Shown: positions 1-64,000 of the stretch, in pieces | How positions within the stretch are numbered: position 1 is the stretch's first letter | Layout: each line of letters starts with the position of its first letter | Source of the DNA: Boothiomyces macroporosus | Lineage: Eukaryota > Chytridiomycota > Chytridiomycetes > Rhizophydiales > Terramycetaceae | Assembly: GCA_027604185.1 (NCBI GenBank) | Contig: JADGKB010000025.1 | Location: forward strand, 79,643 to 143,642 | Direction of reading: 5' to 3' | DNA length: 64,000 bases | Made by a program: the position numbers and the translations under genes | Notes under the pieces: generated by a model | Databases searched by the model: none | Told to the model about the DNA's origin: nothing | The model's input: the letters and a program-made list of their open reading frames with translations, nothing else

Positions 1-2962
1 TTAGTTTTTGAGATCAAGTTTTTTTCGCCGCGATTAAGTTAAGGTATAGCTTTCACATGTCAATTAAATTTGAATATCCATGTTAATCAATGATCTAGTA
101 GAAAAACTATTGAATATTCCATATATAAATGAGGGTATATATTCCTGTTAATATCAGCCTTGTAATACAGCATCCAGTAAATCAAAGATCTCACAGATAG
201 CTAATTAGATTAACTATTGGCAGGCAAAAGGAGTTGAAAACTTGAGAGTTGATGGTATAATGTAGCAATTGCCCATTAGAATAGAATTATGTTTTGACTA
301 TCCGAATAAACGCGCAACTATCCAGGAATTAGGGCGAAATAAGATATATAAAGGAAGAATATCACATGGAACAGTTATTGTTAACTCTTGAGCCAAGCCT
401 GATACTTCAAATATCTCTCAAGTAAGCTGTTCGTTCAAATATTGGATTACGCACTTTCAGCAAATTAAAGGGTGGGTCTCTTATACCAACTAACTCGCGT
501 TCGATTCTTACAATTTAGAGACTCAGAATAGCAATCAGGACAGAAGATAATTGATGATATTAAATTAAAATAAAAGATACATCACAAATGCATTTATATG
601 GCTAACAGATGATCTAACAGCTTGGTAGTCCACCGATAATTTAATCCTATCTGGAATATCTACCAAATTCACCTGATTAAATGTAAAATAAGCTAAACCT
701 ATGCCCAGATTGTTCCAACACAGCAGTAATGTTTTCGAAAAGGAAAATTCCTACTTTTACGAAGCTGTTTAATTGCACTACCATAAATTCGTACAAATTC
801 AGAGTATCTAACCCACAATCAAATTTAGATAGATAGGGTAATTCTGATGAATATAATTCTAAATACTTCACCAATGACCATTAGAATTTGCCTCAACAGT
901 GATATTTGAAGTGCAAACTGCAGTTTCTCAAATCGTAGTGATTCAATTCAAATTTCTGTAAATAAATGATATAAAGTTATGAATTAAAGGTTCCAGAAAT
1001 TTTATTTCTGTAGCATTTTTCGCAGTCTTCATAGCAGAATTAATGAGGGACCTGTTTTCACAAAATAGTTATTCTCAGCAGGAAAAGAAAGGAAGGAGTT
1101 GAGTAGACCACTCAAGTTGAACACACAAATTGATTAAATAGATAGAGCTGCCAATAGACTAATCATTATTTGGACACATCGTAGCGAAATTTTAAAATTC
1201 AACAGCAATAAATTTCCCAAAGAATTTGAAATGGGATAAAAATTTGGTTTGTAATGAATGTACTTGAAATTACGTATTCAAAGAGTGCCTTTTGAAATAT
1301 GAATAGTACGCTAATAAGTATTTAACTATTTTTTACTACCGTTACTAAATTAGGGATTTTTTTAATGATGCGTAGGAGATATTTTATATAACTATGATAG
1401 AATGAGTTTTATGTTTACCAAGAAACCAGAGAATCAACAATGGCGAGTGAAAAAATGATTATATTGCTTCGCTGTTAATGCAATATTGCCCAGAGGTGAC
1501 CTCTAATTTAGTAGTAGGAATTATTGAGCATCCTGATCGGAAATCTAAATCAATAAAAGACTTTAGTCGTTTCTTTAAAATGGAGTTTACGAAGATCATA
1601 CGTAATAATATTAAAAGAGTTTCAACCGTTGTTTGCTCGCACCAGTTCCAAAGGAAGTGCAATCCACACTCTTTATAACTTTATCATTATTCTAATATGT
1701 TCCCTTTTTAAGTAATGAAAATATAACTGATATAACTTTGCTTCTAATCTAAATGTGCCCGTTCAACTATCAGGCTAATTGACTAAAGAAAACTCAATTC
1801 CATTTCCCGCTTGAAAAGAAATAAATTTGTGATAACATATCCTTTATGTGGTCAGTTCAATTTTTATGGGATGTGGATCTATTGCCGCTCAATATTTCAT
1901 CTTTCTGAATAGAGGAAGTATCACGAGATTGAATTTCACTCAATAGAAATAGCTAATTTTCGTGTAGAAATTGCATTTTTGCATTCGCGTAACTTAATTT
2001 CAACTGATTAGATCTCTGCAGGTAGAAAAGAAAAAAACTGGTTCCTTAAATTACCTCACTTCAAAAATTGTTTGGGAGGTAGAGTTAAATTTTGAATTTA
2101 TTTTATTCCAGATAGAAAGAGTAACCAATGAAGGATATGCTAAATTCTTTGTAGCCGTTAGAATATTAGTATAAGTCTATTGAGGAAGTGAAGTGTAATG
2201 ATTCCTTTATATTTTCTTACGGGACTCTTTGTTCAATGAGTGCTGAAATCCTCTCAAAGGGCTTTTCAAGCACTCACATTTATGCAACTATCTATATTAA
2301 TGTGTGATAGTTCGGCCACATAAACCTTTGAATTGCTAAAGATGAATTCATGAGAATCATTCATACACTGCTTGGAATCATATTACCCCATCAAGCCCGT
2401 ATAGTTAAAGTTTTTTTTAGTTGAATCATAACGAACTTGCATATTCGTTCATTTTTGTCCAATTCCCAAAGCAATTTAACTAACCTCCAGTTCTAAAGTG
2501 TTGGAATGTTTATACCATCTTACGAGAGGTCACCAATCTATATCTGTGCCGGTAATTTAGATGGAATTGAACACTATTGTTCTTAATCAATACTGAGTCT
2601 ATCTGTAGTATTTCAATCGAAATGAAGAATTGATATAGTTGGCTGATCTATTTGTCTTTATTCATCCTATCTGAATCAATATAGCATTGTATTTTAGTTT
2701 GCTTATTCCATTTTTATTTGAATCCTTATTTAAAAAATTGAACTTTGGAGGAAGTCGATAGCGGTAACCATTAACTGGTTATCATGACCGATCATTTAAA
2801 TTTTCAAACAGGTTTGACTGCCTGAAAGTTTTTCAACAGAAAATCTCATTTAATTCGAATTCCATTGCAAGTTAATCTTAGTGATATAATTGATCTAATT
2901 TATTCCTGGTAAAAGAGACTTCAAGTGACTATGGGAAAGATATATTAACATTTAATCCCAGC
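1..2962. other. Gene-poor AT-rich stretch, nothing recognised
   Basis: No reading frame longer than about 67 codons is present on either strand, and I could not assemble a longer gene by joining frames across 19 to 23 nt GT..AG introns, which works elsewhere in the window. No tRNA, rRNA or repeat array was recognised. The stretch is unusual because intergenic gaps elsewhere are mostly below 0.6 kb. It may be intergenic or decayed sequence, or hold an RNA gene I cannot identify by eye. Confidence 0.5.
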
Positions 2963-5306
2963 TTAAGGGCCATTATTTCTTCTTTCTCTTCTATCTAATC
3001 CACTACTTGTACCTCCTCTAAATTCCATGTATGCCATAGAGTCTCCTCCAGAAAGGGATGAAATTTTTGATTCCAAACGGGTGAATTCAAAAGTTGGATT
3101 CAAGTCATCCTCCTCTTCTCCCTCTTCTTCAAACTCTTGTGTTTCTAATGATAAAAGTACAGTATTCAGCAACGACAATTCTTCACTCAAGTGCTGATAT
3201 ACGCCATCTTCCATTCCTTGAATATTTGTAATAATTTTAAATTCATATCCTTGATCTATTAAAAATTGTTGTCGCTTTGTCGCGTAATACATTTCTTCGG
3301 TATCCTTAGACACCAATGTGTAAAAGTAAGCATTCACTTTGGTAGCGCAATTCTTCTTTGGTCTCAGAATTCTACCAAGTCGTTGAGCTTCTTGCCTTCT
3401 GCTGCCAAAATGGCTTGAAATTTGTATCAAACAAGTTGCTTCAGGTATATCAATCGAGGTGTCTCCAATTTTACTGAGAAAGATGGTGTTTAATGCGGGA
3501 TTGAACCTGAACTGCTGCAATAATCGAATACGCTCTGATTGTGATGTACCCCCATAGAGATATGGTTTCTGTAGTTTTTCGGCGTAATGCTAGCAATATA
3601 AGAAAATCAACTAACCTTTAGGGCAAATACATTATCAGAGAATACAATAATTTTATCCCCCTTGATATAAAATTCTAATTACCATTGCTTCATGAACAGC
3701 TATTAGATACTGGCATGCCTTGATTTTGTTTGGATTCATGGTGTACAGTAATTGCCTTTTTCTGAATGTCATACATCATTTTACCTGTATGGTTGTCGAA
3801 GATACTCTCTGTAAAATGGCTTGGTCATATCGCACCACACTTCATTGCACTATACGTTACTGCACTAGTACTTGAACATTAGCAATGTATCCAAGAGAGG
3901 CAAGTTCCATCCAGTTTGCTTCAAACAACTTTGGGCCAATTAACCAGTTTAAATTATGAATTTTCTCATCCTCTCTCACCAACGTTGCTGTTAGTCCCAA
4001 TTTTGCATGGGAGGAGATAATAGTTAAAGTTTTTTTGAACATGTCTTATTAATTTAGCAATACCTGCTGGTACCACATGCACTTCGTCCATCAATAGAAA
4101 GCCCCATTCTCTTGATTTGATGAATTCCAGCATGTTTTGAGCATCATAAGCTCTATTTCCACTGTGTGTAAGCATGGTATATGTTGATATTAAAACTCCT
4201 GCATCTCCTTCAAAGGGCTGTTTACACTCTGATGAAAATTTGGCGATATCCGAATCTTTAATTGTAGTCCAATATTTGAATTCACGAGTCCATTGCTCTA
4301 CACTTAAACTATTATCAATTTGACAGTATACCTAGAGTTGCAAAGTACCAAGCAGCTTTTTTTGATGGTGCAAGCAGCAGTCACTCCCACAAGTGTCTTG
4401 CCAGCACCACATGGAAGAACGATGATACCAGATCTTGCTCTTCCATTTCCAAACATTTTCCCCAAACTCTTTTCTTGGTATGAACGCAACTTTGCATTTG
4501 GCTTCAAATCTTGATTAGCACCAAATACCTAAAGCCAGATGGGGATTGAAATGATCTGCGTGAAAGTCGTATTCCTCTAACATGGGATATGACAGCTCAG
4601 CACACTTTTTCTTTAAAGTTTCCACATCATTCTTTTTAATTTCAAATTTCCTGTCAGTCCTTATTTGTTCTAATAAGCTGTCAAGTGTAATAATATTGGT
4701 GTTTTCTCTCTCCTCCATGTTCCCGTCACTGGATTCCTCTTCCAAATCAATATCGTGGTCAAACACTGAAAATAAATCGATTGGAATAGCGTCTGCATTA
4801 TTTGGCAGCGGAGTAACACCCAGTAAACTTGTTTCCAAAATACTTAATATATCAGCATCTCCAAGTAACTTGTGCAGCAAAACATCATCTACACATTCTA
4901 CAAAATATCGATTTTCAATTAAAATTAAGCGGACTTTTCCATAACAGGAAGTTGATGATTTAATGAATTCCAATACTGAATCTGGTATTTCGGTTTTACA
5001 AAGTTTTTCCAATCCCTCGATAATTGTATCAGCATTCAATCCAACCGACACTGCCGCGTACAGTGAATAGGTTGTTAATTTGTATTCATGTATCCTAGCT
5101 GGTCTTGAAATAGGTTCTGCAATGGCCAACAATAAATCTTCCGCCTGCTGATGAATTGGGCTGAAGGCTGATATTAAGAATTATAAACCTTCCAATATAA
5201 TCCTGTAATCTTCGTTTATCCACAGTGGACGAATTCCATGGTCAATTTTTAAGCTATTTTCAACCTCGTTTGAAAATTCAAGATCAGAGTCACTCTCAGT
5301 TTCCAT
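2963..5306 (-). CDS. SSL2: TFIIH DNA helicase subunit XPB/Ssl2 (ERCC3, Rad25)
   Basis: XPB is the 3'-5' DNA translocase of TFIIH, acting in promoter opening for RNA polymerase II and in nucleotide excision repair. The spliced protein is 722 aa, against about 780 to 840 in human and yeast. It starts METESDSD and shows the N-terminal XPB region ([17 protein letters not shown]), Walker A GAGKT near residues 287-291, the DEVH box near 386-389, TATL followed by the XPB-specific RED motif, and motif VI ([10 protein letters not shown]) near 580-590. Nine exons are joined by eight introns: 5168-5188, 4510-4528, 4309-4331, 4045-4063, 3850-3871, 3762-3784, 3661-3682 and 3590-3615 (21, 19, 23, 19, 22, 23, 22, 26 nt). 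Removing them gives 723 codons exactly. The C-terminus is acidic and short. The gene lies 47 bp downstream of the UPRT stop, on the same strand. Confidence 0.96.
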
Positions 5307-5353
5307 TAAAAAGTTGAACTTTTTAAAAATTGACTTTAAAAAGCTTGAGTTTA

Positions 5354-6048
5354 TTAATGTGAGGTATTGAATAAACGATCTCCGGCGTCCCCCAATCCAG
5401 GATAAATGTATCCCCTGTCAGTCAATTCCTCGTCAATATGCCCAACGACGATATCAATATCAGGGTGAGCTTGTTGTAAAGCTTCTACACCCGATTTAGA
5501 AACAAGGATGGAGCAAAATACGATTCTCTTTAATCCCCAGTCTTTCAAAATATTCACTGCTGCAACAGCGGTACCTTGGTTACACTTGGCCATTACCTGC
5601 AGTTGCAATCATAGGATCGACAATGAAGCCAACGTCTAATTTGCACTCAGATGGCAGCTTGTTGTAGTATTCGACTGGCAAAAGGGTTGTCTAGCGTTAT
5701 ATCAGTTTACCTTGTCACGGAATAATCCCAAGTGATGGACAGTGGCCCCTGGTAGCAAGGTCAAGAAGGCTATCGTTAATAATTTGTACAATCAATCATT
5801 CCTTGCCCAGCACGCATAATTGGGAACACTCCAATTTCATCTTTCAACTTGATACCCGTATAAGGACCAATTGGGGTGTGCAATTGCTTTGTGGTTACGA
5901 CATCTAGCCTTTCAGTAGCTGTAATGCCAAGGATTAGAGTTAATTCGCTGACAAGAGCTCTGAATTCTCTTGATTTCAGTTTTTCATCACGAACGCTAGA
6001 CAATTTCTCCAAGAATATCGGATGGTTAACGATTCTGATCTGGCCCAT
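5354..6048 (-). CDS. FUR1: Uracil phosphoribosyltransferase (UPRT, FUR1/URC6 type)
   Basis: UPRT converts uracil and PRPP to UMP; in yeasts it serves salvage and also feeds the URC uracil-catabolic route (URC6). The spliced protein is 210 aa, the normal length. Visible elements are the N-terminal VNHP segment, RAGQGM, the PRPP-binding loop VDPMIATAGT and the C-terminal uracil-binding GYIYPGLGDAGDR. The loop has Ala where the usual DPMxATGG has Gly. Introns are 5770-5789 (20 nt), 5691-5710 (20 nt) and 5575-5596 (22 nt); the last splits the PRPP loop. Removing them leaves 211 codons. The gene is divergent from URC1, whose start lies about 615 bp away, which supports a shared role in uracil use. 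Confidence 0.95.
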
Positions 6049-6663
6049 TTTCAGTGATTAGTTGATTTCAAGTTGAAGAAATGCGGACGCAAAGCCACCT
6101 CCTTATGAATCGGAATCCCCATTTAATGGCCGCATCAAGATAAACTAGTAAATAGCACTAATGGATATTCGAATACGCCTATCCTTTCTCACTGCTTCTG
6201 CTCTGCCTGGCAGGAACGCATCGTTGAATTTAATGCAAATCTCCCCAGAAATGCATTTAATTTTCATCGGCCAAAGGGATATACTTTCCTCTAGTACATT
6301 GAAATTGGTTTGTATTAATTTTATTGATCTTGTTTTGCTCAATCTCGTTATATTTGAAATAATGCGATGGGCAATGGCTCCCTTTAGTTTCCATAAACGC
6401 AGTGGCATGCTGCACATGAGCACCGTTTAGCGATAAGAATTTTCAAACGAAAGCTTCTTTTACTTGGGACACATTGGTTAGCTGAAGGGTTCCAACCAGG
6501 AGATTATGGCTGTTTGGTTGATTAGCTGCTTACCAAGCTGATACAAGAAATCATTTTGTTAATTTCGTAATTGTTGTACAAGGAATCAGGCCCACAATTA
6601 AAGCGATTGCGGTCCCTATGACCTGCCGTTCACCCTTTTCATTTTCTCTCCAGTGCCGCAAAA
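6049..6663. other. Divergent intergenic region between UPRT and URC1, with unassigned open frames
   Basis: This is the shared upstream region of two genes that act on uracil, so it is a likely bidirectional control region. Between about 6145 and 6430 it is open in several frames at once (92 codons minus, 89 codons plus, and another minus frame). I could not join these to a recognisable protein using short introns. One minus frame runs into a stop at 6051-6053, two bases from the UPRT start, and reads MGIPIHKEVALRPHFF just before it. It could be a small unrecognised gene, a decayed gene or chance. Confidence 0.35.
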
Positions 6664-8271
6664 ATGGATCTCAAACCAGTCGTCGACGCAATCAATAATT
6701 TATCAACCAGAGTAAGTTTGAATTAAGATAGCTTGATGAATATCAAAAAGAGACTCGTGCTGAACTAAACTTGCTAAAGAACAGCATTGTTCCTCCTTCC
6801 CCAACTTTCAAGATTCACCAATCGAGTACTAGTAGCTTTAATGCGTAGATATCCCCGAACCATTAAACTTGGAAGCTGAACAGCAACCATTAACCAAGAG
6901 ATCTTCCTTTGGTAATCGGGAAACAACAGCTGTTTCTCCAGCCCCAAAAGCTGGGAAAAGTCAATATCCAGATAGAATTATCTTGACTACTTACCCTGGA
7001 AACTCCAAGGTTAACCCAATTCCGTTGAACTGGGGGGCGGAAGATGCAGCTGCAAGAGGACCGATTGTTGCTTCACGCCATCCTCAATCACTCCCATTAA
7101 GAAACGCAATAGGGGCTCACGGTGGTGCATATTCCATCTATAGAGCGCTTGCAGTTGCTATGGGCCAATTGGATGCAAATCACAAACCAAACTTGGTTAA
7201 TACAGAACCGGTTTTCCACGTCCCTCCAAACAAGTCTTGGTAAACGGACCTTAATATTAGGTTTGACCCAATGAAAATTGTTTCCATGGATCCTTGGGGG
7301 CATTTGGTTCAGGAAGCATTTGGCGACAAGTTGAAAGAAGGGTTGGATTTGCGACCAACAATCGCACTTACTAAAGCACATATGCAGTTGGCTGAAATTG
7401 AATCTATGGTGAAAGATGGAAGCTTAAAAATTGATGGAAAAATTGTTCTTGACAAGAAGGGACAATTAATGGTTACTAAAGGTGCTGTAGAGCCAGTTTG
7501 GTACTTACCTGGTATCGCAAAACGTTTTGGGGTGGATGAAATTTCTCTAAGACGTGCGTTGTTTGAAGATACTGGTGGCATGTACCCTGAATTGATCACC
7601 AGAGGCGATTTGAAAGTATTTCTGCCACCTATTGGCGGCTTGTCGATCTATATTTTTGGGCCACCAGCTTATATCTCTGATCCTACCAAGAAATTAACTG
7701 TTAGAGTTCACGATGAATGTAATGGCTCGGATGTGTTTGGTTCAGATATTTGCACCTGCAGACCATACCTTATTTATGGTATTGCTGAATGTGTACGACA
7801 GGCTCAAGAAGGAGGTGTCGGTTTGATAGTTTACTTCCGTAAAGAAGGAAGGGCTTTGGGAGAAGTAACGAAATATTTGGTTTACAATGCAAGAAAGAGA
7901 GCAGAAGGTGGTGATACTGCAGCAAATTATTTCCTTAGAACTGAAAATGTTGCAGGTGTTAAAGATATGCGTTTCCAAGCTACAATGCCTGATGTTTTGC
8001 ACTGGTTAGGAATTCAAAAGATTGATCGAATGATCAGTATGAGCAACATGGTAAATGGGGTTAATTGTAGAAATATGATGCCATAGTCGGCTCTGGTATA
8101 TCAATTTTGGAAAGAGTGGAAATCCCTCCAGAGATGTTGCCTCCTGACAGTCAAGTTGAAATTGATGCTAAAATTGCTTCTGGTTACTTTTCTGCAACTT
8201 CTGCTAAATCTGCAGAGCCGCCAAACCTTGAAAATATCAAAGGAAGAACTTGGGATGATATCAATCATTAA
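6664..8271 (+). CDS. URC1: URC1, GTP cyclohydrolase II-like uracil catabolism enzyme
   Basis: Urc1 is a GTP cyclohydrolase II relative needed for the non-reductive uracil catabolic pathway described in Lachancea kluyveri, where it is thought to act on a uridine nucleotide. The spliced protein is 507 aa. It shows an N-terminal part with LTTYPGNSKVNP and a C-terminal cyclohydrolase II core with the zinc-ligand pattern DEC...CTC (HDECNGSDVFGSDICTC) and the loop FRKEGRALG, which corresponds to the HRQEGR-type motif. Introns are 6712-6731 (20 nt), 6826-6848 (23), 7240-7260 (21) and 8051-8070 (20); removal gives 508 codons. The ATG at 6664 is the first in frame after the divergent promoter region. 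URC4 follows downstream with one gene between. Confidence 0.94.
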
Positions 8272-8343
8272 TTCTAATAAAATAGTTTTGATTCGACTTG
8301 GTTTGTTTATTCATGTAAACAAATTGGAAACGAATTTTCCAAA

Positions 8344-9028
8344 ATGTCCACAGAAGGTATCTAGGCATATAATTAAAGCAAAATATCAAGGACCAAGGTC
8401 TCAGCGATTTAAGGTAGTCCAATGTCTGATGTAGACTGACCGTTCCGCGACAAACGATATTGGACCTGGAGATTACGACCTCAGCGGCGTACATCTTTAC
8501 TAATCCAGGATACCATGGCAGCAAAGACATTATTGAAGCCCACATCAAAGCTGGGGGTTGGGATTGTAAAGTCAATTCGCTTCCCAAACTATAAGAGCGA
8601 TGTAAATGAAGCTAACATAGATTCCTGGCGCTGGCCAATACGAAACAAAATCATTTATCGATTTGATTTCATCTAAATGCACCTCCACAAGAGAAACCTT
8701 TAATACGCGCGAGAAAAAGAACTGTGTAGATCTAAGGCTAAGGAAGGTGAGGCTATTTTAACAAGAACACTTGCTTCGATTCACCAGGACCCGCAATTTA
8801 CAACATCAACTACGCTATTGGGCGGCATGTAGCTAATGATAATAAGTTTGCACTCGACAAAAACACATGGATGAAAATGGTAAATGAAATTGATGATAGA
8901 GGGATATTGAAAATGCAGAGCAGATGCTAAACTTGAAAGACTTGATTGGGAAGCACGACATATTCACAGACAAGAAGGCCTGTCGCCGAATGGCTTATTT
9001 ATCTTTATATTATCCCCTTAAAGGATGA
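8344..9028 (+). CDS. Sperm-tail PG-rich repeat (SHIPPO/STPG-like) protein, seven exons
   Basis: Proteins of this family bind ciliary or flagellar microtubules. Unspliced, the region looks like a broken gene. Removing six introns (8357-8378, 8414-8434, 8489-8508, 8602-8620, 8747-8765, 8880-8899; 22, 21, 20, 19, 19, 20 nt) yields a clean 187-aa protein from ATG to TGA. It contains PG-rich units YQGPRSQRF, IGPGDYDLSG, IPGAGQYETKSF and DSPGPAIYNIN at the spacing expected of the repeat, then a charged C-terminal part. A further 18-nt GT..AG stretch at 8829-8846 is in frame and may or may not be spliced. The first exon is only 13 nt. It lies between URC1 and URC4, so the uracil cluster is interrupted by a flagellar gene. 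The family call is good; the exact orthologue is not determined. Confidence 0.82.
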
Positions 9029-9136
9029 AATAAATGAGTATCCGATCCAATAATTGTATTCCGCACTAGTGTAACATTCCTCTTTGAGCATATCCGTAGT
9101 CACGCTGCCGCTGGTGGCTTTCCCGCAATTCAACAA

Positions 9137-10444
9137 ATGCAATCAACCATTGAACACATAAAGTCATTGGATTCAATCCGTCTCAGAACAAATTTAGTAT
9201 TTTCGCACCCAGAATGTCTTCAAAACTTTGATATAGACTTGTCGAAACTCCCTGCTGTTGCTGATCTTGTCGTTGAATTGATCAAGAGGGATTACAAGTC
9301 CCCAGCAGAAATCCCACCTCATTCAAGATGGAGACATTTCGAGGCATCGCCAGTGTTCAATAAAACAATTGACCGTATTGGGGATTTGATCAAAAGCTGG
9401 AAGACTGCGGGAATTGATCATCTTGAAATTGTACGCAGATTGCTCGACTTGTTTGTAACTTCCGTCTTGTTGGATGCTGGTGCAGGAGCAAAATGGAAAT
9501 ATACTAATAGCAGCGGCACCTACAATCGTTCAGAAGGTTTGGGAATTGCGTCGTTGGATTTGTTTTTGGAAGGTGCCCTTTCATCTTCAAGCAACCCCTT
9601 CCAGTGTGATTCCAAAGGTCTTGAAAATATTACTGTTGAAAAATTAAGCAAAGTATTCCAAGTAAGTGAAGAAAACCCACTTGTCGGGCTAGAAGGACGA
9701 TGTAACTTGTTGCAAAGACTTGGCTCCACTTTGTTGAACTACCCAGAGTTCTTTTCAAGAGATTCGGTTTCCAGGCCTGGAAATTTGGTTGACTATCTGA
9801 TTAACCATCCTACAACCAAGACTGTCGATGGAACTCACCAAGTTCAAATTGAATGTTTATGGCACGTGGTAGTAGTAGGATTTAGCGGGGTTTGGCCTGA
9901 TACTAGAACCAAACTAGGTGATACCTCATTGGGAGATGTCTGGCATTGTAAAGCTTTGGAAGCTGTTTCTAAACTTCCATCAAAACCACTAGGGCAATGG
10001 CCTGGATCCGAATCACTAGTTACATTCCACAAGCTGTCCCAGTGGCTCACCTATTCGCTTATGGAGCCATTGCTGTTGGCCAATATTAAATTTATCGGTG
10101 TAGAAAAGATGACAGGACTTCCAGAATACCGCAATGGTGGGCTATTCGTAGATATGGGGGTTCTTACTTTGAAAAAGAGCATCCTATCTTCTGTACCTGC
10201 TGGAACCATTCCTAAGTTCCAAGTTTGGGATGACGCAATTGTGGAATGGCGTGCCTTAACCATTCCACTTCTAGACAAGACCGCTGAATTGGTTAGACAG
10301 AGACTGAATATGACTGCAGAGCAGCTCCCGTTAGCAAAGGTTTTGGAGGCTGGAACTTGGAAAGCAGGAAGAGAAGTAGCAGCCAAATTAAGAAAAGACA
10401 AAGGCCCTCCAATCGAAATTATCTCTGATGGTACAGTGTTTTAA
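9137..10444 (+). CDS. URC4: URC4, DUF1688 uracil catabolism protein
   Basis: URC4 is required for growth on uracil through the URC pathway in yeasts; its biochemical step is not firmly known. The protein is 435 aa in one exon, typical of DUF1688. Recognisable stretches are the opening MQSTIEHIKSLDSIRLRTN, the RWRHFEA segment, VLLDAGAGAKWKY and SEGLGIASLDLF, all characteristic of the family. ATG 9137 fits the usual N-terminus. AATAAA begins directly at the stop (TAAATAAAC). With UPRT and URC1 upstream it completes the core of the URC set in about 5 kb. Confidence 0.94.
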   Translation: MQSTIEHIKSLDSIRLRTNLVFSHPECLQNFDIDLSKLPAVADLVVELIKRDYKSPAEIPPHSRWRHFEASPVFNKTIDRIGDLIKSWKTAGIDHLEIVRRLLDLFVTSVLLDAGAGAKWKYTNSSGTYNRSEGLGIASLDLFLEGALSSSSNPFQCDSKGLENITVEKLSKVFQVSEENPLVGLEGRCNLLQRLGSTLLNYPEFFSRDSVSRPGNLVDYLINHPTTKTVDGTHQVQIECLWHVVVVGFSGVWPDTRTKLGDTSLGDVWHCKALEAVSKLPSKPLGQWPGSESLVTFHKLSQWLTYSLMEPLLLANIKFIGVEKMTGLPEYRNGGLFVDMGVLTLKKSILSSVPAGTIPKFQVWDDAIVEWRALTIPLLDKTAELVRQRLNMTAEQLPLAKVLEAGTWKAGREVAAKLRKDKGPPIEIISDGTVF

Positions 10445-10506
10445 ATAAACAACGCTAGTCGAATATTTCTTTATTTTCAATTGCTGTAGCATAACATTGT
10501 TGCTAT

Positions 10507-10680
10507 CTATGGGCCAACAAAGATTCCACAATGTCCAGTCGCACCCTTTTCTCCAAAACATTTCAATCGAGGGCTATTACAAACATAGGGAGTACTTCCA
10601 CCGCATTCATGTCCAAGTCCAACCGGAATAGTACTTGGCGCAGCAAAGAGTGAAGCAGTCAGTAGTAAAACTTTAAACAT
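10507..10680 (-). CDS. Small secreted four-cysteine protein
   Basis: This 57-codon frame begins MFKVLLLTASLFAAPS, a clear signal peptide, followed by a mature part of about 40 residues with four cysteines in the pattern C-x7-C-x6-C-x9-C. The same start (MFK + hydrophobic core) and nearly the same cysteine spacing recur in the gene at 11365, so they look like diverged paralogues in inverted orientation. A TATA-like motif lies 28-36 bp upstream at 10708-10716. The stop is 62 bp from that of URC4. No family was recognised. It could be an effector-like or surface-active secreted peptide; this is inference from size and cysteines only. Confidence 0.72.
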   Translation of the reverse strand: MFKVLLLTASLFAAPSTIPVGLGHECGGSTPYVCNSPRLKCFGEKGATGHCGIFVGP

Positions 10681-11364
10681 TAGATTTTAATGAAAAGTAT
10701 CACGCTGCTTTATACCATTTGAGTTCCCTGATCGAACAGTTATGGAAACTGAGTGGTAATTGGAAATATAATCAAATTTCTCGGGCGAGAGCCAGGGTTG
10801 ATATGGAATCCCTTTTAATTGATTTGCATTTGCGCGGGCCAATTTGAGGCAAGTTAGACTTGACAATTATCAAGGCTTTTACCTCCTTTAACTTCCTTTA
10901 TTGGGAAGAATGCCAACTTGATTGCTGCGCCGTCAGAAGAAGTTGGGTACTACTGAGCCCAAGCAGCTAATTTTCAAGCATCAAATTGGTAGATGGTAAT
11001 TCTGTAAAATTAATTCGGCCATAGTATTAATAGTTTGTAAAATAAAATATCCACAAAACTTCTATCCATAAACCAGCATTTATAAATAGAGAGGCTGCTG
11101 AGATCCTTGGTCCTTTTTGCAACCTGTGAGACCTATCTAAAGCGTTTGATCTAGAGTGTAGAGCACAGGACGGTAAGAAACAGTCGGCCAAGAACACTTG
11201 AACCACAAAGATCTGCGAGTGGGATTTATTGAATGCATTCAAACTACCTACCCTGATATATTTTCATTTTTGTGAAATTAATGATCCATGTGAGATACCT
11301 GTTATTTCGGAGAAATGCCGAGCGTAAACAGCATTTAAACAGAGATGAATCCTTTGGACCCATA
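10681..11364. other. Intergenic region between two small secreted-protein genes
   Basis: About 0.68 kb separates the divergently transcribed starts at 10680 and 11365. Apart from the TATA-like element at 10708-10716 I see no gene, RNA or repeat. The short minus-strand frames here have no signal peptide or recognisable domain. Confidence 0.5.
10708..10716 (-). promoter_or_regulatory. TATA-like element of the small secreted-protein gene
   Basis: On the minus strand the sequence reads GGTATAAAG and ends 28 bp before the ATG at 10680. Similar elements precede other secreted or highly expressed genes in the window (42931, 46608, 51048). This is a motif match only. Confidence 0.4.
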
Positions 11365-11547
11365 ATGTTCAAACTGCTTCTTATCTCTATTGCCGTAGCC
11401 ATTCCTGCAACTGGCACAATCCAAGAAGGCGGTTTATGTCTTCGCAGACCACGGGATTGTGCACCAGGATTAGAGTGCCAAGCAGCAGGGCTTGACACAC
11501 CTAGATGTTTGCCTCCTGGAAGCGGAGATGTTGGTGACTTTCCATGA
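11365..11547 (+). CDS. Small secreted four-cysteine protein (paralogue-like)
   Basis: The 60-aa frame begins MFKLLLISIAVAIPATGT, a signal peptide, then a short mature chain with cysteines in the pattern C-x6-C-x5-C-x9-C and a Pro/Gly-rich end. I chose the ATG at 11365 over the longer upstream extension because it places the signal peptide at the N-terminus and matches the start of the neighbour at 10680. The stop is followed at once by AATAAA (TGAATAAAC). Function is unknown; small size, secretion and cysteines suggest an extracellular effector-like or structural peptide. Confidence 0.7.
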   Translation: MFKLLLISIAVAIPATGTIQEGGLCLRRPRDCAPGLECQAAGLDTPRCLPPGSGDVGDFP

Positions 11548-12119
11548 ATAAACCTAGCTTTTGTTTCTATTCATACTTTGCATACACATTTATTTTAATT
11601 CAAATTGAATCGGATTATCAAGTGATTTGCTGCTTCCAATAAGAAGACAAAACTCACCTTTTAACTTCAATTCAGACGATTCAAGCGCTCTTTATAAAGA
11701 AATCTTTCTGATCAGATAGACTCAAGTTCCAACAAAATAAATTTGGTTACTTCATCAGCAATATGATAGAATCCATTCCTACATCAAATCTAAATCCACT
11801 AATCAATTATGCGGTTAAAATAATGTCGGTACTCCAATATGCAAACCGCGTATGAAGATCGACAAAATGTTCAAAATTTAAAGGATTCAATACTTGGAAC
11901 AATCAGAAACTATATACAGCTACATTTATATTGTTTACCCAAAGACTTTCCCTGCTTTGATTCTATTGATAGAATACAATACACAATGTCCGTTGCTTTC
12001 ACGACATTATCAGACTCGCCTTGTTATTTCAATGATGTTGTTATAAAATATTGCATATTATATGAATGTGTTGCAGCGAGTACTATGACGTACATCATGC
12101 GTGCGTAAATTCTATTAAA
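11548..12119. other. Intergenic region upstream of the permease
   Basis: About 0.57 kb without a recognisable gene. A 89-codon frame at 11839-12108 has no signal peptide, domain or intron-compatible extension into the permease, so I leave it uncalled. The permease frame itself is open from an upstream ATG at 12066. Confidence 0.45.
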
Positions 12120-13790
12120 ATGTTCAACAAGATATCCCAATTTATCCAAAAGTTACAGCTTGACCTATTCCAATTTACACTTATTAAGGTAGATGACGAT
12201 TATCTAAAACAACGGTTACTGCATCCTTCCTGGATTTCAAAGTCATACCTACTCTTCTTTTCTATCGCAACTGTGATTAGCGGAGAGTATTCAGCTTGGA
12301 ATATGGGGCTAGTAAATGGATGGGGCTCACTCTTTAGTGCTGCAATAATAGCAAATTTGTATTATTGGTGTCTGCTTTTATGTTTAGCTGAATTATCAAC
12401 AGCAATGCCATTTTCAGGCGGACAGCTTACATTTGTAGCTGCCACTATGGGGAATGTATTTGCGTATATTGTTGGGTTTACAGTGTTTATGCAGTTTCTG
12501 TTACTATATTCCCAAACCGCATTGGTGGTTGGTGACTTTTATATGACGCTGGCTGGCCTTACAAACCAGCAAATGGAATACTACCAATATTTTGTAAATT
12601 TGATAGTAATCCTGTTCTGTTCAGCTATTGCAACTGATTTAAAGTTATTTTGTAGAGTAGTTTGGGGGTTAACTGCAATTTCGATCATTATGATCGTAGT
12701 AGTACTAATTTTGATGATTCCAAAGTTTCACCTTGGGGCATTTCAAATGAATTTGGGGTTTGACAACGGACCATTTCTGAATAATGGAATCACCGGGATA
12801 TTCCAGTCTATTCCTTATGCGATATGGCTTTTTATTGGAATAGAATGCACCCCTAATTTGGCAGAAGAGGTGGATGATGTAGAAACTACTATTCCAGCTA
12901 GTATGCTTGGTGGATTTGGTGTGCTAACTTTGCTTGCTTCAATAAGTATGGTACTGGTGGGATGTAACCCGGGAATTCAAGACTTGGAGGGTGCAATATA
13001 CCCTTTAAATGACCTACTGTTTGCAAACTATAACGTTGACCCCAACTCCGCAACTGGTGTATTTTTCAAATGGATAATGTCATTTGGAATAACTGTGTCT
13101 ACTTTGGGATGTATGATGGGATGCATTCGTTTGGTTTATGCTTTGAGTCGTGGAGGGTACTTTCCGCATTACTTATCTCTTACATGTCAAAGTAGAGCAA
13201 AAGGCTCATTTGCAAATGGTACACCTCTCTTTGCAATCGCTGGGTCAGCAGTAGCAGCGTACGGAATGATGATTGTAACATTTTTGCTTGATTCAACACC
13301 AGTGGGAAGCTTTCTCGTATACGGATCAGCTTTTTATGGGCTGATTGCTGGAATGTTCACATTCGCTTCATATCTAATTCTAAAAGTGCGTTCTCCGTCA
13401 CTGAAAAGACCGTTTTCCCTTAAATATTCAGTAATATCTTACACTGTTCCGATTATTGGTCTGGTGTTGTCGATAATCAGTATCGGCGGCTGTTTTTCGG
13501 CGGATGCAAACAACACGATACTGTTGTATATTATGGTCATTCAAGTTATACTCTCACTCATTTATTATATATTTGTGGTGCGAAAAAGGCTGGTGTTATC
13601 TGCAGATCAGAAATTCATTAGGGCTCAAATCGCAAAGATTAAAATGAATTCTATACAGAAAGAACGTGAAATGCACACCAACAGCAGAAAAGAGGGAGTT
13701 ACTTCAATTACTTCAAAAACACAAAGACTTTTCACACTCGATAAGCCTGCAGCCACTAAGAAGATCAATGAACACGAATTGCCAAGGTAG
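12120..13790 (+). CDS. APC-superfamily amino-acid/amine permease
   Basis: The product is a plasma- or organelle-membrane transporter of about 556 aa with roughly twelve hydrophobic segments in a single exon. Its first membrane segment carries the APC-type GEYSAWNMGLVNGWG, resembling GABA/choline/ethanolamine permeases, and is followed by AELSTAMPFSGGQ, where the first helix pair of APC carriers typically has A-E-L-x-x-x-x-P-x-x-G. The C-terminal tail is hydrophilic and Ser/Thr/Lys rich. The start is taken at ATG 12120; the frame is open to ATG 12066. Substrate cannot be told from sequence. AATAAA lies about 20 nt after the stop. It is convergent with nothing and precedes the dynein gene on the same strand. 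Confidence 0.85.
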   Translation: MFNKISQFIQKLQLDLFQFTLIKVDDDYLKQRLLHPSWISKSYLLFFSIATVISGEYSAWNMGLVNGWGSLFSAAIIANLYYWCLLLCLAELSTAMPFSGGQLTFVAATMGNVFAYIVGFTVFMQFLLLYSQTALVVGDFYMTLAGLTNQQMEYYQYFVNLIVILFCSAIATDLKLFCRVVWGLTAISIIMIVVVLILMIPKFHLGAFQMNLGFDNGPFLNNGITGIFQSIPYAIWLFIGIECTPNLAEEVDDVETTIPASMLGGFGVLTLLASISMVLVGCNPGIQDLEGAIYPLNDLLFANYNVDPNSATGVFFKWIMSFGITVSTLGCMMGCIRLVYALSRGGYFPHYLSLTCQSRAKGSFANGTPLFAIAGSAVAAYGMMIVTFLLDSTPVGSFLVYGSAFYGLIAGMFTFASYLILKVRSPSLKRPFSLKYSVISYTVPIIGLVLSIISIGGCFSADANNTILLYIMVIQVILSLIYYIFVVRKRLVLSADQKFIRAQIAKIKMNSIQKEREMHTNSRKEGVTSITSKTQRLFTLDKPAATKKINEHELPR

Positions 13791-13947
13791 CGACACTGTC
13801 ACTGGCCATAAATAAAACCTTGTATTGATGCTTTGCCTCTGAGCATAATGGATATAGCAAATCTATGAATAATATGATTCACTCTTAAAAGTCACGCTTG
13901 GATTTACGCGTTTCTTCAAAAGTTTTTGAGTATAAACAACTTGTTGT

Positions 13948-16900
13948 ATGTCAGAAACAAAACATATTGCACACGCTGCGTTGCCAACAAAACCATACAG
14001 CGACGAGCGTATAGCTTGGATAAAGCGCAAAGTCGAAAACAGTCTGGCGACAGAACTTGAACATGCAAAGGAGATTTTGGAGCAACTACCAAATTACGAT
14101 CCAAATGAAAAAATGGACCTGTTTAAGGATTGTTTAACTCGAAATAACAATGAAAACTTGCAAATGCTAGTTGATTTTCTAGAGGATACATTCAAATCAA
14201 ACACTGCTTTGTTATTTTGGACTGAAAAAGTTGTTTCTAAAGTTGAACTACCAGCTCAACAGGATTCAAAGCAAAGTATTATGAATGAAACGCAAGTGAC
14301 TGAAGTGAAGGCAGATGGTGAAGAAGTTCCTCAAGCAGACGAACCTCAAGCACAAGAAACGAACCCTTCTATGCAGACAACCGGGGATATTCCATCAATA
14401 GAAAAACTGCCAGAATCGTCCGAAATTGATGCTGTAAATGAGACTGACCCTAGGATATCCCAAACACTGTACAAGTGGAAAATTCCATATCAGAATCTAA
14501 ATTTATGACATATGAAACTGTATCGTTATTCATGGCTGTTCAAAATATTCCAGAAAATGTGGTAGAATCAAATGCAGTTTTCTTTATTAAAAATACCCCA
14601 GGTCCAGTACCTCAGGCATCTTCTCCAGCTAGTAATTTTTCTTTTATTCAGGCGCTGATGATATCCTGCCAAATCATCTAGAAATCGGTTTGTTTTCCAA
14701 TCAGGCCTTGATTATGCTTGAACAGGTGTTGGAAGATATTATCATTCCACTGCTTGGCAACATGGAGATCAGTACTTTCCAAGAAGAAAAGGAAAGCTTT
14801 GGAGAAAATCAAGACCGAAATGATCCTGGGAATTCAAGAAATGAGGAGCTTAAAGCTGAGCTGCTGATTACAATGCAGAGATTTGCCAGCCAAATCAACC
14901 ACACTGTTCAACAGGTTGCTGGGGAAACTAGATTAAAAATTCCAGACGAACTGACAGAGTTGAACGTTTTGGAGCCAATACAAGTGATACAAGATAAAGA
15001 AATTGTAAATCGACTTGAAAAATTGGCGGAAGAATGGATAGAAACCGTTTCAGGAGCGCTTGGGAAAGATGCCAAAAAAGTTCCTCTTGGAAATGTAGGA
15101 ATATCTAACGCTAGGGTCCTTTGGCGGAAATTGAATACTGGAGGGATCGCAGTGCTTCTCTTTCAACACTGTACGAACAGTTGAACCTTCCAATCGTCCA
15201 TAAAATAGTAAAGACCTTAAACATGGCCAAAGTTCCTTGTTCGTCTTCCTTGGAATTCCAACTGTCTGAACTAAACAAAATATACTCTGAAACAAAAGAT
15301 AATGTAAAATTCCTCAGTACACTGGAAAGACATTTTAAAAATATAGTGATCGGTAGTATGACTAGTGTAGAGGTAGTTGACGCTTGACATTTAGGACTCG
15401 TTAATGTCATTGATGAATGCAATCAGAATGGTCTGGATTATTTCACGTCATTATAATCGCGACGAAAGAATGGTGCCTTTGATGAGCAGAATAGCATGGG
15501 AGCTCTCAAATAAGGTCGCCAATGCGGTAAACATTCAAACGATTTTACGAGAACCTTCTCTTGAAACAAAAAAGAAAATACTTGATGCAAAATCACTGCT
15601 AGAAAAATGGAGCTCGACTTACTTCCAAGTGCGTGAACGAATCGAGCAGTCTGGTAGAGATCAAAGGTGGGAATTTGATCGAAAAAAGCTATTTGAACAT
15701 ACAAATTACATGTCGCTGAGGTGCGGTGATTTATATGAAATTGCTGAAGTGATGGATCAGTTTTACTCGATTTTCGGACCAGAATTAAAGGCAGTCACCG
15801 GGGATCCACAGGCAATTGACGAAGTCATAAAGAGAGTCGAGGCTCTAATTGTTCCATTTGAAACTATTCCGTTTGACATTTTCGATAAGAGACATCAGAA
15901 TGCTTGGGAAGGGGTAATGGGCAGATTCAGGGAGCAAATAATACAAATTGAAGAGATGGCAAAACAGTTTATTGACGCCTCCTTCAAAAAACTTCATTCT
16001 GCGGAAGGTGCTTTCGACTTGCTGCAAAATATCAAAAATATCAAATCTAGAGATTCAATCAACAAGCAGCTTATGGGCAAGTGGTATGAAATTCTAGATC
16101 AATATGCTAGAGAAGTCGACATTATCGAAGATATTTTTAAAAAACACAAAGACAATCCTCCATGTTCCAAAAATCAACCAAAAGTAGCAGGTGCAATCGC
16201 ATGGAGCCATTCACTGTTTGACAGGATAAAGAAAACTATCGTACGTTTTCAATCCTTGCAAGAAATGGTGGCAAGTGATCAAGGAAGAATGGTTACCAAG
16301 AAATATTTGACTGTTGCCAAAGCAATGAGGGCGTACGAAGAACAGGTAAGTGCTTTTTAAGTTAGCTCTATCATCAGTGGTGCATCTCAGTGGAAGCAAA
16401 CTCACTACAACTGCTCAAAAACCACATTCTAACAAGGGATCAAGCTCCAAATGCCAGTGCAGTAACAGCCGTTGGAGATAACATAAGTGTGAATTTCCGT
16501 CCTGAATTAAAAGACATTATCAAAGAGACAAAATATCTCGACAAGTTGAGCCTCTCTGTTCCAGAAGCTGCACTCAATGTCGCGCTTCAAGAAGAAAAAT
16601 ACTATCATTTGGTGGAAAACTTGAATACAATGATAAGGTCATACAAGGCAGTAATGGATCCTCTTGATTCTTCTGAAAGAAAGCTGTTTGCTGTGCATAT
16701 TAATGAATTGAGAAGAGTGATGAAGCCAGGATTCACGAGATTAAACTGGAATTCTTTGGGAATCCCCGAATTTATTCAGCGCTGCAACATGGAGATAAAC
16801 AAATTATCTTCGTTAGTCAATCAAACCCGCAAAAATTCTTCAAACATTAGCCGCGCAATTGATCAGATAGCGAACGCAGTATTGCTTGTGGAACCACCAA

Positions 16901-19900
16901 AGACTGAAATTATAGATGCACATGAATATTTTGACTTGATCAATCGACACAGATCTACAGTTTTGGATACAATGGTCGCCAGCTATAAAAGTATTGGCCC
17001 TCTCTTGATGAAAACAGAATCGCTGGTAGCAAACACCAACACTGGCAATAGTAAAATGCTAAAAGAATATTACGGATTCTGGGAGAAAAAAGTATTTGCA
17101 GGACTTACATATGTAACTCTGTTCTTACCTGTAGATGGTTTTGAATAACCTCCAAATTTTAGAAGGCTATTTGTCTGCTGGAAATTCCAAATTAAAAGGG
17201 AAGAAGAACTCTCGAAAAGTTCGTGCTGAGCCAATGTTCAAAGTAATTGCATCACTTTCTGCTCCTGAAATAATCATATCCCCCATGTCCCAGGAAATTC
17301 ACAAAATGATATTTAAATTTGTTAGATCTATTGTAGATTCAACAAAGCTCTTTCATAGATGGATGAATGGGACTTGTATCATTACCCCTCCTCAAAAAGT
17401 AAATGAAGATGAAGAAATGATAACCTTCACTTTTCACAGTGATTTGGTTGGCAATCCACATATCGTTTCATTAATCAACCAGCTCAGTATGACTGTCAAC
17501 AAGACTTTTGGAGAAGTCCACAAGTGGATCGATTCATGGAGGAAATACCGACCTTTGTGGAAAGTCGACAAAGTGGTCACTCTTGAAAAGTTTGCCCAGA
17601 AAAAACCAACACCGGTACACTATGACGAAAAGCTAATGTTTTACTATAAACTTGCCCAAGACGTAGAAAATCAGACAGCTTCAAAAGATATTGATTTTAT
17701 AAGAGTGGTAGCAAACCCATTACAGCAAGCAATTTTGACAGAAGCCAAAAGCTGGGTGTCTTCAATTGGAAGCAATTTGAACAGCGTTTGCCTGGATAAT
17801 TTAAATGCTTTGGAAGAGCGGTTTAAACAATATGAAAAAGATATTTCACGAAGTCCGCAATCCTTGGACGATTTAACGTTTGTACTTAATGTTATCTCGG
17901 ACATTAACAATGCTTCCGAAGAAGTTGAATTGTTGTACAGAAACATAATTGAATCATACAGGACACTAAAGATGTATAAGCTTCCGATAAATGATAACGA
18001 GTACACGAGATCTGAAAATCTACCTCAGAGATGGGAGGAAATGATCGCTATGGCAAAAGTCACAGATCACAAATTGATTCCAGTAAAAGAGAAATTCTCT
18101 ATACAGACACAAGAGCAAGTCAAGCAATTCAAGAAGACAGTGCATGCTTTCAAAGAAGAATTTATCGTCAGCGGCCCTGGCGCAATAAATACTGATATGG
18201 ATAGAGGTTTGGAAGCTTTGAAGGAATCTCATGATAAAATCATAAAGTTTTCGGGAATTCGAGAAAATCTTGTTAGAGCAGAAAAATTGTTCAATATCGC
18301 CATATCATCTTATCCTGAATTATTCGAAATCGAACATCAACTGCGAGATTTGGACTTGATTTACAATTTGTACAGCGATGTGAAAGCTGCAATTGTCGGA
18401 TGGTCTAGCACTCTATGGGCGAACTTGGATATATCTGTGCTAAACAAAGGAATTGAAACCTTTACTTTGCGCTTGAAAAAGCTACCCAAAGACTTGAAAC
18501 AGCTTCCTCCTTATAACGCAGTCGCCGAGAAAATTATCACATTCAAAGACTCTATTCCTCTTTTTGCTGACTTGAAAAACGAAGCCCTTCGAGAAAGACA
18601 TTGGAAACAGCTCATGGAAATTACCGGTAAAACGTTTGACATGAATCCTGAGACTTTTACGCTTGAAAAATTGTTTTCAATGAACCTTGCAGACCATGCT
18701 GAAAAGATTGGGGAGATTGTTGGTGGAGCGATGAAGGAATTAAGCATTGAAAACGCCATTAAAGAGGTGGAGAACACTTGGAGAAACTTGAAGTTTGTCG
18801 TTGTAAAATACATGAAAGGCACAGATGATAGGGGATATATCTTGGGTGCAATTGATGAGATTACCACTACGTTGGATGATAACGCAATGTCTTTACAGTC
18901 AATGGCTGCATCTAGGTTTGTTACTGCCTTTTTACCAGCAGTCCAGCAATGGGAAAAAATTCTTTCCAGAATTGGAGAGGTTGCTGAAGTATGGATGGTC
19001 GTTCAAAGAAAATGGATGTACTTGGAGTCTATTTTTATTGGCGCTGGAGATATTCGAATGCAGTTACCAGAAGAAGCGGCCAAATTTGACCGTATAGATA
19101 AAACATTCAAAAAGCTGATGGCTGAAACAGCAAAGCACAATTTGGTAGTGGAAGCTTGTAATGCAGAAGGCAGATTAGAACTCCTTCAAGGACTGTCTGA
19201 AGACTTGGAAGCTTGCCAAAAATCGCTATCCGACTATCTGCAATCGAAAAGAAACGCGTTCCCTCGTTTCTTCTTTATTTCTGATGAAGAATTGCTATCC
19301 ATCTTGGGTAGCCACGACCCTAGGAATGTTCAAGAGCACATTATCAAAATGTTTGATAATGTCCTAAAGTTGAACTTTGGAACAGGAAAGTTGGAGAAGT
19401 TTGTGGTTGGCATGTCTTCCTCTGAAGGCGAAGTGTTGGCGTTCAGGAAGCCAGCGCAGATAGAAGGAAGAGTGGAAGAATGGATGACAGTGGTTGAAGC
19501 GGAAATGAAACGGTCAAACAGAGCAATTACAAAAGAAGCAATATATCACTACGCCTCCATGGATAGACTTCAATGGTTGCAGGCATATCTAGGTATGGTT
19601 GGTCTCGTTGGTGCTCAGGTTTGGTGGACTTGGGAAGTGGAGGATGTGTTCCAAAAGATTAAAGCTGGAAACAAACTGGCCATGAAAAAATATTCCAAGA
19701 CTCTAGGAGATCAGCTTGAGCAGCTGGTTATTAACGTGCGCTCTGATTTGTCTCCAAATGAGAGACGAAAGGTCAATTCCCAAATAATCGTCGATGTACA
19801 CGCAAGAGATATTGTTGACCGCTTTGTCCGAGATTCAATTATGGATGCAAATGAATTTGAATGGGAATCACAACTTCGGGTAATTCTTGATTAACAATAG

Positions 19901-22900
19901 TTTTATTGGGACAGGGACGTTGATGAACTATTAGCAGTTCAGGCTAACGGAACTTTTGAATATGGATATGAATATATGGGTCTGAACGGCCGGCTGGTAA
20001 TCACGCCTTTGACTGATCGATGCTACTTGACCCTAACTTTGGCTCTTTCAATGAAATTAGGAGGAGCACCTGCCGGACCTGCTGGAACAGGCAAGACTGA
20101 AACCGTGAAAGATCTTGCAAAAGCATTGGGACTTTTATGTATGGTGACAAACTGTGGTGAAGGAATGGATTACCAAGCCATGGGTAAAATCTTTGCCGGT
20201 TTGGTGCAGACAGGGGCTTGGGGCTGTTTTGATGAATTTAATAGAATAGAGCTGGCCGTGCTATCAGTTATCTCTGCTCAAATCAAAACCATCCAAAACG
20301 CCTTAGTTACTGGGTTAAAGAGATTCCAATTTGAAGGACATGAAATTTCTTTGGACAAAAAGACTGGTATTTTCATTACTATGAATCCCGGGTATGCAGG
20401 TAGAACAGAGTTGCCTGACAATTTGAAGGCACTTTTCAGGCCAGTGGTTATGGCAGTCCCGGATTTGGAATTGATTTGTGAAATCATGTTGTTCTCTGAA
20501 GGATTTACCTTGGCAAAAAGTTTGGCAAAGAAAATGGTCGTATTGTACAAACTAGCAAAAGGGCAGCTTTCAAAGCAAAATCACTACGACTTTGGTCTGC
20601 GTGCTTTAAAATCTGTCCTGGTTATGGCTGGTGCTTTGAAGAGAGGATCTCCAGATCTGAATGAAGATGTGGTATTGATGCGAGCTCTTCGTGATATGAA
20701 TTTGCCTAAATTTGTATTTGAAGATGTTCCACTGTTTTTAGGACTGATTTCGGATCTATTCCCCGGTTTGGACTGCCCTAGAGTTCGATATCCCAACTTT
20801 AATGATGCTGTCGAAGAAGTGCTAAGAGATGGACAGTATTTAATTGTTCCAGAGCAAGTAGATAAGGTTATACAATTATATGAAACTATGCTTACTAGAC
20901 ATACTTCAATGGTTGTTGGGCCAACAGGTGGTGGAAAAACTGTGGTTATTGACGCTTTGGCAAAAGCGCAAACAAAGCTTGGAATAATTACAAAGTTGTA
21001 TGTCCTCAATGCAAAAGCGGTATCTGTTGCTGAGCTTTACGGTGTATTAGACCCAGTAACTCGTGATTGGACCGATGGATTGCTCTCCAATATTTTCAGA
21101 GAGGTCAACAAGCCTATCGGAGATAAAAAGGAACGCAAGTATATTGTATTTGATGGGGATGTCGATGCTGTATGGTACGTAGTTTACTAAAATTAGGGTT
21201 GAAAATATGAATTCTGTAATGGACGACAATCGTCTCTTAACATTACCAAATGGCGAACGTATTAGATTGCAAAAACATTCCTCCTTACTTTTTGAAGTGG
21301 GAGATTTACAGTACGCTAGTCCAGCTACCGTCTCAAGATGCGGTATGGTCTACATGGATCCAAAGAATTTAGGATATGTGCCTTATTTCCACAAATGGGC
21401 AAATGCGAGAACATCAAAGCTAGAAACTGAATCCATGCTGAAGTTCTTCAACAAATACATAAATCCATTAACGGAATTTATCATGGAAGGAATGTTTGAA
21501 GGGTTCATTGGAGAGCCATTGAAAAGAGTTATCCCTATCAATCCATTAAGCATGGTTGTTCAACTATGTTCCTTGATTGAAAGCCACTTCAATGATGGCA
21601 AAGCCATCACCCAGGAAAATGTCATTGAAAATATTTTCATACAGTCAATTGTTTGGTCCTTGGGTGCCTCCATTCTAGAAGACGATAGAGGAAAGTTCTC
21701 AGATGCAGTAAAAAAGCTTTCTGAATATCCTTTGGTGAATACAAATATGGCAATTAATTTAGGCCAACTTCCAGGAAGTGACAAGTCTTTGTATGATTAT
21801 TTCTTTGATTTGGACGAGCTAAAGTGGGTATCATGGGATCAATATGTACCTGCCTATGAACACAATAGGCAGACTCCTTTCCACAAGATATTAGTGCCTA
21901 CGATGGACACTGTTCGCCATACCTGGCTCTTGGAAAAACTGGTTAGGAACAAAAAGCCAGTCTTATTCGTTGGCGAGGTTGGCACGTCTAAAACGGTAAC
22001 GGTGGCAAATTTCTTGCGCAGTCTACCACCAGATCGAAATATCATTTTGAATATCAATTTTTCCTCCCGTACCAGCTCCCTAGATGTTCAAAGAAATCTG
22101 GAAGCAAATGTGGAAAAAAGAACCAAAGATACCTATGGTCCGGCTGGTGGGAAAAGACTGTTGGTGTTTATTGACGACCTTAACATGCCTGCTAAAGATA
22201 CCTACGGTACCCAGCAACCAATTGCTCTGCTTAAACTCTTAATTGAAAAAGGTGGATTATACGATCGCGGAAAGGAATTAAATTGGAAATACTTGAAGGA
22301 CTGCCAGTTCTTATCAGCCATGGGAACACCGGGAGGAGGTAGAAGCGAAATAGACCCGAGATTTGCCGCCTTATTTGCCGTATTTAACATTACTTTCCCA
22401 AAGGATGTCAGTTTGCTTAGAATTTACTCGAGTATAATTGAAGGGCAGACTTCAATATTCTCTGAAGAGGTAAAGAAAAGCGCAGCTAAGCTGACACAAC
22501 TCACTTTACAATTGTTTTATGAAATTTCCAAAAGCCTTATGCCCACACCAAGTAAATTCCACTATATTTTCAATCTTAGAGATATTTCTAGAATCTATGA
22601 AGGTATATGCTTGGCAACACCTGACCACTTTGACAAATCCAAGCAATTCGTACGTTTATGGAGAAATGAATCGTTAAGAGTGTTCCACGATAGACTTGTT
22701 ACAGAGCAAGATAAAGACTACGTCAACAAGCTTATTAATAGACTTGTACTAGATAATTTTGAAGCCAACGAAGAGTACATTACACGAAATCCAATTTTGT
22801 TTGGCGACTTTAGACACGCCCTCCAGGAAGAAGCTGCCCGGCTATATGAAGATTTGCTTGATTTCGCTGCTGTTCGATCGATATTCTTGGAAATACTCGA

Positions 22901-25900
22901 AGAATACAATGAAAAGCACAATAGAATGAATTTGGTCCTGTTTGAAGATGCACTCGATCATTTAACTAGAGTACATAGGGTGATTAGACTAAACAGGGGT
23001 CACGCCTTACTCGTTGGTGTTGGAGGTTCTGGAAAGCAGTCGCTTACCAGACTAGCATCATTCACTGCCGGATATCAAGTGTTTGAAATTACACTTAGCA
23101 GAGGCTACGGAGAACCAGAATTCAGGGAAAATCTAAAAACACTGTATGGTATGCTGGGGTCAGGAAAGAAGGTTGTATTCATGTTCACGGATGGGCATGT
23201 CGTTCAAGAAGGGTTCTTGGAATTGATAAACAACATGTTGACAACTGGAAGTGTACCTGCACTGTATGCTGACGATGAAAAGGATGCAGCATTATCTTCT
23301 GTTAGGGATGAAGTGGTAAAATTAGGGCTGGCACAAACAAAAGAAGTGATGTGGCAGTATTTTGTCAACAAGTGTGCTGATAATTTGCACATTGTCTTAT
23401 GCATGTCACCACAAGGGGACAAGCTCAGGGAAAGATGCAGATCGTTCCCAGGTTTGGTAAATAATACAATGATTGATTGGTTCCCGCCTTGGCCAGAACA
23501 AGCTTTATACTCGGTCGCAAACGCATTCTTAAAGGATGAAGGTATTCCCTCGGAAAATAGAAGTGCCATAGTTTCTCATATGGTTGGTGTACATTTGTCG
23601 GTTGGAGTATTTTCATTGGAATTTCAACAAAAGTATCGCAGGGCTAATTATGTCACACCCAAAAATTACCTGGACTATATCAGCACATATAATAAGCTCC
23701 TGCAAGATAATAGAGATTTAAATGGAAAGCTTTGTGCAAGATTGGAGTCGGGTCTCGAAAAGTTGGAGGAATCTTCACAGCAGCTGGAAGTACTGAACAA
23801 GCAGTTGGCCGAGCAAAACATTGCAGTAAAGAACAAAACTGAGGCATGCAACAAGCTATTGGAGGTTATTACCGCGAATACTGCAGTTGCCGAGGAGAAA
23901 AAATCTCTTGCAGAGAAAAAGGAAATAGAACTGGACGCCCAATTGGTGCAGATCGCAAAAGATAAGGAAGAAGCTGAGGCAGCCTTGGCTGAAGCACTTC
24001 CAGCATTGGAACAGGCGCGTCTTGCCCTGGCAAATTTATCTTCATCTGAAATTACAGAAATTAGATCCTTTGCAAAACCACCAAAAGAAGTGCAAAAAGT
24101 TTGCGAGTGCATCTGTGTAATCAAAAATATAAAAGATGTTTCCTGGAAGAGTGCCAAAGCAATGATGTCGCAAAGTGACTTCAAGTCATCTCTTCAGAGT
24201 TTGGATGTAGATGCCATATCATCAAATCAAATTAAATTGGTAAAGAACATTTTGCGTGAAATGGATGTTTCAGTATCAAGAATGCAAGAAATTTCCAGTG
24301 CTGGGGCAGGTTTATTGACCTTTGTCTTGGCTGTTGTCGGTTATTGTAACGTGGCAAAGCAAATTGCCCCAAAGCGAGCGGCTGTAGCTTCTCTCGAAAA
24401 GAACTTGGCCCTGTCTAAGCATGAATTCGCAAAGTTAACCAAAGAGTTGAAAAGTTTAAGCACTGAATTGGAAACACTTCAACGGGATTTCCACACAGCA
24501 AAAGCGGAACAAATAGAACTCAAAGAAATGGCTGAAGTGATGGAAAGAAGATTAATTGCTGCAGACAAGCTGGTTTCTGGATTAGGATCTGAAAGAATCA
24601 GATGGGGAAAGGACTTGATCCTACTGAAGGAACAAAGAACTCAACTTCTTGGAGATTGTTTGTTAGTCTCTGGATTTTTAAGTTACACGGGTGCATTCAA
24701 CTGGGAACTCCGAAATGAACTAATTTACAAGCGATGGCTAAAAGATTTAACCGAAAAACAAGTTCCAATAAGCTCCAACTTTAAAGTTGAGAAAATATTG
24801 GTGACAGACGTAGAACTTAGCAAATGGGCTCAAGAAGGGTTACCAGCTGACGAGCTTTCCATTCAAAATGGTATTTTAACAACCAAAGCATCCAGATTTC
24901 CACTTTGTATTGATCCACAACAGCAAGCGCTAAACTGGATTAAGAAGAAAGAAGGTCCAAACAATTTGAAAGTTTCGACTTTTAACGATCCTGATTTCAT
25001 CAAACAGCTTGAAATGGCAATGACTTATGGGTTTCCATTCTTGTTTGAAGATGTAGACGAGTACATTGACCCAGTTATTGACAATTTGCTCGAAAAAAAT
25101 GTTCGGGTGGTTGGACCGAGAAAGTTTATCGTTTTGGGCGACAAGGAAGTTGACTTTGATCCAAATTTCAGATTGTATCTTGTATCGCGTTTGGCAAACC
25201 CAACTTATTCACCAAAAGTATTTGGCTCAGCAATGATCATCAACTATAGTGTCACATTCAAAGGGCTGAGTGACCAACTATTGAACGTTGTCGTTGGAAA
25301 TGAAAGGAAAGAACTGGAAGAACAAAGAGAAAGATTGGTTATTGAAATGAGTGAGACAAAAGCCTTACTCAAAAACTTTGAAGATACACTACTGCGAGAA
25401 TTAGCATCTTCAACAGGTTATTTGTAACTGACGTTAGGTCTTATGCTGGATAATGTTGATCTAATCAGAACTTTAGAGGATACCAAATCAAAAGCAACTG
25501 AAATCGCAGGTAAACTAATCTTGGCAAATCAAACATCGCAAGAAGTCGAAATTTCAAGAGACGCATATCGCCCTGCAGCAACTTGCGGGGCAGTATTATT
25601 CTTTGTTCTGGCGGAATTGTCGACAATCAATCCCATGTACGAATACTCACTATCAGCATTTTTGGAAGTGTTTATATCTTCTCTTCATCGAAGCAAGCCT
25701 GATCCTGTGTTGCAGAAACGTTTGGTAAAGATCAAGGACACCCTAAAGTACTCTGTGTACAACTATGCTTGTACTGGTTTGTTTGAAAAGCATAAACTGA
25801 TGTTCTCTTTCCAGATGACTATTAAGTTGTTGGAAGTTGAAGGGCAAATAGATGCTAGTGAATTGAATTTCTTCTTGAAGGGTGATATATCGCTGGAGCA

Positions 25901-28057
25901 GCCATCAACACCCAAACCATTTAGCTGGATTATGGATCAGGGATGGAAAGATCTTTTGAAACTGGCCACGATAAATCCAAACTTTGGAATGATTCCTACA
26001 CATCTTAAAGCTAATGAGCAAGAATGGAAGACTTGGGCAAACCTCGATGCTCCAGAAACTGTTCCACTGCCAATGGAGTATTCCGAAAGGCTCACTTTAT
26101 TCCAACAGCTATGTTTGCTAAGATGTTTCAGAATCGACCGAGTATATAATGCTGTTACCAACTTTGTGATTCAAAATGTAGGAGAAAAGTACGTTATGCC
26201 CCCAGTCATCAATTACAAAAACATCTTTGACCAGTCTTCTCCAACCAGTCCAGTGGTGTTCATCCTAAGTCCAGGTGCTGATCCGCAAAGCGACTTGCAA
26301 AAACTTGCAGAAACCCTGGGATTCGGTGGTTCCAGATTGAAATTCCTTTCATTAGGTCAAGGACAGGCCCCTATTGCCTTGCAATTGCTTGAAACTGCTG
26401 TAGCAAGAGGCCAGTGGTTAATGTTACAAAACTGTCACTTGCTAGTTGGTTGGTTGCGAACCTTGGAAAAAACTCTGGAAAAGATTGACAAACCACACAA
26501 AGATTTTAGATTGTGGTTAACTACTGAGCCTACCGAGGGATTCCCAATCGGAATTTTACAAAAGTCGCTAAAGGTAGTGACTGAACCCCCAAATGGACTG
26601 AAACTAAACATTAGAAGCAGCTACTTTAAGTTAACGGAAGAAGTGCTGGCAGATTGCAACCATGAAGCCTTTAGACCACTTGTTTATGTATTGGCATTTT
26701 TCCACGCAGTAGTACAAGAAAGAGGAAAATATGGAAAATTAGGATGGAGTGTTAAATATGGTAACAGGTTGCTAATTTAGATTTCAACGAATCAGATTTT
26801 AGAGTGTCCACCAGTATTTTGAGAACCTACTTGAACAAGACTGCGACTTCAAAGGAAGGTAAAATTCCATGGACCACTCTCCGTTACTTGATTGGAGAGA
26901 CTATTTATGGAGGAAGAGTGACTGATGATTATGATAGACGTATCTTGATGTGCTATCTTGAAGAATACCTTGGAGACTTCATTTTTGACACTTTCCAACC
27001 ATTCTTCTTTTTCGCAAACCATCAATTCCAATACAAAGTACCAATGGTTGGATCAAGAGATGATTACATTACCAGTATAGATGTACTTCCACTAACTAAT
27101 GCTCCTGATGTATTTGGCTTACATCCAGATGCTGAAATCGGATATTTGACAAATGCAGTAAAAGATATGTGGAGCCAGCTAGTTTCATTGCAGCCAAGAA
27201 CTTCTGATGGTGCAGGAGGTATTAGCAGAGAAGAGTTTATAGCAAATATTGCATCTGATGTTCAAGTCAAGCTTCCTGTTCCATTTGACATTCCAAGAAT
27301 CGCAAAAGCAATAGGGACTCCAACACCAACACAAGTAGTACTTTTACAGGAATTGGAGAGATGGAATATGTTGGTTGATAGAATGGTCAGCTCGTTAAAA
27401 GACCTTAGACGAGCACTAAAGGGTGAAATTGGTATGAGCGCAAAATTAGATGAACTAGCGAATGCTCTATTCAATGGAGTACTGCCAAATTCTTGGAGAA
27501 GCTTGGCTCCCCAAACAGAAAAGGGTTTGGGAGGATGGATGATCCACTTTGAAAAAAGATACCAGCAATACTCCTCGTGGATAAAGAACGGCGAGCCACT
27601 AGTCATATGGCTGTCGGGCCTTCAAGTGCCTGAGGCTTACATTACTGCCTTGGTTCAGACTACTTGCAGAAAGAACATGTGGCCACTAGATCGCTCGACA
27701 TTGTACACTCAAGTTACACACTTTACAGACCCTAAAGATATAACTGAACGACTAGCATCCGGGTGCTACGTCCAGGGACTATACTTGGAAGGAGCAGGAT
27801 GGGATATCAAGAAGGGAAACCTAGTTAGGTTAGAGTCTGGCGGAAGGTTAGTTCAGGAGTTGCCAATATTAAGAATCATTCCAATCGAATCACATAGGCT
27901 GAAATTGGTGAATACATTCAGGACACCTGTTTATACGACACAGCTAAGAAGGAATGCGGCTGGTGTAGGCTGGGTATTTGACGCTGATCTTTCCACTAGT
28001 GACCACATAAGTCACTGGATCCTACAGGGTGTATGCCTAGTACTAAACACTGATTAA
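13948..28057 (+). CDS. DNAH10: Axonemal dynein heavy chain, DNAH10 class (inner-arm I1/f beta-type)
   Basis: The product is a motor heavy chain of the flagellar inner dynein arm. The spliced protein is 4633 aa. Order: acidic Gln/Glu-rich N-terminal part, tail with FWTE and [13 protein letters not shown], linker, AAA1 P-loop [10 protein letters not shown] (about residue 1995), AAA2 GPTGGGKT (about 2276), AAA3 GEVGTSKT (about 2620), AAA4 GVGGSGKQS (about 2968), stalk coiled coil and microtubule-binding region (about 3200-3500), then AAA5/6 and the C-terminal domain. Similarity through tail and motor (for example [15 protein letters not shown]) points to DNAH10 rather than outer-arm or cytoplasmic chains. 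Ten introns: 14434-14453, 14632-14651, 15095-15114, 15373-15394, 16346-16365, 17113-17134, 19880-19900, 21175-21196, 25417-25437, 26761-26780, all 20 to 22 nt. Removal gives 4634 codons. TAATAAA overlaps the stop. This gene implies a motile flagellate stage. Confidence 0.96.
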
Positions 28058-28116
28058 TAAATCCTTTATTACAACACTTGTGTAGATATACGTCTGCTTA
28101 AAGCAAGCAATCCCAG

Positions 28117-28511
28117 TTACAATACTTGCTGCATCATCTCCATACTCTTCCCAAACCCAATCCTGCTCATTCCTGAAACAATATCCAGACACTCTCTCGC
28201 ATCAAAGACGCTTTCCTCCACGCTTTTGTTTATCTCTTTGGTCTCTTTCTACATTAAACTAATCCTACTATTTCTAATACCAGTTTTCTTATTTTGTTGT
28301 TGCTGTGATCTTGTATTCTGTAGAGCGCAAGCGAGGTATCGTTGGATAGAGTGACTAGTAAATTGGAGAGTGAAGAGATTGCCTTATCGCTGCTTGAAAC
28401 TGTTTCCTTATGGACGGAATCCATCCTCCGTGGTTTGAACATTTTTAAAGAAATTGGAGAATCTTGTATCATCCAATCAGAATCAGAATCTAGAAGGACC
28501 ACATCCTGCAC
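28117..28511 (-). CDS. BORCS8: BORC complex subunit 8-like protein (BORCS8)
   Basis: BORCS8 belongs to the BORC complex, which couples lysosomes to Arl8 and kinesin in animals. The spliced product is 124 aa (human about 119). It matches the family in the core SNDTSLALYRIQDH (animal NEPSVALYRLQEH) and in a helical C-terminal half ending MEMMQQVL. One intron, 28249-28268 (20 nt), is needed; an alternative donor upstream would make it 32 nt and remove four residues (VLEI). The gene is convergent with the dynein gene, 59 bp between stops. The start could be ATG 28511 or the later MDSVHKE. Confidence 0.75.
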
Positions 28512-28700
28512 TGCCCAAGAGTAATTTTAAAATTTTAAAAGGTGGTTATTGAAATAGACTTGGGGTTGAATTAAACTGTAAATATACTTTCTATTTATAT
28601 TAATGTAAACAGAACCTTTTTTTTGTTGTCCGTTTTTCCACCCCACCTTTATTGTGGCTATAGACTAAAGGGCGATTTTTTTCTTTTCTAATTGCCAATC

Positions 28701-29464
28701 ATGAAATTCCTGTTGGTTGCTTTATTATCTACTATTGTAGGGATCAGTGCGCAGACTACAGGATCGTCAGGATCAACCACCGGCTCGGCCGGTAGCACTA
28801 CTGGTTCAGGAAACAGCACCACTGGTACCGGCAGTACCAGTGGAGGAACCACTAGTGGAAGCACAAATGGCTCCACTTCTTCCGGTGATGGATGTGATCC
28901 TACTGAACAATTATGTCCAAATGTAAACTGCGATCAACCACAAACCACTGGACTTGTATTAATCGCTTCACCAAACTCAACCACTTACTACTTTACTGGT
29001 AACCCAATCAACATTACTTACACATTCACCGCCACCTCTAACCCAGAGTAAGTTTATTACTAACAAGTTATCCAAAGAAAACCATGAATTTCTATTACAG
29101 ACCAACCGGCACTAATACCTGGACACCGTGGGGAAATGCTACCAGAGGAACAACCACCATTATGTTGCAACTAAATAATGTAGTTCCCGGAAATTATGAT
29201 GTAAGTTACCAAAGATCTATATTTTTAATCAGGTGCTAACCTTAGGTATTAGCTCTTACCGATGGTATCGATCCTACTCAAAAATCACAAATTGGACCTA
29301 AAATCTCGTGTGTAGCTGATGGATGGCCATATTCCACATTCAACACTTTTGCCTTGTTGCAACCGCAGACCTTCTTACCTTACCAAGATCCATATCCACC
29401 TTATACTTCAAGTGCTGAGAAATTAAGTGTATTTATTGGTTTTATTGTCTTGTTTTTGCTTTGA
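28701..29464 (+). CDS. GPI-anchored Ser/Thr/Gly-rich protein with Kre9/Knh1-like domain (copy 1)
   Basis: A secreted surface protein of 232 aa: signal peptide MKFLLVALLSTIVGISA, a Gly/Ser/Thr repeat region (residues about 20-65), a Cys-containing linker, an Ig-like Kre9/Knh1-type domain (INITYTFTA ... NFYYRP ... VPGNYDV), then a hydrophobic C-terminal end typical of a GPI signal. Introns are 29048-29067 (20 nt) and 29201-29245 (45 nt, one of only two long introns). Removal gives 233 codons. Its paralogue lies at 32796. The family in fungi is linked to cell-wall beta-glucan; that role here is inference. TGAATAAAA overlaps the stop, 26 bp from the convergent gene end. Confidence 0.8.
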
Positions 29465-29490
29465 ATAAAAAATAGTACTCTCTAATTTGT

Positions 29491-31228
29491 TTATTGCCAG
29501 TAGTCGTTCAATGAGTCTAACCCGCCAACAAACTCTACAATGTTGCTCTTTACCAAAATAAAGCATGGTTTCATGAAATAATTGGAAGACTGGACATACG
29601 CGCGTAGCCTGTCATTTGGATCCGCTACTACTGGGAAAGCTAAAAGGTCATGATCGTGGATGAATTTCTTGACTTGGGATTTCAGTGGAATGTCTTGCTG
29701 GCTGTCTACGCAAACCATTAGAGTTTGATAACCGGGAATAGGTTTGAAGGATTTCATTTGTGGAATACATGTTTGATCATACATTGCCCAGCAGATTAGA
29801 CACAAGTCACCAGAGACAACTTGGCCATTGACGTAAATCGACGGATCACTTACAAGATCTGGGAATTCTTGTCCAATGTATGGTGATTTAAATTCTCTTC
29901 TGAAACAAGCCATCATTTGCATATGTAAAGCAGTTTGCTTGAAATCATCCAGTTTCTGTTCATTCAATGGCCCCACATAGCTTATTCGATCTAAAAATAC
30001 TGCTAAAACAGTTTCTTGGAAATCATACTTTTCATTTGCTGTCAAAGATTGAATTCCAGGAATTCCATTGCCAACAGTATAGACGATACAGTTTCCTTTT
30101 TCAGTATAGTATTCTTGCAATTCTTGCAATAAGCGAGTATCTGATGATACATTGAATGCAAGTATGTGGAATGAATATGCTTGCTTGTCAAGTCCAAAAG
30201 CAGCAAAGTCAAACTTTTCATCCATTAGTGGATGGACTTGTTCAGTCTCAACAACCACAGTGTCTGTTTCCTTTGGAATTGATTGCTTCAAGTGCTCTAA
30301 AGTTTCTTCCTTCATTCCCATGAACGTAATGATTCCATCTTCAGCAACTAAACAGCTAGGAAGACCCAAAAACTGGGACTCTTTCACTAAATTGGAGAAA
30401 CGATCATCCATATCCACATAATAATCAATGGAGCGGTCAAAGTCGTATTTGCAAATAGCAGCCTTGACAACTTCTTTGTCAGCTTTGGATTTAGCGCTTC
30501 GTTGATCAACGTTAACTGGCAAGAATGAATATCCCAATTCACGCAGCTGTTCTTTTAATTGCTTTCCTTTTGTTAAAGTGTCTTGAATTAACAAAGAGTA
30601 CCTAGACAAGGGTTGCACCAAGTAGCCCAGAAATAGACCAATACTTTGTTTAAAGGCTCATCACAAACATAACCAATATAATTGTCAGCATTGGTAAGGT
30701 CTGGAAGTGGTTGTCCAATCACTGGCGAAACGAATCCTCTTTGCATAAACGGAAACCTAAATTAAATCTTTTAAACCTTTTGATGTTATCTCCGTATTGT
30801 TTCAATTCAGTCAAATCTTTCAAAGGACCGACATGTCCAATATCTCTGACCATAACTGCCACCACAGCTGGTGTATCCAGATATCCCAATTCTTCAAAGT
30901 ACTCTTCGATATCCAGTGATGATTTGATTGGGTTATCCATGGCATTTTCCTTGCTGGGTTCCAAATTGACACTGAAATATTCAGCAAGGTCTCCATAGTG
31001 CTCAAGCAGCTCATCGAGCTTTGCTTTCGTTTCTGTCAAGTCATCGTTGGGCTTGTAAAATACAATCAAGACAATTGATTTTAAGGTTGCTGGAACCAAC
31101 TTGAACAATTCAAAGTTGAATGGTTCGTATAACAGAGGTGAAGTCCAGTCTGCCTGTTTGTAAGCTGGTTCTGGGACAACATAGCAAACATTTCCTACGC
31201 ATACTACTCCAGGTTTGGATTCGCTCAT
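29491..31228 (-). CDS. Multidomain thioredoxin/redoxin-like protein
   Basis: The spliced protein is 565 aa with no signal peptide and several thioredoxin-fold-like segments. The N-terminal part (residues 1-150) has no CxxC in its putative active site. The central part has GQPLPDL ... VYFWATWCNPC near residues 185-200, a TlpA/AhpC-type redox centre. The C-terminal part has a second GQEFPDL segment where the corresponding site reads AMYDQTC, so it looks catalytically degenerate. Introns are 30737-30756 and 30582-30601 (20 nt each); the second follows directly after the CxxC. Removal gives 566 codons. Function is unknown; disulfide or peroxide chemistry is likely from the fold. It is divergent from the nitronate monooxygenase gene. 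Confidence 0.72.
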
Positions 31229-31487
31229 TGGAGAGGCTTTTGTGTCTCAGCAGGTTTAAGTACCATTCCTAGTGTTACACAACCGCACAAATCAACCAAC
31301 CCCTGTAGTTTAGTTGCAGTTCGCCGAATGCCAAACATCATAAAGATTTCTAATTGACAGAGTCCCTTTTCGTTGCTCACAAATAAAGAGCCGCAAGACT
31401 TGAATCATATGCAACCATGAAAATAGAAAAAGATTTCAATATCTCTTCTCTTAAGAATTCACTTGCAGTCAATTATTTTTCCACCAG

Positions 31488-32565
31488 ATGACTCGTCTCG
31501 CAAAATTATTGAACACCGAATTACCATGGTTGCAAGGTAAAACTAGACTAAAAAGCTCCCATGTTCCATTATTCTGGATGGCGGTTAGTTGCTGCTACTT
31601 CCAATGCGGGGATGCTTGGAGTATTAGCTCCTGAAGATCCAATCAGAATGCGCGAATCCATAAGATCAATTAAATCAAATACAAACAAGCCTTTTGGAGT
31701 GAATATTTACTTGCTACCAGAACACTTGGTAAAGAATCAGCCAACTGTTCCCCCAGCTGTTGTCAATAAATTAAATGAATATCGGAAAGAGTTGGGGTTA
31801 CCTCTGAACCCGCCAACTCCTACTGAAGATAGCTACAAACAGCAAGTAGATGATCAGCTACAAATTGCTATTGGTGAAAAGGTTTCAACTGTAGTATTCA
31901 CCTTTGGCATTCCAACTCTAGAGATTATTGATAAGCTAAGAAATGCAAATATAAATATCTTGGGATCTGCTACTACAATTAGTGAAGCAGTAGCATTGGA
32001 AGAGGCTGGTGTAGATGCAGTGATTCTACAAGGTGTTGAAGCTGGAGGGCACCGCACTTCATGTAACTTGCCAGAGTATGGCCAAGTAGGCTTGTTATCC
32101 CTGATACAATTGGCAAAAAAGCAATTAAAGATTCCTTTTATCGCTGCTGGTGGAATAACTTCGGGTAAAGCAATCAGGTTGGCTATAGAAGCAGGAGCAG
32201 ATGGAGTTTCTATTGGGTCCCTATTTCTCACCAGTGAAGAATGCTCTACACCACTAGCACACCGCAAAGCCCTTTACGAAGCTACTCCAGAATCTGCAAC
32301 TGTACTAACAAGAGTCTTTACTGGAAGACCAGCACGAATGTTTAGGAATAGGTTCTTTAATGAAATGGATGCAATTTGGAAAGAGAATGGAGGGGTAGAG
32401 CAAATACCATGGAATTTCTATGCAAGGGATATCTTTGGTCAAGCCGCGAGAAGCAATAATCCAGATTTGTTTATAGTTTGGGCCAATCAGTCTGTAGGCT
32501 TGCTAGGCGGAAGAGAAACCCAACCAGCAGCAGCGATAATCAAGACGCTTTGCAAAGAATGTTGA
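31488..32565 (+). CDS. Nitronate monooxygenase / 2-nitropropane dioxygenase family enzyme
   Basis: An FMN-dependent TIM-barrel enzyme that oxidises alkyl nitronates (for example propionate-3-nitronate). The spliced protein is 352 aa. Visible family motifs are the N-terminal LNTELPWLQAPM, SNAGMLGVL, the VDAVILQGVEAGGHR segment with the conserved catalytic-region His, and AAGGITSGKAIRLAIEAGADGVSIGSLF. One intron, 31537-31555 (19 nt), splits the QAPM motif. Removal gives 353 codons. The ATG at 31488 is 259 bp from the divergent redoxin-like gene. Confidence 0.93.
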
Positions 32566-32795
32566 TTCAACGGCGCAGATTTCGCAACTCGCACCAAATT
32601 GTTTACCACTGCCAAACTGGAATAAAATAACCAATCAAATTCTATTAAATTTACTCCAAGCAGATTGGGATTCGATGACAGCTGGTAGCCAAATGTTTGA
32701 TTTTTCAAAGAGAATGAGGCTCAACCAAAAGGCGCACCACGCAAATCCCATTGACCGTTTTTACTTTTATACAAATTAAAAATACAAATTAGACT

Positions 32796-33489
32796 ATGAA
32801 CTATCTATTGCTCGTTGCTGTGTTATTGACTGTGTTTGCACAAAATGGAAATTCTAATGGCGGGAATGGCGGGAATGGCGGTTCATCCAATGGCAACTCT
32901 ACTGACAGTGGTAATTCAACTACTAGCGGTAATTCAACGTCCAGTGGGAATTCCACTTGCGATGCATTCACACAAATATGCCCTACTACACCAGACAATT
33001 GCCTTCCATCTACCTATGGAACAACAGTGATTACTACACCATTAGACCAAGGAGGAGTGTACAATTACATGGACAGACCTATCAACTTCTCATGGACATA
33101 TTCAGGCCAATATGATTCAGCATATCCTAGAAAGAGCGTTTATTTGTATTATAGGCAAGTTGGGCAAACCCCATGGACATTCCTAACTAAAGTCGGAAAA
33201 ACCACAACTGCTAATGGAACAATCACACAAGCTATTCCAGGGAAGTACGAGGTAAATACTATTAAACAAGGCTTTGATTATGCCAGACAATATCGATACT
33301 AATAATTTGTATGGGATTGGAGACACTGTTTCTTGTGTACCAGATGGCTGGCCTTACCCACAAAAGGTTGGATTTCTGCTGCTACAAAGCACTCAGTATC
33401 AAGTATTCCCAGACAGGTTCCCACCTGCTACAAGTGCTGCAATCATTCCAAAGGTTTCTCTCCTTTGCTTGATCCTATATATGATTTAA
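32796..33489 (+). CDS. GPI-anchored Asn/Gly/Ser/Thr-rich protein with Kre9/Knh1-like domain (copy 2)
   Basis: Paralogue of the gene at 28701. The 224-aa product has a signal peptide (MNYLLLVAVLLTVFAQ), a GGNGG then GNST-repeat region with many N-glycosylation sequons, a cysteine linker, the Ig-like domain (INFSWTYSG ... VYLYYRQ ... IPGKYE) and a hydrophobic GPI-type tail. Its single intron, 33252-33270 (19 nt), sits at the same position as the 45-nt intron of copy 1; the first intron of copy 1 is absent here. Removal gives 225 codons. A TATA-like stretch (TTTTATAC) lies about 30 bp before the ATG. AATAAA overlaps the stop. Confidence 0.8.
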
Positions 33490-33490
33490 T

Positions 33491-33570
33491 AAATATACTA
33501 TCTTAACCTTCTATTGATTTGTAAATATACTGTCTTAACCTTCTATTATCATCCTAACCTTCTATTGATA
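33491..33570 (+). repeat. Short imperfect tandem repeat downstream of the GPI protein gene
   Basis: Two units of about 30 bp share AAATATACT, TCTTAACCTTCTATT, and a third partial unit repeats TCCTAACCTTCTATTGAT. It lies in the 157-bp gap between two same-strand genes. It may affect 3' end formation of the upstream gene or be neutral. Confidence 0.6.
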
Positions 33571-33646
33571 TTGCTGTCCAGAGGCTGGCTCGTTTAGGCT
33601 GGCTTTTGAAAAATGGAAAACGAAAAATTCCTTCAAGATCTAAAAA

Positions 33647-35411
33647 ATGAATCCCAACGTTATTGTAATGAGTAGGAATTTTTTAACGTAGATACAAACA
33701 TGGAAAGACAAAGCGGTCACAAAGCGCAGCTTTCCAACATCCAAGCCGCAAAAGTAACTCTTCTCTAACCAAGACTATTGCAGATATTATCAGATCTTGT
33801 CTTGGTCCACGAGCAATGTTGAAAATGTTGCTTGATCCTATGGGTGGCATCGTCTTGACCAACGACGGAAATGCCATTTTAAGAGAATGTGAGGTTGCGC
33901 ACCCTGCCGCCAAATCAATGATTGAATTGTCAAGAACCCAAGACGAAGAAGTAGGAGACGGAACCACTTCAGTTATTATTCTCGGTAATCTTGATTTCAT
34001 TGTAGCCGGTGAAGTTTTGGCTAGCTCGTTGCCTTTCCTTGATCGCCATATTCACCCAACGATTATTATTTCTTCATTCAAAAAAGCACTTGAAGACGGT
34101 TTGCAAATTTTGAAAAACATCTCTGTTCCTATTAATATTAACGAAAAATCTGAAATGATCAAGTTGATCAAGGCTTCTATTGGTACCAAAATGGTATCTG
34201 CATGGAGTGATCTCATGTGCGGTCTAGCTTACGATGCTGTAAAGACTGTCGTATTGGAAAAGAATGGCAAGAAGGAAATTGATATCAAAAGATATGCACG
34301 TGTCGAAAAGGTAAGCCAGATCATAGATCTATCAACAGAACAGGTTAACAATAGATTCCAGGAGGTACTGTTGAAGAATGTAAAGTGCTTGATGGAATTA
34401 TGATCAACAAGGATGTCACTCACCCTAAAATGAGAAGAAGAATTGTAAATCCTAGAATTGTTTTATTAGACTGCCCACTTGAATACAAAAAGGGAGAATC
34501 CCAAACCAATGTAGAAGTTACTGATGAATCCCACTGGGCCCGTTTGTTGGAAATTGAAGAAGAACAAGTCAAGCAATTGTGTGATGATATTATCAGAGTA
34601 AAACCAGACTTGGTATTCACTGAAAAGGGTGTGTCGGATATTGCGCAGCATTACTTGATGAAAGCAAACATTACTGCTATCAGACGTACCAAGAAGATGG
34701 ACAACTTCCGTATTGCTAGAGCAACTGGCGCAACCATTGTCAACAGACCTGAAGAATTAAAAGAATCAGATGTCGGCACTGAGTGTGGATTATTCGAAAT
34801 TAAAAAAATCGGAGATGAATACTTTACTTATTTGGTTGAATGCAAGAACCCAAAAAGCTGTACCATTCTTTTGCGTGGTCCAAGTAAAGACATTCTCCAA
34901 GAAATCGATAGAAACTTGCAAGATGCTATGGCAGTCGCACGTAACGTTTTGTTTGAACCATTGTTATGCCCAGGTAACTATAATTAACAAAGGTGGTGGT
35001 GCTAGTGAAATGGCTGTTTCTGCTGGTTTGATTGAAAAGGCAAAGACTTTGGAAGGCGTGAGCCCATTGCTTTACAAAGCAGTAGCCAACTCTTTACAAG
35101 TAATTCCACGTACCTTGGTCCAAAACTGTGGTGGAAATGCAATCAAGACATTGACTGAATTGCGTGCCAAACATGCAGCAAAAGAAACCTCTTGGGGAAT
35201 TGACGGCACTACTGGCAAAATTGTTGACATGCACTCCTATGGAGTGTGGGAGCCTTACGCTGTAAAATCCCAAACATTGAAGACTGCTATTGAAAGTGCT
35301 TGTTTATTACTTCGCGTTGATGATATTGTAAGTGGTGTTAGCAAGAAAGGAGCTCCAGGACCTAGCGCTCAACAACAAATTGAACAAAATGAAATGATGG
35401 CTGAACAATAA
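33647..35411 (+). CDS. CCT3: CCT/TRiC chaperonin subunit gamma
   Basis: CCT3 is one of eight subunits of the cytosolic chaperonin that folds actin and tubulin. The spliced protein is 546 aa, the family length. It shows the gamma-specific start VIVMNTNMERQSGHKAQ, LLDPMGGI, the ATPase motif GDGTTSVI, MINKDVTHPKMRR and GGGASEMAV. Introns: 33672-33691 (20 nt), 33754-33773 (20), 33985-34005 (21), 34311-34354 (44), 34974-34992 (19). The 33985 intron is in frame and stop-free, so it is seen only by comparison: it would insert seven residues before AGEVLA. Removal gives 547 codons. An exon of only 25 nt starts the gene. Confidence 0.96.
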
Positions 35412-35817
35412 TTACGCTCTTTTTAATAAAGTCTTTTTTGATGAATTTCCTCTGATCATCATTACTTTTTACATTGTCCATCGATAACACTGTGATGTAA
35501 TCCAAAATTGAGTGAAAGGAGACATTCAGGAAAATGAGACTAGCAATAGATAGATACATGTAGAATAGTGTGTTTATTCACAGTAAACTAACAACCCTTT
35601 ACACATGTTTTGATTCCACAATCCTAATTTTTCTTTGGTGAGGATATATTGGCAAGACATACGGACTCAAACACTTACATGGAAATGGCCAGTAATATCT
35701 GGTACGACCCTCCACTATAATTATCTAATTTTTCCGACGGAAATTATTTTACACTAATTATCTTACCCTTTGAAGAGCAGTTTATCTTTGAAATTACATC
35801 ATTTCATTCTTTGCGCG
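35412..35817. other. Intergenic region between CCT3 and the membrane-protein tandem
   Basis: About 0.4 kb. It holds the CCT3 3' end (TTTAATAAAG about 20 nt after the stop) and the upstream region of the first membrane-protein copy. No gene or repeat is seen. Confidence 0.5.
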
Positions 35818-38115
35818 ATGACAGACAACTCCAAAGGTGAAATAGTTGATAAAGAGGTTCAAGACCGACCTCAATCGCTCAGTGACTCAAATTCAAAACC
35901 GTTGGATCCAATTAGTAAAATTCTCGAAAGTAGACCTCGTCCAAATGTATTCAAAGCTAATCTAGAACGCGATCGACCCGCTTCCCAAACTAAACGACAG
36001 AATGACAGTACATGGCTCATTTGTAACTCACTAATTAAACTAGAATGAGCGCGTAGAATCCTTACCATCAATTCTGAAAAAGTCAAACTCTGCTCAAGTG
36101 CTTGAGAAACCAGCACATCACAAATCAAAAACTACAATCAATTTACCCTTCACGAGTTCTGTAAAATCGAAAAAGATTAGGCCGTATGATGACGAAGAAG
36201 AGGTAGTTGATATGCATGACAATGAACCAACAGCGAAAAACAAGAATGAGGATGGTAACCATGAGTACCCAGAAAAGCCTTCTTATTCTAGGAAAGGCTC
36301 TGGAATATTTGGAAAAAGAAAAAGCGATGATAATATTTCGAGCCATTCATCAATCAACTCACAGGGCAAACTGCTGAAAACACTGTACAGCCAGCTCATT
36401 AAAATTTATGAAAGCACTTTTTTCAGGCGGATTAGATTCTACTTTCACTCCATCACTTCGTCCCTCCTGTTTAATTTGACGGTATTCTTTATTCTGGTCC
36501 TGTTTGTCATCATCTCTACTTTTATCGTTCCTGGATTGACCCTACCAAGTTTTTCATTCTACAACGGTATATGCTGATTGATCTTAGTGTATCACATTGC
36601 TTTTACATTGGCTGGTCATATGCTTTTTGTTTCTACAAACAGTATACTCGAAGTGATTCATAAATGGATATTGGCCAGTCAACTAGCTTCACATGGGTGT
36701 ACATTGAATGCCTTGGCCAGCGGTGTGCTATCTTCTGCTGCTCCTGGGTACCAAATTAGAACATGCATAAAGTTCATTGGCTTTGCTGTGCCTGTACTAA
36801 TTTCTGTTACCGCATATTTCTTTGAGTGGACAGAATTATCATCGGTAGTTTCTACTGATGCCTGCATCCCAGCTACGTATCCCAACCCTTCTAATATCGT
36901 TCCGGATATTGGCAATTTCTTACAAGGAGACACAGATCTGGCACTAATCTATTCTTATGGTATTCCATTGGAAGACGGAATTGTTGGGGGATGGAGTGCA
37001 TGGCCATTAATTAACCCTTATAGCCAATTTTCATTAGAAGGCAACGGTGTAGGATACGCGATTGGGGTAGAATGTTTTCAAGCGTACGCTGCTCCAGCCG
37101 CTTCGGAAGGAACTACTTTTTATTTGACTAGTAGCACCCAATACCAAAATTCAATTTATGGTACTTTGAAAGTATACCTGCCCCACGGCAGCATGATCTT
37201 GGACACTACAAATATTGATGATGTGAATGGGTATATGCAGGAATGTACGTTTAACATCCAATTCTTTGAAGCCAATACTGTAAATTCATTTCAGTCTGAC
37301 GAGTGGCAAATGGTTGCTGTACAGAACATCTTGTCAGTTACTGTCGGAAACGCAACGGTTACCTTGAATGATAACAAGAATAGATATGTGAGAGAATTCC
37401 TCCAGTATGGAAACAGTAATCTATTGATTGATAGTAGCGGACAAATGGAACTTGGCAAATTACTATCACCCTATCATTGATATGATATTCAACTCCACCA
37501 CGTATTATTCCAGCCAGGGAGCAAGCTTTTGCAATATCCTCCAATGGGCTACTTTACCTGATGGCTTTTATCACGATAGCATCATGTGGAAGGGAGTTGC
37601 TGCTGCGCTTGGAACTGCAGGTATACAACTATTAAACGATAGCACATTACCTTGTTTTGCAGTACGATTCTACACAAACAGCTACATGTGAATATTTTGC
37701 ATTTCACGGTGCTGGATATTTGTATGGCCATCCTACTCTTATAACAACTGTCCAAGCTGTCGTAATCATACTTGGTGCCAGTGTCTTGCTGCATATCTGG
37801 TGGATATACTTGATCTTTGGGCTGGATACAGCAACATCGATGGCCAGCCATACTTTGAATTCAAACGTTCGATTTGCTCATGATATTCACAAACACGGAG
37901 AAAAAATATTTGCTGGTTCTGTTTCTACTTTGGAAACATTTGACGAAGACTTGTTGAAAAAGATTGGAGAAAACAAAGTATACTATGGAACAACATTTGA
38001 GTCAATGAATGATGAAGTTCCCCAGCTCTTATTGGGCCCAAAGAAGCAAATTATAACCATTAAAAAGCTCCTGCAGAGGAGGAAGGCTGCTCAAATTTCG
38101 CCCACCGATGACTGA
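35818..38115 (+). CDS. Unrecognised multi-pass membrane protein, tandem copy 1
   Basis: I do not recognise this family. The spliced protein is 731 aa. It has a hydrophilic Ser/Lys-rich N-terminal region with SSHSSINSQGK, a strong membrane segment (about residues 202-228), a second hydrophobic segment (about 299-318), a large presumably extracellular domain rich in Gly, Tyr and Trp (FLQGDTDLALIYSYGIPLED, GGWSAWPLINP), a C-terminal membrane segment (about 605-632) and a basic tail. Introns: 35947-35965 (19 nt), 36023-36043 (21), 36567-36587 (21), 37416-37434 (19), 37621-37642 (22); removal gives 732 codons. The next gene is a full paralogue and shares the last three intron positions. Surface receptor, transporter or structural roles are all possible. 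Confidence 0.8.
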
Positions 38116-38633
38116 GAAAAGTAATATGCTCTAGTGTAATTAATAAACCACGTTGTATTATTTTCAAAGAAAACATTATTGATCCGTTGCGAATGCTTCC
38201 ACCCATCAACGAACAAACGTAATATTTCATGTATAGAGTAAAAACTGCCTTAATCGAATACCACACCCATTCAAGGTAATTCTAGATTTTCATACTGAAC
38301 ATATGACCATTCTGAAGGAGCTATATTTGATCAGGGAATCTTTCAGGATAGAGATACTGCAAGATCTGCAATTGGTCAAAGTTCAGTGTAGGTCTAAAAA
38401 CATGCTTGAAAGAGAAAGCGAAGTTAAAAGTAATATTGAAAGCTTGGAAATACGCTCATCAACAGTGCGAGGAAATGCTCATTTCGCTAGATTGTAAACA
38501 AAGGAAAAGTTCCAATGAATTACTTCAACACCAATGAAAATGAATTGCATTTGACCTGGTGTCTCGCTTTCAGGATTTGGTTTCCATCATCATCATTATT
38601 ATTACCTAATTTACACGTAAATTGATTTTTCAA
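38116..38633. other. Intergenic region between the tandem membrane-protein genes
   Basis: About 0.5 kb. AATAAA lies about 25 nt after the upstream stop. A CAT/ATT-rich microsatellite-like run lies at about 38586-38602, ahead of the downstream ATG. A 64-codon frame at 38303-38497 has no supporting features. Confidence 0.45.
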
Positions 38634-40872
38634 ATGAGTAGTAGACAATTAATCAATGCTTACCCAATTACAGAAGAACAAATCAATTCCGCTAATGTCG
38701 AGTTATTGCAAGAAGGGAATTCGAATCCGGATGCGAATAGTGCGAAACTGAATAGTGTTGATCAAATGGGAAGCGAGCCATCTATTCAATCGGACATAAT
38801 CCCTCAGTTCAAGAAATTTAGCTCCAATCCGTCAATATTGAAAAAGACAAACTCCGCATCGGGGTCTGACAAATACGGGAGTCAGCGACTGGGAGATACG
38901 AAAAAATCAACGCTATTCAATTTTGGAGATTCCAATCTAATAACTACGGCAGTTGACGATGAGGATGAAGATGAACATAGTAGCGTCGATATTCAGTTTA
39001 ATTCACACAAAACGACAAGTCCAGCGGATTCACGGAAACCCGAACGCAGGGTTAGCAGCATCAGTTTTGATTTCGTTGGAAAAAGCACCGATAATGTATC
39101 CATGCATTCCTCTATAAATTCACAAGGTAAATTTATCAAAAATGTGTACAAAGAAATAATGCGGGTATACGAGAGCTCTCTCGTAAGAAAGATTCGCTTC
39201 TATCTGAAATCCATATCCTTTTCATTGATAGTGAACTTGGTTTTATTCTGTATTCTCGTGCTATTTATCTCTTTGTCGATTTTACTCGTTCCTGGCTACA
39301 CGCTCCCGAGTTTTTCATATTACAATGGTAAACCCTACTAATACAGTGTACCATATTGCGTTTAACTTGTCAGGGCATATGCTCTATGTTGTAACGAATA
39401 GCACGTTAAGCGTTTTACATAAATGGATAATTGCCAGTCAATTATCATCGCATGGAACTCAACTTCAAAGTATATCTTCAAGTGCCGTGTCTTCTTCAGT
39501 TCCCGGGTATCGAGTTCGGCTTATTTTGAAATTACTTGGCTTAGTGGTGCCTATTATAGTTACTGTCACGGCATACTTTTTTCAGTGGACAAACTTGTCC
39601 TCTGTAGTCAGTACCGATGCTTGTATACCCGCAACCTACCCTAGCCCATCAAATGTTATTGGCAATTTCGGTAATTTTCTACAAGGGGATACTGATTTTG
39701 CTTTGGTGTATTCCTATGGTATTCCACTAGAGGACGGGGTTATTGGGGGTTGGAGTGCTTGGCCATTGATTAATCCGTTCAGTGAATTTACTTTAAAAGG
39801 TAATGGCGTGGGATATGTGGTTGGATCGCAGTGCTTCCCAGCATATTCTGCGACTATTTCTTCTCCTGCAACAACCTTTCAATTAAGCGGCTTATCTCAA
39901 TTCGAGAATTCCGTTTACGGCAGTGTAAAGGTTCAAACTCCAAAGGGAAGTATGATTTTGGACGATTCCAATATCGATGACATTCATGGATATATTCAGG
40001 AATGCACGTTCAACATACAATTTTTTGAAGCTGAAACTATAACTTCATTTCAATCTGATCTGTGGGAGATGGTCGCTGTCAAGAACGTTGTATCTGTTAC
40101 AGTTGGAGGCTCAACCATTACAACAGACACGAATAAAAATCGATATACGAGGGAATTTGTACGATACACCAATAGTAGTTTCATTACTAATCACAGCCGA
40201 CAAATGGAACCTGGCTTCGTTTTACTTTCCGTTGGTGAATTTAATGCTCAACTCTACGATGTACTATTCGAGCCAAGGGGCAAATTTCTGTAATATTTTA
40301 CAATGGGCTACTCTGCCGGATGGGTACTACCATGACAATATAATGTGGAAAGGAATATCAGCCGCCTTGGCTTCTGCAGGTAAATTATATTAATGGAAGC
40401 GCACTATTTAGTCCTGCAGTATGACCCAACCCAAACTTCATCTTGCAATTACTATGCCAAGCATGGTGCTGGATACTTGTCCTCTGATGCCAAGCTCGTG
40501 ATACTAGTGCAGGTATTAGCTGCGATACTTGGGGTAGGTGTCTTGTTGCATGTTTGGTGGATCTATCTTATTCATGGACTGGACATAAGTGCATCTATTG
40601 CCAGCCACACATTGCACTCAAATGTCCGTTTCGCTCATGATAGCTATAGAAATGGAGAGCAGCTGTTTGCTGGCTCTGTTTCCACGATGGACACTTTTGA
40701 CGAAGATATACTAAAAAGGGTTGGCGGGAACAAAGTCTTTTATGGCACAAAGTTTGAGTCAATGAATGATGAAGCTCCACAACTGATGTTGGGCCCAAAG
40801 AAATCCCTCATCTCTGTTAAAAAGCTGATGCGGAGAAGAAGGACAGCTGTGGGCGACATTGAGAAAGAATAA
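38634..40872 (+). CDS. Unrecognised multi-pass membrane protein, tandem copy 2
   Basis: Paralogue of the gene at 35818. The spliced protein is 725 aa with the same architecture: Ser-rich acidic N-terminal region with MHSSINSQGK, membrane segments at about 196-222 and 294-313, the large domain (FLQGDTDFALVYSYGIPLED, GGWSAWPLINP), a C-terminal membrane segment (about 602-626) and a basic tail (LMRRRRTA). Introns 39328-39346 (19 nt), 40175-40196 (22) and 40380-40399 (20) fall at the same codons and phases as the last three of copy 1, although intron sequences and lengths differ. Copy 2 has none of the two N-terminal introns. Removal gives 726 codons. The N-terminal regions are much less alike than the membrane and outer domains. 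Confidence 0.8.
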
Positions 40873-41112
40873 AATTTTCGTCTGTATTACTGTTCAAGAT
40901 GCGGACCAGCAAATGCCTTCATCAATCATAAGAGAGCGAAAATAGTAGCGATTCACTTTGTTAAAGTCCCCAAGCTTGCTTGTCTCCCAGTGTGAAAACA
41001 CAGTTAAAAACCTATCGCTATAGACCAAGAACCAAGATATGCAAAGGCGGAATCACCTGTGCAAGCAGGTCGCTTTCGGTCCTTTGAGAGATGAGAAATT
41101 TTCCCAACCAAA

Positions 41113-42671
41113 ATGAACATCGTCAAAAGGTACATGTCTACCTTTAAAAAGATCACAGAGGCGGACATTACTCATTTCAAATCAATCCTAAACGACTCTG
41201 TCATTACTTCAGACTTGGAATTGTACAACAATGACTGGATGAACAAGTACAAGGGAAACTCATCTGTTGTCTTGAGACCCAAAACGACGGAGCAAGTGTC
41301 GCAAGTCATGAAATATTGTTTCAAAGAAAACATCGCTGTTGTTCCGCAAGGAGGAAATACTGGGTAATATTGACTAATTCAGTCTTGTTGGAGGAAGCGT
41401 GCCTGTTAATGATGAAGTTATTTTGTCTACTCAGCTAATGAACAACATTAGGGACTTTGACCATGTATCAGGAATCTTGAATGCGGATGCCGGGTGTATT
41501 TTGGAGACTTTGGATAACTGGCTGCAAGAAAGAGGTTACATTATGCCTCTCGGTATCTATTATTAACATTAGATTTGGGAGCAAAAGGAAGTTGCCACAT
41601 TGGTGGAAATGTAGCTACAAATGCGGGTGGTATTAGATTGTTGCGGTATGGATCATTACACGGAACAGTTTTGTCCTTGGAAGTTGTATTGCCTGATGGA
41701 ACAATTATGCAACTAGGGAAGCCATTAAGAAAAGACAACACTGGGTACGATTTGAAACAGCTGTTTATTGGATCAGAAGGAACCTTGGGTATCATAACTG
41801 GAGTTTCTATTTTGACTCCACCTAAACCGCAATCCGTTACTGTAGCATTGTTTGGATTGGACTCTTATGAAAAAGTACTGGAAGCCTTTAAAGCATCAAA
41901 GAAGAACTTGGGTGAAATCATGAGTGCTTTTGAATTTTTTGATCAGCCATCTCTCGATTTGGTAAAGAAGCACTTGGGACTAAGGTAAGGTGTCTATTCT
42001 CTTTGAATAGCTCAATTAAGCAAAGCAGTGCTAACGATAGAGATCCATTTGAAGGGCAATCACCTTTCTATTGCTTGATTGAAACCCAAGGGATGAATAA
42101 GGAACATGATGATCAAAAAATAGAAAAGCTAATTGAAAATCTAATGGAAAACGAAATCGTTAGTGATGGTGTATTGGCAATGGATCAATCCCAGCAGACT
42201 CACTTTTGGAAAATAAGGTAAAATAAACTAAAAGGAAGAGAAGGTATTCCTGAAGCGTGTGCAAAAGAAGGAGGAATGTACAAGTATGACTTGAGTGTAC
42301 CAGTATCTCAATTGTACGAAGTGGTGCTGAACATGCGTCAGCATTTACGAGAAAAGGGCTTATACCATCCAGAAAAAGAAGCACCGATTACAAATGTAGT
42401 CGGTTTTGGTCATGTAGGTGATGGTAACTTGCATTTGAATATTCTTTCTACGGGAAGAACTAAAGAACTCGAAGAAGCCATTGAACCATACGTATATGAA
42501 CTTACACGCTCTTACGAAGGAAGCATTAGTGCTGAACACGGCCTTGGACTAATGAAAGCTCCTTACTTGGAATACAGCAAAGATATTGAATTCATCAATT
42601 ACATGAAAATGATAAAGAAAGTGTTTGATCCAAAAGGAATCTTAAATCCATACAAGTACTTGCCTCAATAA
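41113..42671 (+). CDS. D-2-hydroxyglutarate dehydrogenase-like FAD enzyme (D-lactate dehydrogenase family)
   Basis: A mitochondrial-type FAD-linked 2-hydroxy acid dehydrogenase. The spliced protein is 490 aa with a short basic N-terminus ([13 protein letters not shown]) suited to mitochondrial import. FAD-domain motifs are [21 protein letters not shown] and [14 protein letters not shown]; the C-terminal domain has GHVGDGNLH and [10 protein letters not shown], the metal-ligand and substrate-site regions of D2HGDH/Dld2-type enzymes. Introns: 41364-41382 (19 nt), 41553-41572 (20), 41985-42010 (26), 42218-42238 (21); removal gives 491 codons. The closest functional name is D-2-hydroxyglutarate dehydrogenase; D-lactate dehydrogenase is the alternative. 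Confidence 0.9.
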
Positions 42672-42981
42672 ACCTATTCATACAGTGTTGACTTTCTGGG
42701 TTGAATAACGATGACGATGTTGGCGTCGTGGGCTGTTTCAAAAACAAAGCCCAGATTAAACCTCCAAACTTTTCTTTCCATGAATCCCTATCGCAGCGAA
42801 TAAAAGAAACCGTAGGGTCGAAGAAGCCTTTACTTTTCCTATTCCATATACCAACCTTTTAATACCTGGTGGTCACAAATAGTCTCTTTGTCTTTTGTGA
42901 CAGTTTCCGCTTTGGGCGTGCGCCCATTGATATAAAAGCCATCCAAGCTCAAACCAAATTTGTTTCCAATAAACTATAGAC
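42672..42981. other. Intergenic region with TATA box of the downstream gene
   Basis: About 0.3 kb. AATAAA overlaps the upstream stop (CAATAAACC). TATAAAAG is at 42931-42938. Nothing else is recognised. Confidence 0.5.
42931..42938 (+). promoter_or_regulatory. TATA box of the GPI-anchored Cys-rich protein gene
   Basis: TATAAAAG stands 43 bp before the ATG at 42982. It is a perfect TATA match in an otherwise ordinary upstream region. Confidence 0.5.
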
Positions 42982-43467
42982 ATGTTCAAAGTTATCCTCA
43001 CACTCCTCACATTCACAGCGGCACAAGACTCCAATGCTAAACCACCAGCAGCTTGTGCATCACAATGCAACTCTGTTTCATTCACCTCATGTAAACAATC
43101 GTCAACCCCAAAGAGCAATGCAGACTGGACCACGGCAGCAAACAACATGGCATCATGCGTTTGCCCAATTGTTGTCAAGGCTCAAGACTGCACCAACTGC
43201 TTGATTTCCAGCACTCCAGCTGCTGCAACCTACTTGGTAAAATTACAAAGAGATTGCGCTAACGGAGTTGCAGCTCAAACTCTTGCTTCATTATGGAATG
43301 TTACTATTACAGCATCAGCTGCTCCAGCTGGCGGCTCAGCCAACGCTACTGGAAGCGGACCTTCCAGCGGTCTTTCAACCCCACCACCAAGCTACTCTAC
43401 TCCAGCATCTGCAATTAAGAACGCTGCTGGACTAGGGTTAATTGTAGCTGTAGCTCTCGCCTTGTAA
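42982..43467 (+). CDS. GPI-anchored cysteine-rich secreted protein (CFEM-like)
   Basis: The 161-aa product in one exon has a signal peptide (MFKVILTLLTFTAA), an N-terminal cysteine-rich domain with about nine cysteines (CASQC, TSC, SCVC, DCTNC, RDC), a Ser/Gly/Pro-rich linker and a C-terminal hydrophobic segment after NAAG typical of GPI attachment. The layout recalls fungal CFEM proteins, but the cysteine spacing does not let me assign CFEM firmly. The signal peptide starts MFK as in the two small secreted proteins at 10507 and 11365. AATAAA follows the stop within 12 nt; convergent with the F-box-like gene at 97 bp. Confidence 0.75.
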   Translation: MFKVILTLLTFTAAQDSNAKPPAACASQCNSVSFTSCKQSSTPKSNADWTTAANNMASCVCPIVVKAQDCTNCLISSTPAAATYLVKLQRDCANGVAAQTLASLWNVTITASAAPAGGSANATGSGPSSGLSTPPPSYSTPASAIKNAAGLGLIVAVALAL

Positions 43468-43564
43468 CTTCAATAAAAAGTATTAAAATATCATGAAACA
43501 ATGATTGGAGGGCATAAACAGCTCGTTTATTTGAGGCCCCTTGAAATTACTAAAAACATTAAAT

Positions 43565-45261
43565 TTACATTGGTGAAACACTGCTGTTCTTGAACCAGCT
43601 ATTGTTAGATATACAGTACGTTTTGATGCGGTTAAACACCGTGACGTCGTCCACAGCATTCTTTGGCAAATTCTCCCTGCAAGTAATTCCCCAACTCTCC
43701 AAGTCCTGAACAATAGCCTTCCCAACATCTATAAACCGCAGCACATCTGTAGGAGTCCTACTAATCTGATAGGTCCCCCCATTAATCCCGCCGCCTAACT
43801 GAATAGTACTTGATTTAGTCTTCCAATCGTCATTTAAAAGCATATCTCTGTTCAAGGCTTCAAGGAATCCTTGTAGTTCTGGCTCATGCACTTGGGTGAT
43901 TTCATCAAACGATGAACTGAATTTGCTAGTTGCTAGCCTCCTTCTTTCTTGCAACTGTTTCTTCAAATGTATAAATATTTGTAGAGCGTTTGAGGTCATG
44001 TTACGATGCAGCACTCTGCAAGCGAGTATTTTTACATGTCGGGGTCTTAGTACCATTCCCTGTTCCAAGAAATTATCTAGCAAATCGTGCAAGGTTTGGT
44101 CTGCAACGGCTCTGCTTAATGCATCATCAAAGCAGGCAACTATGTTAATATAAGGTACTAGAAAGACGATGGTGTGGACCAAAAGTATCAAGGATCCAAC
44201 TCCAAATAAAGTAAGGGCGAGATTTAAGATATGGTCTTGTGACGGGAAAGTTTGGATGTACTTTAGTATATGTGCATGTTTTACTGGGATCATCCAGCAA
44301 AGCTCGTTCAATAGCTTCATCTGAAATATTAAAGTGGTGAATAATCCTTTGGACGGCAGTGCTATCCCAACTAATATTCAATGATTCCATCCTGTTCAAG
44401 TAAGGGCCAAATAATTCATAAATTGTATCTTCAGCCAACACCTTTAGTTTGGTTTTTGATACTAGATTGGCTAGAATTGAAAAGACGATTGGTCGTGCTC
44501 CAGCGATTCCTTTCTTTATAGTTCGATCTGTCAAATTGAATCCGACATCTAGAAAGTTTTGAACGTATTTTGTAGACATGGCATGTTCAAGCACCCTATC
44601 CATCACTCCTTCTTGGAATTCAGTTATATCCAAGCCGGTATAGCGCTGTAAATCGGATATCAAGACCAAGTCTATATTTCCCAGCAAATAGAGGGATTCA
44701 GCAACAATCCTATGGCTTTGATCAAGTGTAGGGAAAAATCCAAATTTAGTAATCAGGGTTTTTAGTTTTTCAATATTTTCCTTTGAATTTGGGTTGGGCA
44801 CTCGAACAAGTCTTTCGAATTCGCGATGATCCTTATATTAGATAACTGTACATTTAATTTGAAATTGGCGAGTTCCTTGTAAGAATTAAAGGCCTGGTTT
44901 ACGAAAAACACGTAGAGAGGGGTTGATGGAGGGTTGTGCGTTTTAGATTGAAACTACGGTTAGGTATTAGTACATCTTGAACTGATAGCTGCGCAAGGAA
45001 TCTGGGAAACAGTGCACCGTTTTTCAGCATTATAGATGTGATCGTAACGTCCAAAATAGATCTATGATACGTGTACGTTTTGTATAGCGCTTGGCCCTTT
45101 CCATAATATTTTAGAAACAAGATCGCCCTGTTTGTTGAATCGGTCGACAGTTTGTTGCAGTACTTGGAAGCGATGGAGAAGATCTGGGCGGAGTCTGGTG
45201 TCAAAAAGGTAAAGATTAAACTTGATATTTCATATGGTAGCGAGTTGAAACTTGGATCCAT
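43565..45261 (-). CDS. F-box-like protein with helical repeat-like C-terminal region
   Basis: The spliced product is 545 aa (537 if an in-frame 24-nt GT..AG stretch at 44261-44284 is also spliced). The N-terminus (FNSLPYEISSLIFTFL) resembles an F-box, followed by a long helix-rich region without a motif I can name. Introns: 44954-44973 (20 nt), 44832-44851 (20), 44140-44158 (19). Each changes frame and restores a long open frame; removal gives 546 codons. An F-box would suggest a substrate adaptor of an SCF ubiquitin ligase, but only about 20 residues support this. The gene is preceded by a 1.3-kb gap. Confidence 0.65.
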
Positions 45262-46607
45262 TTTAATTTATGAGGGAGTAAAGAAAAAAGTTTAATCAGT
45301 TCAAAGTGTGAGATGAACATTGACATTGACCTGGAAGTTGTTGGTGAAAAAACTGAATAGAAAATCGACAGATCTCGCTTAATGCTAATATCCGATCGCG
45401 TATGTGGATATTGTCGTTTAGTAGTGTATTTGAGTAACCAAATATGACTTTTGGCATTATCCACTTTTTGTATAACATTGATCTTGATCAGTGGCATTTG
45501 ACTGACTCATCACAGTACAGCTATGCACCTGTTGCAAAAAACATTTTGGTGCCACCGATTTTAATATAGACATGTTTTTGACCAGATCGTCTATTGATCT
45601 TTCAACGTAGAGATAATTCACGCTGTTATCAACCAGAGCTATTTCGGCCTGTATCTTCCAAAGATGTAGTAATACACACTTTCGTAAAGCTGCTGCTATT
45701 ATTCACCGGCTAGGGTTTAATAGCGGTATAATTAATTGAACTATGCAGGAAATTAACTCTCCAGAAATTAACTTGACCGCTGCAAGAGTTAAGTCATTTG
45801 ATAAAGCCTCAACATTGCGGCCCTAGAATTAATCTTTGTGAACGATAGGAAATTAAGGTCACAAGATAGCGGAACCGCAAAGATGAAGATCCCATGGTTG
45901 TGCGGAGAGTCAATGCTCTCGTCAGACTCTGAATTGGCTCAATCATTTCCCAACTTGATAAGGGATAACAGTATCTCAATGGATTTATGGAACGTGGTCT
46001 TTGAGCGAACCAAAAAGGAAAGTGTGACGTTAAATATTAAATTCTGTGCCGCCCAGATAAATAGGATAAGCTATCTATGATTATTTTATCAGAATTCATA
46101 ATTCAAGTGTATTCGTTCCATTACTCATTGCGGCAGTGGAGTATTGAGCTGTTATTAAAATTTTCCCATGGTGCATCACCGTGTTTCAGATTTTTTGTAA
46201 ATTTTTTTTGCTTGGTTCAGCATTGAGATACAAGTTGAATTCTGGACAAATGGTTTAGAATGCTTGTCAATGATGCATAAATCCCGCTGCGGCGAAAGGA
46301 AAGTCTGTTGAATTCCTTTCACGAGATAGTAGTTGGTCACACAAACATCCCTACTTTGGACCATGTGGTTGTTTTAAAGGGATCCGCGAGACACACATAG
46401 ATAAATTCAGTTTTCAGTCAAATGAATTGATTTAGGTAGGGAAAGACAGGGAATCCTCAACGGTTTCCTTCCCTGTTCCCAGCGACCCAATCGAAACAAA
46501 CAATAAACAGTGGTTTTGGCAACATACGCAGGCCGTTTCTAAAATCGCCACAAGAGGTTTTGGAAGTTTTTGAGTCGAGCCCTGCCATTTTAAGTCGCCC
46601 ATTGCGG
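45262..46607. other. Long intergenic stretch with one orphan frame
   Basis: The gap of about 1.3 kb is long for this window. It contains the orphan frame described at 45838-46080 and the upstream region of the nucleoside transporter. No RNA gene or repeat was recognised. Confidence 0.4.
45838..46080 (+). CDS. Hypothetical small open reading frame
   Basis: An 80-codon frame, possibly extending upstream to about 45805 (reading NIAALELIFVNDRKLRSQ), ends at TGA 46080. Its composition is protein-like, with mixed charged and hydrophobic residues, but there is no recognisable domain. I could not connect it to a convincing start: the ATG at 45744 is out of frame and no 19-23 nt GT..AG intron joins them. 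It could be the last exon of a small gene or chance. Confidence 0.25.
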   Translation: MNDRKLRSQDSGTAKMKIPWLCGESMLSSDSELAQSFPNLIRDNSISMDLWNVVFERTKKESVTLNIKFCAAQINRISYL

Positions 46608-46615
46608 TATAAAAA
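46608..46615 (+). promoter_or_regulatory. TATA box of the nucleoside transporter gene
   Basis: TATAAAAA lies directly before the first in-frame ATG (46618) and 26 bp before the second (46642). This spacing argues that transcription begins near or after 46618, so that translation starts at 46642. Confidence 0.5.
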
Positions 46616-46641
46616 GAATGAAAAAAAATCATACAGAAAAC

Positions 46642-48285
46642 ATGGAAGAAGAAAAAATCCAGATTGAAGAAAAGACCACTACTGTCGTAGAAGAAATTTC
46701 TGAATCCAAACCAAAGTTTGGAAAGAGGGGCCGTAACGCTCTCTTGATCGATCTCGCTATCTGGATCGCAATGACCGCCTACTTTGTCGCATTCGTTTCC
46801 TTGGGAAGCGGAAAGCAAGGATTCGGAGCTGGTGTTGTAGCTTACGTATTTATTTCCCTTAGACTTTTGGCCCGTCACGTTTCAGTTTCTCAAGTTGTTT
46901 ACAAACCGCTTGGTTCTGTTGCCAGTAGCGCTGGAGGAGCTGCTGGTCGTGTAGTTTCCGAAAAGTATCGTGCTCCTGTTATTGGTGTAGTCGCATTCAT
47001 CTTGATTGCTGCCACTTCTTTGCTCTCAAAAACTACTGCTGACAATAGCATTGGATACAGAATCCAATCCTTGTTGGGTATCGTTGTTATTTTGGTTGCT
47101 ATGACTTTATTATCCCATGACAGAAAAAACATTCCATGGTACACTGTTTCTACTGGTCTCTTGATCCAATACTTTATCGCCTTGATTGTCTTGAAGACTC
47201 AATGGGGCTTTGACTTGTTCAACTACATTTCCCGTTTCTTGGCTAATTTCTTGGGCTTCTCCCACACTGGTGCTGTCTTTATCTTTGGTGATTTCGACAA
47301 TGATAACTTTGCCAAGTCTGTTTTCCCTGCTATTGTTTTCTTCTGCTCCTTCATTTACATTGTCTACTACTGGGGAGGTATGCAATATATTGTTGCCAAG
47401 ATGGGATGGTTCTTTGTCCGTGCTATGGATACCTCTGGTGCCGAATCTGTTGTAGCTTGCGCTTCTCCATTCATTGGTCAAGGTGAAAACGCCTTGCTTG
47501 TTGCTCCTTTCGTTGAATTCATGACCAGATCTGAAATTCACTCCATCATGACTTCTGGATTTGCCACTATCGCTGGTTCAGTATTGATTTACTACCTTAC
47601 CATCGTACCAAATCAATCTACTATCTTGACCTGTTGTATCATGTCTATCCCAGCTGGTTTGCTGTTGTCCAAGATGAGATACCCAGAAACTGAAGAGTCT
47701 CTCTCCAAGGGTGATGTCAAGGTCCCAGAATCCAACCACAAGGACGCCAACTTCTTGCATGCTGCTTCCAACGGTTCTGCTGTCGGTATGCAATTGGTTA
47801 TTCTCATTGGTGGTGGTCTTTTGGCTATTATATCCCTCTATAACTGTGTCGACTTTGTTGTTGGATGGCTGTTTGCCATGATTAACGTATTCGAATACAC
47901 TACCGGAAAGCAACAAGAAATCTCTATTGCTTTCTTGTTATCCTATGTCTTTGCTCCAGTCGCTTGGTTGGTTGGTATGCCAGGAGGCGAAGCTCGTTTG
48001 GCCGGTAAGCTCATGGCTACCAAGATGATTATCAACGAATTTGCTGCTTACAAGGACTTGTATGATGCCATCAAAGCTGGCACTTTCAGCCAACGTACTG
48101 TTGACTTGCTTTCCTTTGCTCTTTGCGGTTTCGCAAACATTGGTTCCATTGGTATCCAAATCGGTGCTCTTGGCGCTATTGCCCCATCCAGATCTGCAGA
48201 CTTTGCTGAATTGGCTGTCTCTGCCATGTTGACTGGTACCGTTGCTACCTGGATGACTGCTTGTGTTGCAGGTGCTCTCATGTAA
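46642..48285 (+). CDS. Concentrative nucleoside transporter (CNT/SLC28 family)
   Basis: A plasma-membrane cation-coupled nucleoside importer. The protein is 547 aa in one exon, with an acidic N-terminus and the usual CNT membrane segments. Signature regions are GAESVVACASPFIGQGENALL, ITSGFATIAGS-like MTSGFATIAGS and FALCGFANIGSIGIQIGALG near the C-terminus. Codon choice is richer in C-ending codons than in neighbours, as also in the proton ATPase at the right edge, suggesting high expression. I take ATG 46642 because a TATA box abuts the earlier ATG at 46618. AATAAA follows the stop by about 18 nt. It matches the nucleobase and nucleoside theme of the UPRT/URC genes. Confidence 0.93.
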   Translation: MEEEKIQIEEKTTTVVEEISESKPKFGKRGRNALLIDLAIWIAMTAYFVAFVSLGSGKQGFGAGVVAYVFISLRLLARHVSVSQVVYKPLGSVASSAGGAAGRVVSEKYRAPVIGVVAFILIAATSLLSKTTADNSIGYRIQSLLGIVVILVAMTLLSHDRKNIPWYTVSTGLLIQYFIALIVLKTQWGFDLFNYISRFLANFLGFSHTGAVFIFGDFDNDNFAKSVFPAIVFFCSFIYIVYYWGGMQYIVAKMGWFFVRAMDTSGAESVVACASPFIGQGENALLVAPFVEFMTRSEIHSIMTSGFATIAGSVLIYYLTIVPNQSTILTCCIMSIPAGLLLSKMRYPETEESLSKGDVKVPESNHKDANFLHAASNGSAVGMQLVILIGGGLLAIISLYNCVDFVVGWLFAMINVFEYTTGKQQEISIAFLLSYVFAPVAWLVGMPGGEARLAGKLMATKMIINEFAAYKDLYDAIKAGTFSQRTVDLLSFALCGFANIGSIGIQIGALGAIAPSRSADFAELAVSAMLTGTVATWMTACVAGALM

Positions 48286-48347
48286 GAGATTTTAATAACT
48301 TGAATAAAACATAGATTTCTAATACAATCAAAAGTTTAAAACCAGGT

Positions 48348-51024
48348 TTATTTTTGTTTGGATCTGTTGAATAGTTTCAACCCAAGGATAGAAAGCAAGT
48401 GCCAGCACAAAGTAATTTTCACCATGTTTGTGATGCAGAGGTTAAAGTCCCCAAAATCATAAAAGTGGTCAGGCTTCAAGTTGAATCCAGTAGCTGATAC
48501 TTCTTTGATCCAAATTGCCTCAATAGCCCATCTAGGTGCAGAAATTTCCCAGAGCCATTGGACAGCTGAAGGATAGGAAGTTTTTACATCCCACAGGTCT
48601 GGAACGACACCAGATAATACAAGAGCCCACAATAAAGAGAAACCCGTACCATAAACAGCCAACTTGGAGTACGGAACGGCGGTGGAAAGAGCATAACCTA
48701 GTGCAAATCCATAAAAGTGGAGCAAAATAACAACACTAATCAGTGTAGTATACTTTTGAGCGTATGGGAAAAACATGATCAATGAAACAAAGTACATACA
48801 AGCGCCAATCAAGATACGAGGAATGTCAACCAGAGCCTTTGCAACATAGTATGGAATGACAGACATACCAGAAGCAGTGTCTCTCCAGTATACAACCTTT
48901 TCGTAACCAAAGGTGTTTCCTGCAATAGAGATACCAACAAACAAACTTCCAAGAGCAATGAACATACCTGCCTGTCTAATTGTATCTACTGTAGCTTGGC
49001 ACTGATAGCCAACGTTAGTTGGAGCATATGCACACATTTCTCTTGGGGAGGCTCCAAGATAAGTGAATTTTTGAATGGCGATAGAGATAAATAGTCCAGC
49101 AGTAAAATTGAGTGCTAGATCGACAAGAGTTGCATTCAAATTTCTATATGTTTGCTGAACTGCTCTCTTCATACAGAACCATCCTTGCATAATAATGTTT
49201 GCATTCTTTCTAACATTGTCGGTTTTAAAGATGCCAAGGACAGTTTGGCCAAGCTCGCTCAACACATCACTAAGGAAAGCCCAGAGCTCCTTTAGAATAC
49301 TGGCAAGAGCGACTGCAATATAGTTGGTAAATCCATAATAATCGTGGGCTTTGTGTTTCTTGATTGTATCGTCGTTGAATAATTCTGGTTTAGATTGACG
49401 TAAAAAGTTTTCACGAGCTTGTACAGCTTCTTGTGGAGTCATTCTTCTTGCATTAGCAAACTTGAAGTTGCGACGAGTTTCCCAGTATTCAAACAAGTGG
49501 GCCGGTTCAAAAGAAGGATCGTATTGGGAAGGAATTACTCCAGACGCAACATCCATGAAAAAGTCACTTGGAGATTCTTCTGGGGGGCAAGCGAACCCAA
49601 CGTAGTCAAAGTATTTGATTGCATCTTCTCGAGGGCCAATATAGACCACTCTTCCACCTTTACCCAACAACAAAAAGTCATCGAATTGTCGGAAAGTAGC
49701 TGGGGAAGGAGAATGAATAACAGCAGCCACAGTTAATCCTTGGCTTTGAGCAATTTCCCTCAAGTTTTTACACACTTCAAATGATGTTGATGAATCTAAC
49801 CCAGATGTTGGTTCATCCAAGAATAAAACAGATGGTTCGGCAACCAATTCCATACCAATGTTTACACTACCATTAGCTATAGCTTACCGTTTACGCTGGC
49901 CTCCAGAAATACCTCTTTCAGATTCATTACCAATGATAGAACTGGCAACGTGTTTCATACCCAAGAAAGAAATAATTTTGTTGACCTTTGCCTTAACTTT
50001 GTGGTATTCCCATGAAGCAGGAAGACGCATGCGAGCAGAGTGCATCAAGATATCTCTAACTGTGAGCTCTCTAATCATAATATCTTCTTGAGGGACATAA
50101 CCAATCAGTTTGCTGTAGTTTGAAAGTTCATCAACTTGGCCATTTAGTTTAACAGATCCTGAAGTTCTTGGAACCTTTCCAGTCAACAACGTAACAAAAG
50201 TAGTTTTCCCAGCACCTAAACTAAGGAAGATGAATACCTGAAGGGCCCATAATTGCGCATGTTCTACCAGCTCTTAGAGTGCCAGTGACGCCTTTCATGA
50301 TTTCTACACCTGATGGAAGTCTTAATCCAAGATTTTCGAATTCAATATCAAAAGTGCGTTCCAGTCTATCCATCGAATTGTCCTGCATATTTCTTGCAAA
50401 TCTGGCGGCGGCAGCAGTTTGTTCCAACTCGCCCTTACGCTTGGCTTCTCTGATTGCATCTGCTTTGGCTTTCCAGTGATAAAATCCATAAATGATCAAA
50501 GCAACTATTAAAAACACTACCAACACAAAAAACTTTGGCGCTTCAGTACTACCGACAGGGCAGTATGAAAGGAAGCATGATTTTGGAGTGATTGTACCAG
50601 TTGGACAAAATTGACCTGATATCAGTTACCGTTTACCTCCTGGACAATACTCAATTGTCTTTGTATCATTTGAACAGTGGAACCCTGCAGGGCAGTATAT
50701 AGGCTCCATTGCGTTGTCTGGACAGTAGAATCCTGGAGTGCATGCAAACTTTTCAGTTTGTCCTGGGCAGAAGAAACCTGCATCACAAGTCCAGCCATGT
50801 CCTTGAAAATCTGGATCACTTGGAATAGGGGTGCGAGGATATTGACAACTTTGGGCAGTTGAAGGAATATTAGCTGGTGGATTTGTAATATTACAGTTGA
50901 CATATTTTCTAAGCTTGGTACCCCAGAAAACAGGGTCGAATGCATACTGGCTAACAGTTTGTGGGTCTGAAATGGACTGCGCTTCTGCGGCAACGAATAG
51001 ACCACTAATTAACAATCCAAACAT
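48348..51024 (-). CDS. ABCG half-transporter with cysteine-rich extracellular N-terminus (ADP1-like)
   Basis: The spliced protein is 870 aa. Order: signal peptide (MFGLLISGLFVAAEA), a cysteine-rich outer domain of CPxGxxC-type repeats (FCPGQ, FYCPDN, FHCSND), one membrane segment (VVFLIVALIIYGFY), a nucleotide-binding domain with Walker A GPSGAGKTT, signature ISGGQRKR, Walker B VLFLDEPTSGLD and H-loop IHSPSP, then an ABC2-type membrane domain. This resembles yeast Adp1 and plant ABCG members with the same N-terminal module. Introns: 50616-50636 (21 nt), 50216-50237 (22, splitting Walker A), 49867-49887 (21); removal gives 871 codons. A TATA-like motif lies at 51048-51056. Substrate unknown. 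Convergent with the nucleoside transporter, 62 bp between stops. Confidence 0.92.
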
Positions 51025-51456
51025 TAAAGGATTGCTGTTTTCGTTCGCTTTAAATAGCGCCTGCCGATTTGGGGCTCGAGGCGTTCCGTTTCGAATTCAT
51101 CTCCAGAAAACCATTAGCCATGCTCTAACTGGGAAAGCATCCGCCAATATACGTTGCAAATCATAACAACTAAATGCCAGAGCACTGTTCGTTTGTAGTT
51201 ATTGAGTGGAACTGGAGATTTTGTTACTCAATGGATTTGGTCACGTGATTTCGTTCTTTACACCAAAGAGCGACATCAAAGAAACACAGCTAAAATTTAA
51301 CAGGCTGGCAATGACGGAAATTATGATGATTTCAAGTTGGTCGCTCAGTAGGCAAATTGTGAATGCGAATTAGATGTGTAAAGTTCATTAGATCACTCTG
51401 CATTAATATTGGGCTCACTAAACCATTGGTAAGTTCAAACGGTTTTATTTAGTTAG
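51025..51456. other. Intergenic region upstream of the ABCG gene
   Basis: About 0.43 kb, containing the TATA-like element of the ABCG gene and the 3' flank of the secreted-protein gene. No gene seen. Confidence 0.45.
51048..51056 (-). promoter_or_regulatory. TATA-like element of the ABCG gene
   Basis: The minus strand reads TATTTAAAG, 24 bp before the ATG at 51024. Motif match only. Confidence 0.35.
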
Positions 51457-52215
51457 TTAAAACGATCTCTTTCTGCATTGCTTTCCATCCTTGTTAGTAC
51501 CAATCAAAGGATTGCTTGAAGGTACAGCTGTTTGGGCTGGTGCAGTAGATGATTGAACAGCACTGGTTACTTGGGTAGCAATCAATGAGGTGCTTGAAGG
51601 TACAGCTGATGATTTAACAGCATTGTTTACTGGGGTATTTGCGGCTACTGGAAGTGCCACTTTCAATCTCCATTGATTGTTTGGATATGCATTAGTTGCG
51701 GTACAATCTGGCAACCAAACACCTCTAGTTTGCAATCCAGGAGTAGCTTGCCAGATTTGGTTCATGTAACCATTACCCCAGATTGACTCTTGGGCAGACG
51801 TACATGGGGTTGAGGCTGGTTGCCAATTGGAATCATCATAGCTTGCAGTAGACCAGAGGGGATTACATTCTCCCTGTGTTCCTTTCCATAACGATCCGGC
51901 AATACCAGTTGCGGTATATGGTTTACCGTCTAGATATACTGCAGAGAAGAACCCAGCAATGTTTCCTTCGTTGTAAGTTTGAACGGAAACAAGCCAAGGC
52001 CCATTACCATTCACAGACTGGGTATAAGTTGAAATTTGCTTCCATGCATAGTTGGCACCATTTCCATCCAAAGGTCCTTTAATTGGGATAAAGGAATTGC
52101 CCGATGGCATATTTAGAGTCCACAAGTTGTCCGCAGAGATCACTACTGTGATGTTGTGTGTTTGTGCGTTTGCTGCAGTCGCAAGTAGCAGGGCTCCGAT
52201 GGTATTCAAGAACAT
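51457..52215 (-). CDS. Secreted protein with Ser/Thr/Ala-rich tail
   Basis: The 252-aa single-exon product begins with a signal peptide (MFLNTIGALLLATAANAQ). The mature part (about residues 19-195) is rich in Trp, Asn and Gly and reads like a beta-sandwich carbohydrate- or ligand-binding domain (GPWLVSVQTYNEGNIAGFF, YDDSNWQPA), but I cannot name it. The tail contains a twice-repeated AVPSS-x-LI unit within a Ser/Thr/Ala-rich linker and ends in a basic KQCRKRSF without a GPI-type hydrophobic end. It is divergent from the acyl-CoA-binding gene, 185 bp apart. The YDDSNW motif is common in galactose-binding-like domains of glycosidases. Confidence 0.75.
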   Translation of the reverse strand: MFLNTIGALLLATAANAQTHNITVVISADNLWTLNMPSGNSFIPIKGPLDGNGANYAWKQISTYTQSVNGNGPWLVSVQTYNEGNIAGFFSAVYLDGKPYTATGIAGSLWKGTQGECNPLWSTASYDDSNWQPASTPCTSAQESIWGNGYMNQIWQATPGLQTRGVWLPDCTATNAYPNNQWRLKVALPVAANTPVNNAVKSSAVPSSTSLIATQVTSAVQSSTAPAQTAVPSSNPLIGTNKDGKQCRKRSF

Positions 52216-52400
52216 TGGTTTTCAAAGTGATTTCTGGGCAGTTATATCGTTCCCTGAGACAATCATCCATTGTTCCCCAGCGGATCCGCGTAAGTTTCAC
52301 GCAGCGTCTCGCCCCTTTTTATTTCACGCAGAACAATAGTTATGACACATTTCATTTTCTCTTTTGGTGAGTTGAAGGTGTAACACGCTTGAAATTTTTC

Positions 52401-53043
52401 ATGTCTGAATTTGAGAGGGCTGTGGAGCGAGTGAAAACGCTGAAAATGCCGACAGACATCCAACTACAGGTAACCCAAACTTATGCAGTTTTACGGATTG
52501 TACAAGACGGCGATCATTGGCAAATGTAACACCCCGCAACCTGGATACTTTGAATTTAGAGAGAGAGCAAAGTGGGACGCTTGGAATAAAATAGATTTGA
52601 CAAAAGAACAAGCACAGCAAGCATATATCGATCTATTCAATACCGTATTAGCTGGGCAAAACCAAGGCGAAATAGCTCAAGGAGATGAGAAACTGGAGGG
52701 AGTTAAAGTATCGGTAATGACGAGTGAGCACACCACACCTGCAGCAAGCACAATCTTTGATTTCATACAGAATGGAGATATTGCAAAAGTCAAAGAGCTA
52801 CTTCCGTGCAATTCTGTTGATGCTAACGGAATGACTCCTTTGATGTGGGCTGCAGATGGTGGCCGCTTGGAAATTATGAAATTGATCGATGCAGATCTTG
52901 ATGCTCAAGACTTTGACGGCAATACCGCGTTGCACTACGCACTATTATCAGAAAACAGAGAATGCGCAGAGTACTTGATTTCGAAAGGCGCAAGACAGGA
53001 TATAATAAACTCTGACAATGAAACTGCTTTGTCTCTGAAATAA
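52401..53043 (+). CDS. ACBD6: Acyl-CoA-binding protein with ankyrin repeats (ACBD6-like)
   Basis: The protein binds long-chain acyl-CoA; in animals ACBD6 supports lipid metabolism and protein N-myristoylation. The spliced product is 207 aa. The ACBP domain (residues about 1-85) shows FYGLYKTA, the PQPGYFEF segment and KWDAWNKI; two or more ankyrin repeats follow (GMTPLMWAADGG, DFDGNTALHYALLS). One intron, 52470-52488 (19 nt), lies between LQ and FYG; removal gives 208 codons. The human protein is longer (about 280 aa). Convergent with the next gene, only 27 bp between stops. Confidence 0.9.
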
Positions 53044-53070
53044 ACAAACATTAATGAATGATATGCCTAT

Positions 53071-53964
53071 TTATTCTAATTTTGCCTTTACTTTTTGAAT
53101 CTTGATTTTCAGATATCCATTGCCGATTCTATTGATTGTCAAACTTCCAAAGTCTGGGGTACTTGTAAGAGGAATTACGCTTTTGGCTGACAACGACTTT
53201 CTAATTACTCGGCCCAAGCTATTCTGAATTACTTTAACTTTGCACGCCTCAATTAACACCGCATCAACTTTCTCTTCTATCCCTCGTTTCTGATTAAATT
53301 TGATAAATGCAACGCGGATATTAGAATAGTCAAAACCAGGAGCGAAAGCCATTATTTCCCAGTACTGGTCATTGTGACGGATTTTCGTCAATATATTAGT
53401 GTATTCTCTTATTTCCTGGATTTGATTGGGAATGTATGGTGATGGGACATAGTGCTCTACCATACGCGGGATATGAATTGGAGAAATTGTGGGAACAGGT
53501 CGATAGTATCTTGGAGCAGGTTCAAAATACTGTGGTTTATAGTATTCCGGTTTTTTCCTATACATTCTAGCTTGTCTTTGTCTAATTGCCATCTCCCTCG
53601 TGGGATATGGTTCCCCATAAACATCAGCCCTATTTTTTAATCCCAATAGTGCATCTGCAGCATCCTTATTATCTGTAGCAGAGTTGCATTCGAATGCATC
53701 CTTAAGGTCCTTTAGACTTTCTTCATCCAGATTTAGACTGTTGATCGCCAACTCTATCTTTTGCTTTGAATCTTCGATAGAACTTTTTTGTGAAGACGGT
53801 GTGGATGTGCTAGAGTCATATCCGGTTTCTTCCTTTATAGAGGGCTTTAGGAGCATCGAAAGCGAAGGTAAAGCTTTTAGGTCCTGTTTATGTTCATAGT
53901 GGGCACTTTGAATAAGACGCGATACCGGAAATGATTGAGATAGGTTTGACATATATTTGAACAA
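53071..53964 (-). CDS. Protein of unknown function, possible Hsp20/alpha-crystallin-like C-terminus
   Basis: The 297-aa single-exon product has a Ser-rich, acidic N-terminal half (about 1-110), a central Arg/Tyr/Pro-rich linker (RKKPEYYKPQYFEPAPRYYR) and a C-terminal beta-rich region (YWEIMAFAPGFDYSNIRVAF through IKIQKVKAK) that resembles the opening and closing strands of a small heat-shock domain (EIMAFAPGF recalls E-x-x-A-x-x-P-G-x). The match is weak. No signal peptide or membrane segment. Start at MFKYMSN; the second Met, four residues on, is equally possible. Confidence 0.55.
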   Translation of the reverse strand: MFKYMSNLSQSFPVSRLIQSAHYEHKQDLKALPSLSMLLKPSIKEETGYDSSTSTPSSQKSSIEDSKQKIELAINSLNLDEESLKDLKDAFECNSATDNKDAADALLGLKNRADVYGEPYPTREMAIRQRQARMYRKKPEYYKPQYFEPAPRYYRPVPTISPIHIPRMVEHYVPSPYIPNQIQEIREYTNILTKIRHNDQYWEIMAFAPGFDYSNIRVAFIKFNQKRGIEEKVDAVLIEACKVKVIQNSLGRVIRKSLSAKSVIPLTSTPDFGSLTINRIGNGYLKIKIQKVKAKLE

Positions 53965-54401
53965 TTGATTTCTCGATTATTTATAGCCTATGCCTCCATG
54001 GTCTATTATGTAAACAAATGGATTGTTTAGCTTATGACATTATTTACATTGTTTACAACGCAGTAGCTGACCGCACAATGCCAGATTACTGATACACTCA
54101 AAATTCTCCACTATTCCTAGTAATACTAAGCATATCCGCAAGAGCGTTTCTTTCTCAAAAACAATCACGATAGGGAACCTCTTGATCTCTTCACCGATGA
54201 ATATCAAGAACATTTACCCGTTCTAACAAAATATTATCCTAAAAGTTCAATAGTAAGTAATGCAAGGATATTTAGATAGGGCTTGGTACCTAAAAGTACA
54301 AAAAAAATTCATGAAAGCGTAAAGTGACGTTTCGTCCACGTCAGAATGATGGTGAAAAAACTGCAAATTTCAGTAACAGTATTAATCGTGATTGATGTAG
54401 T
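53965..54401. other. Intergenic region between the unknown protein and RPA190
   Basis: About 0.44 kb, AT rich, with the upstream region of the minus-strand unknown gene and the 3' flank of the RNA polymerase I gene. Nothing recognised. Confidence 0.45.
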
Positions 54402-57400
54402 TTATTGAATTAATGGCTGTAACACGTCAAAGGAACCAGTGCCTCCCTTTACAACTTTACCCATGGCGATTCTCGCCGATGGAGAATCTAATGGATCAAA
54501 ATCACCTGTCAAAGTGGCAGTATTAAGGAAGTGAGTAGTTCTTTCGTATGACATTTGGGTAAATGGCGAGGTGTTAGAGTCCATACCCATTCTGTTGAAT
54601 GGTTTATAACCACCTTCAAAGGTCATGTAATCACCTATTAATGATAAATGGCGAGGGTCGACATCGATACCATAAACACCAAACACAGACGCAATTTCCT
54701 GGGTGATTGCTGATCTTGCGGCTTCGACACCATATGTACGAAGAACAGCAGAGATGTCGTTTGTGTAGACCTTATTGATGTCAATGAAATCAGAATATTC
54801 CCACATTCCTCTTAAATTACATCCTTCAGTTCCAAGGTTTACCTATAATTAGCTTTTCATTACGGAAGTATCATTTTCAGATTCGTTAGGCTGTGGGAAA
54901 CACCTTTGAATATCCTTAACCTGATGAATTACCACATTTTGACAAACTGATTCAACCAACGCAACCATAAGTATTTTCTTTGTATCTGCAGGGAACTAGG
55001 ATTAGCTTAGATTACCTTGACTGAAATTTCACAAGTTTGTCCAGTAGACTTGTCAAATTTAAATCCAGAGACATACTTTGAACTATCAACAATTCTATCT
55101 TCTTGTTCATCTTGAGTATTATTGACCATTTCTTCGTCATCGTCAGATTTTTCCTGATCTTCTTCATCTTCTTCGTAGGTGGATTGCTGTTTTCTCTTGG
55201 CTTTTCCTTTTGAAGAGGCAACATCACCATCGTTCTCGTCGTCAGTGTCTTCTCCAGAGTCAGATTGCTCCTCGACTGCCTTATTGCCAGCTTGTTCATC
55301 CTCGTCATTATTTTTGGATGAAATAGATTTCTCTGCAACACCCACACCAACGTTTTCGATATCGTTAACATCTTTTCGTAGTCTTCCCTTCAGATCTCTA
55401 GAAATAGCTCGTTCAAGAGCCGGAATAAATGATTTTTCTAATATTTCAGCCAATTTTGAAACTGTGATGTTGTACTGTTGCTTGTAGTGTTTTTGGTGCC
55501 AGAATTCCAATTTGATTTTTAATAATTTACTTCTTGGTTGAGAATAAGACTATGGTTATTCGAATATTACCTTTGGCACAAGGGTTTCGGTAACAGTAAC
55601 ATTTTGCATAACTTGAGATAATACCAATCTCGAGATTTCTTCACATAATTCATTTGCCTTTGTTTCGCTAACATTGTCTTTCAGAGGCAATCGCATCAAT
55701 GGAGTTTTGATGGATGAGGAGGCTGTCATGATAATTTCTCTAAGACGAGGGATACCTAAAGTAACGTTCTTTGCACCAAATCCAGCAAAGTGGAAAGTGT
55801 TTAATGTCATCTGTGTGGATGGTTCACCAATGGATTGTGCAGCTAACAAACCAACGGATTCTCCAGGCTCTACTAATGAATGCATATATTTCAGATTCAT
55901 CAACATTTTGAATCTGTCAGGTTCAATTAATGGGCAAGACCATGTTTGTCTGTCGGTGGTAGAGTCATCAATCAACTTTGAAGGATTCTTTTTTACATAT
56001 TCATCCAGCTTGCCCTTGAAAGATTCTGAAACTGCTCCGATAAATTTACTTGGGTTAAATAGAGAAAGAATCGGATCGTGCTCTATTCCTTTTTTCTTGT
56101 GCTTTTTGATAAATTTCCTGACTTTGTCTTCTTCAACTTTATCTGCAATGTTTTCGGGATTGTAACGGCTAATTAAAGCATGGTAGTTCAGTGCATTGAA
56201 ATCAAACTTTTTCAGAGTTGTTTGTTTACATACATCCAAGGAATCTTCACCATAATGGAACTGCAATATTGATCCATCAAGGTCCCGAACAGTTTGATCG
56301 TAATGAACTCTAATACCTTCCAAATGCTTAATCAAACATCTTTGCAAGTATCCTGAACGGGATGTTTTGACAGCAGTATCAATTAACCCTTCTCTTCCAG
56401 CCATACAATGGAAATAGTACTCTTGTGGCTTGATACCTGTCAAGAAACGACCAGTAATGTAACCGCCGGATCTGGCAGAAGTATCGAACGCAGTGAAGGA
56501 AGGCAAAGTTTTCCCCGAAACCATCGTAGGTACTCTCTTACCCTCTAATTCTTGTTGCCCTAACAAACAAGAGATCTGTGATACGTTAACTGAGGATCCC
56601 TTTGCACCAGAAACAGTCATAACTTGCATATTGTTCCTTGGGAAAGGTTTGTATAGCATATCAGGCACACACGAACTGATAATCTCTGACGTAACTTTGT
56701 TGGTTCTAGTTTTCATCGCAGAGTCTAATCCAGCCATTTTTTCGGAATCACGCAGTACAAGCTCCAATCCAAGTTTAATATGTTTGGCATTCTTTTGCTT
56801 GACGTATTCTGAAGATGCTTCATAGCCAATCTTTTGAGCACTATCAATTAACGCCCTTCTTTTCTTATCACCTTCTGGAGTGAGCAACAAGTCATCCATT
56901 CTACAAGAGAATCCAACGCTTTGCAAATACGCTGTAAACAATCTTCCTAGGATGGAAAGTAGCTTTCCAGCATATGGTGGTCCGTAAACTTCATATACCG
57001 CATGAACAAGACCGTTTCCACTAGCGCCGAATTGAGATTTATCCAAAATACCAGTGAGCAAATCTCCATCCATAATAATAACCTTTTGCTCTTCTGGAGC
57101 AGTTGGACCCCACTGTTTTGCTGGAATTCTAGACTTTGAAATCAAATTTAATCGACTTCTATCTTGCGGAGTAATATTGTCCAAGATGGTTGATATGATT
57201 TGTTTTCCAGTCCACCTTGGAACAGGCTTTAAAATTGTAGGTGGTTGTAGAATCAATCTTCCGTTGACTCCAAAGACAATTGGAGTTTCAATGTTTCCGT
57301 TTCCAATAGATGCAGCAGAGTTGCTTTCTCTGAGCCCAGCATATACCAATTGAATGTACTCTTCTCTCTTAAAGAACGAATCTCTGGAGCACATGTCTAC

Positions 57401-59384
57401 ACCAGCATCGACGTGATCTTGAATAAGACCTCTCAAAACACCACCATCGGTAGGGACGAGATATTGCTGATCTGTTCTTGCGATAATCATTGCTTCTGCA
57501 CGGGCAATTTCATTTTGCGGAAAGTGAGCATTCATTTCGTCTCCGTCAAAATCTGCGTTATAGGTGTTACAGTTGGCATAGTGCATTCTAATTGTTCTTT
57601 CACCTGGCAATACTCTAGCAGTGTGAGCCATAATTGATGGTTTATGGAGAGTAGGCTGTCTATTAAGGAGTAAAAAGTCGCCATTGCGCAAATGTCTATA
57701 AACCTTTTTGTTTGTGTTTTTGAACTGGTGAGCTACTATTAAAAATTATTTACAAGTGCCGGCATGTCCAGTTTGCAATGAAGGTGTCAACAACTGATTG
57801 GCTAATGCAGTTCTACCAGCTTGATCAAATGCACCCAATGAAGTCAAAGTACCATCTTCATTTTGAACATGAGTTGCACCCGGCCAAATTTCTGGACCAT
57901 TAATTACACAAGTTCTCATTTCTTTTACATTGTGTGGAGTGACAGGTTCAGGATAAGTCAATTTTTTGGCAAAGACAGGCGGAATACCAATTTCATTGGT
58001 TTCGATATAAGGATCTGGTGAAATAACTGATCTGGCGGCATAATTCACTCTCTTACCCATCATATGCTTTCGGAACAAACCTTCTTTTTTTTCTAATAAT
58101 TGTCTTACACCAGGTGGTGCAACTTTTCCTGGTGGAGCAGGTGCCTTGTCCGAGTCAATGAGAAAATTGACAGATTCTTGCAGCTTGATCCATCCATCAA
58201 CTTTCCTTTTCAAGAAATCATCTGCTTTTAATGCCTTCAACTTTGGGTCTTCATCCATGTTGGTTTCGGACCAAGATTTCTCCATTTGCGAGATATCTTG
58301 AATTTGAATGTTTGCCTTGATGATATCAGACAGATAAATGTTTTGTGGGTGCTCAAACATTTGATCTCCAACTACAGAAACAGGTCGGAATTTTGAAGGC
58401 GTAACAGCAACAACCTCCAAGAAAAAGATGTTTGGAGAGGAAGTGCGAACCCCCTTTTTGTTTGAGCCATATAGCAAATCTAGAACGTGCTGCTCTTTTT
58501 TCCACAATAGTTCCAGGTGCGCCTTCACAGTTAGTGGTGTAATGTAAACATCGGTGTCTGGCAAGTTCTTTTCGTCAATGGTTGGGGCATCGGCGAATAG
58601 CTTTGCCCTAGTTAATCCTCTAGCATTCATGGTAGCCTTCTGCTTTGGATTTAATGGCTTTTCAAATATTTTAACATTGCCTTCAGTTCGGAATTTTGGT
58701 GAGTACCCATGACAGTTTTGGCATGACTGAGCAGAGATTACAGATAGGTATTGACGTTCAACCTTACGTAATGTCTGGGTAATCAAAGTGGTCTATATTA
58801 GTCCAGCTTACCTTGATGAACTTTTGGTCAACGTTTTTCAATGCTTTGGTGACATATTCGTCAATTTGCTTTAAGATTCTTTCTTTAGGACCTTCAGCGA
58901 TATCTTCTTGGTCGTCTTCTTCCTCCTCTTCGTCGTCATTCTTTTTTCTTGGCTTAACATCTATCAGCGAATCCATTTCACTAGCTTCAACAAGCAAACC
59001 GGCATGGATCAATCGCAGCTTTCCGGCGTAAAGCGTAGTAACCAAATCGGATACTCTAAAATGGTGACAGTAATGACAAGTAGATTGCAACAACTTGTAC
59101 ATGAGTCTAAAGTTGATTGGATTGTAAACAGGAACGGTCAAATCGACATGGCCAAAGTGTCCAGGACAAGATTTGTGATCCAACTGACACGTTCCACATA
59201 GAGTGTCCTTGCTATGCGGTCCAAGACAAGGATCGTAGAGACCTCCAGTGGTTGGGTGATTCAGCGTATCAAATATTTGCGGGTTTGTAATTGCTTTAAC
59301 TGAAAAGTTTTTAATATCTTGGGTTTCATAAAAGGAAAAGGAGACCTTTTGTATACTTGAAGAAACCGGATTCGATATATTCAT
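54402..59384 (-). CDS. RPA190: RNA polymerase I largest subunit (RPA190/RPA1)
   Basis: The catalytic subunit that makes rRNA. The spliced protein is 1626 aa (yeast 1664). It has the N-terminal zinc site CGTCQLDHKSCPGHFGH (about residues 62-78), the active-site metal motif NADFDGDEMN (about 597-604), the funnel/bridge region (GLLAAQSIGEPSTQMTLNTFHFAG), a Pol I-specific acidic insertion in the jaw (about 55190-55330) and a C-terminus with NRMGMDSNTSPFTQMSYE and GTGSFDV, which identify Pol I rather than Pol II or III. Introns: 58793-58811 (19 nt), 57733-57753 (21; an 18-nt version using the first of two adjacent TAG acceptors is also in frame), 55550-55570 (21), 54996-55015 (20), 54843-54863 (21). 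Removal gives 1627 codons. Confidence 0.96.
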
Positions 59385-59694
59385 TTTTTCGATTTTCCAA
59401 CAACAAAAAAAAATATTTAAAGCTTACACCCAGCAAGCCCAAACGAGCCAGTTGATAGCACGTCAAAATAGCACTCTCATTGACAGTTGCAGTTCGTAAT
59501 GCATAATAAATTACTCTTCTTGATATTGAAAGCAGTAAAAAGATTATTTCCAACTTGCCAATCATTGTGCAAAGCATTATTTATCAGCAACATGTTTTCC
59601 TTTCCATGGGTAACGATTTCTTTTGATTGGTTGTTGGAATCCACGTCCTATCCACCTATAAAATGCCATAGAAAAATTATAATGAAAATTTCTT
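59385..59694. other. Divergent promoter region between RPA190 and the Ran-binding gene
   Basis: About 0.31 kb shared by two divergent genes. Short open frames on both strands have no supporting features. Confidence 0.5.
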
Positions 59695-60816
59695 ATGGAC
59701 TGCGAACTGTAATACTATACTGACTTAGAACTGCCAAATTATTTCATTTTGATAAAGTATTGCATTACTAATTAGGCACAATCAGAATGGATTTTCAAAG
59801 GTGTTGGCAAAGTAACTGTCAAAGATTCTATGGTGAATATGGCCGACCCAAAAATCAATTTACCAATGCTATCACATTCAAGTAATTCATCCTAACATCA
59901 GTTACCGCAAATCTATCTCTAGTAATGAGTGAAGGCTCTGATCGTTCCTGGGTATATCATGCCAAACCGGATCTTACAGATAATGTCAATCGATTGGTAG
60001 CAATCAGATTTGCTAATTCAAATGGTGTTTATTTACTAACAGAGACGCCAATACTTTTAAAGAATGTATTGAAAAAGCAAAATCAGATAGCAAGTCCGTA
60101 ACAGAATCAGCTCCAACTGAAAACATTTCTGCACCGCCAGAAACACCTCTAAAAACCGAAATGGTATTTACAATTAATCTCAGGATATCCCACCTTTAAA
60201 AGAACCAGAATTGGAATTGATTAAAGACGAAAATGTTTCCTTTCAATAACACTAGGAGATTAAATCCGAGATTGAAACAAAGACCGAATCTAAACCAGTT
60301 GAACAAGCTGTTGAAGAAAAACATGATGCGATTGCACCTCACGAAAACATTGAACCTGGAGCAGTCAAAGAACACGTTGAAACATTAGAATTCAAGGGAT
60401 TGAATGAACCAACAACTGAAAACGTTTCTGAGCAACCAGCACCTGAATCAAACCAAACAACCGAAAACCCAGATGAAACTAAAGACCAAGTATCTTTAAA
60501 TCAACAAGAAACAGTTCAAGAAGGATTAAAAGAATCCGAATCGTTAGTTGAACATGAATTGGAAGAAAAAATCAAAACACTTCATACTGGAGAAACTGAA
60601 CAAAATCACTCTCAAGGCCATCAAACTGGTGAGGAGCATGAACATGCAGCTGAGAAACCAGATCAGGAACAAGCACACGCTGCTCCAGAACAATTAAAAG
60701 AATCTGGTAACGAACATAAAGCAGAAATGGAAAAAGATCATGAACAAGTATCTGGTAACGAGCATAATCAAGAAACCAAACACGAACACCAAGAAACAAA
60801 GGTAAATGGAAATTAA
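59695..60816 (+). CDS. Ran-binding-domain protein with Glu/His/Gln-rich tail
   Basis: Ran-binding domains bind RanGTP in nuclear transport. The spliced protein is 333 aa from seven exons. The RanBD1 domain (about residues 1-110) shows CELTAKLFHFDK, the SEWIFKGVGKV segment, GSDRSWVYHAKPD and LVAIRFANSNDANTFKECIE, in the order found in RanBP1/Yrb1, RanBP3 and Nup50-type proteins. The rest is low-complexity, Glu/Gln/Thr then His/Glu/Asn/Lys rich. Introns: 59709-59728, 59757-59775, 59882-59901, 60025-60044, 60164-60183, 60235-60255 (20, 19, 20, 20, 20, 21 nt). The first exon is 14 nt. Removal gives 334 codons. The domain starts almost at residue 1, which differs from Nup50 and Yrb2, where it is C-terminal, and is closer to RanBP1. 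Confidence 0.8.
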
Positions 60817-60890
60817 ATCAGACCCAAGAGCTGCCTCCATTGCCAGCAAATGAACAAACTGCTTAAAATATAAAAATTCTTTTTTAACAA

Positions 60891-61960
60891 CTACAAGAAG
60901 TTTGCCATAGCGGCTCGTATAAATTCCATATTAAGTTCTTTATCAGGGGAAGTAGGGAGTATCTCGGTATTAGGCTCTGTCGGAATTTTTAAATTATGAA
61001 TAGATCCACTGGAAAAGAATGAATTTCTATTTCGGAAGCCATCTGGGGATCTAGAGTCCATCACGCTACCAATCTAGTGTTATATAGAATTTACTTTGTG
61101 GAACCCTTCGGATATCGTCTCGTAGGTTTCTAGCTCAGCTTCCACCGTTTTTGTAAGCAACTGGAGTATAAATGGGACATTTTCTTGCGACAACTTATCT
61201 GGAATGCATTCGTTATATAAGGATAATCTCTTGATTTCATCCGCAAGAGCCATCCTCAAATTCAGGGACTGTGTTAGGAATTTCTTACTTTTTGGAGCTC
61301 TGCTAAATCTCTAGTCTTTTTCTTTTTCATCTTGTATGAGGAATCCTCTTCCGAATGTAACTGCTGAATCAATTTTTGAATTTGCTGCTTGTTTGCTTCT
61401 TGCTTTGTTTTGGCTAGTTGTGGGATCTCATTTAGACATGCTGTGAGTGGTTCTTCCACCTCCTTTTCAATATTGTTTGCCCATGTTTGGTGCGCATTAA
61501 CAATCAGCTGTGAGGAATCAATTAAAAAATCTAAATCCGAAACGACATTGACATCATTAACTTGGGCTGAAATTAATCAAATAATACCTGCTGGCACGCA
61601 ATCTGCTACTTCTTGCAATGCCCGAACAAATGTCTCTGTTGCTGCCGCCATTGCTTGAATTTGTCTCTTGTATGCACCGATAGCATGAACAAATGTTTGA
61701 TACTGCATATAAGTCATAGTTTTCGGTTCCTTGGATTCGTTATTACGAGGATCGTAAGGCCCTCCTGCAACAGACACAGAAACATCATGTCTGCCAACTG
61801 CAAATGGAATCGCACCTGAGAAATTATTTTGTTGAACTTGCTTTCGTTGATTTTCGCTTCGCACATCAATTCCAGAATCGAATGATTGCTTTAAATATTG
61901 ATTTGTGGTCTGTAATGGTGTTGGCCCACTTATATCATTCTTGGTAATTCGCTTAGCCAT
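60891..61960 (-). CDS. BAR-like coiled-coil protein, resembling Ivy1
   Basis: The spliced product is 335 aa. It has an N-terminal region (MAKRITKNDISGPTPLQTT), then a long helical, coiled-coil-prone region (about 80-270; MTYMQYQTFVHAIGAYKRQI, basic KMKKKKTRDLAELQK) consistent with a BAR or I-BAR-type membrane-binding bundle, and a short polar C-terminal tail (RSPDGFRNRNSFFSSG). The overall plan recalls yeast Ivy1, a phospholipid- and Ypt7/Vps33-binding protein of the vacuole. Introns: 61567-61587 (21 nt), 61269-61288 (20), 61074-61094 (21); removal gives 336 codons. Convergent with the Ran-binding gene, 74 bp between stops. The BAR-fold call is moderate; the Ivy1 name is tentative. Confidence 0.6.
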
Positions 61961-62269
61961 ATTAGTAAGAGGTTAAGAATTTTGAAACACCAAGAGTTTC
62001 AATCGCGGTGTGGCGTTGACGTTTCCTTCTGAAGGCTCAGCCAAAGAAAAAATAGAATAGAACAACAGTTGGAATAGATAGTTATAGGGAGCTGATTTTC
62101 ATAGTTGAAATATTCGCGGATATTGACATTTCATCATTCAGATGGTCTACTGTTGAGTGACACGAGCTTTACACTATTCAAACAGATACATCAAGGGCAC
62201 CTCGGGGAGTACAAAAAAGGGCATCACAGTTAATTTTGCAGTCTTTTATTACATTGAGCTGTTTTACAA
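61961..62269. other. Intergenic region downstream of the proton ATPase
   Basis: About 0.31 kb between two minus-strand genes; it holds the 3' flank of the proton ATPase and the upstream region of the BAR-like gene. Nothing recognised. Confidence 0.45.
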
Positions 62270-64000
62270 CTATTTTGATTTTAGTCCTTTGGAAAAGGCG
62301 TTTGCAGCGTTGATTAACGCCTTGATCTTCTTTATCTTTTTCAAAGTGACTTTGATTCTTTCTAATCGCTCTCTTCTTGCTTGTTGTTTTGCAAGCTTTG
62401 CCTTGTGAGCAGGTGTTGGCCAGAGAGTTGCCACTAGTTCAAAGGACCACACTTTGAAAGTGTAAACCTTGACGATATCCAATAACATGAACATGAGGAG
62501 AGAGACACCCAAGACACCAAAGGTCCAAGCAGGTCCAATTGGAGTAGCTTCAAAGACATCAGGACCAATCAAAGTAATGATACCAGCTACAATCTGAGTA
62601 CCGATAATAGCAGTCAAGAAAGTCCAAGACGGCATAGACTTCCACCACCATGATCCAAGACGGGTAGAGAAGATAACAAAGTGAGGGCAGGAGGAAATTT
62701 GCAAGTACATGATGGTTTGAACATACTTGTAGTTGTATTCAGTAGTACTGGAGAATGGATAGAACGACTTTGCAAAGAAAAAGTGAGCAAACGAGATACC
62801 CATGAGCAATGTACCAAGAATGAAAGACAGTGTGAGCAATTGTCCAAGTCTCCACTTGTCTGGTCTCTTTGAGATACGAGCATTGTCGACAGCAATAACC
62901 AAAGTGGCAGCATCGTTCAATACAGCAATCAACAGAATCAATCGATCAGGGAGAGCAAAGTTGAAGACCAAGATAGAGATGAAGAAGAACAACAAAAAGT
63001 GGATAGTGGAAGCGATACGGTAGAGAGCATATGATCGCATACGTTGGAAGATAGCCCTGGAAGTCTTGATACCATCAACGATAGTAGACAAGCCTTCAGC
63101 GAGCAAGACAATATCTGCAGCGGAACGAGCAGCTTCGGTACATCCTTCAACAGCGATACCAACATTGGCTTTCTTCAAAGCTGGAGCATCGTTTACACCA
63201 TCACCTGTCATACCAACCAAGTAGTTTCTCTTTTGTAATAATTCGACAACACGGTATTTGTGTTCAGGAATAACGTGAGCGAAACCATCAGCCTTTTCAC
63301 ATCTGTCAATCAGAGCTTCTTCATCAATAGAGTCATCAACCAATTTGTGAGCATCCAAAATAGTTCTTTGCATTCCAAGACGGTGTGCGACTTCCTTTGC
63401 AATAATCAATTGATCACCAGTAATCATCTTTACGTTCACACCCATGGCTTCACATTCCTTGATGGTAGCACCAGAATCTTCACGAGGAGGATCCAAAAGA
63501 GAGATCAAACCAATCAATTCAAATTTGGTCATTTCTGGGTCAATAGTTCTGGCAACACCAAGAGCACGGAGACCACGTCCAGCCAAATCGATAACAGCTT
63601 CGGTAGCTTGTTCGTGTCCTCCACACAATTTGATGATAACTTGAGGAGCACCCTTGACGACTCTGAATTGTTCCTTGGTTTCCAAATTGGTGACTTTACC
63701 TTCAGTGTACTTGCTAGTAGAGTTGAATGGAATGAAAGAGTTGACTTTGTATCCTGGAACATGGTGGTTTTGTTCAGCACGTTCGCGCAAAACAGTAACA
63801 GTGGATTCAGCAGCCTTACGGACGGCAGTTTCGATTGGATCTTGAGCACCAGGTTCGGAGGCAAAGAAGGAGTTCAGAAGCAGGTCTTCGTCGGTGTATT
63901 GGACACCGGTTCCAACGAAATCAGTGGAGGTGTTTCCCTTGTTGGCCAAGAACGGCTTGTCGAAAGTGAGTCTGTTCAGGGTAAGGGTGCCGGTCTTGTC
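62270..64000 (-). CDS. PMA1: Plasma-membrane H+-transporting P-type ATPase (type IIIA), 5' part outside the window
   Basis: A proton pump that energises the plasma membrane. The visible 576 codons run from the phosphorylation motif DKTGTLTLN at the right window edge to the stop. They include the nucleotide-binding KGAP, DPPRED, MITGDQ, the hinge MTGDGVNDAPALKKA, AADIVLL, and six C-terminal membrane segments (SILVFNFALPDRLILLIAVLN and following), then a basic cytosolic tail (about 40 residues). The upstream actuator domain and first membrane segments lie beyond 64000. No intron is needed in this part. Codon choice is more C-rich than in neighbours, in line with high expression. Confidence 0.93.
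   Translation of the reverse strand, partial: DKTGTLTLNRLTFDKPFLANKGNTSTDFVGTGVQYTDEDLLLNSFFASEPGAQDPIETAVRKAAESTVTVLRERAEQNHHVPGYKVNSFIPFNSTSKYTEGKVTNLETKEQFRVVKGAPQVIIKLCGGHEQATEAVIDLAGRGLRALGVARTIDPEMTKFELIGLISLLDPPREDSGATIKECEAMGVNVKMITGDQLIIAKEVAHRLGMQRTILDAHKLVDDSIDEEALIDRCEKADGFAHVIPEHKYRVVELLQKRNYLVGMTGDGVNDAPALKKANVGIAVEGCTEAARSAADIVLLAEGLSTIVDGIKTSRAIFQRMRSYALYRIASTIHFLLFFFISILVFNFALPDRLILLIAVLNDAATLVIAVDNARISKRPDKWRLGQLLTLSFILGTLLMGISFAHFFFAKSFYPFSSTTEYNYKYVQTIMYLQISSCPHFVIFSTRLGSWWWKSMPSWTFLTAIIGTQIVAGIITLIGPDVFEATPIGPAWTFGVLGVSLLMFMLLDIVKVYTFKVWSFELVATLWPTPAHKAKLAKQQARRERLERIKVTLKKIKKIKALINAANAFSKGLKSK

Follow-up and report, generated by a model that had tools for sequence, protein, structure and literature searches.

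The window, which is the whole 64-kb stretch of DNA analysed here, raises the question whether the segments of about 20 nt that interrupt its genes are genuine introns and, if so, what kind of spliceosome could accept them. A first-pass annotation had described them as ultrashort introns of spliceosomal type, and this description has been borne out by a length spike, by splice motifs and by protein continuity across the junctions. On the sequence evidence, and with a probability of about 0.95, they are genuine U2-type introns that have a lower limit of about 19 nt and belong to a Boothiomyces/Terramyces-group chytrid whose spliceosome is nearly ordinary. The host had been called flagellated and fungus-like; it is flagellated, as judged from an axonemal dynein of DNAH10 type, and can now be specified as a true fungus, namely a chytrid of the order Rhizophydiales (Chytridiomycota) that is close to Boothiomyces sp. 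JEL0838.

Introns of the window

About 75 GT-AG introns were found in the window and 71 of the 75 measure 19-23 nt (13 of 19 nt, 27 of 20, 18 of 21, 10 of 22 and 3 of 23, besides one each of 26, 44, 45 and 56 nt). The purpose-built gene finder placed 72 introns, and hand checking of XPB against its family exchanged one 93-nt call for two introns (22 and 26 nt) and gained two further ones of 22 and 23 nt. The introns are carried by 17 genes (18 intron-bearing models among 27, with XPB split over two) and not by 21 as was claimed before. The earlier total of 76 and its tally (15, 27, 17, 10 and 3 from 19 to 23 nt, two of 26 and two of 44-45 nt) differ slightly from ours, whereas the ultrashort class itself is confirmed, as is its example at 4510-4528 on the minus strand, which reads GTATTTGGTGCTAATCAAG. 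Motif scores were negative for three introns, marked as weak in the list below. Introns were placed by the gene finder unless stated otherwise.

XPB/Ssl2 gene, 2963..5306 (-), 8 introns: 21, 19, 23, 19, 22, 23, 22, 26 nt
3590..3615 (-), intron, 26 nt, gene finder and hand check against family
3661..3682 (-), intron, 22 nt, gene finder and hand check against family
3762..3784 (-), intron, 23 nt, hand check against family
3850..3871 (-), intron, 22 nt, hand check against family
4045..4063 (-), intron, 19 nt, gene finder and hand check
4309..4331 (-), intron, 23 nt, gene finder and hand check
4510..4528 (-), intron, 19 nt, earlier example, gene finder and hand check
5168..5188 (-), intron, 21 nt, gene finder and hand check
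Gene 5354-6048 (-)
5575..5596 (-), intron, 22 nt
5691..5710 (-), intron, 20 nt
5770..5789 (-), intron, 20 nt
GTP cyclohydrolase II-like gene 6664-8271 (+)
6712..6731 (+), intron, 20 nt
6826..6848 (+), intron, 23 nt
7240..7260 (+), intron, 21 nt
8051..8070 (+), intron, 20 nt
Gene 8344-9028 (+)
8357..8378 (+), intron, 22 nt
8414..8434 (+), intron, 21 nt
8489..8508 (+), intron, 20 nt
8602..8620 (+), intron, 19 nt
8747..8765 (+), intron, 19 nt, weak motif score
8880..8899 (+), intron, 20 nt
Axonemal dynein heavy chain gene (DNAH10 type), 13948..28057 (+), 10 introns, 20-22 nt
14434..14453 (+), intron, 20 nt
14632..14651 (+), intron, 20 nt
15095..15114 (+), intron, 20 nt
15373..15394 (+), intron, 22 nt
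16346..16365 (+), intron, 20 nt
17113..17134 (+), intron, 22 nt
19880..19900 (+), intron, 21 nt, junction gapless against solved DNAH10
21175..21196 (+), intron, 22 nt, junction gapless against solved DNAH10
25417..25437 (+), intron, 21 nt, junction gapless against solved DNAH10
26761..26780 (+), intron, 20 nt, junction gapless against solved DNAH10
Gene 28701-29464 (+)
29048..29067 (+), intron, 20 nt
29201..29245 (+), intron, 45 nt, longer class, GTAAGT donor
Gene 29491-31228 (-)
30582..30601 (-), intron, 20 nt
30757..30776 (-), intron, 20 nt
Gene 32796-33489 (+)
33252..33270 (+), intron, 19 nt
CCT gamma (TCP-1) gene, 33647..35411 (+), 5 introns: 20, 20, 21, 44, 19 nt, all by gene finder and homologue alignment
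33672..33691 (+), intron, 20 nt
33754..33773 (+), intron, 20 nt
33985..34005 (+), intron, 21 nt
34311..34354 (+), intron, 44 nt, longer class, GTAAGC donor
34974..34992 (+), intron, 19 nt
Gene 35818-38115 (+)
35947..35965 (+), intron, 19 nt
36023..36043 (+), intron, 21 nt
36567..36587 (+), intron, 21 nt
37416..37434 (+), intron, 19 nt
37621..37642 (+), intron, 22 nt
Gene 38634-40872 (+)
39328..39346 (+), intron, 19 nt
40175..40196 (+), intron, 22 nt
40380..40399 (+), intron, 20 nt
Gene 41134-42671 (+)
41364..41382 (+), intron, 19 nt
41553..41572 (+), intron, 20 nt
41985..42040 (+), intron, 56 nt, longer class, GTAAGG donor
42218..42238 (+), intron, 21 nt
Gene 43565-45030 (-)
43599..43619 (-), intron, 21 nt
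44140..44158 (-), intron, 19 nt
44832..44851 (-), intron, 20 nt
44954..44973 (-), intron, 20 nt
ABC transporter gene 48348-51024 (-)
49867..49887 (-), intron, 21 nt
50216..50237 (-), intron, 22 nt, weak motif score
50616..50636 (-), intron, 21 nt
RNA polymerase I largest subunit (RPA190) gene, 54402..59384 (-), 5 introns
54843..54863 (-), intron, 21 nt
54996..55015 (-), intron, 20 nt
55550..55570 (-), intron, 21 nt
57733..57753 (-), intron, 21 nt
58793..58811 (-), intron, 19 nt
Gene 59695-60866 (+)
59709..59728 (+), intron, 20 nt
59757..59775 (+), intron, 19 nt
59882..59901 (+), intron, 20 nt
60025..60044 (+), intron, 20 nt
60164..60183 (+), intron, 20 nt
60235..60255 (+), intron, 21 nt, weak motif score
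60802..60821 (+), intron, 20 nt
Gene 60891-61960 (-)
61074..61094 (-), intron, 21 nt
61269..61288 (-), intron, 20 nt
61567..61587 (-), intron, 21 nt

Genome-wide extent and splice motifs

The window and 20 stretches of 10 kb from elsewhere in the 15.2 Mb genome, taken from 19 contigs (264 kb together), were scanned with the gene finder, which was trained on the same DNA, and 288 of the 303 predicted introns were 19-24 nt long. Ultrashort introns occurred in all 20 outside stretches, at least three in each, and also at the spliceosomal gene loci, with which the total examined comes to 0.32 of the 15.2 Mb. In the sampled stretches nearly all predicted introns belong to one narrow class of up to about 25 nt, genome-wide and not local, and extrapolation gives roughly 17,600 introns for the genome.

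Among the short introns of 324 kb, the donor has A at position +3 in 91% and the acceptor has T or C at position -3 in 85%, and the commonest branch motifs are TTAAT, CTAAT, TTAAC and CTAAC. The motif-assigned branch A lies at nt 14-16 in 369 of 384 introns, mostly with 5-6 nt between it and the intron end. The branch-to-AG geometry of the first-pass annotation has held, with YTRAY followed by 1-3 nt and then YAG. YTRAY at this fixed spacing is enriched over simulation and fits the GUAGUA of U2, and the donors are of GTAA type and fit U1 and U6, GT-AG itself being imposed by the finder and decoy pairs giving no spike. An open frame requires the removal of 366 of the 384 short introns, a figure that leans high because the gene finder favours frame-restoring introns; the other 18 are multiples of three and stop-free, so their retention is possible.

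Protein continuity across the junctions

All eight XPB junctions are gapless against solved homologues, and no gap is present at them in 115-120 of the 120 homologues among the matches listed. The four dynein junctions tested, of the ten in the gene, are likewise gapless against solved DNAH10. For the CCT gamma junctions, 96, 117, 118, 120 and 120 of the 120 homologues listed have no gap within 6 residues; at the first junction 20 of the 120 have a gap and the stretch is missing in 4. Once the tiny introns were removed, U2AF65 scored 342.7 bits instead of 230.7 (cut-off 310.3), and two Slu7 pieces (154.6 and 94.7 bits) merged into a single full-length match of 294.0. The GenBank models of CCT gamma from Terramyces sp. 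JEL0728 and of Isy1 from Boothiomyces sp. JEL0838 are gapless at most of the same junctions; therefore, some annotation pipelines have removed such introns. The GenBank XPB models of three relatives (Terramyces, Boothiomyces) have lost residues or contain an insert at some shared junctions, so other proteins of these genera may be damaged likewise.

The spliceosome and a proposed footprint model

U1 matches the whole model with its ATACTTACCT intact, and the recognition sequences of U2 (GTAGTA) and U6 (ACAGAGA) are canonical. All eight protein factors sought were found, including SF1, U2AF65, Cwc25, Yju2 and, in part, Prp8. Loss of Slu7, Prp18, U2AF65 or SF1, a sign of a reduced spliceosome, was not found, all four being in the genome. 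For Cwc25 and Isy1, the comparison with solved structures was made at the level of single residues. Cwc25 aligns to solved CWC25 from residue 1 and keeps its N-terminal glycine plug GGG (MGGGDLNLKKSWHP). The N-terminus of Isy1 is divergent, its alignment to solved ISY1 beginning at residue 34, and the motif M[AG]R[NS]xEKA is absent from a model in which the first intron is ambiguous. The earlier suspicion of an altered spliceosome, directed at U2AF, SF1, Prp8, Slu7 and the snRNAs, is mostly not borne out, with the Isy1 N-terminus as the exception.

We infer that the segments are spliced and that their floor may be the sum of RNA footprints placed nearly end to end. A GTAWKT-like donor would take up about 6 nt in pairing with U1 and then with the ACAGAGA box of U6. 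After a spacer of some 2 nt, a branch sequence ending in YTRAY would pair with GUAGUA of U2 over about 7 nt, presenting the putative branch A at nt 14-16 ahead of the last 1-3 nt and YAG. With hardly any space left downstream of the branch for a polypyrimidine tract, the retained SF1 and U2AF65 would have to act directly on the branch and YAG, or on the T-rich stretch 5' of the branch. The divergent Isy1 N-terminus could help to admit a very tight lariat. A stronger version, which we consider improbable, would have a lineage within Rhizophydiales reach the smallest size physically possible for a U2-type intron with full YTRAY, the U6, U2 and YAG footprints touching; the Isy1 N-terminus would have diverged independently in Stentor, and Isy1 would have a part in setting the minimum length.

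Alternative explanations

The size class could partly be an artefact, in which fewer real introns of mixed length were forced into 19-24 nt, and this share is indeed higher with the learned length prior (384 of 403 introns) than without it (304 of 379). The 304 were, however, obtained with a flat length prior and motifs retained (324 kb), when 1 intron fell at 14-18, 5 at 25-39, 22 at 40-70 and 47 at 71-200 nt. The spike also persists when motifs are dropped: in a bare test of the 264 kb, demanding only GT..AG with all lengths of 10-120 nt equally likely and a coding model trained on window genes after taking out motif-scored introns, 61 of 162 introns lay within 15-24 nt, against 9/138, 15/147, 13/144 and 11/126 for four decoy dinucleotide pairs, which gave no spike. 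A naive first run from long reading frames gave 38 window introns, with 14 of 19-22 nt before retraining and 15 after. Free of any gene model, a scan of the 264 kb for GTA...YTRAY-N1-3-YAG found 50, 70, 34 and 15 matches at 19, 20, 21 and 22 nt versus 6.8, 7.6, 7.4 and 6.0 in five simulations (169 versus 27.8 in sum). The spike was confined to these lengths, with 3-9 per length versus 6.2-9.6 at 14-18 nt, 3-8 versus 5.0-8.4 at 23-27 nt and scattered counts at 28-40 nt (maximum 13 versus 5.8, at 39 nt). Together with the gapless protein junctions, this makes an artefact very unlikely.

Assembly or sequencing indels, or programmed frameshift sites, would agree with most lengths not being multiples of three (85 of 384 are), but such segments would hardly start with GTA, bear a branch motif and end in YAG at fixed spacing, recur in all 20 other stretches, or coincide with missing exons and inserts in the XPB models of relatives; the chance of this is practically negligible. 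Removal without a spliceosome, either from DNA like the internal eliminated sequences of ciliates or by an endonuclease and ligase, draws on 20 nt being short for a spliceosome and on a case built from DNA sequence. The donor, branch and acceptor motifs, however, match the canonical U1, U6 and U2 of the same genome and the branching factors are retained, which renders it scarcely probable; we know of no DNA elimination in fungi. Genuine U2-type introns are thus the preferred reading, and a remaining doubt concerns novelty: there is some chance, though well short of even, that tiny introns are a family trait of Terramycetaceae in public genomes, already seen by annotators and published. The gapless JEL0728 and JEL0838 models favour this, whereas the damaged XPB models speak against it and no report of ultrashort introns in this fungal group was found in the portion of the literature searched.

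Significance

What appears to be new, as judged from the genome, is the presence in a true fungus of ultrashort U2-type introns, a known kind, and among the shortest known. As far as we know, genomes whose standard introns measure 15-22 nt had been described in heterotrich ciliates, in mikrocytids and in a nucleomorph. Tiny introns would depend neither on the reduced genome of a parasite nor on a spliceosome that is visibly reduced, and introns of about 20 nt beside an apparently near-ordinary spliceosome therefore offer a system to ask how small introns can be, with the lower limit open to comparison within one fungal order. If Isy1 does contribute to the minimum length, there is one protein end to examine. 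Relatives carry numbers of the JEL culture collection (described in PMC7537106), so RNA-seq and splicing work look feasible. In practice, GenBank protein models of Terramyces and Boothiomyces may be flawed at tiny-intron junctions.

Comparison with known short-intron systems

Cryptococcus introns, with a mean of 63 nt, are termed relatively short for fungi in PMC8476143; they are GT-AG and spliceosomal like those described here but three times longer. The short introns of Trichomonas (23-24 nt; PMC12316389) are also GT-AG and spliceosomal, but few. In Paramecium and Nyctotherus short introns are the genomic standard as in the present case, although these are ciliates and the introns are longer, at about 25 nt (PMC5014332). 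The chlorarachniophyte (Bigelowiella) nucleomorph has introns of 18-23 nt (PMC6461891; 18-21 in PMC10245619) and resembles our chytrid in length range and retained snRNA recognition sequences; it is, however, a relic nucleus, described as having no identifiable donor motif and shortened U1 and U5 (PMC6461891), whereas GTAA-type donors and a whole-model U1 are seen here. Ciliates and this nucleomorph were the precedents named by the first-pass annotation, to which the mikrocytids should be added: their introns of 16-17 nt are likewise uniform, extremely short and conserved in sequence, but they are parasites, reduced members of the Rhizaria, and Mikrocytos has 224 introns (PMC10245619) against the roughly 17,600 extrapolated for the chytrid. 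Stentor coeruleus, with introns of 15-16 nt, shares with it GT-AG boundaries, very narrow lengths, about 5 nt after the branch A, canonical U1, U2 and U6 recognition sequences and a divergent Isy1 N-terminus (PMC9505925). On the other hand, the branch motif of Stentor is weak and its Cwc25 is reported to lack the glycine plug (PMC9505925), whereas the fungus combines introns of 19-22 nt with a clear YTRAY and a Cwc25 that has kept the plug.

Intron length distribution

On the strength of the sequence, the ultrashort introns predicted in this genome are well supported, and their presence in a fungus is surprising. A purpose-written gene finder was used on material from the source assembly (15.2 Mb, 216 contigs), in which the window spans C25:79643-143642; it covers both strands, treats introns as jumps in a Markov coding model and took the long reading frames of the window itself as its starting point. 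With GT..AG ends alone and a uniform length prior, its first run on the window placed 38 introns, with 14 of 19-22 nt in the first pass and 15 after retraining. Outside the window, 20 stretches of 10 kb were sampled from 19 contigs, giving 264 kb together with the window, and here the retrained coding model, given only GT..AG ends with all lengths of 10-120 nt weighted equally, predicted 162 introns with a spike at 19 nt (9), 20 nt (26), 21 nt (15) and 22 nt (6). Introns of 15-24 nt made up 61 of these 162, as against 9 of 138, 15 of 147, 13 of 144 and 11 of 126 with the decoy ends GT-AC, GA-AG, TG-GA and CT-AC, respectively.

After donor, branch, acceptor and length weights had been learned, 303 introns were found in these 264 kb, 288 of them being short (19-24 nt). 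The gene finder is poor at detecting stop-free introns whose length is a multiple of three. The window holds 72 of the 303 and the outside stretches 231; 220 of the latter are short, and such introns are present in all 20 stretches, with 3 to 28 in each. The density of 231 per 200 kb outside the window extrapolates to about 17,600 introns in the genome. With further loci added and seven overlapping or duplicate ones (L001, L025, L033, L040, L043, L044 and L045) removed beforehand, the sample reached 324 kb and the count 403 introns, 384 of which are short. When the length prior was made flat and the motifs were retained, 379 introns were predicted in the same 324 kb, comprising 304 of 19-24 nt, 1 of 14-18 nt, 5 of 25-39 nt, 22 of 40-70 nt and 47 of 71-200 nt, the long ones being scattered.

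Further, the pattern GTA...YTRAY-N1-3-YAG was counted by total length, independently of any gene model, with five third-order Markov simulations as the control. It occurred 50, 70, 34 and 15 times at 19, 20, 21 and 22 nt against 6.8, 7.6, 7.4 and 6.0 in the simulations, stayed at about background at 14-18 and 23-27 nt, and showed scatter between 28 and 40 nt (a maximum of 13 against 5.8). Since these counts are near background below 19 nt and high at 19 nt, the abrupt lower limit of 19 nt is real.

A hand check of the XPB gene against its family resolved one call of 93 nt into introns of 22 and 26 nt flanking a 45-nt exon, and further introns of 22 and 23 nt were gained. The window total is 75 introns, with 13, 27, 18, 10 and 3 of 19, 20, 21, 22 and 23 nt, one of 26 nt, and those of 44, 45 and 56 nt. 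The first-pass annotation had tallied 76, which matches our number within the uncertainty of such counts; it had assigned them to 21 genes, where 17 intron-bearing genes are counted here.

Intron anatomy

In the 384 short introns, the donor consensus has A at +3 (91%), A at +4 (61%) and T at +6 (59%), the commonest branch motifs are TTAAT, CTAAT, TTAAC and CTAAC, and the nucleotide preceding AG is T in 64% and C in 21%. The branch A, as assigned by motif, falls at nucleotide 14-16 in 369 of the 384; it is followed by 5 or 6 nt in 341 and by 4 or 7 nt in nearly all others. The T content is 41% between the donor and the branch motif and 29% between the branch motif and the YAG. A footprint model may be proposed in which the donor paired with U6, the branch paired with U2 and the YAG would lie nearly end to end, and their lengths would add up to that of the intron.

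Longer introns of 44-56 nt with a good motif score were found at four places (L042 is the locus carrying Isy1):

Window 29201-29245
Window 34311-34354
Window 41985-42040
L042 1761-1806, in the Isy1 gene

All four start with GTAAG. Over all calls of 40-70 nt, G is found at +5 in 5 of 10 as against 16% of the short introns, numbers too small for a stronger GTAAG donor to be claimed as a trait of the longer introns. The branch-to-AG spacing of these four looks like that of the tiny ones.

Protein continuity and the organism

The residue positions at which predicted introns were removed (junctions) were compared with homologous proteins. In case of XPB, no gap lies within 6 residues of its eight junctions in 115 to 120 of the best 120 of 7031 homologues. 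For the five junctions of CCT gamma, the corresponding numbers are 96, 117, 118, 120 and 120 of the best 120 of 7749 homologues, the first junction having a gap in 20 and a missing stretch in 4. The best solved chain aligns without gaps at all eight XPB junctions and at all four dynein junctions tested, out of ten in that gene. Moreover, intron removal turned two Slu7 pieces of 154.6 and 94.7 bits into a single full-length match of 294.0 bits and raised U2AF65 from 230.7 to 342.7 bits, above the curated cut-off of 310.3.

The lineage of the protein matches is Fungi, Chytridiomycota, Rhizophydiales, Terramycetaceae. CCT gamma has 96% identity with Terramyces sp. JEL0728 and Isy1 98% with Boothiomyces sp. 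JEL0838, and XPB has 95% with JEL0838, 77% with Boothiomyces sp. JEL0866 and 75% with Terramyces. Origins among sanchytrids, aphelids or rozellids were considered and dropped, as the protein matches point to Rhizophydiales; no intron length is given in the papers examined on those three groups. An axonemal dynein heavy chain, with DNAH10 as its nearest solved chains, supports a flagellated zoospore.

Gene models of the relatives

In the XPB model of JEL0728, seven extra residues (GNQTSNK) stand at junction 252.3, and residues 292-312, 394-409, 452-474 and 500-514 are missing, each of these stretches having a junction at its start or end. The JEL0866 model lacks 452-514, both ends of which are junctions, and the JEL0838 model lacks 473-474 and 510-514 (at junctions) as well as 296-297 and 302-309 (slightly before a junction). 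Gaps distant from junctions exist too in these models. When tested against random placement, with gap ends entered by hand and two C-terminal gaps omitted (one in JEL0728, one in JEL0866), gaps at junctions amounted to 5 of 9 in JEL0728 (p = 5e-5), 2 of 5 in JEL0838 (p = 0.04) and 1 of 2 in JEL0866 (p = 0.13). The link between gaps and junctions is strong on its own in JEL0728, weak in JEL0838 and not significant by itself in JEL0866. Back-translation of GNQTSNK can give 21 nt arranged as G-GTAAY...TCNAAY-AAR, and the insert, as judged from the protein, fits a retained tiny intron. The likeliest explanation is that tiny introns are common to the family and that pipelines made for longer introns merge or keep them. 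Such failures are not universal, since the JEL0728 model for CCT gamma and the JEL0838 model for Isy1 are free of them. In Globomyces pollinis-pini, all XPB junctions are free of gaps.

Spliceosome components

Rfam scans at the gathering threshold gave no match in the window and the 20 stretches, and targeted searches found U1 (0.7 bits below the Rfam gathering score), U2 (two copies) and U6, with canonical recognition sequences. All eight protein factors sought are present, namely SF1, U2AF65, Slu7, Prp18, Prp8 (seen in its C-terminal part), Cwc25, Isy1 and Yju2. SF1 has its KH domain and zinc knuckles, and its stretch KRKTRW is presumably of the U2AF ligand type. Of the eight corresponding gene models, all our own, seven contain introns of 19-24 nt and the partial one for Yju2 has none. 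In yeast, dependence on Slu7 and Prp18 is tied to the branch-to-AG distance. The loss of both factors expected from a short distance is ruled out, as both were found, and so is the loss of U2AF65 expected for want of a polypyrimidine tract. Matches of identical score were seen at C49:3542 and C100:5137 of the assembly (the Cwc25 gene, two contigs) and at C20:74242 and C20:119309 (one contig), which suggests that parts of the assembly are duplicated, as haplotypes or otherwise.

The alignment of Isy1 to solved ISY1 begins only at residue 34. Among the best 120 of 364 Isy1 homologues, 71 have M[AG]R[NS]xEKA near the start, and the remaining 49 were grouped by eye. Thirty-five start at an internal methionine (MLxRF and similar), and these models are therefore probably cut short; 2 more start with MMANEG, 3 carry a close variant of the motif and 5 are of indistinct type. 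The 4 plainly divergent starts belong to Boothiomyces, Globomyces, Kappamyces and Gorgonomyces, all Rhizophydiales; the model of Batrachochytrium salamandrivorans, of the same order, starts with MLYRFREAQ and so hides the true start. The first intron region of this chytrid's Isy1 gene (L042 1259-1308) is read in our own model as two 20-nt introns flanking a 1-nt exon, and as one 50-nt intron from the JEL0838 protein; nested or tandem introns are possibly involved, and the predicted start is divergent under either reading. We hypothesize that this divergence may be linked to intron size; shared ancestry alone could also have produced the four divergent starts.

Other features of the window

Window 5354-10444: apparent uracil salvage and catabolism group (UPRT-like, GTP cyclohydrolase II-like and DUF1688 genes)
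Window 35818-38115 and 38634-40872: two neighbouring similar membrane-protein genes, about 730 residues each
Window 28701-29464, 32796-33489 and 42982-43467: small proteins whose start is signal-like, with stretches rich in Ser, Thr, Gly and Asn and a C-terminus that is hydrophobic

The UPRT-like assignment is our own reading of the protein. We take the GTP cyclohydrolase II-like gene to be URC1-like and the DUF1688 gene URC4-like; a small unrelated-looking gene sits between them. In the membrane-protein pair, three intron positions seem matched when compared without alignment (236/231, 512/507 and 574/568), and two additional introns lie near the start of the first gene; the pair resembles the product of a tandem duplication in which introns were gained or lost. 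The three small proteins may possibly be cell-wall anchored. Window 1-2960 has no reading frame of 120 aa, and GC is low around it (0.33 over window 1-4000).

Comparison with known systems

Introns of 15-16 nt are described for Stentor (PMC9505925), 18-23 nt for chlorarachniophyte nucleomorphs (PMC6461891) and 16-17 nt for mikrocytids (PMC10245619). In a survey of 644 fungal genomes, the Cryptococcus mean of 63 bp is described as relatively short (PMC8476143). No account of introns this short in any fungus, chytrids included, was found in the examined portions of the open-access literature. The system is useful because the spliceosome parts examined are nearly ordinary. In Stentor, the Yju2 N-terminus is reported as kept and the Cwc25 glycine plug as lacking (PMC9505925), whereas in this chytrid the plug is intact (MGGGDLNLKKSWHP) and the alignment to solved CWC25 begins at residue 1. 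The same source gives the Isy1 N-terminus of Stentor as non-conserved (PMC9505925), and the Isy1 of this chytrid likewise aligns only from residue 34.
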